Source: Clitopilus passeckerianus
Taxonomy: Eukaryota > Basidiomycota > Agaricomycetes > Agaricales > Entolomataceae
Assembly (NCBI GenBank): GCA_944990035.1
Contig: CALYLX010000035.1
Location: 124,001 to 188,000 of the forward strand
Reading direction: 5' to 3'
Length of the DNA stretch: 64,000 nt
The translations under genes were made by a program, and so were the position numbers. Shown here one piece after another: positions 1 through 64,000 of this stretch. The notes beneath the pieces were generated by a model. The model was not told the DNA's origin. It worked only from the letters and a program-made list of their open reading frames with translations, and did not search any database. Position 1 is the stretch's first letter. Every line of letters begins with the position of its first letter.

Positions 1-2920
1 AACCAACCCCTTAACACCCAACACCCTCCCAACACTCAACCACCCCTCCAACCTCTCCCCAAACCGCGGCTTATACCTCTCCCTAACCTCATCCAACATC
101 CAATCCCTCCCTCCCGCTCCTCCCTCCCTTCCACCTCTCCCTAGTCCTCCTTCTCCCCCACCCGACCCTAGACCTATTCCCATCAACTCATCATACCCAT
201 CATCATCAAAGCCACCACCACCACCAATCCCACCAACCCCACCTATCCCACCCTCGTCATCGTCATCCGGAGACCCACCCCTCCCAACCTTCTCATCCAA
301 ATCCAAAATCGCACAAACCTCATCATCCACCTCGCTCCCTCCACCCCCAGGAGGAGCGCCACCGGGGAGCATACCGGGTGGGAGAGGGAGACCCATCATC
401 ATGGCTGCGAATGCCATTGGGTTGAGCGGGGGGACGTTTCCTCCTGGGCCACCTGGTCCCATTCCACCGCCTGGTCCTCCTCCACCGGGTCCGCCTGGTC
501 CGCCTCCAGGACCAAGACCAAAAGCGCCTCCGGCGAGGTCGATCCCAGAACTGAGAGAAGGACTTAGAACCCTTTCGGCCCAACTATCGATCCTATCCTT
601 CCTCTGCTGGCTATTCGCCGGCAGCTTCAAGATGTTTTGGAGTTCGGTGAGATTGAGAGGCGTCGAGGCAAGTCCAAAGGTAGACGTGACGGCTCGTGTG
701 AGGGATGTGATGGAGGCGGTGAGCTCGGATTCGAAGACGGTGAGGGATGTTAGTGGTTTGGGCGAGCTTTCAACGCCTGCGACTGCAACTAAGGGTGCGA
801 CTTCATCTTCTTTCGCTTTTCCTTTCCCTTCCTCAGCGGTTTTCGTGTTCGTTTTCTGCTCCAGAGCAGGAAGCACAACAGCAACCCCCATCCCAATATC
901 CCTATCCCCACCATCTCCCTCCCCATTCAACATCCACCCCCACCTCCTCCAACACTTCCTCGCCCTCTCCACGTCGAAATTATACACCCAAATCCTCAGC
1001 GCAGCCTTCACCGTCTCCCGACTATTCCCCTGATTCCTCTCGAGCGTTTGGGTGAGCCAGCGTTCGACGACTTCTGGGGATTCGATCGTCCCGGGAATCG
1101 TTGTTTGAGGTGAAGACAGAGAGGCGATCGCAGCTCGAACGATTGAGACACCACCACCAACATGCCTCGCCAACTCGCCAATAACCCTCCACCCACTCAA
1201 ACTCGGCCTCGTCTCAAACTTCTCCTTCAACCTTTCCATCACCAAGTGGTACAAGACCAGCCTGGAGGTGTTCTGTCGTTGAGACCAGTAGGGAGCGTGG
1301 TGTGGGCATGTGCAGGGTTTGTGGATGTGTGTTGGGTTCGATTTGGTGCGAGGGATGGGGGAAGAGGGAGAGGAGGAGGAAGAATCAGAGTTGGCGCGGT
1401 CGGACCATTGGTCTTCGTCGACTGGCGTGGGAGGGGATAAGCCGGTGTCGTTCGACTTCTGCTTCTCCTTCTTCGTCACAGAAGCCGTAGAACGACCATC
1501 GGTAGTCACAGTAAGATCCTTCACCTCGTCATATTCACCATCGTCATCCGTCGTGACGTAGTCGCCTTCATCTTCGTCTTTATCCTCCTCGGAGTCATCC
1601 TCGGAATCGGTTGGATCTTCATCGAGATCAAGTAATTCATCTAGCTGATCCTCCAGATCTTCCATGTCGTCATCGATTTCTGGGTTGCGAAGATCGTAGC
1701 CTGTAGAATAGAGGGTATGATTAGTAAATGTTCGATAGGAATAGAATAATAGAAGAATAGAGACTCGAAAAAAACGCGCATTCATGGCCCACCTCTCCCA
1801 GTGAACGTAAAGGACCGAAAGACCAAAAGCTCATACTCACCGCCATCAACCAACCCCTCAACCCCACCCCCATTCTCCCCAATCGCTTCCTCAACATCCT
1901 CCACCATCTCCCTCATCGTCCTATCCCCCTTCCCGCGACTCTCGCGACTTCCGTATGCAGCCATAGAGACGAACAAGTCTCGCCATATCCAGAGAAGAAC
2001 AGAGTTGAGCTGTTGAGGACCGTGGAGGTGGAAGGTTTTGACGGTTGTGGAGAGGGAGGATGAGTCGGAATCGAGTTCTTCGTCTTCGTATTCCACGTCA
2101 CCCATCGTCTTCCATTTTCGTTGCCGTTTCGATTTCTTCCCAGATGTCTCCGTCGTCGTATCCCCCGCCAATGAAGAATCATCAAACGGCCCAACCCTCG
2201 GCACCCTCAACCTAACCACAATCCTACAATTCACAATCGCACATCCACACCCGCTCCCAGGTCCCATACCAAACATCCCACCCCCCGGACTCCCAAGGCC
2301 AGGTATATCCAACACCCTCCGCGCCCACCTTAATATCTCCAAAAGACACTCATGTCCTTCTAAATACCGTTCCCTCCATACCCATACGCAGACCCATACA
2401 TCCTCCATCCACTTCGCCAAGGTGCGGAAATATTCGTGTACGAGCTCGGAGTGCGAGAGTGAGGTGAGGAGGGAGGGTAAGGGTGGTGTTGTTTGGTAGG
2501 ATGTGAACGGGGAGGAGGAGGATGAGGAGGGCATGGAGGACAGTTTGGAGAAGAGGGAGAGTTGGGAGAGGAGGTAGGTTAGTGTGTTGTGATAGGTGGA
2601 CATCGAGATTGAGGGGAGGGGACGGAGGGTGTGAGAGAGGGTGGATGTGTGTGTGAGGACTGTAAACGCGTTCGGTCAGAGATTAGGAGGGGAGGGAGGA
2701 GAGGGGACCTACGATCTTGGACGACGGCATTATCCTCCCCTAGCTCATCCATTAGTTTGCCTAACTTTTCTTCTACCAATCGCCGTTGGCTTTCTTTCGG
2801 GAGGTCATGGTACAATGTCAGAAACCTCCATATCTCGTTAATTTTCCCCTGAAAAGATAAGATATTGTGTACATACCGCTGGCTAGCCGTCGTCTTCAAC
2901 TCGGTGTCGCTGTCTTTCAT
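1..2920 (-). CDS. G1: large acidic/Gly-rich protein of unknown function (3' end beyond window)
   Basis: I do not recognise this protein. The model has three exons: 2920-2713 (69 codons plus 1 nt, ATG followed by K-D-S-D-T-E-L-K), 2659-1841 and 1700 to the left edge. The introns are 2660-2712 (53 nt, GTAGGT..TTTACAG) and 1701-1840 (140 nt, GTGAGT..CTACAG), and frames match across both. The N-terminal ~70 residues look helical (KINEIWRFL, RRLVEEKLGKLMDEL). A Ser-rich stretch and a WMEDVWVCVWVWRERYLEGH segment follow. Further on are an acidic Asp/Glu tract (LDEDPTDSEDDSEEDKDEDE), a folded-looking part (VVERWLTQTLERN, AALRIWVYNFDVERARKCW), a Gly/Pro/Met-rich stretch and more Gly-rich acidic sequence. 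The TTG upstream of the chosen ATG is not used. A 28-nt intron-like string lies at the R-Y-V-H-N-I-L-S-F-Q segment but the frame is open through it. Pieces of this gene recur at 11.1, 16.0 and 21.4 kb. Confidence 0.75.
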
Positions 2921-3018
2921 GATCGCTGATGAAAAGAGACAGGCGACGACGGACAAGCGCTGGTCGGCGACGGTTGGGGAAACTGCGTCGGGACTCGGAA
3001 TTGCGACATCAATTGGAG

Positions 3019-3066
3019 CACGTGGCAGGCGCTTAGCGTCTAGGGTTAAGAGTTCGAAAGGCGCTC
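3019..3066. promoter_or_regulatory. CACGTG box plus conserved ~40-nt module upstream of G1
   Basis: An E-box CACGTG (3019-3024) is followed by a GC-bounded element at 3028-3066 containing TCTAGGGTTAAGAGTTCG. It lies about 100 bp upstream of the G1 start codon (minus strand). The same two-part arrangement caps the 5' side of the spacer repeats at 8.6, 13.9, 34.3 and 40.6 kb, so it is probably a shared promoter element. Here the gap between box and element is shorter than elsewhere. Confidence 0.55.
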
Positions 3067-3600
3067 ATGGGCGAGCATCAACCCTGTACTGGGTTCCTGC
3101 TTCTAACCGTGGCCTCCAAAGCTATAAAGTCCAATGCCTCTGATTCCTACTCCAAGTCCGATTCGCCCTATTCCCGGCTCTGCCAGTGGTCTATATAGTC
3201 TAGCTGCATCCTCAGTGTGAAACTCGCAGGGTTTCTGAAGCCTCCAGCTTTGGCGACAACACTTTTCCTTGAAGACTCGATTCGACACTCACATTTTCTA
3301 TTCATTTCCGCCCGTCTCACCGCCGCCCAGTTCGGTTCATCGTAAGACCTTACCAGCATATTTTATATTGTCTACCAAGTCTGATATCCCACGCGTTGAA
3401 GGGCTCCCCTTGATGTTCAGGATCCAGTGTAGCAAACGTCCGGCGAGGAATTAGGCGTATACATAGGAAAGGTCTCGACGTCTACAAATACAGAGAACTA
3501 ATATGAATGGACACGGATAGATATGAACAACAGCCATTGCTTGGGCTGCATGAATACGTAGAACGATGGGAGTAAGATAACGGGCACACCTTCCAATCCT
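3067..3600. repeat. Intergenic repeat between G1 and NAC1 (duplicated at 16.3-16.8 kb)
   Basis: No gene is seen. The sequence from about 3150 to 3600 is closely matched at 16311-16836 and in part at 41.8-42.05 kb, including GGCTCCCCTTGATG and the stretch just after the NACHT stop codon with GGACACGGATA. It is the 3' flank of the NACHT genes that carry a basic tail. Confidence 0.6.
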
Positions 3601-5912
3601 TCAACGTCTCCGCTTCTGATTACTGTTATCAGCAGCTTGCTTCAATTCCTTCTTCCCGCCGGTGCGAGCCTTGACCACAGACGCTGGCTTAACCATCTGT
3701 GGGTGGGGTGCATCGTTAGGTACCGACTTCGCCATGGAACGAGTGGTGCGTTGAGAGCCAGAAGCGTTGACGGGGGTTGGTGGAGAATCGACTTCGCGAC
3801 CTCGCTTCTTTGAGTTGCCGCGGAGGGGTTTGGGTGGTGCTGTACTAACGTCGTACATGTCTGCCTGTGTTGTAGCTGACAGTTCATCAGCATGTCCATC
3901 CCAGGGTGTTGGAGGTGCATCAAATCCGGATGGGAGGCTGAAGTATTGTTGATTCAACGAAAGAGAGAACGTAGATGGTGGACGCCGCTCAGGGCAAACA
4001 ATCTCTCCACCCCGGAGTTCCCATCCCTCAATGAATGTCTTGAGGTTGCGGACCCCGTGTTTCTACAAGAAGAAAGTCAGATTTGGTGGGAGCGGCCCTT
4101 GATTATGGCTTCACACCTGTAAGTACGCTAGGATAATTTTAATTCCACCATCACTTGAGAGCCACTCCTCGCGCAACGATTTCTCAAGCCCTTGGCAATT
4201 TCGTTCCACCCCAAAATGTGCTGAGTTCGCGCTACGAACATAATCTGCGAACATTTCCTCGTCTTCTCCGATCAAAGCTGTCAACCCTTTGACAAAACCT
4301 TGAGGTGGAGAAAGTTTGTCACCATTGAGGTGCACAAGTAGGTCAAGTGTGAACCCGTCAGCCACATACCCTAGCTCGGCCCCCAAATCTGGTTGTAGAG
4401 ACTGTATAAAAACATGCTTCAACCAAATTGGCAGAAGCCGAGAAACTGCCGCATCCTTCTCAACACAGAAAGAGCCAGATCGGGACCGGTTTGTAAGGAA
4501 TTCGCTGAATGAGGCATGGATGAATCGAATAGGAGCCTCCTTCGATGGGTTTTCGGAGGGAATCTCTAGGATTGAGTGGAGATCGACAAGGTGAGTGTAC
4601 GTAAGAGATCCAGAAGGTAGGAAGAAGTAGCGTTCCAAGGAGACAGGGGACAGGGAATTGCAGTCGACAAACATCCCCCGTGGATCTAGAAATCGTGGGT
4701 AGCACATTATCTCAAAGATGGTGTGAACAACGGGAAGTGACTCTGGCACCACTGAGCGCATGATGAGCATATACAATGCATCAAGCTCAGCAAATGGTGA
4801 ATCTTTTGCGTCTGTTATGGTTTGAATGTTCAAGATGGCTTCGAGAGAGGCTCTGGGGTCCTGTCGAGGACGCTTCAAATATCGGGCTGCGGTGGAAGCG
4901 TAAATGAAGTGACCAGAGGATTTCTGGATAAGTGTGGTAATAGTGCCTTCTGGTGGCCATGATGAATCTCGGAGATAGGGGTGGTTGTGTCGGAGCTCAT
5001 CGAAGCTGCAATTGAGGAATAGTTCGATATCGGCGTTTGGGTTTTGCGTATCATCCAAGGCAATGGTGCGTGTTAAATTTGTGAGGGGGATACACGAGAA
5101 ACTGTTGCGAATTTGGTGTTCCGGGCGGCTGGCAACAAGGAAGCGAATCGGACAATTGGCCTGGCTTGCATAGAATGTGATTGCCTCGAGTATCTCGCGC
5201 TGCTGAGCCTCGTGGTCCTTCCCAGTGATTTTCTGACAGCACTCATCCAACCCGTCTATCACGACAACCTGTTGCCCCAAACCGCCCTCTGAACCTGCGG
5301 CGGTTAGTGGTTGAATAATGAGCTCCTCCATCTGATGCGAGAGGCCTTTTCTGAATAGGCCCATGTCCTTGAGAATCGCGTGTTCTATGTGTGGCCGAGT
5401 TGACGGGATAGATAGCGTAAGTTGGTACGCAAGTGTCGGAATGAGATGGGTGTTCTCGTTGCGACCGGCCGCGGTTCGTGAAAAGAAAAAACTGGCCGCC
5501 AAAATCTTCAGCCTTGCCCATCGTTCTGCAGATGTCTGCGCTATGGCGGATTTCCCCGCCCCCATTGCGCCGCGCAGCCACATGATAGGCTTCGAGGAGT
5601 CATCAAGCCCTTGAGCCCAACGATCGATGCTGCCTAGGACAGCTTTTCGGGTATCTTTATGACATTTTGGAGGGTCAAAGCGTTCGTCGGAGTTGAATAA
5701 AGCTCCAAATGCGACATGGTTTTCAAGGATTTCCATAGCATCTGCAGATTCGTGAGCTGACGCCGATCTGTGGTAAGGCTCAACTTACCTTTGGGCGGAA
5801 CTTGGTTTTGCGTAATGTGGAGATTCATATCCCGCGAACTCGTAAGCGTGGAACCTTGGACGTTGAGGTTGCCATTGATTCCCTTGTTGCGGTCGTCCTC
5901 TGGCGGCTGCAT
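3601..5912 (-). CDS. NAC1: NACHT-domain STAND NTPase with basic C-terminal tail
   Basis: Predicted NLR-like STAND P-loop NTPase, about 736 aa, from three exons: 5912-5789, 5741-4117 and 4062-3601. The introns are 47 nt (GTAAGT..CTGCAG) and 54 nt (GTGTGA..TTGTAG); phases match. Residues 15-35 hold the shared motif (VQGSTLTSSRDMNLHITQN). Walker A is GAMGAGKS near residues 99-106 and Walker B is VVVIDGLDE near 200-208, followed by RFLVASRPEHQI. The rest of exon 2 is the helical region common in basidiomycete NACHT proteins (LVDLHSILEIPSE, RFIHASFSEFLTNRSRSGSF). No ankyrin, WD40, TPR or LRR repeats are visible. Exon 3 encodes a 153-aa tail (EGWELRGGEIVCPERR; PPTPWDGHADELSATTQ) ending in basic clusters (NSKKRGRE; GGKKELKQ; QKRRR), like a bipartite nuclear signal. 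ATP binding and oligomerisation are family knowledge; the ligand is unknown. Confidence 0.9.
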
Positions 5913-8622
5913 TGGTAAAAGTACAAGGACAAGGAACTCGGCGCCTATTCACAGGATTGCCTACCCTTGACACCTGCCACGAGGCAACCATGCACAGGTA
6001 ACCGTGATCACGTTGTGGTTAGGAATGTAAGAAGTTTACTAGATACAGACGCCGACAAAAACATTTAAACAAGTGCAGGTTTCGTAGTAAGCAAAGGTCC
6101 CGTCGAGCTAATGCTAAGATGTGAACGTGCTGAGTAGGCGAACATGACGTGCATCCTAATCCACAGGTCTATCGATCTTCACCAACACAGCACCCTCTTC
6201 CGATGACTATAAACCCCAAGCCCAACCCTCTCGGACTTCCCAGCCTCTTCGTGTAGTGCCCTTTGCACAAGTGCATGTCAGCATCAGCGTCGATATCCTG
6301 GTTCTTCATGCGGTATTATCTCCTTCTCTGCCTCCATAGGTAGACGGAGATCCGCGAAATACTTGGCTGCTGGGGAAAGCAAGGGCATCGAGGGTACCGT
6401 CAGGGATAAGCTGTGGGCTCGTGGATGGAGGACTGACATGAGGGGAGCCAGGGAAAACGCATCCGACGGTATGCTCCAACCAACGGGCAAGAGCTTCGAG
6501 GTGTTGAGGTGGGTTGGGGGTGCTCGTTGATTGCTGTATCTGTCGTACCCGCTACCCCTCCGTTGAAACGACCCAATTGAGGTGCCTTCTCGTTGTCTGC
6601 GTGGCGGTAGTCACAAGTTCCTTATCCTCCCGAATGACCGAAGCTTGATGTCGGCCAGACACGAAAATCTGACCTGGAGGCTGTTGCTGCACCGGAACAG
6701 AAGGCGAGAACTGGCCAGAACGAAAATAACGGGGTCTTGTGTTTGCAACCCCACGTGTCATTTCCGTGGGTCGAGATTGGTACGCCCTTCTTGTGGCTGG
6801 AAGGGTGTGCACGGGCCGGAAGAATCTCATAGCGAGCGGGAGGTGCCAGCCGAAATCCTGTTGTAGCTTCACGATCTATTCCGCTGAATGGCCGTGGGTT
6901 AACATTGGTAGACGGAAAAAGCGGGATAAACTTACGGTAAGGCACCTCCTCCTTTCCTTCCGTCGCTCCTTCTGACTTCCCTTCCGTATGTCGCCTGTCA
7001 CTAGTCATAGCGCATATGGTTGCGGAAACCTATCCACCAAAGTCATTGATTAGCCTACTTGTCTAAGAGTCGGAGAAGAGGATGAAAACCGTACCTAGAC
7101 CGTCACTGCATCATCCCAGATTGAAGCTCTCTTGGGCAACCTTCACCAAATATGGGATGACGTGCATTCAGAAGGCGCCGAGGGAGAAAATGGGGCGGGA
7201 AGAGACACGAGAACTGATTGGTAGTTGAAGAGAGGGGAAGGGTTGATGGGCAAGGATACGCCGCTTGATGGTGGGTGTCGGGAGGGGACGCTGGTGTTGG
7301 TGGTGGGGGAAATATTTGGTGTCGAGTTTGATTGCCAGGATTCTTGCGTCAGGTGGAACAGACGACGAGGTTACTGATATAGACGGTCGGGAGCCAGAGG
7401 ATGGGCAACTTGAAGGGGTTGGCGCTGAGTTCAATAGCTTGTGTTTCCTGCGACAGACGGGGGTATTGGCAAGCAAAATCTTGTAGCTGATCCATTGTTG
7501 AATAACGCGGTAACAACCGTGAATAGACGAGGGGGCAGGAGCTGCGAGAAGCCTTCTGTGCTGCAGCCGATAGCTGGGAACGTGCTTCGATGGCGTTCCT
7601 CCTTCTCTACGTAGTGCTTGCAGTCGACAGTGTACAGAAGAAGCCGGGCGTCCCTGCCTGGTGGCGTAAGAGACGTCGGGTTGGATACGTGTTGCGAGCG
7701 CCTGGTGCAGGCATGCCTATCATCACATAGCTGGTACACTTCAGCTTTTGTTGATAACGCCTAAATACGCAGAATTGAGTAGAGAGAGCAAGGAAAGATG
7801 CAAGGGCGTACCTTTGTCGACATTCCTTCTTGATTTCTTCATCCAGGAAGATCGGGTGTGTTAGGGAGAGGGGTTCACGAAGGAGAACGTTATGCAGGTC
7901 ACGACTTCGTAATACCAGCTCGAAGTGCTACAGCGGTTAGAAGCCAAGGTAGGATGCCGACGGCAAGGTGGGCGACAAAGACGTCATCCACTGGTACCAG
8001 GTAAGTGAGTGAGCTTTATGGAGCCGCATGCTACACGATAAGTCAGTATTAGATGAAGTCGACGTTGCATGTAATGCGCACCAAGGGTGTGGTGGATCTT
8101 GCAATAGAAGGCCATACATTGGTTGTGGCAGCCCACTCCACTGCTCAGATTACATCGTATTAAGGGAACTGAGTCTTCGACGCATGAAAACGTGAAGCTA
8201 GTTGAGAATGTAGTGGTAGGAGGCGTGTTGTTGCGGAAAATGAACTTTGCAGTCGAATTCGAGTTTTGGTGGAAACTTTCATCGGGTGTTTTGAACCGGA
8301 TGTCTTGGGACGAGGGAGAGGTATGTTCAGAATCCAGCGCTGGATGGGAGAAGGTGTCGAAGAGTTGAAGATGATACGTAAGGTTCTATTGCAAATCATG
8401 GATCGTGAGCGTGAGCCCATGAGAGCAACATCCGAGGAAAAAGACGTACCATCCAGAATCATCTCTTCCTTCCGCAGAAAGCGCGCAAAGATCTGCAGTT
8501 TGAAGCACAAGTTTCAGCCGCCCAGGATACATCAAGCTTTAGGTTAAGGAGCGGAGAGATAGATCAGAAGGTGAGGAGGAATTCAGCAAACTGAGGAAAA
8601 CGAGCTTGGGAAATAGTTGGAG
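5913..8622. repeat. NAC1 5' flank and spacer repeat copy S1
   Basis: About 300 bp of NACHT upstream sequence is followed by the spacer block, a diverged repeat recurring after each NACHT unit. A landmark is AGCGAGCGGGAGGTGCCAGC at 6831-6850, matched with few changes near 12071, 20051, 26168, 32542 and 38862. On the minus strand, short stretches keep a frame between copies (for example DLHNVLLREPLSLTHPIFLDE near 7.9 kb), with splice-like borders, but stops and frameshifts break every copy. It is either a decayed multi-exon gene read right to left or a non-coding repeat. No intact product can be proposed. Confidence 0.6.
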
Positions 8623-8680
8623 CACGTGAGCCTGTTTGGTGGGCGCTTGTGGTCTAGGGTTAGGAGTTCGAAAGGCGCTC
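8623..8680. promoter_or_regulatory. CACGTG box plus conserved ~40-nt module (copy at S1)
   Basis: CACGTG at 8623-8628; 18 nt from its first base the element 8641-8680 begins, with core TGGTCTAGGGTTAGGAGTTC flanked by GCGC-type ends (GGGCGCT..AGGCGCTC). This is the reference copy: all parts are present and the spacing equals that at 13.85 and 34.31 kb. Confidence 0.55.
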
Positions 8681-10199
8681 TGATCAAATGAAGCTGTTCG
8701 ATCTATTCAAACTATCCTAACTAGCTCATCTCTCTCATCCACCCTCTCCATTCTACTATAGCATCGTCAGCACTGGGTACCGGGTAACCGAGGACTTTTA
8801 AGGCAAGACAGAGGAGCAGCGAGGACCGGGATGTTGAAAGTCGCTCTGGATCGTTGTTCTTCCTTTCTCAACTGTTCTCACTATTCTACCTATCTCATGT
8901 TCTTCAGCTCCGCCCACACGGAAGTACCACGCCCGCCCATACTCCATCCTAGTACCCTCGATACTGTGCTACCGAGGAGTAGGCTCAAGACTGGAAGCTG
9001 GCGCTCCGAACGCCGAACGACATTGAACCTGGAACAAGGGGTGACGGACGCACAGACACCTCGAAAGCAACAGAAGGAGCAAAAAACGGGCTCGTAGAAT
9101 TTGGAGTCTTCTTCCCCATGAACATCCTTCTCCGAAAGATTGGTCTAACGATTATTTTCAGTACACATCCTTTCGCCCATCCGCATCTCGATTCTATAGC
9201 TATCAAGAGGGCCAGACTTCGAATTTTCTGACTCAGTCTCTTCGATGACTGGTTCCTGTTTAACCTTCTGCGCGCTCCAGGCTGCATCCTGTGATTGCTT
9301 GTCGCTCTGAAAGCCGCTACTTATTGCGGTTCTGTTCCCACTATAAAGGAGACAGAAATCTCCTGTCGTTGAACCTACTCATATGCAGTAGGAACGTAGC
9401 TGCCGACACCGGATGGCTATTGATTAATACCACGGCTTCTCTCCTTTGCTCTGTTACCGTCATCCTAATCTCTCGCGAGGCTGTAGCATCAACTCGCCGT
9501 CGTCGTTTTCATAGACTGTGTTCCCCTCTTCAAGCTTCAAGGTGTACCTGTCGAATGCGAACATCCTACAGACTTTTTTACCTGCTTATCAGCGTCGAAC
9601 ATAACACGTTGGGATAGCTTCTTGATGTTCATGTATGGCTTTGTGCGTTCCGATGCTAAGGCAAACGACGGTTCTTTCTGTTTTAACTATCTATCTGATC
9701 CATACTATACTTGGGCTGCCGACGTTCTACTCTAGTTCTATGAAGGCACGAAATGAAAGGAAGTGCGGAGGAAGTGAAGAAGGCGGAGCCCTGATGGCCG
9801 TAACGCCATTACATATTCTCAGGACAGTGCTGCCCATAATACCCACATCAAAACGCCGAATTGACCACAATGCTACTTACGGTACTCACTTGGTCCTACT
9901 CGACTCGACAATTTGAAGAACTACCAGTGCTTTCTCAGTAGCCCCTTCGGTACCAGACACGGCCGCGTGCCATCACACGTGAGCTTTACCAATGGCCTCC
10001 TAATCGATCTGGATGTGGGCTTTTGAATAAGAACCGTATGAGCTTAAAAGCATCCACCCCTTCATCCACCCGCCCCCTCCACTCTCCATGGGTCCGTTGG
10101 GTTCTCTCTGTAGGTCACCTAGTCGTAATGCATGGAGTTGCAAGAACCGATCTATCAAAATCTTTAATCAATCTCCTTGTCTTGGATTCGTCGCAGATG
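8681..10199. other. Interval without a recognisable gene
   Basis: No supported gene. Open frames here are short and show no domain. It contains pyrimidine-rich runs of the kind also found 3' of other modules (CTATTC/CTAACT repeats near 8.7 and 8.9 kb). A NACHT gene would be expected here by the unit layout but none is present. Confidence 0.5.
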
Positions 10200-10990
10200 A
10201 GGAAAATCATACCCAAGAACCAGTCATAATTCGTCATCTTAAATTGAGGTTCTCTCCCAGGCGACCTTCACCCCATGTTCTGAACCGAATATCTGGCGGG
10301 AGATCATGGCGGCGTGTGTTCTGAAGACGCAGAGTCGAAGATGGGTCGTGAAGTTGAGATACCGAAGAGACGCTCGAGGAGAGAGGAAGGGTTGATCGAC
10401 CGGTTCAGGACTTGATGTTGTGCGAATGAGAACGGGGGCGTTGATTTTGGGTAAAGGGAGATCGTGTTGTTGGGTCTAATGACCGAGGCCCTCATGTCAG
10501 GTGGGATGCAACGAGCAGCAGCAAAGGTTTTGTTGTCAGATAGGGCAACGACGACCGTGAAACTGCAAGACGGCCTGGGCTCTTCAATGACTCCTAGCGG
10601 TTGCCACCAACTGCGCCCAAACGTTCAGAATCCAAGGCAGCGTAGTTCAGCAAGCTCAGTCAACAGCTACAGAAGACGCCAGATATTCTCCCTTGGCGGC
10701 AGAGAAAGGGTTGAGTTGGGTAGAATGTCGTGAGCAGCGGGTGCGGGTATGCCTGCACAGAGCTGATATAGGTCTGCTTTGGGGTATTGAGACGAGTTTC
10801 GGTCTAAAGACCCCGAATTAGGCTGAGGAGGCGCAGAAAAGTCGGTGAGGAGGACATTCCTTCTTCGAGAATTCCTCGGGATGACGAGAGTAGGACATTC
10901 GGGAGGATGTATCAAAGAGCATTAAGATGACAAGGAATCTATTCCTCAATTATGAGCGAGAGATCTCAGGATGTTGAGAGAAGAACGCAG
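10200..10990. repeat. Partial spacer repeat copy S2
   Basis: Homologous to the central part of the spacers: the order of landmarks (GGCGACCTTCACC, then CGAGGAGAGAGGAAGGGTTGA, then CCTGGGCTCTTCAATGACTC) matches S1, S4 and S6. It lacks the ~40-nt module and is truncated on both sides. Confidence 0.5.
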
Positions 10991-11146
10991 GCGCACCATG
11001 AGTAATCATCCCTCTGTACTTCAGACATGTGCTTGGCATTTCGCAGTTTGGCTACCTTGCAGAATGAGCATACATTAAAGGCTCGTCCCAAAAAGCGGAG
11101 GGGCTGACGTGAAGGTGAGGTTCAAGAGAAAATCAGGAAACATCGT

Positions 11147-11740
11147 ACTCACCACTACCAACCACCCTCTCAACCCCACCCCCATTCTCGCCAATCGCCT
11201 CCTCAACATCCTCCACCATCTCCTTCATCGTTCTATCCCCTTCCCGCGACTTTTGCGACTCCCATAAGCCGCCATAGAGACGAACAAGTCTCGCCATATC
11301 TAAAGAAGAACAGAGTTCAGCTGTTGCGGACCGTGAAGGTGGAATGTTTTGACGGTGATGGAGAGGGATGATGAGTCGGGGTCGAGTTCTTCCTCTTCGT
11401 ATTCCACGTCGCCCATCGTCTTCCACTTCCTTTTCCTCGTCTCTTTCTCTCCCGATCTCGATCTCTCCGTCTTCGTATCTCCCGCCACCCCAGGATCGTC
11501 AGAGTCAAACGGCCCAACCCTCGGCACCCTCAACCTAACCACAATCCTACAATTCACAATCGCACATCCACACCCGCTCCCAGGTCCCATCCCGAACATC
11601 CCACCCCCCGGACTCCCAAGGCCAGGTATATCCAACACCCTCCGTGCCCATCTTAATATCTCCAAAAGACACTCATGTCCTTCTAAATACCTCTCCCGCC
11701 ATACCCATACGCAGACCCATACATCCTCCATCCACTTCGC
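11147..11740 (-). pseudogene. Internal fragment of G1 (exon 2 relic)
   Basis: Near-identical copy of G1 positions about 1836-2418 (most of exon 2, including the GTGAGT donor). It encodes the same KWMEDVWVCVWVWRERYLEG and VPRVGPF segments but carries a TGG to TAG change (G1 SVLLW becomes SVLL-stop) and, further on, a one-base loss in the GKGDRT region. It joins spacer sequence directly at 11741 (TGGGGAAAGC), so it was captured by the array by duplication and then cut off. It cannot encode a G1 protein. Confidence 0.85.
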
Positions 11741-13845
11741 TGGGGAAAGCAATGGCATCGATGGTACCATCGAGAATCAAGGTGGAGGGTCGTAGATAGG
11801 CGGGCTCGCATTAGGGAAGGTTTGGTGGGGACAAAGAAAGCTGCATGGTCATGGTGTGGGAAGTGGTAGGTGCTTCCCCCTTCACGACGCAAGTAAGGTT
11901 GACTTCGGTCAGAAACGAGAGTCTGATGGGGAGACTGCTTGGACGGGGGTCCGGAGTACGAGCTGCTGAGTACCCAGGATGAAAATTACGCAGTCTTATG
12001 GTTGCAGCCGCAAGTCGCGTTTCCGCAAGTTGGGGTTGGTACAGTCTTCTTGTGGCTAGAAGCAGCTTATAGCGAGCGGGATGTGCCAGCATGCCTGGGA
12101 TACGCAAGCCGAAGTCCTGTAGGTGTAGACTTCACGATCTACGCCGTTGAACAACTGCTGGGTGCAACAGATCAGTATTGGGAAGCAGAAAACGCAGGAA
12201 AAGCTTACAATAAGAGCGCTACTCCTCCCGTTGCGCATAGGTTCGTTTGCCTCCTTTCCGTAGGTCAACTACCCATAGTCATAGCACATTGAATCGCAAA
12301 AACTTGTCCTTCAAAGTCGGTGATCAGTCTACTTGTCTTAGACTCAAAGAAGACGATGAAGAACGTACCCAGAAACCATTCGTTATCGCTTCATTACAAA
12401 TTGAGGTCCTCTCCTAGGCACCCATTCCCCGAATAACTCGGCAGTCGAGAGAAGGCGCCAGGTGAAAATGTGTTGTAGAGTTGAAATACAAATGAGACGC
12501 CAGAAAGGACCGCTTGGAGACGAGGGGAGGGGTTGACCGGTGGGTTCTACGACTTGAGGTCGTATGGTCGAAGTAGGAATGGGGCTGTTGATATTGGCAG
12601 TAAGCACCATCTTGATGTTGAGTTCAATGCGCGGGTTTCTTGCGTCAGGCGGAACGGAAGGCGAGCAAGAGCTAAGGGTTGCGGCAGTATTGTTGGGCCT
12701 CTACTCAGAAGGCGAAGGAAGAGAAAATGTACGGAATGTACAGGGAAGGGGCATTGAAGGAGAGGGAGAGGGTTTATCGGCCAGTTTAGGATGTGTCGTT
12801 GGATTGTGAGAGTAGGAAGGGACGTTGATATTGGTGGTAAGGGAGATCTTTGGTGTCCAGTTCGGTGGGGGTGGTTCTTGCTTTAGGGTGGATGGGTGGC
12901 AAGCAACAGCTGGGTGTTGACGATGTTTCGCTGTCGGATGGTGCAGCGACAGCCAGGAAGTACTAGGACGGTAAGAGGTGGACGATGCCATCCGTACTGC
13001 AGCCAGCTACACCCAAAAAGTTCGGGATTTGGGCCAGTATAGTTCTGACAAGAGCAGACGACTGCAATGGTAGTCGACAGCTACAGCAAATGCCGGATAT
13101 CCTCCCCTGGTGACAGAGGAAGGGTTGGGTTGGAGAGAATGTCGTGAGGAGTAGGCTTAGGCGTGCCGTGCCCAGCCCAACGTTCACGAAGCTGATGCAA
13201 ATCGCCTTCACTTCAATGAGAAAAGATTTTGGCCTAAAAACGCTGAATTAGACCGAGGAAGCACGAAAAAGTCGAGCAGGAGGACGTACGCGCTTCAAGG
13301 ATTCTTTTCACGACTGTGCGCATCGTGGCTCTACGTAGACCATGAGAGAGTTACTGTTCACGGCAGGTTGGTTTGATAGTCGTGAGGGCATCGACGTTCC
13401 GAAGCATGCTGATGGCAGCACATCGAGGTATACGAAATCTTGCGGTTCATCCGAGTCTATTAGCAGATGGAGGATAGGGTGGAGGTCGTGCTTTTGCGAC
13501 CAAGACAGGTTTGCGCGAGTGGGAAATACCCGAACCGCAAGCCTCCTACGTTGAGCCTGAGCGTCAAGGCAACCTTCAGCAGGTGTGTTGAACTGTATAT
13601 CTCTAGACTGGGGTGAGTCAAGAATCTATTGCAAATCATGAGCAACAGTCCAAGAGAAGTATGAGAGGTAAAAAAGGACGCACCATCGAAAAACATCCCG
13701 TCTTTCAGCGGAAATCTGCGGTTTGAAGCATTGGTTTCAGCTGCCGGGGATGCATCGAGTTTTAGTCGAAGGAGCGGAGAGATAGACGTGAAGGCGAGGA
13801 GGAACTGAGCGAACTGAGGAAAACGAGCCTGAGAAATAGTTGGAT
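11741..13845. repeat. Spacer repeat copy S3
   Basis: Full-length spacer copy with landmark AGCGAGCGGGATGTGCCAGC at 12071-12090. Its central part appears internally duplicated: two versions of the segment reading T-x-N-I-N-x-P on the minus strand lie near 12.6 and 12.85 kb. No intact reading frame. Confidence 0.55.
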
Positions 13846-13903
13846 CACGTGGGCTTATTTGATGGGCGCTTGTGGTCTAGGGTTAGGAGTTCGAAAGGCG
13901 CTC
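13846..13903. promoter_or_regulatory. CACGTG box plus conserved ~40-nt module (copy at S3)
   Basis: CACGTG at 13846-13851 and the element at 13864-13903, same 18-nt offset and same core as at 8.6 kb (TGGTCTAGGGTTAGGAGTTC). Confidence 0.55.
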
Positions 13904-15549
13904 ACTTCCCTCCCTCACTCAATCAATTCAATCTGGTCTAACTATCTCGATGCAACGGTCTTTCCCTGGCTCTGTTGACCCGCAAGCACAATAGAGAAGC
14001 CTCAAAACTTGCGCGTAGCTCGTCTTCCGGAGAAACTAGAGTGGACTGAGGACCCTTTTCTTCGTGTCCCGACTACCGGACCAGAAGCTTGCTCGTACGT
14101 ATCCTGGATTCATTCCTCGGCAAACGCTGGACTAACGAATCACTTCTATCAGACACTTTCTCCTAAAGTATCGAGTTCGACTTTCCACTATCGTTGTCAA
14201 AATTCATTCCTTCCCCTCATGATCGGCACGCTCCACCTCTGGGCCATTGACAGGGTTGTATGAAATGTATAATTTTATTTGGGGACACCAAGTTCTCCAT
14301 TCGCACGGCGACGAGCTCCCGTGACCTTGGTCCGGCCTCCGATGAGGGAGCAGAATGTCGTTGGACATGTTGCTTGCCTTCAACGCCGGGAGCATGCTCA
14401 GGACACAGACACACCACCCTCCCATACCCTCTCACCTCCCTCATCGCCTTTCAACATCCTCCATTCATCTGGATCTGAGCATCTGGGGAGCAGCCACCAT
14501 ATAGCCCCCTGGAAGGTGTGGCGAGTAAACTAGAGCTACCGGGAGCTCGAGAGACGTTAGATGCAATTGTCCCGGGGAGCATTTTATCACACACCCCGTC
14601 CACCAGCTGCTCAACCGACCACGGCCTCACCGAGTTCTACATGACACTCATCTGCCCCGCCCCCTCCCGCCCCTCCGGGGGTAGTTTTCATCATTGTCCT
14701 TGAGACTTAAGCCGTTGTCCCCTCAAACCCATTCCCGACTTCAGTACCACTCTCGAGTCGGGGTTGAATATCACTCCTTCGACTATTTTTAGAACGACAG
14801 GACCAGCAGCGACATCATTGTCACCCTTCTCTTCACGCTAAGTAGCATTCTATGCTTTGCCTCCTCCGGGATGTCAGGACCGCAAAGACATCTCGCCGAG
14901 TTGCGTCACGCGGTCGCTGCCACTAACATTACCTCCTCGACAACCCCACCGTTAATCCTAGCACTCAGGCAGGCCTCCCAGCGGCTGCATCTTTATTGGT
15001 ATCACCCCACGTCGAGGTTCGGAAGCCCAGAAGCAAGTGCTGTGTGTTTAAGTTCGGCAGTCAATTCGCCGAGCTGCAGTTTTTCTGCTGCTGCCTCGGT
15101 ACTACTAAAGGGAGAGGAGGGTACACAAAGTCCCAGCACGACGACACCGAACAATAATACACCACCTCTCGGATACTTGACGACAACTGCACCCTCGTCG
15201 ATTCCAAGAACTGGAGCCTCCGCCCCAGCTTTCCCGGGTCTTAATAGATGCTTCGCCTCAGGTTGAATGGACCCGCTGTCTAGGCGCTCATGTCGTTGCT
15301 GGTCGGGCATTTGACCGCTGAATGTCGGAAACTGCAATGTTACCAGCACCCGTAACACTGGACCAGGTGTCGGCGTCAGCAATCCCTCCTGGACGTCATC
15401 GCCATTCCTGTGGTCATCGCGGTCTCAGGGGGGATGCTCTGGCCATATCGATGTTAACAAGGGCAAGATAGATCGTTCAGGACAATACAACCGTGTCATG
15501 ATCTCACCCAGCAGTTATCAACTCTGCTCTCCAACCTCGTTCTGCTTTG
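13904..15549. other. Low-copy interval without a recognised gene
   Basis: No supported gene. The longest plus-strand frame (14871-15266) is Thr/Ser/Pro-rich with no domain. I saw no clear similarity to the spacer or NACHT blocks, so this may be an insertion or what remains of a deleted unit. Confidence 0.4.
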
Positions 15550-15960
15550 GGGAATACTGTCGCCGCTACCTCAATACGGTATCCAGAGCTCAACGATAGA
15601 CTCGCAGTCTTTCACTACGGGAGCAGCAGCTTTGGTCCCACCAATCGTGTTTATCATCCAGATGACATCTTCACCTTCGTCGTCACTGTAACTTGTACCA
15701 TCAGTGTTGTGGGGGCGGCGGAATTTACCAACTTCAAGGCTTGCGAACCCCAACATCGATAAAGCCGACACTATTTGCCAGCAACTGCAAGACCCACCGT
15801 TTCGCTGGTCTCGTGCCTTCTCGCCATGCCACGAAACCTGGACTCGTTCATAGTTACCAAACCAACCTTCCATGAACAACAGACCTTACATTGCCCACGC
15901 AGCTCCACGAGGCGGCTGCATAGAGGTGTTCAAGTAGAGATCAGAAGAAGGGAGGAAGGA
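15550..15960 (+). repeat. Inverted fragment of the spacer repeat
   Basis: Plus-strand sequence here (for example reading L-A-M-P-R-N-L-D-S-F-I-V-T-K-P-T at 15.8 kb) matches the minus-strand reading of spacer S5 near 27.25 kb (L-A-M-P-R-N-L-N-S-F-M-V-T-K-P-T). It is thus a piece of spacer in reverse orientation to the array. Confidence 0.6.
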
Positions 15961-15979
15961 AGGAAGTAGACGCACGAGC

Positions 15980-16310
15980 TTCGACAATGGCATTATCTTC
16001 TCCTAGCTTGCCTAATAGTTTGCCTAACTTTTCTTCTACCAATCGACGTTGTCTTTCTTTCGGAAGGTCGTGGTACAACGTCAGAAACCTTCATATCTCA
16101 TTAGATTTCTGCTGAAAAGGTAAGATATTATGTACATACGGTTAGCCATAACTTTGGACTTGGTGTCGTTGTCTTTCATGATCCCTGGTGAGAAAAGATG
16201 CACAAGCGCTGGTCGGCGACGGGTGGGGAAAAGCGTCAGGATTCGGAATGGCCAGGTCAATATGGGCACCAGGCGGGCGCTTAATGTCTAGAGTTTAGGA
16301 GTTCGAAAAG
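15980..16310 (-). pseudogene. 5'-end fragment of G1 with degenerate promoter module
   Basis: Copy of G1 positions about 2735-3066: end of exon 1, start codon region (M-K-D-N-D-T-K-S-K) and upstream element (16275-16310, degenerate; CACGTG changed to GGCACC). The reading frame is shifted after the start. It continues into a copy of the 3.1-3.6 kb intergenic repeat, so the G1 5' end, intergenic region and NACHT gene were duplicated as one block. Confidence 0.75.
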
Positions 16311-16836
16311 TCCTAGGCCTGCGATTCGTCTCGCAGGTCTGAATCGCCCTATCCTCGGCTCTGGTCTATATAGTCGAGCTGCATACTCAGTATGCCGGTA
16401 TGTCAGTGACTCGCAGGGTTTCTGAAGCCTCTAGCTTTGGTGACAACACGTTTTGTTGTAGAGTCAACTTGATCATGACACTTACATTCTATATTAGTTT
16501 CCGGCGCGTCTCATCACCCCCCGGTTCGTTTCCGACCCCCTCGTTGTAAGGACTTTACCAGCCAATTTTATATTGTCTGCCAAGACGGATATCCCACTCG
16601 CAGGTGCTGAGGGCTCCCCTTGATGGGCAGGAGCCAGTGTAGTAAACGTCAGGCGAAGGATTAGGTGTATAATATGCTGATGTGATACATAGGAAAGTTC
16701 GATCTACATCATCGACGTCTACAAATAAAGAGAACTATATGCATGGGCACGGATAAATATGAATGACAACCTTTGATTGGGTTGCTTAAATACGTAGAAC
16801 GATGCTGGTAAGACAACGAGCATACCTTCCAATCCT
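16311..16836. repeat. Copy of the 3.1-3.6 kb intergenic repeat (3' flank of NAC2)
   Basis: Matches 3150-3600 in order and orientation. No gene. Confidence 0.6.
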
Positions 16837-19184
16837 TCAACATCTCCGCTTCTTACCACTGTCAGCAGCAGCTTGCTTTAATTCCTTCTTGCCGCTGGTG
16901 CAAGCCTTGACCATAGATACTGGCTTGGCCATCTGTGAGTGGGATGCATCGTTAGCTACTGCCTTCGCCATGGAACGAGTGATGCGTTGAGAGCCAGAAG
17001 CGGCAACGGGCATTGGTGCCGAATCGACTTCACAACCTCGCTTCTTTGAGTTACTGCGGAGGGATTTGGGTGGTGGTACGTTAACTTTGTACATGTCTGC
17101 CTGTGTTGTAGCTGACAGTTCGTCAGCATGTCCATCCCAGGGTGTTGGAGGTGCATCAAATCCGGATGGGAGGCTGACATATTGTTCATTCAACGGAGGA
17201 GAGGAGACAGATGTTGGAGACGGACCGGTATGGGCATTGAGACGCCGCTCAGGGAAAACAATCTCTCCACCCCGGAGTTCATACCCTTCAATGAATGTCT
17301 TGAAGTTGCCCATCCCGTGTTTCTACAGAGAGAAAGTCAGATTTGCTGGGACCGGCCCTTGATCCCGGCTACACACCTTCAAGAACCCTAGGATAATTGC
17401 AACCCCACTGTTGCCACTCATCATGAGATGCCCGCTGAGAAAATTGTCCTCAAGACCCTGGCAATTTCGCTCCACCCCAAAATGAGCCAAGTCGGCGCTA
17501 CTACGAACATAGCCCGCAAACACTTCCTTATCTTCTCCGATCAAAGCTGTCAACCCTTCAACAAAACCTTGAGCTGGAGAAGGTTTGTCGTCTCTGAGTC
17601 CCAGAATAAGGTCATACGAGAACCCAATGGGGATGTATCCTAGCTCGTGTCCAAAATCTGGTTGCAGAGACTGTATAAACATGTTTCAACCGAATTGGCA
17701 GAAACCGAGAACCTGCCGCAGCCCGCTCAACACAGAAAGAGCCAGACGGGGACCGGTTCATGAGAAATTCACTGAATGAGGCATGGATGAACTGAATAGG
17801 AGGTTGTCTCGATGTACTTTCTGATGAAATTTCTAGGATTGAGTGTAGGTCCACAAGGTGGGTGTACGTGAGGGATCCAAGAGGTAGGAAGAGGTAACGT
17901 TCCAAGGAGACGAGGGACATGTAATTGGAGTCGGCATATACTTGGATAGCAGAGCTAAGACCCTTGCCGCAAAAGCACATAAGTTCAAAGATGCTGAGAA
18001 CAACGTGAAGTGATTCCGGCACTACTGAGTGCATGATGAGCATATACAATGCATCGAGCTCGGCAAATGGCGAGTGACTTGCATCAGTTGTGGTATCAAG
18101 GTTCAAGATATCTTCTAGAGCAACTCTGGGGTCCTGTCGAGGACGCTTCAAATGTCGAGCTGCAGTGGAAGCATAAATGAAGTGGCCGGAGGATTTCCGG
18201 ATGAGTGTTGAAATAGTGCCAGCCGGCGGCCACGATGAATCGAGATAGGGGTGGTTGTGCCGGATCTCCTCAAAACTGCAGTTGAGAAACAGTTCAATAT
18301 CAGCATTCGGGTTGAGCGTATCATCCAAGATGATGGTCCGCGATGAAGTGGTGAGTGGAGGACGTGAAAAGCTTGCGCGGATTTGGCGTTCCGGACGACT
18401 AGCGACAAGAAAACGAAAGGGGCAATCTGCTTGCTCTGAATAAGCGGAAATGATCTCGAGTATTTCTCGCTGCTGCGCCTCATGTCCTCTGCCCTCTAAT
18501 TCTGTCGAGCATTCGTCTAACCCATCAATGACGATAATATTCCGGGCAAAACTGCTCGTTGAAGCAACAGCCGCTAGGGGTCCAATGATTAGCTCTGTGA
18601 ACTGGGTTTGAAGGCTCTTCTTGAAGAGGCCAACGTCACGGAGTAGAGCGCGTTCAATATGAGGCCAAGTAGAAGGAATGGAGAGGGAGAGCTGATATGC
18701 GAGAGTCGGGATGAATAGTCCACAGTTGTTTCGGCCAGGTGCAGTTCGCGAGAAGTAGAAACTGGCAGCGAGCAGTCCCAACTTGTGCCAGAGCTCTGAG
18801 GACGTCTGCGCAATGGCGGACTTCCCAGCACCCGCCGCCCCGCGAAGCCACAGTATCGGCGTTGAATTTGAGCTATCATCGTGGCCACGAGCCCAGCGGT
18901 CGATTGTAGCCAGCACAACTTTCCTTGTATCTGGGTGGCATTTAGGGGAATCGAATCGCTCCGCTGAATTGAACAGGGCACCAAAAGAAACATGTTCCTT
19001 GAGAATTTCCATCGCATCTGCAGATTTGTGAGTCGGTGGCAATGATATTGACGATGCGGTTCAACATACCTTTGGGAGGAGCTTGGTTTTGTGTAACATG
19101 GAAATGTGTATCTCGCGCGGTTGTCACCGTGGAACCTTGGATATTAATGTTGATTCCCTTGCGGTCGTCCTCTGGTGGCTGCAT
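16837..19184 (-). pseudogene. NAC2: NACHT STAND NTPase gene with frameshift
   Basis: Same three-exon layout as NAC1: 19184-19070, 19017-17377 and 17322-16837, with introns of 52 nt (GTATGT..CTGCAG) and 54 nt (GTGTGT..CTGTAG). The N-terminal motif reads IQGSTVTTARDTHFHVTQN. Walker A is GAAGAGKSAIAQT and Walker B is IIVIDGLDEC. Near 17675-17680 a T-run has three Ts where NAC1 has five (L-K-H-V-F-I-Q in NAC1, L-K-H-V-Y-T-V here). This two-base loss puts the last ~100 residues of exon 2 and the 161-aa basic tail (NSKKRGCE; SGKKRRC) out of frame. The upstream frame ends at 17612. A truncated NTPase could still be made, but the full protein cannot unless this is a sequencing error in a homopolymer. 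Confidence 0.85.
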
Positions 19185-21399
19185 TGGTGGAGGTACGAGG
19201 GCAAGGATGTACAAGGGCAAGGAGGTAGACGCCTATTCACAGCAATCTCGGTCCTTGATGCGTGCCACCCCATGAGGCGCAGATGTAAAGTTTAATGCGA
19301 TCAAAACTTGGTTAGGATTGAAATCTGTATACGAGGATAAACACGCCAGCAAAAGTAATCGAGCAAGTACAGCATTTGTCGTAGCAGCGTGCACATCAAG
19401 TAACAGCGATCGCACGTGTGTTGAGCAGATGGATATGACGTGCATCCATGACCCACAGGTCGAGTCTCGGCCAACATAAAGCAGTCTTCCGATGTTGGTC
19501 TCCCGACCCCAGCCCTCTCAGACTCCCCAGCTTCCCAATGTGCTGCCTTTCGCAACTCTGTCCCTCAGCACTCCATTTGATGCTCTGGAACTTCATGCCT
19601 GTCTGGTCGCCTCTGAGCATAGACGGAGATCCGCGAAAAGTAGTGAACTGCCGAGGGAAGCAGTGACGACGACGGTACCATCAGGGATAAGCTGAGGGAT
19701 TGTGGATGGAGGGGCTTGTATGAGGGAGCCGGGAAAACACGTCCGCAGGTATGTACAATCCAACCTAAACCGAAAAAAGTGGTCGAGAAACCAGGAATTT
19801 CTTCCAAGGTTCCGGCGATAGGATGGAAGCTGTATTGGTCCGCGAGAGAAGGTGAGAGAGCTGGTCTTAGCGAATCTGACATTGACTCCGATGTTGGTCC
19901 TGCACGGAAGTCAAGAACATAGGCTGCTAAGTGGCGAGGACGAAAACAACGGAGTCATGTGTGTGCAGTGCTATGCATCATTTTCGCGAGGTGAGGTTAG
20001 TACGGTTTTCTTAGGGCTAGTAGGATGTACAAGGGGTAGAAAAAGCTCATGGCGAGCGGGAGGTGCCATCATGCATGGGCCATGGGGTGCGTAAGACGAA
20101 TTCCTTGAGCCTTCAGAATGACCGCTAGATGCAGTATTTCAGTATTGGTAGACAAAAAGACGGGAGCAACTTACACCAAGCGCCTCTCCCACTCTTTGTC
20201 GGTCCCTCCGTTTTCTCCCTTTCCGAAGGTCGCTTGTCACCAATCGTGGTGTATTGAATTGCAAGAACCTAACGAGCAAAGTGGTTATCAGCCTACTCGT
20301 CTTCGAGTCGAAGAAGATGAACAACGTACCCGGAGGGTAGACGTTAACGCGGGATCCTGAAATGAAGCTCTCCGGGCGACTTCCACTGGATCTTCGGGAC
20401 CGAACATCTGACAAGAAGGTGGAATGACGTGTGTTCAGAAGGCACTGGAGGAGAAGATGTGTTGCGAGGTTGGGATACGGAGGAGACGCTCGAGAAGAGA
20501 GTAAAGGTTGGTTGGCCACTCTAGAACTTGACATTGTGGAAGTAAAAACGGGGCAGGCAATGTCCGCGTGCAGAAAGATCGTGGTGTCGCCTTCAAGGAA
20601 GGGGATCCTGGTGGCAGGTGGAATGTGACGAGCAAGAGGCAAGGCTTTGCTGTCAGAGTGCAATGACAACCGTGGACAGCGGGACGGCCTGGGCTCTTCG
20701 ATGACTTCTGGTTGTTGCTACCACATGTGCCCAAACGTTTGGAATCCGGGGTAGAGCGGACCAGCAAGAGCAGGCCACTAGGCTTGTAGTCGACAGCGCG
20801 CAGAAGGCGTCTGAGGGCATCCCAGGTGGCGGAGGAGAGGTTCGGTTGGATCCGATTTTGCACGCAGCAGGTCCATGCATGCACATCATGCACGGAGCCG
20901 AACCTCTCAGCTTGAACGCGTTTGAGACGGATTTTGGTCTAAATATGTGCCAGGTTAGGTTGAGAGGTAGAGAAAAGAGCAGGAGGACGTACCTTTGTTG
21001 ACCGTCTCACTCACTCAAAGAAACACAGCTTTTTGGAGCTCCGTGGACCATGAGAGGTCAGTTTTTCATGGCAGGTGGCAACCAAGGAAGAGTCGGGTTC
21101 CATGCACGTAGCCTACCCAGAAGGCAGCGCATTAACGACGTGGTAAATCTGGCAGCTTTCGGGTATAGAAGGCCTTGAGATTGTGATAGCCTAGGTTGCT
21201 TCGTAGGAAGAACACTGAATCCCCGGCGCAAGAAAACGCCTGCGAAGTAGTCAAGGCAATAGGTCGGGGGTAGGCTAGAGGTCGTGTCATTGAGGCCTGG
21301 ACGAGTTTGCGAAGGAGGTGTGTTCAGAAGGCGTTGAGGCGAAACATAGGGCTGCCACTAAAATGATAACTAATTATGAGCGAGATGATCTCTGACGCT
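19185..21399. repeat. NAC2 5' flank and spacer repeat copy S4
   Basis: Spacer copy with landmark GGCGAGCGGGAGGTGCCATC at 20051-20070. The minus strand keeps a stretch near 20.3 kb (PPGTLFIFFDSKTSRLIT) matched in S5 (QGTFFVIFSNCKTYGLIN) and in S3, suggesting ancestral coding. No intact gene remains and the promoter module is missing from this copy. Confidence 0.55.
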
Positions 21400-21700
21400 A
21401 ACGTTTTCTTTACCTAACTCTGAATCGCCTAGTATTTTGCTTGATTTCTCTTCGACTTATCAATAACATCGGCTTTCTTTCGGGAGGTCGTAATATAACG
21501 GCAAGAACCTTCGTATCTCGTTATATATCTAAAAAGGAGATAAGGGATCGAGTACGCACCATTGACTTGCTGTTGTCTTCGACTCGGTGTCATTGTCTTT
21601 CAGGAAAAGAAATAGTCGACGATGAACAAACGCTGGTCGGCGATGGTTGGGGACAACCGTCGGAATCCGGAACTGCGAGATCTGTTAGGGCACGTGAGTC
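21400..21700 (-). pseudogene. Second 5'-end fragment of G1
   Basis: Diverged copy of the G1 5' region (TTTCTTTCGGGAGGTCGTAA; CGACTCGGTGTCATTGTCTT; CGCTGGTCGGCGATGGTTGG) ending with CACGTG at 21691-21696. The start codon is lost (CTTTCAGG in place of CTTTCATG on the plus strand), as is the ~40-nt element. Confidence 0.65.
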
Positions 21701-22861
21701 TGCGGGGCCACTCTGGATCGACGCTGACTCGGAATCTATTCCTTCTATTCGAACTATTCAAACTGCTCTATCTATCTCCAATGAACTGCACCCACGGAAG
21801 TACCTGGACCGCCGAAATTTTGCTCTATCTCCGTCATAGCAGGTCCAGCCATTGTTAAGGAATAGGTGACGGATTCAACGACCAGAACAAAGAAGGGGTG
21901 GAAAGGAGTGGGCGTAGTGAGCTTCTGAGTCGTTACTCGAATTGGCTCAAATCCTGCGTGTCTTATCCCTCTCGCCGCCAACCAGTAATCCTCTCACCCG
22001 ACCACAGCGGTCTGCCTGCGTTGCCTTTGATTCTAGTATAGTCTTGGAAGGAATCTACATTCAGGATCGCTGGTCCTATTCAATACAATCTCCACCAAGT
22101 ACTTGCTTGCCCGTTCATGAATCGCTGGAAGTGGTCTCTTTGACAGCGCCAGGAGATCGGTAAACCGCATTTGAAGGGGACTAGACTCCTCATCTGCCTC
22201 ATCTACATTTGTTCTCCTCTACCCAAGCACAAATCGCAATCAATGATAGACCATAGCTCCATTGAATTCAACAGGTACACGCCATCGTATTCAACTACTC
22301 GCAAGTCGCGGGAACTAATGGCCTTTATGCAACCCTAACATAATGATGAAACTGAACATGAATTGGAGCCGGTTTCGTGTATCATCTCTTACATGTCTTT
22401 TCTTTCTTCCCGACCTGGTGCTCCTCCTTGCCTCCAGCGCCGTGTCTCTAAATTGTCCTAGGCACTTCTTGAGTCCGAGTTCTCCTGTTCTTCCACCAGC
22501 ACTCGATGCTCCCTCAATATACATTTTCACGCCAATGTATTCAGGGTCTCGATTCCGATCCTAGGCTCTGTTGCCGTCAACTCACCCGACTACTCTTTCC
22601 ACCTCGCCTGCAATCTTTGATATGGGTAAAATTTCCGGTCTGTTCAAAGGCTATGGCGCTACCCCGTCCCGATTCAGCTCTACGACGTACAATGTCTCTG
22701 TGAACCCTACGTCGATCCTTTCCTACCACTCAGGCTTGGGCGCGACATTTATAGGCTACTATCGAACAAATAAGAAATATTGTATGGGCTTGGAAACTTG
22801 CAATAAACATGTCATAGGTATATAATATGAGAAAAACGATGTAAGAACAGTCCAAGGGCAG
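21701..22861. other. Interval downstream of NAC3 without a recognised gene
   Basis: No gene supported. The last ~250 bp (from about 22620) match 35160-35330 downstream of NAC5 (AAATTTCCGGT; GGCTATGGCGCTA; CTTGGAAACTTGCAATAAAC in this copy), so this is the 3' flank belonging to acidic-tail NACHT genes. Confidence 0.45.
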
Positions 22862-25057
22862 TCAGTCAGAATCCAGAATACCTACGTCCTCCTCGGCCGT
22901 GAGGTATTCTAGTTCCTCATCCCCCGATCCTTCTTCGCTCGCAGAATCCAGATAAACCTGCATGACCCCGCTTGTCAGCTCGTTGACACCTGAGACGTTG
23001 ATGTCGGCATTGGCCTCGCCGGTCCCTTGCTCGCCGAGGTTCCTCCTCCCACTCTTTTGATTAGGAAGTTGTTCGAAGATGCATTCGCCTTCTTCCTCCT
23101 CCTCCTCCTCCTCATCATCATCATCATCGTGGGGCGGGGAAACAAGTTCTCCTTCCCGGAGTTCGTACCCTTCAATGAACGGCTTGAAGCTGCGGACCCC
23201 ATGTTTCTACAAGAACAAAGTCAGATTTGGTGGGAGAGGCCCCTGATTACGGGTACCCACCTTCAAGAACGCTAGGATAATTTGTGTCCCATTGCCATAA
23301 TCAGCAAACACATCCACTCCAAGCAGATATGCATCAAGTCCCTGGAAATTTCGTTCCACCCCAAAATGAGTTAATTTCGAGCCACGAACATAGTCAGCAA
23401 ACACTTCCTGGTCTGCTCCAACCAAAGCTGCCAACCCTTTGACAAAGCCCGGAGGTGGAGAAAAGTCAACACCTCCGAGAGCCAAAAGTAGCTCATATGA
23501 GAACCCATTAGGGATGTATCCTAGCTTGTCTCCAAAATCTGGTTGTAGAGACTGTATAAGCACGTGCTTCAGCCAGATTGGCTGAAACGGAGACTCTACT
23601 GCAACCCGGGCAATACAGAAAGAGCCGGACCGGGACGGGTTTGTAAGGAATTCGCTGAAGGAGGCATGGATAAACCGAATAGGAGTGGTCTTCGATGCGG
23701 TTTCTGACGGAATTTCTAGGATTGAGTGGAGATCCACGAGGTGGATGTACGCGAGGGATCCATGAGGTAGGAAGAGATAGCGTTCCAAGGAGGCAGGCGA
23801 CAGGTGAGCGCGATTGAAAAATACTTCGAATCCAGATCTGGGTATTGTATTACACATAAGCGCAAAGATGCTGAGAACCACGGGAAGTGACTCTAGTGAT
23901 ACTGAGCACATGATGAGCATATACAATGCATCAAGCTCTGCAAATGGTGATCCCCCCGCATCAGTTACGGTATCAATGTTCAAGATGGCTTCTAGAGCAA
24001 CTCTGGGGTCCTGTCGAGGACGCTCTAGGTATCGGACTGCAGTGGAAGCGTAGATGAAGTGACCGGATGCTTTCTGAAGTAGCTGGGAAATCGTGCCTTC
24101 AGGTGGCCAGAATGAATCTCGGAGATAGGGGTGGTTGTGCCGGATCTCATCAAAGCTGCAATTGAGAAATAACTCGATATCGGCGTTTGGGTTCTGCGTA
24201 TTATCCAGGGCGATGATGCGAGACAAATTGGTGAGGGGGGTATGTGCGAAACTGGTGCGGATTTGGAGCTCGGGGCGGCTAGCGATAAGGAAACGAATGG
24301 GAGATTTGGGCCGGCTAGCGTACGATGTGATAGCCTCGAGTATTTCGCGCTGCTGGGCCTCGTGATCCTTCCCAGCAATTTTCTGACAGCACTCGTCCAG
24401 CCCATCTATCACAACAATTTGTTGGCCCAAAGCACCATCCAAACATGCCGCCGTTAGTGGTTGAATAATGAGCTCCTGCATCTGGTACAAGAGACCTTTT
24501 CTGAATAAGCCGATGTCATTCAGGATCGCACGTTCTATATGTGGTCGAGTAGATGGAATAGAAAGCGTAATTTGGTACGCAAGTGTCGGAATGAAATGCG
24601 TGCTTTCGTTTCGGCCACTTCCGGTCCGTGAAAAGAAGAAGCTGGCTGCCAAAATATTCAACGTTGACCATCGCTCCGCAGATGTCTGTGCGATGGCAGA
24701 TTTCCCTGCTCCCATTGCACCGCGCAGCCATAGGATAGGCTCCAAAGGGTCATCAAGACCTTGAGCCCAGCGATCGATGCTGCCTAGGACAGCTTTTCGG
24801 GTATCTTTATGACATTTCGGAGGGTCGAACCGTTCGTCAGAGTTGAAGAGAGCTCCAAAAGCGACATCTTTTCTAAGGGTTTCCATAGCATCTACAGACT
24901 TGTGAGCTGACAATAAAATGTGTTGGTTGATTATGCCTTTGGGGGAAACTTGGTTCAAGTTGTGAGTGACATGAAAATTTGTATCTCGCGCGGTCGTAAC
25001 TGTGGAACCTTGAATATTAAGGTTGATTCCCTTGCGGTCGTCCTCTGGTGGCTGCAT
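22862..25057 (-). CDS. NAC3: NACHT STAND NTPase with acidic C-terminal tail
   Basis: Exons 25057-23261 and 23206-22862, with a 54-nt intron (GTGGGT..TTGTAG). About 713 aa. The N-terminal motif is IQGSTVTTARDTNFHVTHN, Walker A GAMGAGKSAIAQT and Walker B IVVIDGLDEC. The first intron of the sister genes is not functional in the usual way: its GT donor is GC (AAAGGCATAATC). The 45 nt that would be removed are open and in frame, so retention adds 15 residues, whereas GC-AG splicing would give 698 aa. The 114-aa tail begins like its sisters (F-I-E-G-Y-E-L-R) but then becomes an Asp/Glu run (six D then seven E, from a GAT/GAG repeat) and ends GDEELEYLTAEEDVGILDSD, with no basic cluster. Confidence 0.9.
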
Positions 25058-27854
25058 CGGTGGAGGTACGAGGGCAAGGAGGTGGGCGCCTATTCACCGC
25101 AATCTCGGCCCTTGATACGTCCCATGACGCCACTGTGAGGCGCACGTGTACAGTTCAATGCGATCAAAACTTGGTTAGGATTGGAGACTGTATACGAGAA
25201 TAAACACGCTCGCAAAAATATTCGAACAAGTGTAGCATTTGTAGTAGTGGGGGTAAGTTACAAGCAACAGCGATCTAAGCAGACGAATATGACGTGCATC
25301 CCCAATCCACGGGTCAAGTCTTGACCAACATAACACAGTCTTCCAATGAGTTCTCTTGAACTTCCCAGCCTCCCAATGTACTGCCTTTCCGCAACTCTAC
25401 CCTCCATACTCAATTTGACGCCCTAATACTTCATGCCTCTATGGTCGTCTCTGAGCGTAGACGGAGATCCGCAAAAATACTGAACTGCTGAGGGAAGCGG
25501 TGGCGACAACGGTACCATCATGGATAAGGTGACGAGGTCGCGGATGGAGGCGTTCACTTGAGGGAAGCCGGCGAAGACACTTCCAAAGGCGCACATTATC
25601 TAACCTTGACTGAGAAGTCGTTGAGAAATAGGCGTTGCTCCCGAAATTTAACAGGATGGAAGCAGGATTGGCGTTGGAAGCTAGTCCGCGAGAGAAGGCG
25701 AGAAAATTTGCTGGGGTTCAGGATGAGGGCGTCAGCATAGGGCGGGACGCTATAGATCCTTTGGCGATGTTGAACATGGGGACTTCAGTCCAACTGATGA
25801 GTAAGAGCCTTGAAAGCTCGAGGTGGAATAGGGGAGGCTCGTTGATTAATGAGTCTCCTGTCCACGCTACCCCTCTTCTAGGTCACGTTCATGGAGGGTG
25901 CATTTTTGTTGATTCCACGACGACGGTTATGGAGTCCATCATCTTCACATATGACCGAAGTGAGCTTGAGATCGGCCAGACACGGAAATCTGACGTGGAC
26001 GCTGTTGCTGGGCCTGCTGCCCCTGGACGGAAGGCGAGAACATCGGTTGCTCAGTACCGACGAAAACGCAGTCTTTGTATTTGCAGCTGCCTGTGTTATT
26101 TTCGTGAGTCGAGGTTGGTGCGCTCTTCTTGTGGTTGGAGGGGCGTGCGTCTTCCGGAACAAACTCATGGCGAGGGAGAAGCGCCAGCATGCCTGGGGTG
26201 TGCAGGCCAAATTTCGGTCGCCTGTACAATCTATTCTGCAGAAAGACCGCTAGAAGCCCCAGATTAGTTAGTATCGGCAGGCAGGAAAGGTGGGGGAAAC
26301 TTACAACAAGAGGGTCTCCCTCTTCTCTCCCGTCGTTCCCTCCGACTTCGCTCTACACGGTTCCATTGGCTCCCTATCCATAGGTCCCGCCCCCGGTCGT
26401 AGCGCATTGGATTGCAAGAATCTATGTCAAAGTCGTTGATCAGCCCATACGTCTTACAGTTGGAGAAGATGACGAAAAACGTACCCTGAAACGGCTCGGT
26501 ATTTTGGATCACCTCTTCGGCATCCTTCACCAGATGTTTTGAACCGGATAGATCTGGGCTGCAGATGGGGATGGTTTCTGTCTGAGGCGCCGGTGGAGAA
26601 CGTGTGTTGCAGGTAAGATACGGGAGAGACGCCAGGAATCCGTAGTGGAGGCAAGGGGGAAGGTTCATCCGCCAGTTTACGACTTGTGGTCGCATGGCGG
26701 CAGTAGGAACGGCACGGTTAATATTGGTGGCAAGTGAAATCTTGGTGTCGAGTCCGGTGGCCAGGATTCTTGCGTCAGGTGGAGTGGATGACGAGCAACA
26801 GCGAACGTTACGTTGTCGGATGGTGCAGCGACGGCCATGAATCACCAAGGCGGCGAGAGTAGCACGATGTCATCGTGCTACAGTCTACGATACTCCAAAA
26901 GGCCGGGATTTGGGCCAAGGCAATTCTGACCTGGGCAGGCGACTGTGCTTGAAGTTGACAGCGTACGCTGGGTGTCCTCGTCTGGTAGCAGGAAAAGCTT
27001 GGCTTGTAGAGCAACAGGTGCAGCCATGCCCATTGTTCACGAAGCTGATATGGTTCAGCCCCGTCACGTTGAGATGAATGGGACCTAAAGATGGCGAATC
27101 AGGTTAAGTCGGCACAGAAAAGATTCATTGGACATACATTTGTCAGCCGCTCCCATTCCCTGCTTGAAGTGCAGCAACTTCGTGGAGATGCATGGACCGT
27201 GATACGGCGGTTGTTCTACTCATGGTGGGTTGGTTTGGTAACCATGAACGAGTTGAGGTTCCGTGGCATGGCCAGAGGGCAGCGCACTGGCGAAATGGTG
27301 GATCTTGCAATTTTCTGTCAAATAGGTTCAAGCCAGTGCCGCTACCCATGTTGCTTGGTCTTAAGAACATCGAACCCTCGACATAGGAAATGGCGGCCAA
27401 TTTGTTGGGGGATGGGTGGATTTTATGTTGTTGACGCCGTAACCAGCTTGCGGGGGTGCGATACCTCGTATACAGGGGTGGCAGGCGGGTCACCAATCCA
27501 CGAATCCGAATGTGAAGGCGACCTTCACCGAGTACTTCGAGCCAGACATCTTGGAACAGGGGAGCGGGATTGCGTGTATTCAGAACACGCCGGGACATAA
27601 CATGGGTTTGAGAGCTAGGGCGATACAGAATCGTGAGCGAGAGAATTCAGGATATTGAGAGAAAAACGCACCGTGCAAGATCAGCTCTCCGTTCGTCAGA
27701 AATGTGCTTGATATTGAACAGGTTGATGCGGGGATTTCAGCAGCACATAACACATCGACGACCGTAACAAAGGGTTTGACAATTTAAGTCCTTGAAGGAG
27801 CGGAGAGGTAGATGTGCGCGTGAAGGTGAGGCAAGAAATGAGAAATAATTGAGG
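25058..27854. repeat. NAC3 5' flank and spacer repeat copy S5
   Basis: Spacer copy with CGAGGGAGAAGCGCCAGCAT near 26170-26190. Minus-strand remnants include QGTFFVIFSNCKTYGLIND near 26.46 kb and ISDERRADLA near 27.7 kb. The fragment near 27.25 kb is the counterpart of the inverted piece at 15.55-15.96 kb. No intact gene. Confidence 0.55.
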
Positions 27855-27892
27855 CACGTGAGCTTGTTTACTTAGGAGTTAGAAAGGCGCTC
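27855..27892. promoter_or_regulatory. CACGTG box plus truncated module (copy at S5)
   Basis: CACGTG at 27855-27860 followed by a shortened element, TTAGGAGTTAGAAAGGCGCT, that has lost its left half. Confidence 0.4.
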
Positions 27893-29109
27893 GAATATGT
27901 CTTTCCGTTTTCTCTCTGTTCTTACTATTCTAACTGTTTAATCTATCTCATCTATCTCATTAATGCTCTCCGTTCTACACATGCGTCACCAATATCTGAA
28001 AGTCACGCTTGATCGTCTTTCCCTCCCTCTCAACTATTCTAACTGTTCTAACTGTCTCATCTGAATTTCTATCAATGCCAACTACCTTATCTATCTCGTT
28101 CACACTCTGGAGGACCGGAACTCAAACAGGGTGACCTTGACAGAGGGAAGAGGAACGAAAGGGGAAATAGACTGTACAATCCTCCGCCTCATGAACATTT
28201 CCTCCTAACAATCGGCATAACAATCCTCCTTAGCCAAACAGCTTCTCTCGTAGACTCGCAAGACTACATGCTCGTTGGGATCCTTCACCGGCTCCATCGA
28301 ATCTAATTTCAAGATTCGACAAGTATTCGCCTGCTAATTCACTAGTCATTGGAAAATCGTGAAGCCAAGCCTACACTTAACGGTGACCCACTCCTGGAAC
28401 CAGCTCACGTTCTTCTTTTATTTTTCCCAGCACGGCCCAAGGCACCCAGCACAAATGTTCTTCGCTCGATGTCACGCCCCAGCTCGCCTTTAACGCTTCT
28501 GGTTCCTACTGCAATCCCGAGTCATCTTGTGCTCTATACTCCCGTTATCCCAAAGGATTCTAACGCAAGAATAGAGACGCCGTTTGCGCAATCGACGATA
28601 CCGCCGTCGATTACTTTGGGTCGGGCGAATGCTTTACAGAAGCGGGCTTTTGGAGAGGATCCAGTCTGACATGTACATTTTTGTACAGAATCATTCTTAC
28701 GAGCTACTTCTGGTCCAGGTTTCTTGTGCGTGTTGTAAGATTTACAAGGTTAAAATTTCTGTGGTGTATCTTCCGACAACTTAAAGACATTGGGTATTAT
28801 ATTCTCAACAGCTATGCGGGAGAACGTTTCCGTTGCAAACGCAATCCAAAGAATCGTCTAATCCGTCGCCTAGTCGCCCCAGAGCTGGCAGTTGTGGTTG
28901 GCTCAGGGTCACCTGGACATACATACTGCTCGCTCGAAGGGGCAGGTACACTCTATTAAGGAGGGTTAAGCGTGTATAACACTACTCGGTGGTTTAGTGC
29001 TCACCCCACTATCCATGACTTGAATATCAAGAGGATTATCGTGATTGGATTCTGAGGCTTGAGCTTTTTGCCCAGATTCCGGTGATGCATGGGTTTCAGA
29101 GCTTGCTGT
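27893..29109. other. Interval downstream of NAC4 without a recognised gene
   Basis: No gene supported. A plus-strand frame at 28349-28669 (106 codons, Pro/Ser/Leu-rich) has no recognisable domain. Sequence just left of the NAC4 stop, down to about 29010, is again open and could be a further tail exon of NAC4 after a TAG (reads S-S-E-T-H-A-S-P-E-S-G-Q-K). Confidence 0.4.
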
Positions 29110-31119
29110 CTACATCATTACTCTGAGATGGGTGAGTTCAAACATTAGAAATGGCTGATAACCGACTTCAGATATTCCGCTCATAGCCTTATCCTGGCTT
29201 GAAAGGTGCCCTTCGTCCGAGTCTCTGTTGATTGGTAGTAGCTTTACACCTTCAATCCCAGATTTCTATCAATAAGGCAGGTCAGAATCAAAGTTCAATG
29301 GCTTCGTCCTTGTTTACGAACCTCCAGATATGCCATAATAGTGGAACTCCCACCATTAATTTGATCATCAAACAAGTATTTGTAAACCAACCCTCTGTTG
29401 CGTGTGACCCCTAGATGGCCAAGGTTGACCTTATGAACATAGCGAGCGAATTCTTCCTCATCATCTCCTACCAAACCCACCAACCCTTGAGAAAAGTCTT
29501 CAGGCGGAGAAAGTGGGGCATGCTTGAGTCCCCAGAGCAACTCAGCGGTGAATCCATCGAACATATATCCTATCTCCTGTCCAAAATTTGGATGCAGAGA
29601 CTGCACTAAAACATGCTTCAGACGAATGGGTTGAAACCGGGAGAGTGTTGCATCAGCTTTGATACAAAAAGAGCCAGATCGTGAGTGGTTGGTGAGAAAT
29701 TCGTTGAACGAGGCATGGGAGAATCGAATAGGAACTGTCTTCAGCCCACTTTCGGATGGGATTTCTAGAATAGAGTGTAGATCCACGAGATGATGATACG
29801 TCACGGACCCAGAGGGTAGGAACAGATAGCGTTCCAAGGAGACAGGTGACAGGTAATCACAGCCTAAAAATACTCGAAAGTCGTCGAGAAAATGATTGGC
29901 TCTGAAAGAAGTGCGGAAGCACATGAGCTCAAAAATGTTGAGAACCACTGGAAGTGACTCTGGCAACACTGAGCGCAGGATGAGCAGGTACAGTGCATCG
30001 AGCTCAGCAAAAGGGTTGCACTGAGTATCGATGTTTAAAAGAGCTTCTAGAGCCACTCTGGGGTCCTGTCGGGGACGTCCTAGATACCGTGCAGCAGTAA
30101 CGGCATAAACGAAGTGTCCGGACGATTTTTGGAGGAGTTGTAAAACGGTGCCATCGGGTGGCCATGATGAATCAAGATAGGGGTGGTTAAGTCGTATTTC
30201 ATCGAAACTGCAATCGAGAAATAGCTTTATATCAGCGTACGGGTTCTGTGTATCGTCCAAAACAATGGTCCGTGATAAATCGGCGAGAGGATGACGTGAA
30301 AAGCTGGTACGGATTTGGCGTTCTGGACGACTGGCAATGAGGAAGCGGAGTGGGCAGCAAGGTTGTCTTGAGAAGAAATTGATAGCCTCGAGTATCTCTC
30401 GTTACTGGGCCTCATGGTCCCGCCCTCCCAGGTCAACAGAGCATTCGTCTAACCCATCGATAACGACAACATAGTGGTTCAAATGGGTTGTCGATGCTAC
30501 GGCTTCTAATGGACGAACGAGTAGCTCGGTCATCTGTGCTTGAATTGTCTTCTTGAAAAGGCCAAAATCACGTAGCAGCGCACGCTCTATATGAGGCCAA
30601 GTGGAAGGGATGGAGAGGGAAAGCTGATAGGCAATTGTTGGAATGAAGAACGTGCTCTCGTTCCGGCCAGGCACAGTTCGGGAAAAGAAGAAGCTGGCGG
30701 CCAAGATGTTTAGCATCACCCAACGCTCTGCGGATGTTTGCGCGATAGCAGATTTTCCTGCTCCCATTACACCGCGCAACCACAAGATAGGCTTGGTGTC
30801 GTCCTCCTGTGCTCCAGCCCAGCGATCGATGGAGTTGAGAACAGCTTTCCGGGTGTATGGGTGGCATTTGGGAGGGTCGAATCGCTCCTCTGAGTTGTAA
30901 AGTGCACCAAAAGCGACATGTTCTTTGAGGATTTGTATGGCATCTGAACACTCACAAGTTATGAACAATCTACTGGACTAAGATGGTCAACACACCTTCG
31001 GTAGTGTGCAGGTGTTGGGTAACCTGAACATTCGTATCTCGGGAGCTGGTAATGGTAGAATTTTGTAACCGGAAGTTCACCCCCCTGTTGCTTGTGGGGT
31101 CGTCGTTGAGGGGCTGCAT
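29110..31119 (-). pseudogene. NAC4: NACHT STAND NTPase gene with premature stop after Walker B
   Basis: Exons 31119-30996, 30943-29322 and 29265-29110, with introns of 52 nt (GTGTGT..GTTCAG) and 56 nt (GTTCGT..TGATAG). Lengths are frame-consistent throughout. The N-terminal motif is LQNSTITSSRDTNVQVTQH, Walker A GVMGAGKSAIAQT and Walker B VVVIDGLDEC. The sister proteins read E-A-Q-Q-R-E-I-L; here the second Gln codon is TAA (30402-30404), about 20 residues after Walker B. Past it the frame stays open to the end of exon 2 (SFDEIRLNHPYLDSSWPPDG). A ~220-aa N-terminal protein could be made, otherwise the gene is dead by a single change. The short tail (51 aa, K-S-G-I-E-G-V-K) resembles that of NAC5 at its start only. 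Confidence 0.85.
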
Positions 31120-34100
31120 ATGTGGAGATGGACAAGGTGCTGGGCGCCTATTTGTCGGAAGATTGAGTTGATTGAGTTGGCTCGGTGCCTGAATCGGCAC
31201 CTGCGAGGTTTTGCTTTATTTACGCTGAGTTATTAGTAACCAGAACATGGCACGGTTCAAATTGGTGTCGAACAGGTGGGGATTAACAATTGAGCAACTG
31301 TAGACAAGAAGTCCCTAGTACTCAGAGCTCCTCTACCAGTATCAACTACACTTCCTTTTCCTTCCCTATACGCAACATCATTGGTCCAAAAAGTAAAGGT
31401 CCAGGGCCTGACAACTTGGAAGGGATGCATTCCGAAACGACAATCTATTGTCGAGGATCGGTCGTCTAGGATGCCAAATTTGGGGACTCGATATGATATC
31501 TCCCGCTCCACCTCCGGCGTGGCCCCACGAACTACACCAGGTCTCACACCCCTATAGTCCCAACATGCCCGCTCATCGTGGGCCGAGCCACCTCAAGAGC
31601 AACTTCCCACATCTCGTTGCCGCACTCTGCCTTCTGCAGAAGTGCCACTGTCGCAAACTTCGGTAAGCTTGGATCCCCTATAACTCGGACTTTTCATCCT
31701 CAAAAAGAGGCAGGGATCTGAATCTCCTTGTGGGTGGCCTGCTGGATGCGGAGCGGTTGGGGCGGAAGAATTTGTCCAAGGGAGCTGAGGAAGCCCTAAG
31801 CACCGCAGTCGAAGGGGCGAGATAGGCTCTTGGGGTAGATGGAGATCCACGATTTTGTGGACATCTCAGATGGGCAACGACACCGTTGGTACCATCAGGC
31901 AATAAGCGGAAGGGGTCGTCGATGGAGAGTCTCTAATAAGGCAAGCTGGTGATGACACCTCCCAAGGTGCAAGCTACCCAACCTGATCCAAAAACGAGCG
32001 GTAAAGCAGGAGTTCAATGCTCCCGAAATTCTGGTGGTAGGGCGGACGCAATATTGGTGTTGGAAGCAAGTCCGCAAGAAGGTTTTGTGGGAATTAGGAT
32101 ATCGGCATGCTCAGAACGCGGGAAAGGGTGGATCATTTGGCGATATTGAACATATGGAGTTCGCTTCAACTGACGAGGAAGAGCCTCGAAAGGTGCCAGT
32201 GGAAGTGGAAGTGGGGAAGCTCGTTGACTGACAAGTCTCCTGTATTCCCCACCCCTCTGTTGACGTGACCTGGCCAAGGTGCCTTCTCGTTGAATGTATG
32301 ACGGCAGTCACTACAACCTTAATTCCCCCGAAAGATCCAACTAAGTGTGGCGTGGGCCGGACACGAGAATCTGATACGGACTCTGAGGCTGGTCCTGCAC
32401 GATGGTGTACTGGGTGACGAAAATGAAAAAAGAGTATTTTTGTGTTTGTAGCTGCATGCGGCATTGTCGTGAATTGGGTTTGGTAGTTTGGTATGGTCAT
32501 CTTGTGGCTAGAAGGGTGTGCGTGGACCGGAAGAAGCCTGTAATGAGCGGGAGGTGCCAGCATGTGTGCAGGTCAAATGTCCGCAGCCTTCGTGATCTAT
32601 TCCACTGGATGCAGTTGATTAGCACCAGTACACAATAAAGGTGAGAGAAACTTACGGCAAGAGCTCTGTCCGCTTTGCGAAGTTGCGTTGGCTTCCCTTC
32701 CGTAGGTCAGTATCCCCAGCCAGCGCATTGGTTGCAAGAACCTATCCATCAAAGTCGGTGATCAGCCTACTTGTCTAAGAGTCGGAGAAGATGACGAGGG
32801 ACATACTCAGAAACCACTCGTTGTTGCGCTATCCTGACTTGAGGCTCTCCTAGGCAAGCTTCGAGCTGGATATCCCGGGAATAGAGCGCGAGATCGCTTG
32901 TACTCGGCCGTCGGGAAAAAACATGCTGCAAAGGTAAGATGTGGGACATACATCAGACGTGACAGCTAGTCGAGGGAGACGGGAAGGGTTGATTGACCAG
33001 TTTATGAGGTGTGGTTGAATGGTGGGAGTAGGGCCGGGAGCGTCGATATTGGCAGTAAGCGAAATCTTAGACGAGCAAAAGCGTAGTCTTGGCGAGGTTT
33101 TGCTGTTGGGTAGTGCGGTAACGGTCGTGAAACAGAGGGGGACCCGGGCTCTTCAATGCCTCCTGGCTGTTACTGCCTATGGTGCCAAAAAGCTTGGTAT
33201 TTGGGGCAGCGCAGCGTAGTTCCAGCAGGAGGTGAACGTGCTTGTATTCAACAGCGTACAGGAGGGCCCGGGTGCCTTCCCCTAGTGGAGGAGGAAGGGT
33301 TGGGTTAGACACATGTTGCGGGCGGTTTGTGCAAGCAGCAGGTGGTACACGAAGTTGTTGAGCTTCAGCTTCGCCGTGTTGAGACAGATTTGGATCTAAA
33401 GATATCGAAAAGAAAAGATTAGGTTGACAGAAGCGCAGAAAAGATCACTAGGGCATACCTTTGTCAACCATTTTTCTCAGTTTCTCGAACCCGTGCAGTA
33501 TCCAGGGAAACGAGTCAAACTGGGGAAGGGGAGCTGAAAGAATGCCGAAGACGACGCTGTGGTCACCAGCGTGAATTGAGAAAGGTGGAACGAAGACTTG
33601 ATGTCAGCGGCAAGATGGGGGACAAAGACGTTGTCTATCGGTGCCAGGTGATTATGAGGTTCATGGGGCTGTATGCATCACAATAGGCCAGTTCTTGACC
33701 AAGGGCAGCGCACCATCGATATGGTGAAGCTTCCGACAAAATGCCAAAAAGATTGTTATAGCCACCTGGGCGGCGGGGTATCAAGAACACTGAATCCTCT
33801 CCACGTGAGAACAGACGCGAGACCAGTTGGTGGGTGGGGTGAAGGTCGTGCTGTCGAGGCTTGAACAAGTTTGCGCGAGTGCAAACCCTCGTATACGGCC
33901 GTGGCATGCGGGTAGTATTCGGGGTACAAACCGCTAGGTTGGGCCTGAGTTTGTAGCCAACGCTTCATCGGATGTTTTGAAAGGAGATCATGGCATGAAG
34001 GAGCGGCATGGCTTGTATCAGAAGGCACTGGGAAAGAGAAGTTGTCGAAAGGTTCAGATGATAGATGATCTATTGCAAATCGTGAGCGAAAGAATTCAGT

Positions 34101-34309
34101 ATGTAGAAGAAAGAAACACCATAGGTGACCATCTCTCAGTTCTTCAGAAACGAGCTCGACTTTCTGCAGCTTGATACGCAGGTTTCAGCTGCCCTGCGGA
34201 TGGAACATTTGTAAACTTTCCGAAGAGTGGCGAGATGAACGTGAACGTCTTGAAGGCGAGGAACAGGGTCCAGAAAATCTAAGGAATGCCAGTGGGGAAA
34301 CACTTGATG
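31120..34309. repeat. NAC4 5' flank and spacer repeat copy S6
   Basis: Long spacer copy with landmark ATGAGCGGGAGGTGCCAGCA near 32543. On the minus strand it keeps the longest frame-like pieces: RALLYAVEYKHVHLLLELR near 33.2 kb and KLQKVELVSEELRDG near 34.15 kb (compare KIVGHMFEELRDDYYAR in S8). I do not recognise these segments, and stops and missing splice sites prevent a full model. Confidence 0.55.
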
Positions 34310-34367
34310 CACGTGATTTTATTTGGAGGGCGCTTGTGGTCTAGGGTTAGGAGTTGGAAAGGCGCTC
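34310..34367. promoter_or_regulatory. CACGTG box plus conserved ~40-nt module (copy at S6)
   Basis: CACGTG at 34310-34315 and the element at 34328-34367, with the same offset as at 8.6 and 13.9 kb; one base differs in the core (GAGTTGG for GAGTTCG). Confidence 0.55.
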
Positions 34368-35327
34368 AGGCCCAGGATCTACCGCATAAATCTGTTCTTT
34401 CTCATCGACACTCCCGATGAACTGTAGCGAAATATATTCCATCATTGCATGGAAGCATTGGAAGCATTCGGACTGCTGACACCTCGCCATTTCTCCGTCA
34501 ACAACCACAGGCGAATCAACTACTACAACTTCAAGGTCAGCTAAGGCCCCGGGCCGGGGACGCTTGAAGGGATGAAACGGAAGGAGGTGGGGACGATGGA
34601 GGCTTGGTAGTACTGGGTATGCTTACGCTCTCAAATGTGGAGCTCCTTCCACGTAGGACTCTTCTCCCATTGGCACGCCTCTGCTCGATTCCAGCTGTAA
34701 CCGGTCCACCTCCAAATCCGAGTCTGAATCGTCTTAAGGGTCCCTATCTCTCTTGCACAATATCTCTTGCTTGCCCTCGATAGGAACCACTGCACACTCT
34801 ATCTGGACCTCGTCTACCTACTGACGGCTTTAGCACCAAGCTCCTGCCCAAGCTCACCTCCACGCCAAAAAAGACGGCACCAAGAAGACGAACCCTAATT
34901 CTATCGCTACCTGCTGGTGGCCAACAATCACGATGAATCTCTTCCCTCTCACGACTATCCTAACTGTTAAGTACTTCAACTAGACTATCGACGCTCTGGA
35001 CCGCCCATTGGGACAATGCATTGGCCAACGTTCAACTACGGGTCGCCAAAACAGGGCCGGAATTCCGAACAATGGTGATGGAAAGGAATAGAAGGGGTGG
35101 GAAAGGGATTGATTCAGGTATTTTCTGTTTCATAAACGTCTCCCGCTGAACAATTGGCCTAATGACGATGATAAAATTTCCGGTTTGTTAAAAAGGCTAT
35201 GGCGCTAAATCCTCATTCCAACTCAGCGCTACGCCTATCGAAAATACCGTATGGATTTGGAAACTTGTAATAACATGTTACAGGTATATGATGCAAACGA
35301 AATGATGTTAAGATAGTCCAAGGACAG
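34368..35327. other. Interval downstream of NAC5 without a recognised gene
   Basis: No gene supported. The part from 35160 matches the NAC3 3' flank; the rest shows no repeats or domains that I can name. Confidence 0.45.
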
Positions 35328-37407
35328 TCAGTCAAAATCCAGAACGCCTTCATCCTCATCTGCGGTGAGGTATTCTAGTTCTTCATCCTCTGAACCATAT
35401 TCTTGTCCAGCTGAATCCAAATCAACCTGAGAGAAACGATTGTGCAACCCAACGTCAGATGATCTACTTGGTGACTCATTGTGGTGCAAATGGGAGTTTT
35501 GGTCTTGGGTGGCTGATAGCGGCTTGACACCCTCAATGCCATATCTCTATCGGAAGGCAAATCAAATCTGACTCTAAGCACCAACTCTAAAAAACCTCAC
35601 ACACCTTTAAGATCTCCATGATCGTTCCAATGGCGTCTTTGTTCCGAAGGAATCCTTTCACCGCGGACAATAACTGAAATATCTCGGGATTACGTTCCAC
35701 GCCAAAATTGTCCAGACCTATACCGCGAATATAGCGGGCAAACGCTTCCTTGTCTTCTCCGACAAGAGCCGCCAACCCCTCAGCAAAATCTTGAGGTAGA
35801 GAAATTTCATGGCGGTCAAGGTCTATTACTAGCTCAGCTACTAACCCAGACCCCTGATATCCCAACTGCAACCCGAAGTCTGGTTGCAGTGACTGTATTA
35901 AAACATGCCTCAGTCGAATGGACTGAAACCGAGAAAGAGCTTTAGTCTCCTCGATACAGAAAGAGCCGGACCGGGAACGGTCAAGGAGAAACTCGCTAAA
36001 TGATGCATGAATGAAGCGCAAAGGCGCCTGTCTAGCCTGGTATGAAGAACTATCGGCGGTTGGAATTTGTAGGATCGAGTGTAGATCCACAAGGTGATGG
36101 TACGTGAGGCTCCCAGAAGGCAGGAAGAGAAAACGTTCAAAGGAGGTAGGGGCCCTCCCATTGTAGTCCCCAAATAGTCCGAGGTTAAGGTTAAACCGCC
36201 CGGCTCTGAAGCACAAAAGCCCAAAGACGTCGAGAACAATGGGAACTGACTCCGGTAGCACTGAGCGCATGATGAAAAGATACAACGCATCGAGCTCGGC
36301 AAATGGAGCGTCCCTTGCTTTGCTCGAAGGATTAATGCCCAAGATCGATTCTAGGGCCACTCTGGGATCCTGGCGAGGGCGCTCCAGATATCGTGTAGCG
36401 GTGGCAGCGTAAATGAAGTGGCCGGATGATTTCTTGAGGAGCGTGGAAACAGTCCCTTCTGGTGGCCAGGATGATCCGAGGTAGGGGTGGTGTAGTCTAA
36501 GTTCGCCGAACCTGCATTCGAGATACAACTCGATATCGGCGTCGGGGTTCTGCGTGTCATCCAACACGACGGTACGGAGTAAAATGTGAAGAGGAGTGTG
36601 CGAGAAACTGGTACGGATTTGACGTTCTGGGCGACTGGCGACAAGGAAACGCACTGGACAATTGTCCTGGTCAGCGTAAGATGTAATGGCCTGGAGTAAT
36701 TCACGCTGCTGAGACTCGTGATCCTTCCCAACAATGCTCTGGCAGCACTCGTCCAGTCCATCTATCACAATGACTTGTGGCCCCAAACCGGCATCCAAAC
36801 CCGCTGCCTCTAGGGGTTGAATGATAAGCTCCTCCATCTGATACAAGAGTTTCTTTTCAAACAGGCCCACGTCGTTGAGGATGGCATGTTCTATGTATGG
36901 ACGAGTGGATGGAATGGAGAGCGTAAGCTGGTATGCGAGTGTAGGGATGAAGCGAGTGGTTTCATTTCGTCCTATGACAGTTCGAGAGAAGAAAAAGCTG
37001 GCGGCGAGGACCTTCAGCTTTGCCCATTGTTCTGCAGAGGTCTGTGCGATGGCGGACTTCCCCGCCCCCATCGCACCGTGTAGCCACATGATAGGCTTCG
37101 AGGGGTCATCAATGCCTCGCGCCCAGCGATCGATGGCATCCAGAACAGCCTTTCGAGTGTCTGGATGGCATTTGGGAGGATCGAAGCGTTCGTTAGAATT
37201 AAACAGTGCCCCGAAAGCTACATGCCCCTTGAGGATTTCCATGGCATCTGTACATTAATGAGTTACGAATGTAATAGTGGTGTTGCCTTGCGTACCTTTG
37301 GACGGCGGGTGATTCTGGATAACATGGATATTGGTATCTCGTGAGCTTGTGATCGTTGAATGCTGGAAGCGAAGGCTAGGTCCTCCACCATTATGCGAGG
37401 GCTGCAT
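35328..37407 (-). CDS. NAC5: NACHT STAND NTPase with acidic C-terminal tail
   Basis: About 657 aa from exons 37407-37296, 37247-35605 and 35546-35328. The introns are 48 nt (GTACGC..GTACAG) and 58 nt (GTGTGT..CGATAG), all phases consistent. The N-terminal motif is FQHSTITSSRDTNIHVIQN. Walker A is GAMGAGKSAIAQT, Walker B is VIVIDGLDEC, then RFLVASRPERQI. The helical C-terminal half is complete (LVDLHSILQIPTA; RFIHASFSEFLLDRSRSGSF). The 72-aa tail starts Y-G-I-E-G-V-K-P-L and ends EDEELEYLTADEDEGVLDFD, an acidic end homologous to NAC3. No stop or frameshift is visible, so it is likely functional as an NTPase; ligand and partner are unknown. Confidence 0.9.
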
Positions 37408-40400
37408 CGGAAGAAGTGGGAAAGCAAGGTCGCAAACGCTTAGACCTGGAGCACGTCTTTACCTGGTAGTGATGGCGACAAAACAGATTGTACAGTACAA
37501 TGATACGCACATGCTAAAGGAAGAATTACAAGAAGAAGGCGTCTTGGCAAATATAATCAATGATGTCAACAGTGCATGAGACCCAGCTCCTTACAACCAT
37601 CTAAAACTCCCTCTCCCTCTCACAACGATGTTCATCATTCCACCAAGCGATCATTGATCATGCAGTATACGCAGCTCTGTCCGACTGGCGGCGGCGGCAG
37701 CCAGGCAATTATTGAGAGAAAATCAGGATTCTCCTCGACCTCTACCTTGATAAGTCCCTGGGCCTCGGAGACTTTCACCGAAATCATTCTCCACGAATTC
37801 GAATACTGGCGTTATCCCGGGCTGAGAGGAAGTCATCGGCGATTTATGGCCTGAGAGCCCAAAACTCAAAAGATATATATTTTCTCCCAGCCCATCTCAG
37901 ACCACGACAAAGTCCTAGCTCAACGCGACTTCAATCGGTTGAGAACGTTCCCACATCTCCTCACAGTGCTCTCCAGGTCTGCCGCCATAGCAACTTCAAC
38001 TTTCAGCCCAGCGAGAGGCACAGATCACCTGGAAGGCGACCTAACGAAGAACTTGTGCGAGGGGAAGCTGGGGAAACCCGGCCTCCGTGGTAGGTGCTAA
38101 TCACCGTACTCGACATTGCGGGTCTGGCTCTCGAGGTTCCGCATGTGATGCCTTTCCCGCAACGCTATCTTCCAACACCAACCTGGACTCCCCGGCTCCC
38201 CGGCCCGGTCGTCTCTGGGGGTTGAAGTGGGCAACAACATCGTCGGTACCATCAGGGGATAAACTGCAGGGGTCATGGATGGATGGGCTCGCATGAGGCG
38301 AGCCGTTGAAGACACGTCCTAAGGTCCACTCATCCAATCTGATCCAAAACGACTAGTCGGGAAAGTAGGAGTTCAATGCTCCCGAAATTCTGGTGGTAGG
38401 GCGGACGCAGTATTGGCGTTGGAAGCTAGTCCGTGAGGGAGGGCGAGAAGATTGGCCGGGGATTAGAGCAGCGGCATGCTCAAAGAGCGAAAGTGATGGA
38501 TCATTTGGCGATGTTGGAGTAGAATTGGTGAGACTCGTGGATTTGACGAGTATCTTGTACCCGCTGCCCTTCCTTTGACGTGACCTGGCCGGGACGCTTC
38601 CTCGTTGAATGTATGACGATGGTCCTGAATCGATCATCTTCCGATACAATCCAAGTAATCTTGATGCCGTCCAGGCACGAGAATCTGACGCGTACGCTAT
38701 TGGATCTCCTGCAGCTCCCCCACGGACGTCCAGGACACGGGTTGCTGAGCACCAAAAATGAAAAGAACGCGATGTTGCGTTTGCAGCTGCATGCGTCGTT
38801 TTCTTGAGGTTGTCATGGTCTTCTCGTACCTGAAAGGGTGTGCAAGTGCCGAAAAACGCTCAAAACGAGCGACAGGTGCCAGATGCCTGAGGCATGCAGG
38901 CCAAGTTCCTGTAGGCCGCTGGATGCAAAAGATTAGGCTTGGTGGGTAGGAAAGACGGAAGCAACTTACTGCAACAGTCTCTGGTTCTTTCATTCAGTCG
39001 CCCCTTTTGAGGCTGATTGAATTGCACGAACCTATTCATCAGTCATTAATTAGTCTACTTGTCACAATCGGAGAAGATAATGGAAAACATACATGGACCA
39101 GCCGGTTTCTCGTTATCCGAGGTTGAGGTTCTCCTAGGCAACCTTCACCAGATCTTCTACACTGGATACCCCAGGACCAGCGGGATGGTGTGTTCAGAAA
39201 GCGCCGAGGAGAAAATGTTTTGCAGAGTTGAGGTGCGGAAGAGAGGCCAGAAACGGAAGTCAAGGAGAGGGGAAGGCCAGTTTACGACTTAGAGCTGCAT
39301 GATGGTAATGGGAATAACGAGAGTGCTGATATCGGCGGGGAGGGGAATGTTTGGTGTCGATTTCAACGAAGGGGACCCTTGCCGTAGATGAATGGGATGC
39401 CAACCAAAAGCGACGTCTTGCTGAGGTTTTGTTGTTGGATAGTGCAACGATGACCGTGGATTGGTGCAAGGCGGCAGGAGCTGCCGGATAGCTTTCTCGC
39501 TGCAGCCAACAGCCAGGAATTGGGGTCAACCAGATGCTTCCTTCTTCACGCAGGAAGCGGGTGACGGTGCTTGTAGTTGACAGCAAACAGAAGACGCCAG
39601 GTGTCTGCCTCTGTTGGCAGAGGGGGGGTTGAGTCGGGTACGGTGTCGCGGGTAGGAGGTGCAGGATTGCGCATCGTGCATAGAGCCGGTAGGCTTCAGC
39701 TTCGCCACATTAAGATGAAATTTCATGGGGAAGGTCTAAAGATACCGAATTAGGTTGAGGAGGCATAGGAAAGTCCATCAGGACATACCACTGTCGACCA
39801 TTCTTCTCACTCTCGAGCGTACAGCATCCGAGGAAATGAGCTTGGTTAAATTGGGAGGCTGGGGAGAAGGCGATCATGCAGGTCACGACTTTGCGGTATA
39901 CGGCGCGAATTGGCACAGATGGTCAGGACCACGAGGTATTGATGTCAACGGCAATTTGGGCGATAAAGATGTCGACCACCAGTAGCGGGTGATTGTGAGC
40001 TTCCTGGAGCTGTGTGCACCACGATACGCCAGTTGTTGATGAAGTCGAGTTTCAGCGGCATGACCGAAGGGCAGCGCATCAATGGTATGGCGTCTCTTGC
40101 AACAAAAAGCCATAAATTGTCATGGCAGGCCAGGTTGCTTCGTATCAAGAACATTGAATCCTCGACGCAAGAAAACGGCCATGAAACCAGTTGGGAGTTG
40201 GGTGGAGGTCGTGCTGTCGAGGGTTGAACGAGTTTGCGCGAGTGCAAAGCCTCGTATATGGTGGCGGCAGGTGGGTAGCGTCGGGACCAAAACCTTTCCA
40301 CGTCGAATGCGAGTTCGGAGGAATCCTTCACCGGATGTTTTGAACTGGATATCTTGAGACCAGAGAACGGGACGGCGTGCGATCGGAGGACCTTGGAGAG

Positions 40401-40628
40401 CTAGGATGATTCATAATCTATTGCAAATCATGAGCTCGAAAAAAACTCAGGATACTGAGAGAAAGACGCACCGTGCACAATTGAAGCCTCTCAACTCTTC
40501 GCAGATGTGTTAGCATTTGCGTTGTAAAGCACCGGTTTCAGCTGCCCAAGGTGCATCGAGTTTTAGTCCCAAGAGCGGAGAGGAGGAACTCAGGAACTGA
40601 GGAAAACGAGCTTGGGAATTAGCTGGAT
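37408..40628. repeat. NAC5 5' flank and spacer repeat copy S7
   Basis: Spacer copy (landmark near 38862-38880, CGAGCGACAGGTGCCAG). The minus strand holds remnants such as PQFLAVGCSEKAIRQLLPP near 39.5 kb (compare PAIGCSTEGFSQLLPP in S1). No intact gene. Confidence 0.55.
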
Positions 40629-40690
40629 CACGTGTGCTTCCTAGTCTTTATTGGGCGCTTGTGGGCAAGGGTTAGGAATTTGAAAGGCGC
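40629..40690. promoter_or_regulatory. CACGTG box plus conserved module (copy at S7)
   Basis: CACGTG at 40629-40634; element from 40653 to 40690 (GGGCGCTTGTGGGCAAGGGT.. ending GAAAGGCGC). The offset is six bases longer and the core is altered (GGCAAGGGTTAGG). Confidence 0.45.
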
Positions 40691-42051
40691 CCTCTTTCTG
40701 TTCAAACTATTCAAACTATTCAATCTATTGCAACTATCTCATCTATGCTCTCGAGCACCCAAACGCTACCTAAACACCGTCCGCGTCAACAACGAGGAGT
40801 AGGCCTTGGCTTCGAGGGGGGAAATCTTTTCAATTGCTTAGCTGGAATCCTCAGCATCGTTCCAGGCGGACATTTGCTTTGTTCCACCTTCAGTCGTATT
40901 CGTTGGACTATGGTACGCTCGATGGAATTTCAATGATCCTCGTCTACTAGGTTCTAATCTCTTGTTTCCTTATTTCTCTTTTGTAGCTTTCATCTCCGAT
41001 CTCATCATTCGCTCGCTCTATTGAAATCCAACCTCAGATAGGTCCACCCCTCGCAAGACTTTTAGCGTATGTGCTTTACTCAGCAGGAGGGCTCAAGAGC
41101 GAAAATGAAGAAAGTTAAGCAATACCTACGCTGACCATTGTTTTCTATATACCTCATCTACGGTTTCGGCTAGGTTCTTAGTCCGTAACCATGGGCGTTT
41201 TCCTCTATCGCTGTTAGATCTATCCAACGTGGGATGGGTGCAACGGAAGAAGCGAAGGGTATGAAATGGCAAGAACTAGGATCTATGGTGGACTTGAATG
41301 CGTCCGATGGCCCCGAGCCCAATATACTTGCAAATGGCGACTCTTGCGCTCATTATAAAAAGAGGATCGCTCTGTTCTTTGCGTTTTTCTACTTCGACCG
41401 AGAACGTTCTACTCTGGCTCCTCCTCGTACGGCTATGGCTTGAAATAGCAGAGCTTTCTGAACTCTCCCTACGTCTATCTCGCAATTCAGGCTATCCCTA
41501 GTCACCAGGCCTCCGTTCCCAATCTTCTCTCACTGCACTACCCTTTCCGTGAATCGGCTTTTCTGACCTTTTCGTGAGTAAAAACTGCGTATAAGATGCC
41601 AACTTCGGTCTGGGGGCATTTTGTACGCTATCTGCTACACTACCACCTCTTACCGAATTTTTAAAGCATCACGTCCAACAGGGCATGTTCCTGGGAACAC
41701 CTCTACCATGGCAACTTGAGTGGTATACCTCATGAAATGCTACTCTCGTCAACTTCTTCAACGACCTCGGGCGTCAATCTCCCCTTCACATTCCTTCGTT
41801 GTAAGGGCTTCGCCAGACCTTTTTGCTATGTCTGACAAGACGGATATTCGAACCGCTGGAGGACTCTTCTTGAAGTCTGGAGCGAGTGTAACGAACGCCC
41901 TGTGAGGCATCGGGTGTACAATTTACTATTATGATAATTAGAATAACCTAACCTACACGGCCGGTGTCTACGACCAAATCAAACTATTCGAATGGACACG
42001 GATATTGGAACGACAACCTTTGATTGGATCGCATGAATACGTGGAAACATG
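40691..42051. other. Interval downstream of NAC6 without a recognised gene
   Basis: No gene supported. The last ~200 bp match the 3' flanks of NAC1 and NAC2 (basic-tail class). Confidence 0.45.
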
Positions 42052-44032
42052 CTAGTAAGACAACCGGGCATACCCTTTCTCAACGTTTCCTCTTCTTATT
42101 CCTGTTCCGCTCAGGGCAAACAATCTCTCCACCCCGAGTTCATACCCTTCAATGAATGTCTTGAAGTTGCGGACCCCGTGTTCCTACGGAAAGAAAGTCA
42201 GATTTGTCAAGAGCGGAAAATGATCCTGGCTACACACCTTCAAGTATGCTAGGATAACTTCAATTGCAGTTTGATCAGGGATTCTATTATTTTGAAGCAC
42301 ACCTCCAAGCTCCTTGCAATTTCGATCCACCCGATAACAAGCTAAGTTCTCTCTATGAACATGGGCTGCAAACACTTCCTTGTCTGCTTCGATCAAAGCT
42401 GTCAACCCCTCGACAAAACCTTTAGGTGGAGAAGTCCGGACTGCTCTGAGTTCGAAAAGTAAGTTTATTAAGAACCCATTTTTCGCATATCCCTGCTTGC
42501 GTCCAAAATCTGGTTGTAGAGACTGTTTGAAAATGTGCTTCAACCGATTTGAGAGAAACCGAGGAAATGCCGTATCCAGCTTGACACAGAAAGAAGGTCC
42601 GGACCGGGACCGGTTTGTCAGGAATTCACTGAATGAGACATGGATGAACCGAATAGGCGACTTCTTGGATGGAATTTCTGATGGAATTTCAAGGATTGAG
42701 TGTAGATCCACAAGGTAAGTGTACGGGACAGATCCAGAAGGTAGGAAGAGGGAGCGTTCCAAGGAGACAGGGGATAGGTAATGACAGTCAGTAAATAGCT
42801 GTTTTGACCATTGTGATTGTATGCCGGTGAAGCACATAAGCTCAAAGATGCTGAGAACAACGGGACGTGAATCCAGCGCTACCGAGCGGATGATGAGGAG
42901 ATACAATGCATCGAGCTCGGCAAATGGTGACTCCCTCGCATTGATTATGGTGCCAACGTTCAAGATAGCTTCGAGAGCGGCTCTGGGCTCCTGTTGGGGA
43001 CGCTTCAAATATCGGGCTGTGGTGGAAGCGTAAATGAAGTGACCGGAGGATTTCTGGATGAGTGTGGAAATGGTGCCATCAGGCGGCCACGATGAACCGA
43101 GATAAGGGTGGTCGTGTCGAATATCATCGAAGCTGCAATTGAGAAATAACTCGATATCAGCGTTGGGGTTCTGCGTATTATCCAAGGTAATGATGCGAGA
43201 CAAATTGGCTAGGGGGGTACGGGAGAAACTGATGCGAATTTGGTGTTCTGGGCGGCTGGCAACGAGGAAGCGAACCGGACAATCGGGCTGACTAGCGTAC
43301 GATGTGATAGCCTCGAGTATCTCGCGCTGCTGAGCCTCGTGATTCTTCCAAACCCCATCCTGACAGCACTCGTCCAGACCGTCTATCACAACAATTTGTG
43401 GCCCCAACTCGCCATCCGAACCTGCAGCCACTAGTAGTTGAATAATGAGCTCCTCCATCTGATGCAGGAGGCCTTTTTTAAATAGGCCTATGTCCTTGAG
43501 AATCGCGCGTTCTATCTGTGGCTGAGTTGACGGAATAGACAGCGTAAGTTGGTACGCAAGTGTTGGAATGAGATGCGTGCTCTCGTTGCGATCAGCTAGG
43601 GTTTGTGAAAAGAAAAAACTGGCCGCCAGGACCTTCAACCTTGCCCATCGTTCTGCAGATGTCTGCGCTATGGCGGATTTCCCCGCCCCCATTGCACCGC
43701 GCAACCACATGACAGGCTTCGAACGATCACTAAGGCCTTGAGCCCAGCGATCGATGTTCTCTAAGACCGCTTTTCGGGTATCTGGATGGCATTTTGGAGG
43801 GTCAAAGCGTTCGTCGGAGTTGAATAGAGCTCCAAACACAACATGCTCGTTGAGAATTTGCATGGCATCTGCAACTTAGTGAGTCGGCAATGATCGGTGT
43901 GCTGACCTTCAACATACCTTTGGGAGGAGCATGATTTTGGGTAACAGTGATATTTGTATCGCCCAAGGTTGTAACTGTGGAATCTTGGATATGGACCTTG
44001 ATCCCCCTGTGGTCATCCTCCGTGGTTAGCAT
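42052..44032 (-). CDS. NAC6: NACHT STAND NTPase with shortened, frameshifted tail
   Basis: Exons 44032-43918, 43868-42238 and 42183-42052, with introns of 49 nt (GTATGT..TTGCAG) and 54 nt (GTGTGT..CCGTAG). About 625 aa. The N-terminal motif is IQDSTVTTLGDTNITVTQN, Walker A GAMGAGKSAIAQT and Walker B IVVIDGLDEC. The NTPase and helical regions are open throughout. The tail exon opens as in NAC1 (E-H-G-V-R-N-F-K-T-F-I-E-G-Y-E-L), but one G is missing in CACCCCGAG (CACCCCGGAG in NAC1 and NAC2), which shifts the frame. In the unshifted frame the sequence would go straight from C-P-E-R to N-K-K-R-K-R-stop, so most of the tail had also been deleted. As it stands the tail is 43 aa, ends G-Y-A-R-L-S-Y and lacks the terminal basic cluster. 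Confidence 0.85.
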
Positions 44033-46200
44033 AGGTAGAAGTAGGTGGACAACGAGGTGGGCGCTTATTCACGGCATTGTTGGCACTCGATACCTACCAC
44101 GAGGCAACCTTGAGGCGCAGATACAGAGGTTAAACGGGATCAAAACGGTAGAAGTATTGAAAGATGCTATACACGAATAAATACGCCAACAAAAGTATTC
44201 AAAAAGTGTAGCATGTGCAATGAGTAGCGCCGCAGGCGTGGACATGCTAAGCCGGCAACCAACAGCGGCCATGGGTAGAAAACGTCAGGCTGAGGAGAAT
44301 AGTCTGGAACTCTAGATGTCAAATGTCGAAAGCTGACCAGGCAAGTTGAAGTGAACCAATAGGGAAATGACTTTATGGAAGAACAAATGCTGGTGCGAGG
44401 TGAATATGCTCGAACGCAGACATAGAGGTAACCGTATCTCAGGCATAAGTTCAGAGGAGGGTCGCGCCAATCCTCTCCATACGACGTGCGCCCCAAAACC
44501 CACTGGTCGATTCTCGACCAACATAATCCGCTCCCCCGATAGCAGTGAAACCCTGGGCCAACCCTCTTGGACTCCCCAGCTTCGCCTTGCAACGTCTTTT
44601 CCGCAGTTCTACCCTCGGCATCAACTTCAACATCCCAGCCCTCCAAGCATTTCATCTTCTTGGCCGCCTCCAAGGGAAATGTAAATCCGTGTGTTGGCGG
44701 GCAGCGAAGGCGTTGATAGTGCTGATAATGCATTCGACTCCCCGTCGCGTTAAAGGGGATATGGATACGGCATTCTTCGAGAGACGCTGGTGAAGACACG
44801 GCTGAAGATGTACGTTATCCAGCATGAACCAAAAAGGTGGTCGAAGAAGCAGAGGTTGCTCCTAAAATCCAGGTGATAGGACGCAAGCGGTATGGTGTTT
44901 TAAGGTAGTCCCCGAGAGAAGGCGAGAAGAATTGCCGGGGTTTAGGGTAGACAAGGCCATCGTTCGTTCCAACCCAACCAATACGAGGTTGGAAATATTC
45001 GAGTGAAGGAATTAGGGTATGAGGAACAGGGTCTTGTTTGCTGCGCGACGACTGGTCATGAGTCCGTTATCCTCCCATATGACCGGGGTAAGCTTGACTT
45101 CGTCCGGGCACGAGAGCCTGACACGGATTCCAATGCTAGTCCTACACGGAGGTTCGGAAGGTTGGCTGCTAAGCGTTGAGAATTGAACATGGAAAAAATG
45201 CAGTTATGGGTGTGCAGCTACATGCGTCATTTTCGTGAACTGAGGTCCGTAACGTTCTTCTTGTGGCTAGAACGGTGAAAGGTACAAAGTGGGCATGCGC
45301 TGGAAGAAGCCTATAGTAGCAGGAGGTTCCAGCATGTCTGATGTGTGCAGACCAAATTGACGTCGCCTCCGCGACCTACTCCGCTGGATGACTGCTGAAT
45401 GCAGTCGTTTAGTATTGATAGGCAGGATAAAGGGCGGAAGAAACTTACAACGAGAGCCTCTTCCTCTTTTCTCCCGTAGCCCGCTCCGCCCTACAGACTC
45501 CCATTGGTTCCTCTTCCGTAGGTCACCTGTCCTGGTCATAGCGTATTGAATTGTAGTAACCTATCCATTCAAGTCATTGGTCAGCCTACGTCTTATAGTC
45601 TGAGTAGATGGTGGAAACCCCTACCCAGAAACCAGCCGATATTGCATCATCCAAAATTGAGCGTCTCATAGACAACCTTCACCAGATGTTTTGAAATGAA
45701 TATCCGGGGACAAGAGAACAGGATGGCTTGTGTTCATAAGGTGCCAGAGCAGCTCATGCGCCGAAGAGTTTCGATCATACATAATCTATCTGAATTCATG
45801 AGCGGGTGAATTCATATTGTTGAGAGAAGTATGCACCGTACATTGACCGTGCGTAGTAGTCATCTCTCAGTTCTTCAAACATGTGCCCGACAATTTTCAG
45901 TCTGATCACAGGGTTCGGCTACTTTGTAGTATGAAGACATGGGAGACGTTGAGCCCGGCGAGCAGGGAGATGCGTCAAGTTGCCAGTACTCCAGTGAGCA
46001 ACAGATAGACTCGAAGGCCAGGAGGGAAACGAGAAACAGTCGTTGTTGCTGCACCCAATTGTGGAATTTTTGGGCGCGTGATGGCTATTAATATCCGGAA
46101 GCTCTGATGCCGCTTCCGGGTCGGTGGATTCGCTCTCATCACCCTCTCCTTCCTCTCGACTTTTGCACATTGAAATGTGAACTACTCATGATATAATGCC
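44033..46200. repeat. NAC6 5' flank and truncated spacer repeat copy S8
   Basis: Last spacer copy of the array (GCCTATAGTAGCAGGAGGTT near 45310). It has a large internal deletion: the parts homologous to the two ends of S7 meet near 45.7 kb. A minus-strand remnant near 45.87 kb reads KIVGHMFEELRDDYYAR. The promoter module is absent. A small minus-strand frame (45919-46170, acidic start) is not supported further. Confidence 0.5.
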
Positions 46201-46498
46201 AAATTTACATGAAACGGTACGATCTTGTAACCCGCCTTGGGTCTTCACCGCTATGGAAATCTAGGCGGCGTTGGCTGCTGAGCGTCTGCGGGGAACCTTG
46301 AGGGCGGCTGGCTACTTGTCTGGTAGCATCATTTATCACCTCAATCATTCAGCGCGTTTGACGCTGTTGGAATGAGAACACCTCAAGCTCCCAGAGACGG
46401 AAAGGAATAGCTGAAATAGGATAGAGAATATCGACGATTCCACCTTAATATCCCAATGACAAAAGTACTAGCCCTTCATCAGGATCGAAAGCGTTCCA

Positions 46499-47381
46499 TC
46501 AGACCCAGTCTTTATTTATGTGCATCCCCCAGTCAAATTCTAGTAGAGGAAGATTCAATGGTGAGTATAATACGAGAGCCACTTAGATTCATCACGTACC
46601 AGCAACGGTTCTCTTCTCATCGTCCCTAATCAGACTCTTTATCGAGTAACTACCACGCGCGAGCAGGCCAGAAGGGGCCTCCTCTTCGTGGAACTCCACT
46701 CGAAATGGCGTTTTGGCATCCTTATTTGGCCCGTATGTTCCAATGAAATGCTCGGTGTTATCCACTGGGTGATATATGAGTTAGGAGGAAGTTATCCTTC
46801 GTTTGAGAGGAATCCCACCCTTGATTCCTTTTCTTTTCACGACTTGATAATATTTGATTCCCTGTAACCGTATTCATATCAGTTTTCTTTCGCCCACCTT
46901 AGAGGAAAGGCGAGGTCTGAGGATTAGGACTCACAGAAATGATATCGCTGCTAACATTGAACGACATCCTGATTCTATTGCAACGCGATACACATTCAAC
47001 AAGAGCTCCGAAATAATCCTGAAACGATAATGCACACGCACCGAAATTTCACGCCCTCCTTGATAGTTACCACCCTCTTATCCGAGTCTCCCTCGGGATC
47101 AAACCAGACTGCCTTGTCGGCTGGCAGGTCGGGCGATAGAACTTCCACACAAGTCACTTTCAACTACGAAGGAGTTTGAGTCTTGCACACTTTCGTTAAG
47201 TTGGTAACGTCATGATACTCACGGAGCCAGGTCCACTCGGCGTATCAGTAGAGATCCCAAGAGATTTCTTCCACCGCGCTAAGCTCTCGTCCTCGTCTCC
47301 GAGCTTTTCGTACTGTTCTCGAGTAAGTTTGCCAGGGATAAATTGGGTTGGGATCAGGTCGTCGTTATCTGAAGAGGACAT
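46499..47381 (-). CDS. RDI1: Rho GDP-dissociation inhibitor (RhoGDI)
   Basis: Six exons: 47381-47223, 47163-47042, 46974-46935, 46861-46819, 46764-46600 and 46539-46499, giving 189 aa, normal for fungal RhoGDI. All introns are GT..AG of 54-73 nt. The N-terminal regulatory arm has the family hallmark DEDESLARWKKSLG (residues ~30-43). The Ig-like domain follows: VTCVEVLSPDLP, TIKEGVKFRIRMSFNVSSDI, then YYQVVKRKGIK, FIGTYGPN, EEEAPSGLLARGSYSIKS, and the C-terminal FDWGMHINKDWV. In the family this protein binds prenylated Rho/Rac/Cdc42 GTPases, extracts them from membranes and blocks GDP release. Acts in the cytosol. It is a housekeeping gene marking the end of the repeat array. Confidence 0.95.
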
Positions 47382-47763
47382 GTTGAAGTGCTGTCGCCGA
47401 GCGCCGAGCAGAGAAATCCAGAGAGCCAGAGAGGATTGACCGAGGTGACGGGGCGACTGGCTGGTTTATAAGAGACGTCGTGGCAGATATCAGGTCCAGG
47501 GGGCCGTATCGGATGGGAATACTTCCCGAGGGAAGGAACATAATAGCAGGGGCAGGAACGTTACTTGTTCTGCAGACATGCGGAATGTCATCGAGAATGG
47601 AGTTGGATCGGTTGTATTTAGTAGGTGCCTGTCTGAGAAAGAAGGTTTTCCAGATGTTTTTCTAGGAGACGACCGAAGATCAAAGCCCGTGTATTTCTGG
47701 GTGACCTGGAAGGCAGTGGAAACGGCATCTTTTGGTTTTGACTAGAGATTTTCCTTCAGACCA

Positions 47764-47985
47764 CTAGGGTGGAAGACGAAAGTGAGTTTCAAGTTTCAAC
47801 GCAAAATGGCAGTCACCGCCATTTAGGTCAATAAGACTCCGAGGTCCGACGAAGGCTTTGGAGTCAAGCAGCGCCAAATAAACCGGCTTAAACTCGGCAA
47901 CAACGGCACGATCGTCCGATTTAAGTGGCATCCTCTCATTCTCGTCCAACTCTCTAGCCAAAGAGCTTACGCATGTGTCTACCAC
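47764..47985 (-). CDS. Small hypothetical protein
   Basis: Open frame of 73 codons, mixed composition (SLARELDENERMPLKSDDRA; SLIDLNGGDCHFALKLETHF). No domain recognised and no splice partner identified. It lies between RhoGDI and the hydrolase, transcribed away from the latter. It may be only part of a gene or a chance frame. Confidence 0.25.
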   Translation of the reverse strand: MVDTCVSSLARELDENERMPLKSDDRAVVAEFKPVYLALLDSKAFVGPRSLIDLNGGDCHFALKLETHFRLPP

Positions 47986-48215
47986 CCCATCGCTCAGCGA
48001 CGCGTTGAGGCTATGGCTTTCGCGCGGACGACGCGTCTCATGAGGTTATCAGATCTGGGAGTTTGATGACGATGAAGAAATTGCGTGATGTTGGCGGTGC
48101 TGCATTGCAAAACTCTGGAGCCGCTTTTCTCCTGCAACTACCTGTCTGCGCTTGGTCTGCTCCCCCGGTCGCGATAACTCCTTGAGCTGTGGCATGAAAC
48201 TAGGCTTGTGAAAAT

Positions 48216-50330
48216 ATGAAAGACCGCACGGGGATTCGTCTCCTTCCCATAATTTGGGTTGGAGTTGGGGTGCTTGTTGGCATGTCGATAGTCTTCTATC
48301 CTAGGTTTGGAGAGAGGTCAAGATTCGAGATCCCGGGCAAAGGAAGGGATGGAGAAGTAGCATTAGGCAGGGAGGCCCTAAGGGAAGGAGCAGTCGGATT
48401 CGATTGGGATAATGTACGTCTTCTCTCGTCTTAATGATCAACCTCCCAATCGTATCTATTCTCTCAATACAGAACTCCGCTTCCACAACCCTTCAATGGG
48501 CGCCATGTTATCGCGAGGTTGGACCTACCTTCGAATGCTCCCGCCTTCTCGTTCCCCTGAACCACTCCGAACCATCCGGTCCACAAGCCAGTATCGCACT
48601 TGCCCGTATTCCCTCCTCACTAGGTCCCACACACCCCTCGTATCGCGGCCCGATCTTACTCAACCCAGGTGGCCCGGGAGGAAGCGGTGTCTCCCTCCTC
48701 CTTCGTTCTGGCCAGGACTTCTCCGCCATCCTCGGCCCTCAATACGATATTGCTGGTTTTGATCCAAGAGGCGTCGCAAGGTCTAGACCTGTCGCGTCAC
48801 TTTTCGACTCAGAGCTGGAGAGGAGGATCTGGGAGAGGGGAGATGCAAGTCAGCAGGGGCTGCATGTTGTTGATGTTGAATCGAAGGAAGGGATTGCGAG
48901 GGCTTGGTCGAGAGCTAAGGTCATCGGTGGTTTGGCGGAGAGGACGAAGGAGGTGTTGAGGTACATCAATACGGAGCAGACGGTTAGGGATATGAAGGTG
49001 ATAGTTGAGGTGCACGGGGAGGAGAGGAAGTTGATGTATTGGGGGTTATCGTATGGGAGTGTCTTGGGCAGCGTCTTTGCGACGATGTTTCCGGTTAGTT
49101 TCCATCGCCTCTCTATTCTGGTCTTGACTGACATTGCATCGCAGGACATGGTCGAACGAATTGTCATTGATGGTATTGTTGACATGGACGATTATTTCCA
49201 GACTGGTACGATTCCCTCGTTGATATCGCACATTCCTGCCTCTTACTCTCATCGCCATTCAGAACGGCGCCTCACAAGTCTAACCGACACGCACAAAACC
49301 CTCTCCCACTTCTTCCAATCCTGCCACGCCGCTGGACCTTCCTCCTGCCCATTCTGGGCCAGGTCGCCCTCTCATATTCAGAGGAACCTTGATGCGTTAT
49401 TTGATCACGTCAAGGAGACGCCCATTCCCGTTCATGGCATAGACTTCTATGGTCTAATCGACTACCCCTTCCTCCGATGGACAGTATTCATGTCACTCTA
49501 CTCCCCATACGCGTCCTTCAAACCTCTCGCAGACGCTTTATCCGATCTCTCAAAAGCAATCACGCACGGATCGACCGCAAATGATACTAAATTGGATTTT
49601 GGTGCAGGGCTGAAGTTATGGAAGCTATTCCAAGGGCCGGCTATTGGGTGCGAGGACGTTTGTCCCTCATGTCCTTGCCACTCCAGCTCTCGAACGAAGA
49701 ACGAAAACCCCACGATGAAAGACTCCGAGATCACCATTTCATGCAATGACGGAGCCAGAGTCTCTCCACGTCTCTCAGATTTCGAATCCTTCTACCGGGA
49801 CGCCCTGGAGAAAGGTCCCGGGTCAGACGTAGAGGGAGAGTGGAAAGGTCGAGAATGGGTGGGGACGTGGGCAACGATGAGGGCTGATTGCAGCTTTTGG
49901 CCTGACATGCCGAAACCCGATATACCACCACTTGGAGCGAATACGAGCTGGCCGATTCTTGTTATTGGGAATACGGAGGACCCGGTTACGCCTTTGTTTC
50001 TGTACGTCTTCTTCGTTCTATCTTCCGCCTTTCGAAGTTGAAGCTAATGCTTGGGGCATGTGCAGTGCGAACGAGATCACGAAACGTTTCCCTCGATCGG
50101 TATTGTTGATCCAGGATGGACCTGGGGTATGTTCCATCCCCCTTTCCTTCCCTCATACATCCTACTAACCCCACTCCTTTCAGCACACCTCCATCGCCGC
50201 CCCATCACTCTGTAAAGCCCAGTACGTACGGGCCTACTTCGACGCAGGGAAGCTTCCGAAAGAGGGGACGGTTTGTAAGGTTGATGGGGCTATTATACCG
50301 AGAGTGGAGACGGGGATTTGGAGGAGGTGA
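48216..50330 (+). CDS. TAP-like serine hydrolase/peptidase (alpha/beta hydrolase fold), membrane-anchored or secreted
   Basis: Exons 48216-48413, 48473-49093, 49145-49205, 49263-50001, 50066-50126 and 50184-50330; about 608 aa. The 57-nt piece at 49206-49262 has intron borders but is also in frame; retained, the protein is 627 aa. Residues ~8-27 form a hydrophobic signal-anchor (LLPIIWVGVGVLVG). The fold landmarks are GPILLNPGGPGGSG (oxyanion loop), GFDPRGVARS, the nucleophile elbow GLSYGS (Ser ~259), and the C-terminal TAP-like domain with VIGNTEDPVTPLFLA (acid) and LLIQDGPGHTS (catalytic His, formed across the last intron). Cysteines near the C terminus suggest an extracellular protein. Relatives (tripeptidyl aminopeptidase type) cleave short peptides; the exact substrate is unknown. 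A decayed partial copy lies at 54.6-55.7 kb. Confidence 0.88.
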
Positions 50331-50485
50331 GGCGGGAATCATTGGGGGTTAAGGAGATGAGGGAGGTTGTGGAGGCGTTGAGTCGTGGATGCATGAGGGA
50401 TTTTCAGGTTGACGCATTCAAAGACTAAAGTATGTCGCCCCTTTCGTCTTCCCTCCGCGCCGTTGTTGATTCATTCTCTCAAGAC

Positions 50486-51402
50486 TTAATCGCCACTTCC
50501 CAAGGTCGTTACATTGAATCCCCGGAGTTCTACAATTTCACCATCTGGTTGAGGTTCACTGGATTCCCGACGAATGTTTGACTGTCGGTTTAGTCTTTTG
50601 GAGAAGTTACATTTCAGGTAGTATAAGATCTTGTCTCCCTTCTTCGGGTACTCCTGTAACTCGATTCGGGTGTTCTCTGTGTTCCAAGCCATGGTTGCAA
50701 CACAAAGGGTGCTGACTATGCATCTGTGCTCAACGTAATCATTTGCGTCGATGTCTTCCCCTTTTCTGGGAGTAGGAGCATATGTTCCGGGCGCTTGTTA
50801 GCAGCGTGATCCAGTGGAGTCTGGCCATTAGTTGTCACGGAAGTCGACATTTACCAAACTCGACTCCAGAAGGTCCTGTATTAATGGCCCACTGCAGTTG
50901 CCCCTCACTGACTAAGGTGGACTTGCCAGCTTTCGTGCATTGGAGTATTTTATCCGTTCCGTGGTACTCTCTCGCCGATGACAATACATACATTTTCTCA
51001 AGCCCACGCAAAGTACATTGCGACTCCAACTACATTCTAGGTCCACCCCATATAACGCTTGAGTGCTATCCCGCAAAATGCCGTCAAATGTGGCCACTGG
51101 GAGTTCTTCCAAATCGCCATCTGATTCACCAGACTCCTTAACGACTCTTCGACGGTCATATCCTCCGTAACCTTCCAAGTAAGGTAGTCTTGGATCTGGT
51201 CATTCTCGTGATAGTTCTGTAACCCGATGCGAGATTTCTCTCTATTCCAAGCCTTGCTTACAACAAGTAGGTTGCGTTCGTTGGAGATGAAGGTTGCCTA
51301 TAATAAATGATCAGTATAACGTAGCCTACAGGCAAGTAGCAACTGTGAAAAGGGTCAACAAACGGGTTATTTGCTCACCAAATCTATGCTGGACTTCGCC
51401 AT
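50486..51402 (-). pseudogene. Relic with a duplicated unknown exon and ankyrin-like sequence
   Basis: A start at 51402 (MAKSSIDL) with GTGAGC donor can be joined to an exon near 51300-51055 reading ATFISNERNLLVVSKAWNRE and then RIGLQNYHENDQIQDYL. A second version of that exon begins at 50692 (AWNTENTRIELQEYPKKGDK). Between them a frame reads NGQTPLDHAANKRPEH, which fits the ankyrin consensus, but surrounding frames contain several stops. It is probably a broken, internally duplicated ankyrin-type gene. Whether the first part is still expressed cannot be judged. Confidence 0.4.
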
Positions 51403-51752
51403 AGTGCTACGAGGTACAGATACCGCTCCCTATCTCCCGAGCTTAAAAGCCTGATACCGCTTATTCAAGGCCCATTCCACCTGCCTTGCGTCGTGCCCCT
51501 TTATAGCCCAAGCCGCAGACCAGCGTTGGCGGCCCTGTATTACTATGTGTAACTGAAAAGGTGAGGACTCATGATCGAAATATCCGGCGTTCCATCTCCA
51601 CCAGATTTTTGAACCTTCCTACGATCCTGATAGAGGAGTGAAGGAACATCGACTAGTAAATGCGATAGGTTAATGGATAGGTGATGTTTCCGTACAAGTG
51701 GGGATCGTAAATACGCTGCACTTCTAAGCGAACCACAAGGGTCATTAAGACG
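51403..51752. other. Short intergenic interval
   Basis: Nothing recognised between the relic and the P450 3' end. Confidence 0.4.
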
Positions 51753-54002
51753 TTAATCTGAATCTTCCGAGGCAGCCCAGCTGTGAATTAGTTCAACAGC
51801 GGCTTTCGACCTCGGTTCGATCGCACATTCAAATGGTGAGGCGTTCTAAAAATGACCTTCAGTGGAATAGATTAATGCAAAACTAGCAACCCTCACCGAG
51901 CGATTCCTTCAATGTAGTCACTCCTCGGTTCAATAGGGACACCATCCTTATTCCTTTTCATCTCCAGAGTAAATGTCGAAAGGATGGATGCGGCGGTGAT
52001 CATGGCGGTAGAGTGAGCGCGTTCGCGTCCAGGACATACTCTGTGCCAATAGTGAGCCAGCTAAACAAACGGCAGCCCTACACATAGCAGAAGACCCGAC
52101 GAACCTTCTCCCAAACCCAAAAATAATGTCCATGGGATTCGTACCTCTTCATTGATGCGTCCATCTTTGAGAAATCGTTCAGGCCGGAATGCATTGGGTT
52201 CTGGATAATCGGTTTCCTCGTACATCATAGCCCTGAACGCAGGGCGGAGGGGTTAGAAATAAGTAGGCGAAGACCCAGTCAAAGACTAACTCTAGGTTAG
52301 TGATTATCGTAGAGTTCTTTGGTATGTGGTAACCATTGTACGTGTCGTCCTCGGTGACACAATGAGGCAAACCTGGATGAGAAATTAGAAATTAGAATCT
52401 CGCGTGTGGACAAACAAAATTCAATGCCCTACCAAGGGGGCCGAGAGGCTTCCATCTGGTGGTGGTGGGGGCGTCAATCGTTTAGATGATGGATGAACTT
52501 AAGAACCATAAATCCTACCTGTACGTCTCTATCACCGTCGCGGTAAGGTAAGGTAATTCCCGAATATCCACAAGTTCCGGCAGTCTGCTTTCCACAGCCA
52601 TATCCAATTCCTCTTGAACTTTCCGTTGGACCTCTGGATACTTCACCATAGCGAGGAGAAGGAACGCCAGCGCAGCCGGGGAGGTGTCAACCCCGCCTAA
52701 GAATTAACAATTTCAAGTTGTTTAGCGTCCAAATCACCCGAATCTCTAATTGTACACGGTATATACGCGCATACGCACCGAGGTAGGCACCTGCAGCAAC
52801 ACCCTTTAACGACTTCATCTCGGGGCTATCCTCTCCCAAGTGACCGATTTCATCCAGTCCATTCCCAACAAGTGACGAAACCGGCCGTCCCGACTTCTAT
52901 TCGAGCAATCTGACCTGAGAAGGGATTAAACAGAACTCAAAGGCACACGCACGAATATCTCTTGCGACGCATCAAATGCTCTATTAACGAACGGCGAAGA
53001 AATCCGACGTTATTCCTCCGCGATCGCGGGGAATGTTAAACCCGGTAACCACGATGGAAGGTATTAAGTCGAAGGGAAGATGTCAGGAAGGTACGGGCCC
53101 TGCAAGGCGCACTTCGAAATGACCTCCAGAGTTTCGTTGGCTAGCTTGATGTACGGGTCATTCAGAGGTTGGACGTTTATGCCGTAGATTGTGGCGATAA
53201 TTATTGATCCAATTTCACTAACGTTCAAGTCGTTTGGGTTAGTAAAAGAATGTGAATGTAGCCATGGTTATTGGTACAACTCACTGTCTTAGATGCCCAA
53301 GAAACTCCTCAGGATCGTCAAGCAAGTGCACCAGAAGACGGCGAGCACGAGAAAGCTCCGTCATTTCGCTGAACGAGCGCGCAGCTTCCAGATATTTCAC
53401 CAATGACCGCCGATCACTTCTCCACTGGTCGTTGTAAGGCCAGAATGTGAATAACCAGCCCCAGTCGCTCCTGGTAAAAATGGTGATTAGCATACTAGTA
53501 TCTGAGTCGAATTCAAGCGTAAGGATCTCACAGCTCGTTCACCATCACCTGCCTGGGTCTACGGGAGGGGCATGATTCAAGTTCTGTTTATGAGACTTAA
53601 AGGCGAAGCAGGTAGGGAGGAACTTACCGGCTGGAGTATATTAGTGATCGCTTATCTAGAAGCTCTTTGGCAACCTCGAACGAGTTGAGCACGACGATTG
53701 ACCGGCCTAGGATGCCAAGGTGAATAATAGGTGATTCTAGGGTAAGATTTTAGACTTTTATCAAGCGTGTTCACAGATCACAGATAACTTTTTGACTCAC
53801 TGTGATCTTTCGCCATTTGAGAGAAAGCGGCTGGGTCTAGCTTCGAAGGCATGTTCAAGAGGTTATCGATTATCGGGAGCTTGCGCGGGCCAGGAGGAAG
53901 TCTCCGTACTTGGCCTCGCCATCTCACTAATCTGAGCAGAAGGAATGCGAAAAGGGCAGCTCCTAGAGACGTGGAGTTGACTACCAGAGAGGTGAAGGCC
54001 AT
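51753..54002 (-). pseudogene. Cytochrome P450 (CYP) pseudogene
   Basis: Multi-exon P450 in near-complete order: signal anchor (SLGAALFAFLLLRLV) and Pro-rich hinge LPPGPRKLPII (first exon 54002-53801), HLGILGRSIVVLNSFEVAKE, FTFWPYNDQWRSDRRSL, IIIATIYGINVQPLNDPYIK, the I-helix region (GGVDTSPAALAFLLLAMVKY), K-helix ETYR, NAFRPERF, and the heme motif FGFGRR + VCPGRERA split by an intron (CACAG before AGTATGTCC). The C-terminal part reads TAMITAASILSTFTLEMKRN and ends near 51753. Two in-frame TAA codons, at 53064-53066 (F-P-S-T-stop-Y-L-P-S-W) and 53010-53012 (A-E-E-stop-R-R-I-S-S), are not in a plausible intron, and the last exon junction does not keep phase. P450s are ER-bound monooxygenases; this copy should be inactive. 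Confidence 0.85.
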
Positions 54003-54599
54003 TACACAGGTATGATTCGGGGTGTCGTTGGGTGTGATTTAAAGTTTAAACGGTTGCGCCAGTGGGTCAAACAAGTTGGATGGCGACATTTTTTGGTATA
54101 CCTGACCGTTCGGCGCAAGAGGGGAATAGGTCGGCTGGCGATATGGCAGAGATGATGATGACTGAATCAAAGGTTAACTCCGAGTATATATTCATGTCGC
54201 GGAATTTTGCGCTATGGAGTTGAAGCGCCAGCAAACATCGTTACGAGCGAACATCCTCAGTTCTGGCGTCAACTGAGCCGTTATATTGCTCGCCAAGCAT
54301 GCTCAGAAGTATTGAAAAGCAGACGACCGAGATGGGATACGGGCCACGCCAGGACCCAGGTTTGTTGATATACCGCATTGTGATGCACGTTCGAATGGGC
54401 TTTGCAAGTCCAAGCCGAACATTTGATGAGCGAAGAGGAGGTGCCTGCTTCAGGAGCGCTGATCACCAGAAAAGGAGGTTTGTGGATGTCTCGAGGTGAA
54501 AGTCGCCTTCTTTTCGTAGCAGGTGACATTCAGCAAGGTTCAGCGCTAATGAATAAAGTTAGCGGCCATGTTTCTGGTTCGTTAAAATGTCTCATCTAT
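54003..54599. other. Interval without a recognised gene
   Basis: No supported gene; short frames only. It probably holds the old P450 promoter. Confidence 0.4.
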
Positions 54600-55660
54600 G
54601 TGGTCAAACAAATCAACATCCAGACTGGTAAGTATTATACGTCATTGATTCGTTCTCACCCAGAACTTACTCATGCTTCTTTCACTCCCGTCACCTAGCC
54701 GGTCCGTCTTCTTGCCTGTCGATTCTGGGAGACGCGAGACCGCCATTCCTCTTTACGACGGAGACTTCTACGGTCTAATCGACTACCCCTTCCTCCAATG
54801 GACAGCATTCTAATTTATATCCCTCTCTACTCGACATATGCATCTTTCAAATCTCTCGGGGGTTCTTTATTCCGATCTCTTCAGAACTATCGCGCTTAAA
54901 CAGACTGCAAATGATACCAACTTGGATTTCGGTGTAGGGCTGAAGTTGTGGAAGATCCTCTGGCTGTCAGAAGAAACGATCGAGGAACGAAAGCTCCAGC
55001 GTGAAGGACTCTGAGATTACTATTTCTTGTAACGACGGCGCCAGAGTCTCCCCTCTTGTCCCAAACGTCGAAGCATTCGACAGGAACGCAGCGGAGGAAG
55101 GGCCCGGGAAGGACGTAGAGGGAAAGTGGAAGGGTGGGGATTAGGTAGCACGTGGGCTAGGATGAGAGCTAATTGCAGCTTTTACCCTGACATGCCGAAA
55201 CCTAAGGCCTAACATTTTGGTGCGAAACGACTTGGCCGATTCTTGTTATTGTGAATACGCTGACACCTTCGCTCCTGTACGTCTTCACCCTGTCTCTATC
55301 TTTGACCGATTTGAAGTCTGGAGGCGTGTGCAGTGCAAAGGGGATCACGAAGCGTTTTCCTCGATCGGTGTTGTTGACGCAGGATAAACCTGGTATATAT
55401 TCTCTCTCTCTCTCTCTCTCCTTCCTTCATCTTGTTCGTCCCCCCCCCCCCCCTCACCCTTCCTACAGCTTGTCCGTTTTTCTCACCTTCTCACCCTTCC
55501 GTATATCAGTACTAACCCACACTTTCTATTGGTCCACAACACACACATCCTTCGCCGCCCCACCACTCTGCAAACCCCGGCACGTAACGGCGTATTCAAC
55601 TCAGGAAGCTTCCGAGGGATGCTATACCTCACTCATGGACTTTGGCGCTAGAGAAGGTGG
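54600..55660 (+). pseudogene. Decayed partial copy of the TAP-like hydrolase
   Basis: Colinear with 49190-50270 of the hydrolase: matching stretches include ATCCAGACTGGTA, GGTCTAATCGACTACCCCTT, GCGCCAGAGTCTCCCCT, CCTGACATGCCGAAACC, ATCACGAAGCG and CCTCGATCGGTGTTGTTGAC. Stops and indels interrupt every part. The exon with the nucleophile serine is absent, and the His-bearing exon is disrupted (GGATAAACCTGG in place of GGATGGACCTGG, giving a stop). Confidence 0.85.
55401..55455. repeat. (TC)n microsatellite and poly-C tract
   Basis: A TC repeat of about 22 nt is followed within ~20 nt by a run of 13 or more C. It lies in the intron-equivalent position of the hydrolase relic. Confidence 0.9.
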
Positions 55661-56332
55661 TAGAAGGGAAGCAGGAGATGAGGCGCGTGAGGCGCGTCCG
55701 TGATAGAGACGGATTGACATACAGTCCATCCTCTAATCAGAGGTTCTACTTGCACCGATTTGCTACTGGGGTGCTTCCTGGAGCGAACCCAGCGCCCGAA
55801 GTACAAGATTCGCCGAATCATTCTGGGCTGAGACTGTTCGTAGGTCTTCTTTTATATACACGGTTGTGTGATTGAAACGGATTTCCCACTGCGCAGCGAC
55901 ATGTCCCGCTCCGACTCGGTCCAAGCACGAGCGGGCTTAGCCAATCCATCGAGCAGCAAAGGAATTCAACTCCAGTAACCACCTCACACGTTGGTTCGAA
56001 GGGGGAGAAGGGCTGGGAATCACGGCTCGCCCCAAGAAAGTGGATACGGACGGTGAAATTGAAGGTGTCGTGGACATGATGCTCACTACCGTGAGCCCAG
56101 TCAATGACTAGTATGGAATTTTTAGCGTATATGTATCGTAATTCGCTGTAAACTAGAGATGGAGCCTAGGCTTGAACCCGTACCTTGCGAATTCATTCAT
56201 AAAGGAGTGAGGCAACAGATTGCATTGGCCGTAGTCTTAGGGCGATATCCTTCTCGGAAAGCAGCAACCTCGTTCGTTAACTTCGGTGGAATGGTCAAAA
56301 TCAAGACCTAAATTCCTGCCACCCATCCGTTT
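55661..56332. other. Interval without a recognised gene
   Basis: No gene. A tRNA-like B-box string (GGTTCAAGCC, minus strand, about 56166-56180) occurs but I could not fold a tRNA around it. Confidence 0.35.
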
Positions 56333-57449
56333 CTATCCAATCACAGTCCATACTCCATCGCCATAGTACCATCCGTCTGGGAATTTAGCTACTTCTTCTC
56401 CCTTCTCAACTCTTCCCTCGTCAAATTCCACCCTCCGAAAACTAAACCTCCCCATATCCGAATTCGCACTAAACCCCCAACTCCCACTCATACTCATTCT
56501 CTCCCGATCAAATATGCCATAATAAGTCCACCGATGCCTGGCGTAGCTCTTGGTCATTAAGAGCAGCCCGCCGGTGTGGATTTCGCCTTGTAGGGTGAAG
56601 GAGCCTACGACGTCGATTCCTGTACCTGTTATTTGGGCTTCAGCTTCGTCTTCATCCATGTTCTCGTCCGGTCCGTCCGAGTCATCATTGTCGTCCCATT
56701 CAGCCTCCTCGTCCATTGCCTCTATTAACCTGTTCCCACTGCCAGACCCAACCTGAGTGACGGTGGTAGGTTTAGCAGAAACAAACACGATCGTAATCGA
56801 GCAAGCCATCGGCGTTGGCGCTCCACCCGACCAATAAAAACCTTCCCAAGAAGCAGCGTCGACCCTTCTTCCACCGGGAGTGTCCACACTCTGGCTTGTA
56901 CTCTCCTCGCCCGAACTTGAACCTCGAGCATTTGAGAGTGCGAAATGACCCAACCCATGACCCTGACCACCGTGACCGTCTAGACGTGCACCCCAGTAAC
57001 TCCATTCACCTACGTACTCCCTCGGTTCCTCCTCTGCTCTCACTTCTGCTTCCGAGTCCGTTGTTGGATCCACCTCCATCTCCTGGGAGCTACTACTACC
57101 CCCAGGGGCTCGTACCCGCTCCCCGACATAGGTCCAGCTCTGATTGCTATTCGATCCATCATATGTTTTGAGAAAACGGAGTTTATCCAACTTAAAGCTG
57201 CCTAGGATTTGGAATGCACCGAGGGAGTCAGAGCCGGTGCCGTTTAGGACGTGGGTAGATGAGTCGAAGGTGAGGTGGAGGAGCATTGGGCCGTCGGTGG
57301 AGTTGCGGTAGTCTGTGCTGCCGCTGGAGAGATTTGGGGTGGAGTGGTTAGTGACTAGGAGAGGAAGGAGAAGGCGGGAATGGGGTTGAGATCGGGAAGC
57401 GGACTGACTTGTAGGTATATACACCGTGGAAGACGGATGAGGAGGCCAT
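56333..57449 (-). CDS. Hypothetical beta-rich acidic protein with repeated W-x-Y-x-G motif
   Basis: Two exons: 57449-57409 (MASSSVFHGVYTY) and 57323-56333, with an 85-nt intron (GTCAGT..CTCCAG) and matching phase; 343 aa. The model extends the long open frame to an ATG through splicing. Three motif units are visible: QSWTYVGER (~100), GEWSYWGAR (~140) and HRWTYYGIF (~295), and paired GAFQILGSFKL / IDVVGSFTLQG strands. Between them is an Asp/Glu-rich loop (EEAEWDDNDDSDGPDENMDE). This pattern suggests a beta-barrel-like repeat, but I do not recognise a family. No signal peptide is seen. The C terminus is FPDGWYYGDGVWTVIG. Confidence 0.65.
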
Positions 57450-57787
57450 TGGAGAGCAGTACAAGCTAATACTAGTTGTCAGAAGGGCATCGGCGTTGGA
57501 ATGTTGTGGAAGGTGGTCAACGATCAGGCGGTTATCTAATCTTCCCGCGTATATTCTTCAGAGGCCGAATCTCCCGGAATATTGTTCTATGGTAGACGCC
57601 CATGGCCACTGGTAGATTGATCAAAGGAAAGGAGAAAGCGAGGCTTTACACGTGGATTCCGTGAGTTCGTCTTCTTTCAACCCCTCGAAGCATCTTTGAC
57701 CCAGCCTGGACCTGGTGAATAAAGAGGTACATCGGGGCACTTCTAAACATCTATAGGCACTCAAATTCTCTATGACGTAGTAGCTTC

Positions 57788-58866
57788 ATGGCGAATGCTC
57801 ACTTTAACTCTAACACTATCACTGCTGGGGACTCCGTCACCTTGACCACCACGAATAACACCACCCATATTCACGGTGATCACTCCCGGGTTGGGAAGGT
57901 GGATCCTCAATCGGTGGGTGGCTTGTCTGGAAGGAGTATAATATTTCCTCACTCGAAAACGATACTACAAAGCTGCTGAGGGCTTGTCGAGATCGCAACA
58001 TCCGCTATGCTAGGGAACTCCTCGACCACTCCAAAATCGAGGATATCAACTACGCATCCTCTCCCTCCGATGGTCAAAACACAGCTCTCCACCTTGCAAT
58101 TTTGGCCGACAGCAGCGAGTTAGTGGATATGATACTCGCTCAGCAGTTTGTGGATATTAATATCCGGAACGCCAAATGCGAGACGGGGATTATGATAGCC
58201 TCACGACTGGGAAATGTCTCCATTGTTGAACTGCTGCTTGAAAGAGATGGCATTATCCTGGATTCTCAGGATTTGGGAGGACACACGGCTCTCACACTCG
58301 CCTCTTCAACTGGGCATGCAGACATCGTACAGCTACTACTCTCTCATGGCGTTGATCCCAACGTTAACGCACAGACCCAAGACGGCTGTACAGCTCTCAC
58401 TCTTGCGTCTGGAAAAGGACATACCGAGATCGTTAGGTTGTTGCTCAGTTCTCCCGGGATCAATATCAATGTAAAGCAGAAGGATTCCCAGACAGCACTC
58501 ACACTCGCCACATCTCCAGGACACACCGAGATTGTTTCATTATTGCTCAACCACGGCGGTGTAGACCTCAACGTACGTACCTCGTACGGGTGCACGGCGC
58601 TCACTATCGCCTCATTCAACGGGCATACAGACATCGTGCAAAAGTTGATTGAGTATGATAGGGAGAATATTGAGGTGAAGGATATGTTTGGTGCGACGGC
58701 GCTTATGATTGCGGCGTGGCACGGCCATATTGGGATTGTGAAGCTATTGAGGGATGTTAGGCCTGAGGAGAGTCGGAGGCAGGCTGCGTATGCGACGGCG
58801 GTGGGGAGGGGGTATACGGAGATTGCGAGGTTGTTGCAGGAGGATGAGGGGTGTTGTATAGCGTAA
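57788..58866 (+). CDS. Ankyrin-repeat protein with Thr/Asn-rich N-terminal motif
   Basis: The start at 57788 gives a short N-terminal piece (FNSNTITAGDSVTLTTTNN), then a frame change to the ankyrin frame. A 35-nt intron at 57899-57933 (GTGGAT..GGAAG) restores the frame exactly (V-G-K-E-Y-N-I-S-S-L), giving about 347 aa; a 44-nt alternative also fits. Seven or so ankyrin repeats follow (GGHTALTLASSTGHADIVQL; DGCTALTLASGKGHTEIVRL; SQTALTLATSPGHTEIVSLL; GCTALTIASFNGHTDIVQKL; GATALMIAAWHGHIGIVKLL). The protein ends QEDEGCCIA. Ankyrin repeats bind proteins; no catalytic domain is present. The N-terminal segment loosely resembles the start of the NACHT proteins (see findings). The very short intron is a weak point: this could instead be a frameshift. 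Confidence 0.75.
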
Positions 58867-59033
58867 TGTTAGCGTGTAATGCTACCTAGGGGTCAAGGGG
58901 AACCAGCTTTACTCGGAGGTAGGCGGCGTTTGTGACGGCTGTGGCGAAGGGGTATACGGAGATTGCGAAGCTGTTGCAGGAAGATTCGGATTGTTGTATA
59001 GCGTAAGGTATAATTCTACCTAGGGGTCTAGGG
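58786..59033. repeat. Direct duplication of the ankyrin gene 3' end
   Basis: The last ~100 bp of the ankyrin gene plus downstream sequence (58786-58905) recur at about 58925-59033: GGGGTATACGGAGATTGCGA, TTGTTGTATAGCGTAA and CTACCTAGGGGTC in the same order. The second copy encodes a stand-alone final repeat with no start codon. Confidence 0.85.
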
Positions 59034-59836
59034 AAAAGACATTTACGTTATCCTGGAAACTGAGCTACGGTAGACGGGGGACATCATGGCCAGATAGGTC
59101 AAGGCGGATTGAAAAAACCTTTCTTAAAACTTGTTAGGTTAATTGGGAGGGGGTGGACCGGAGACCGGTGTCCAAATCGTAACAGGAATTTGTCGTGGTT
59201 GAGGTGGCTGGTTACGAGCCTAAGAATGCTTCTATAGCTTGGCAAATCTCCAATACATACTGACGACAATGACGAAGGTGGAGGTACAATTGGAATACCG
59301 GCGGCACACGATAGATTACCATTGTATTGGACGGAGACAACAAAGAGGAAATTCCGTTGCTGATGTAGTTTGTATGTCGTAGGCTTCGTTGACAAGAACA
59401 CCGTTAATGACGGTGCTAGTCACCGCAAAAGACAAAAGGAAAACATATGGCCCGAAAGGAGAAAGCGACGTTAACCCGGCTTTGCACGTGACCCTTACAC
59501 TTTTTCGCTTCTTCTTTGTTTTTGTCTTTTGTTTTCTGCTAGCGACGCTAGGAAAGAACAAAGTTGAACTAGACTGAATTCAATCCTCGGTTGCTGCAAA
59601 ACATTATTCAAAACGCAAATGGATTGTTACTTGTCAATTCACAGTCCGGCATTTCGGAACGCCTCTTCCCTTCACATCTGCCTCGAGGCATCTCAGAATT
59701 TCCTGATAAAGCTTGCCGACCTCGTTGCGTTGTATTCCACGTTGATTAGGGCTGTTCGTTCACAACCACACCGAAGAACGAATACAAAAGCCCCCCTGCC
59801 GTGAGATATCATTTTTCTCTTCTCCCCCACATAAAA
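59034..59836. other. Upstream interval of the low-complexity gene
   Basis: No gene recognised; short frames only. It presumably contains the promoter of the gene starting at 59837. Confidence 0.4.
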
Positions 59837-62800
59837 ATGGCGACGACGCAGCAGCAACAACAGCAACAGCAAACGTCACCGACGGCGCCTACGAATACGA
59901 ACACGCAAGGAAGATCGCAGAGGATAACGAGGCCACCTGTCGTACCTAACAGCGCAGCTGGACAAGGCAAGCACCAATTCCCTTTGACGCTATATCGAGT
60001 TAGAACTGGGATCGATCGGGCACGCTCGGGCGATACAATTCGATACAATTCGACTCAGACTCAGATCGTCCTCGATGCGACTCGATTCGTCTGCTTGCGC
60101 AGTGCATCGCCTTACTCAGTACATCGTCGCTAATAGCCGCCCTTTCAACAGGTTCCCTCCACTCACTCCGCGATTCATCCCGTTCTCCTGCTCTTCGTCA
60201 ACGTACGATCAAGTCAACCCACGCATCCTCCATGCCAGTCGTCCCCAGCGCAATGCAAATTTTCGGGAACGAAGGTCAAGGTGGCGATTCTCCACAGCAC
60301 CAACACCAACAACAGCAACAGTTACAATCCAGCCCTACCCTAGCCAATACGCTACCGTCAGTAACTGGAGCAGGCCCAGGCGTATCCGTCACACGTCTCT
60401 TACCCACCCCACCGCACCCACCGCCCGACAATGCAGTTCTCCCTGGTGAGAGGAGGCCTTCGCCGCCACTTCAACAGCATTCGGCGCCTAACGTCCCCAC
60501 TGTGGGCGCTAATGGTGGAGGTGGGAGTCCCAGCCCGCACTACCCACGTCCCATCAACCGCTCCAACGGGCTTCCCCAGTTCCTAACGAGCTACGAAGAG
60601 GAGGATTCCATGTCCGTGTCCGTACAAGACGATAAACGCATACAGGAGGAGTTGGATCTGCTAGATCTGAGCGGGGACGCGGATGAGAGTTTTCATATGA
60701 GTGAGGTGATGGAGGATATTGCGCGGGCGGATCGGGAGGCGGTTGCTGCGAAGGAGAGGGTGAAGGAGGGGAGGGTGAAGAGGGAGAGGGAGATGCAGGG
60801 GTTGCATGGGCAGGGGAGTTATGGGTCTGTTGGGAGTGGGGGGAGTGGTGCGTCTGGGGGGTATCGCGAACGTGAACGTGAACCTCGGGAAGGACAACAA
60901 CAACAATACCCTCAAAACCACTCCCCCACGCACGCCCGCTCCTCCCCACGCGCCTCACCCATGCACGGGCCCGTCGGAACCTCCGCGACGAATTCACCCA
61001 AAGACCCGACGAATGATTTACACCGCCGGCAGTCGCAGTCTAGTACGCATTCTTCGGGGTCGGGGTCGAATAATTCGACTTCGTATACGTCTAATAACCC
61101 GCATAATCCGTTCACCTCGAGGGAGAGTCCCACTGCCAATACCAGGCCTGTGTTGGGGGCACATCCGAGTGCGATTAATACTCGTGATAATACCCGTGAT
61201 AGGGAGAGGGAGAGGGAGAGAGTAGAAAGAGAATCCCCCAAAACCCGCACCGCACTCCCACCCTCACCTAACCTCGTCCAGTCGTTCGTCCAAGCACGGG
61301 TGATGTCTCCCATCGAGAGGAGGGGATCGCCTTTGGCTTATCAGGTGCAGACTGCGAATTGGGAACGCGAACGTGAACGGGATTTACGAGATGGTAGAGA
61401 GAGGGATGGGAGGGAAGAGCAGCCGAAGAACCCCAGACGACATTCGAACCCCCTGACGAGCTCTGCGCCTTTGATAGGGAATGGGACGACCCCGCCGTTG
61501 GCTACTGTTCCGTCGAGAACCCCGGATAGGAGTTTACCGCTGCAGGAGGAGTTGGATGATGAGCATGAGCATGTGCAGCAGCCGGCGGTGACGACGACGA
61601 CGACGACGACGGCCACGAAGGCTATACCCATACCTGGACCTGGACCTGGGCAGAGAGAAGGACAGAGAGAGGTTGCAGCGCAGAGGGAGGCGTGGAAGAA
61701 TAGTGTGGGGATGCAGCATTCGAATCCGTCGTTGGAGGATTTGAGTAGGAAGGGGAGGGGTGGGCAAGTGCAAGGACCTGGACAAGCGCAAGGGAGGGTG
61801 GATGCACGATTGATAGATGTTGGATCGCATTCGCCCACGCCGAGTTCGGATTTGCATCCTGAGGGATGGAGTGGGAATCGAGCTGGGGGTGCTGCTGGGA
61901 GGGATAGGGAACGAGAACGCGAAAGAGAAAGGGAGCGGGAAAGAGAACGAGAGAGGGAAAGAGAGAGGGACATGCAAGACGTGAAGCGGTACCCCCAGCA
62001 GCAACAAGAAGAGCGCCGAGTAGAGCAAGAAGAAGACGAAGAAGACGACATGATCGACAGGGATTTCACCCCCCGTTCCCCAACTGCAGATCTACCCGAC
62101 AGCCCGCCTACGCATCCTGTACATCCCGCCCTGTTCGCACAGAGGGGGAGTCCGTCACAGGGGTATGGGGGTGTGCATCAGCATTCGGGGTATGGGGTGA
62201 ACGTTAACAATGGGCCGACGAGAGGGGGAGCGGGGCAGGGACATGGGCATGGACAGGTGCAGCAGCAAGGGTCGAGGGCGAGACATGGGAGGAGTGGAAG
62301 CACGGATGGGATTGGGATGAGGTCGTTTGATCCGAGTTTGTTTGCGGGGGATACGAGTGAGTTGGTTATGGGGAGCGGGAGTGGGAGTCCGAGTGCGTTG
62401 TTGGGGCAGACGTTGGGGCAGACGCATCAACAGAACCCACAGCAGCAGCAGCAACAGCAGGGTGGGGGCGGGTATAGGGAGATGAAGAGGGAGTCGGTTA
62501 GAGAAGGGAAGGGAGACACGGGGAGGCAGGGTGTGGCGTATGATGAGCCAAGGGATTCGAGAAAGGGTCAACCTCAGCAACCTCAGCATCAGCATCAGCA
62601 GGAACGCGAACGAGAACGGGAAAGGCCGAGGCAACCAGATGTCGAGGAGGCGAGCCAGTCTGGATACGATTCGTCGTATTTGCAGAGCTATTACAACGCC
62701 TCGCCGCATCCCGGGAATCAGCAAATGCATCCTCAGCAGCAACTTCACCAGCACCTCCAGCAGCAGCAGTATGCGAATCAGAGAGGGTATGATCCTCGTC

Positions 62801-64000
62801 CGCAGCCTTCGCAGATTCAGACTCAAACCCAACATCATCATTCGAATTCGAGAGAGTCGATCCCGTCGAGTCAGAGTCATTACTCCCAGCATCAACGACC
62901 GGATGCGCCTATCCCGCCTACACCCCACAGTGCTACGAATGCTCCTTCGCCTCTCGTATCTCAAGCAGCCCCGCATCTGGGACCTGGGATGAATATGGAT
63001 AATGCCAGTGAAGCAAGCTACGATCTCAAAGGCAGCGAACGCGACTTCTTCGAGGGACGCATGCTGGATGAAGGGAGCGTTTATGACCCTCGAATGGATA
63101 GTCGAACTGGCTTCCATGGAACACCAGGTTTCATAGACCCGAGGCTGTTGGTTGGATTGGCCAGTGCTGCTGGGTATAGCTATGATGGTGGACGACAAGG
63201 AGATCACCCGCCGTTTAGCCCTGTTCCCGCCATGGGCTCGCCGTATCCGTTCCCGTTCTCGCATGTCAGGAGGAATCCCGTGCCGCAGACGAATAGGGTT
63301 GGGATTCCACCACTTCAGCCTGGGAGTAATGTTGCTTTGGGTCTGAGTGGGTTGAACCCTGGTCGAGCGAAGGCCGCCGAGAAGGAGAAGGAGGCTGTTA
63401 GAAATGTGGAGGTTGTGGAGAAGGCTGGTGGGAGGGAGGAGGTGAGAGGAGGGAAGGAGCAGGATGTAAAGGTGGATAGGGGAAGCAATGTGAACAACCA
63501 TCCTCCCCCTCCTCCGAGCGCCAGTGCAAGTGAAGCTGGTGGACCACCCGACAGAGAGCCTTCGACTGCACCAGCTCTTAACGACCCACAATCTCTTCAA
63601 GCTATACAAGCAGAGATTGCGAAGCAATGGCTTGCGTACGCTAGGAATACCCATGACGCGATGTCCGAGAGTACGTTCTCTCCTGCTAGTGGACCGTTCT
63701 CGCCTCTACCCGGTCAACCACACCATGGCGCTGGCGGATACAACTTCGACCCTTGGGCTCATCTACACGCCAGCCGATACCTTGGCCTAGGAATGGGAGG
63801 ACGAGTCGGAGGTGGGGGTGGTATAGGAGGAGCACTAGGTCTGGCTGGCATGAGCGACAACATCAGCATGAGAAGTTCACCTTCTCATGAACCGCTTTCG
63901 CTGCCTACACCTCCGCCGATGTTGGGCCTGAAGAAACGCGGACCTGCTGCCTCTGCTCTGCTCTCGAATGCCCTGGGTGCATCTGCCGGTGGACGACCAA
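59837..64000 (+). CDS. Large Gln/Arg-Glu/Pro-rich, probably disordered protein (3' end beyond window)
   Basis: Exon 1 (59837-59966) begins M-A-T-T followed by eight Gln. A GC-AG intron (59967-60151; donor AAG|GCAAGC, acceptor CAACAG) joins in phase to an exon that stays open to the right edge, for over 1,320 residues. Visible elements: poly-Gln/His runs (HQHQQQQQ at ~60.3 kb, QQQQQQQ at ~62.45 kb), an acidic helical patch (DKRIQEELDLLDLSGDADES), long Arg-Glu repeats (near 61.91-61.97 kb), a Thr run (61.59 kb), many SP/TP sites (HSPTHARSSPRASP, FTPRSPTADLPDSPP), a Tyr/Gln stretch (SGYDSSYLQSYYNASPHPGN) and a conserved-looking AIQAEIAKQWLAYARNTHDA near 63.63 kb. Composition suggests a nuclear or signalling scaffold with phosphorylation sites; no family is recognised. 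Large antisense open frames over 60.5-63.7 kb are shadows of the repeats. Confidence 0.7.

Follow-up and report, generated by a model that had tools for sequence, protein, structure and literature searches.

A tandem array of NLR-like NACHT genes in the mushroom Clitopilus passeckerianus, apparently shaped by loss and by exchange between copies

In Clitopilus passeckerianus, six NACHT/NPHP3_N genes follow one another head-to-tail, all on the minus strand, within positions 3601..44032 of the window, a 64,000-nucleotide stretch of contig CALYLX010000035.1 (C35). Judged from their sequences, the array evolves by loss and by exchange between copies, a view absent from the sequence-only reading that preceded this analysis. 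That reading had placed six equally oriented NACHT genes here, and all six were recovered on the minus strand; its limits (ATG of copy 6 at 44032, stop of copy 1 at 3601) match, and its exon 2 points agree to within 2 bp with the starts found at 5741, 19017, 24891, 30943, 37247 and 43868 for copies 1 to 6. The NPHP3_N profile scores above its cut-off in every copy (E 1.8e-19 to 3.2e-24, the broken copy 4 being scored on its first ORF) and the NACHT profile in five, copy 4 falling below with 24.6 bits against 26.7. Two groups of residues, GxxGxGKS and DGLDE, which we take to be the P-loop and Walker B motifs, are invariant across 33 aligned sequences, of which the window contributes four. By domain and motif content the genes thus classify as NACHT STAND ATPases. 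Since six same-strand copies share common spacers, while the controls described below give one match and none, they form a cluster of paralogous NLR-like genes in tandem beyond chance.

The proposed unit pairs a gene of three exons, which supply a short N-terminal motif, the NACHT core and a variable charged tail, with roughly 2.3 kb of non-coding spacer. Introns of all gene models were assigned by eye, and all window features given here lie on the minus strand. Copy 1 (3601..5912) is open in its three exons, which encode the motif (5912-5789), the NACHT core (5741-4117) and a basic tail of pI 10.1 (4062-3601); it has no matched copy on C34, a separate contig of 1.1 Mb that aligns with this region. 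Copy 2 (16837..19184) is broken by a frameshift near codon 444 of exon 2, its basic tail exon (17322-16837) still being open, and its C34 counterpart (ATG 518482) is broken elsewhere, near codon 235. Copy 3 (22862..25057) is open, with a GC-AG first intron that can be read through and an acidic tail of pI 4.1 (23206-22862); the counterpart (ATG 524490) is also open and 95.9% identical in exon 2. Copy 4 (29295..31119) is interrupted in exon 2 by an in-frame stop around codon 180 and has no clear tail exon; C34 keeps only a remnant of it (536353-536474). Copy 5 (35328..37407) is open and ends in an acidic tail of pI 4.2 (35546-35328), whereas its counterpart (ATG 540277) contains three in-frame stops and is preceded, from 0.28 kb upstream of the ATG, by an unmatched stretch of 7.2 kb. 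In copy 6 (42052..44032) exons 1 and 2 are open, and exon 3 is read in a different frame from the C34 counterpart (ATG 567762), which yields a different 43-aa tail. C34 thus holds four array copies, two of them broken, against six on C35; over the wider region the two contigs have unequal totals of NACHT loci, ten and seven with broken ones included. The earlier description of a tandem NLR-like cluster with intact, damaged and missing members is upheld and strengthened by this second contig.

Exon 1 encodes 37-41 residues with a conserved motif that was found, by eye, upstream of 20 of the 24 NACHT exons read. Among the 13 peptides aligned, twelve carry the bigram RD and only copy 6 has GD, the published form being G[DN]; by its sequence the motif resembles the amyloid-like motifs of mushroom NLRs. 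A single-peptide search for an effector-side copy returned no such copy, all 14 matches being NACHT first exons. No C-terminal repeats (ANK, WD, TPR, LRR) were recognised at E<=1 in exon 2 of any copy or in exon 3 of copy 1, for which reason we speak of NLR-like genes rather than complete NLRs. The structure was predicted with low confidence (mean pLDDT 73, pTM 0.47), and its structural matches are weak.

The stretches beside the genes are themselves related, as had been proposed. In six of them (five between genes and one upstream of copy 6), same-strand matches to another stretch cover 40-76% and opposite-strand matches 0-4%; a reversed sequence gives a single 34-nt match and window positions 48301-64000 give none, so that colinear repeats outside the NACHT coding parts are real. 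Spacers lie between copies 2 and 3 (19650..22000), 3 and 4 (25487..27978), 4 and 5 (31834..34425) and 5 and 6 (38220..40760), with a partial one upstream of copy 6 (44780..45904). From copy 2 onward, exon 2 starts are spaced by 5,876, 6,050, 6,304 and 6,621 bp, in agreement with the regular units first described. The 13,276 bp between copies 1 and 2 had been noted as a double-length gap; it does not stand for one plain missing unit, as it contains three successive spacer copies (6334..8744, a partial one at 10066..11140, and 11705..13948) and a 0.6-kb fragment of the gene flanking the array. A search of this gap for residual NACHT exon 2 found none (best E 0.14), and the sole strong exon-3 match came from the very end of this stretch, where copy 2 has its own exon 3. 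The flanking gene is an orphan (1000..3067, ATG 2920, extending past 1000) with one distant match of 37%; its duplicated fragment (11143..11740) is 88.6% identical to 1831-2417, and its first exon recurs downstream of copy 2 (16138-15974) and of copy 3 (21603-21388, a relic within that spacer). An element of about 40 bp, exemplified by 34328..34368, is conserved at 3028-3067, 8642-8680, 13865-13904 and 40653-40690; ARAGORN (bacterial code) and Rfam gave no hit in the window that would make it a tRNA or known RNA. A protein-coding spacer was likewise rejected, there being no real three-base periodicity (highest chi2 9.7 over many windows; exon 2 0.16/0.39/0.21), and Pfam gave no match at E<=0.1 for six ORFs, five from spacers and one from the gap.

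The array copies are mosaics. Trees from two parts of exon 2 conflict: in the AU test the 5' part rejects the 3' tree (p 1e-5) and the 3' part the 5' tree (p 1e-4). Copies 1 and 3 are 81-87% identical early in exon 2 but drop to the background level of 39-46% beyond a point some 160 nt inside exon 3, and over the 800 nt that follow this point copies 1 and 2 are 83-88% identical. Copy 1 joins a copy-3/6-like NACHT part to a copy-2-like tail. Exon 2 is under purifying selection, with dN/dS of 0.11-0.41 in 11 pairs; its last quarter has the highest dN in all eight paralogue pairs and in none of the three matched pairs.

Divergence bears on whether the contigs differ by gain or by loss. In exon 2 the six C35 copies are 65-81% identical to each other and the four C34/C35 matched pairs 83.8-95.9%, both members of each matched pair being nearer to one another than to any further copy compared, and the C34/C35 difference accordingly reads more as loss than as gain. 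The closest array copy is a neighbour in only one case of six (copy 2, to copy 1). The opposite view, that C35 gained copies by recent tandem duplication and C34 lost none, would suit the regular units, and the fragment of the flanking gene resembles its neighbour on C35 more than either resembles the C34 counterpart (82-86%), which means that at least this piece was copied after the split or was converted. Yet we find this active birth unlikely: array copies on C35 are at most 81% identical to one another, the spacers are 59-67% alike, C34 has kept a remnant of copy 4, and dS among open array paralogues is 0.42-1.17, whereas the two matched array pairs that are open have 0.10 and 0.22. The argument from age is not watertight, because the 0.42 of copies 1 and 6 lies near the 0.39 of one matched pair outside the array, the largest observed, and because conversion can reset dS. 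Of the birth-and-death turnover originally suggested, death is well seen (copies 2 and 4 broken, the tail of copy 6 altered, the C34 losses), whereas recent birth finds no support in these identities; no recent gain of a NACHT copy was seen in the two matching contigs compared.

C34 is probably the other haplotype of C35, with colinear blocks over C35:95.9-198.6 kb, array included. Judged by near-equal NACHT scores, C36, which is about as large as C35, is paired with a different part of C34, and C71 is paired with C143. That C34 and C35 are instead paralogous segments or two mixed strains is rather doubtful against this colinearity and pairing, even if only one of three PF00562 gene types is found twice and the flank blocks outside the array, at 83-94% identity (rows below 83% dropped) with two more at 72-82%, contrast with 96.7% for RPB2. 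The least credible explanation is an assembly artefact, whether in the repeat units or through mis-assembly of C34 and C35: although C138 of the same assembly has a 100% identical pair 57 kb apart, possibly such an artefact, the array copies differ by 19-35% and the spacers by 33-41%, far above read error, and C34 carries insertions of its own. Several high-copy repeats of the C34 array, probably transposable elements, are absent from C35:84-208k. The spacer, adjoining every gene, might itself be a transposable element through which the array arose, an idea we hold to be very improbable given its lack of coding periodicity and its distribution. One spacer has 21 matches genome-wide (query included). 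Of these, 19 follow the array orientation and fall within the array on C35 or its counterpart on C34, and the remaining two are pieces of 39 and 43 nt in the opposite strand next to plus-strand NACHT genes (C157:293106 and C34:494473); a looser local search added a few short pieces left of the array. The family is essentially confined to this locus in the genome.

A separate observation concerns the C34 counterpart of copy 5, in which 27 of 54 polarised changes are C>T/G>A, compared with 7 of 30 in the partner of this copy (p 0.021) and, pooled over seven other alleles, 65 of 210 (p 0.011), sites impossible to polarise having been dropped. Its CpG observed/expected ratio is 0.66, that of the other 21 sequences 0.76-0.95. 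These figures do no more than suggest decay by CpG deamination.

On balance we regard the locus as probably an old tandem cluster whose NLR-like genes encode NACHT STAND ATPases. Its duplications would have arisen by unequal crossing-over, segments would have passed between copies by gene conversion or unequal exchange, and members may then have been lost through frameshift, stop, deletion or transposon invasion. Once a ligand is bound the proteins would oligomerise, and the N-terminal motif would then signal by what is probably an amyloid-type templating of some separate effector, with cell death triggered by non-self or defence as the putative outcome. More speculatively, and with little confidence on our part, the array might be a segment-shuffling receptor factory in which the copies retain short N-termini of amyloid type and swap NACHT segments and basic or acidic tails, the two nuclei of one dikaryon having unequal repertoires.

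The array is ordinary in kind and unusually clear in detail. In Dyrka et al. (2014, PMC4986451), 1,589 NLR-like NACHT hits are reported from 22 agaricomycetes and birth-and-death is proposed; those genes likewise form large NACHT/STAND ATPase families, to which the present case adds a physically mapped array, the comparison of two contigs, mosaicism among the copies and a spacer specific to the locus, with no ANK, WD or TPR recognised. Sordariales clusters, as described in PMC12258605, also group NLRs within 40 kb but contain two to five, 16 of 272 being made of paralogous copies, whereas here six paralogues stand in regular units. Like the NLR05/08/22/29/44 motif families in PMC9815663, these genes have a very short N-terminus before NACHT, with hydrophobic residues at alternating positions, and are many per strain; they differ in the RD bigram and in that no effector partner was found. 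Plant NLR clusters, also mentioned in PMC12258605, share tandem arrays, sequence exchange, pseudogenes and copy-number differences, but have NB-ARC rather than NACHT, and LRRs. A literature search gave no title on such an array in a mushroom among the matches listed, most subscription journals being outside its coverage. Haplotype-resolved mushroom genomes, PMC12411881 among them, have reportedly been published.

Most inferences on NLR turnover in fungi come from repertoire counts. In the present case a single locus, with its two matching contigs, makes loss, independent breakage, repeat invasion and segment exchange directly readable, and does so for mushrooms, whose NLR signalling is the least understood. 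The conserved motif, the swapped tails and the open and broken partners provide a concrete set for testing receptor signalling, and the locus can be used to ask whether copy differences affect compatibility. If the receptor-factory reading were true, each nucleus would bring its own recognition set.

On contig C35 (window source C35:124001-188000 of a 64.8-Mb genome in 160 contigs), window positions 3601 to 44032 hold six minus-strand NACHT genes, numbered here by rising position from copy 1 (3601..5912) to copy 6 (42052..44032). Each comprises a short first exon of 37-41 codons, a short intron and a NACHT exon (exon 2) of about 1.6 kb; a tail exon can be read after a second GT-AG intron in five of them, while a clear one was not found in copy 4. 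Of 4,340 NACHT relatives, 120 were listed; the minority of those with an organism name all come from agaricomycete mushrooms. Copies 1, 3 and 5 can be read from end to end. Copy 2 is frameshifted in exon 2 near codon 444, and an in-frame stop interrupts copy 4 near codon 180. The NACHT exon of copy 6 is open, but the tail of this copy is in another frame than that of its counterpart on C34, the contig matching C35.

The array units, spaced by 13,276, 5,876, 6,050, 6,304 and 6,621 bp, are true repeats. When the five intergenic stretches and one upstream of copy 6 were compared, 40-76 % of each matched another of them in the same orientation, against 0-4 % in the opposite one; as controls, reversed sequence gave one 34-nt match and unrelated window DNA none. 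A genome-wide search with one spacer gave 21 matches, the spacer itself among them. Of these, 19 have the orientation of the array and belong to it or to its counterpart on C34; the remaining two (39 and 43 nt, other strand) lie beside plus-strand NACHT genes on C34 and a further contig, C157. Eight spacer copies show 59-67 % mutual likeness, and clear coding periodicity was not seen in them. Three occupy the gap between copies 1 and 2, where no trace of NACHT exon 2 was found. An element of about 40 bp (window 3028-3067, 8642-8680, 13865-13904, 34328-34368 and 40653-40690) is 82-90 % alike pairwise, versus about 64 % in the surrounding spacer; it follows copies 1, 5 and 6 at a downstream distance of 0.5-1.4 kb, and NACHT genes on C157 and C34 have it nearby as well. 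The array is flanked by an orphan gene (window 1000-3064; a single match, at 37 %, in a protein search) whose first exon is repeated after copies 2 and 3. Outside the array, the window holds an ankyrin-repeat ORF (57880-58866, about 14 kb from copy 6) and a TAP-like alpha/beta hydrolase ORF (48413-50041) with a partial duplicate at 54736-55402, and positions 51751-54010 pair with two tandem C34 stretches starting at 580691 and 583525.

On either flank of the array C34 runs colinear with C35, and it carries four minus-strand NACHT genes, the counterparts of copies 2, 3, 5 and 6 (83.8, 95.9, 88.0 and 90.4 % exon 2 identity). The counterpart of copy 2 is disrupted at a site other than copy 2's own lesion and that of copy 5 has three stops; copy 4 is present on C34 as a remnant only, and a matched copy for copy 1 was not found there. 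When the surroundings are included, NACHT exon-2 loci number ten on C35 and seven on C34 (counting 474613, seen in one of two surveys only), where three short fragments are also present, and the C35 gene at 194528 is absent from C34. Between 508 and 570 kb, C34 contains eight stretches of more than 600 nt without a match in C35:84-208k, four of which, one only in part, were taken into the genome search. A 7.1-kb stretch is high-copy along its length (ten other places at 99-100 %, one partial), as is a 6.7-kb stretch (twelve other near-full-length places at 92-98 %); one unmatched stretch holds a 490-bp repeat that recurs almost complete in 40 further places (99-100 %), and another a repeat of about 1 kb found also at C34:530267. 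Going by copy number alone, these repeats are probably transposable elements. The searched C35-only stretch, 13950-15930, is unique except for 156 nt.

C34 and C35 most likely represent two haplotypes, since RPB2 is also found twice, at 96.7 %. For two other PF00562 gene types a single occurrence each was found, so that either phasing is incomplete or the two-haplotype reading is wrong. In exon 2, the six C35 copies are 65-81 % identical among themselves and matched pairs 84-96 %; dS is 0.42-1.17 between open array paralogues, 0.10 and 0.22 in two open matched array pairs, and 0.39 in one matched pair outside the array. On these values the array duplications look older than the C34/C35 split and the copy difference between the contigs reads as loss, though the dS ranges nearly touch. 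A 0.6-kb fragment of the flanking gene on C35 reflects later copying or conversion. The closest relative of copy 3 is on C157, and the array is therefore not a closed group.

The array copies are mosaics. In AU tests on 14 sequences, the 5' part of exon 2 rejects the tree of the 3' part (p 1e-5), and the 3' part rejects that of the 5' part (p 1e-4). Copy 1 is close to copy 3 in early exon 2 (81-87 % identity, against 63-66 % with copy 2). Starting about 160 nt into exon 3, its identity to copy 3 is 39-46 %, but that to copy 2 is 83-87 % up to about 600 nt on and 74 % after that. Copy 6 matches its counterpart at 81-86 % over roughly the opening 570 nt of exon 2, and at 88-97 % in the remainder. 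Basic tails (pI 9.2-10.1) are found in copies 1 and 2 as well as in the counterpart of copy 6, and acidic ones (pI 4.1-4.2) in copies 3 and 5.

The P-loop and DGLDE residues are invariant in 33 sequences, and exon 2 overall is under purifying selection (dN/dS 0.11-0.41, 11 pairs). Within it, dN peaks in the last quarter in all eight paralogue pairs but in none of the three matched pairs; for copies 1/6 and 3/6, dN/dS there is about 0.9-1.0. Core conservation and this dN pattern fit a switch driven by ATP whose C-terminal part varies, or else relaxed constraint in the last quarter. Among solved structures, the best matches to the predicted structure of exon 2 (pLDDT 73, pTM 0.47) include ORC subunits and NLRP9/NLRP7, at low TM-scores, and the model thus supports the fold class only. 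An N-terminal motif in exon 1 is visible before 20 of the 24 NACHT exons read; a single-peptide search for it matched 14 sites, each of them a NACHT first exon. Short, abundant amyloid-like N-termini are described for agaricomycete NLRs in PMC9815663. The motif here resembles these, but 12 of the 13 sequences aligned carry RD at the place of G[DN], so that signalling through amyloid templating can only be inferred.

Further NACHT loci were noted elsewhere in the genome. An isolated fragment (C34:491999-492456, plus strand) is 82 % identical to copy 3 at the protein level, and a trio with about 2.25-kb spacing occurs at C36:121508-127509 and C34:275939-281947, the middle C34 copy giving a shorter match with a 292-aa open frame. 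Outside the window, C138:290936-465504 carries plus-strand NACHT genes in steps of about 26-31 kb, the last of 57 kb. A 3-kb probe recurs there at 291.8, 318.0, 345.7, 375.0, 404.2, 434.4 and 461.6 kb; the matches are at 81-84 %, and one pair, 57 kb apart, is 100 % identical. This region is a larger tandem array, either mis-assembled or in part of recent duplication.

Fungal NLR repertoires and their birth-and-death evolution are already known (PMC4986451). In Sordariales, according to PMC12258605, NLR clusters are small and seldom made of paralogous copies, whereas the C35 array has six regular paralogous ones. The kind is already known; with its regular six copies, matched second contig and mosaic genes, the array is an unusually clear member.
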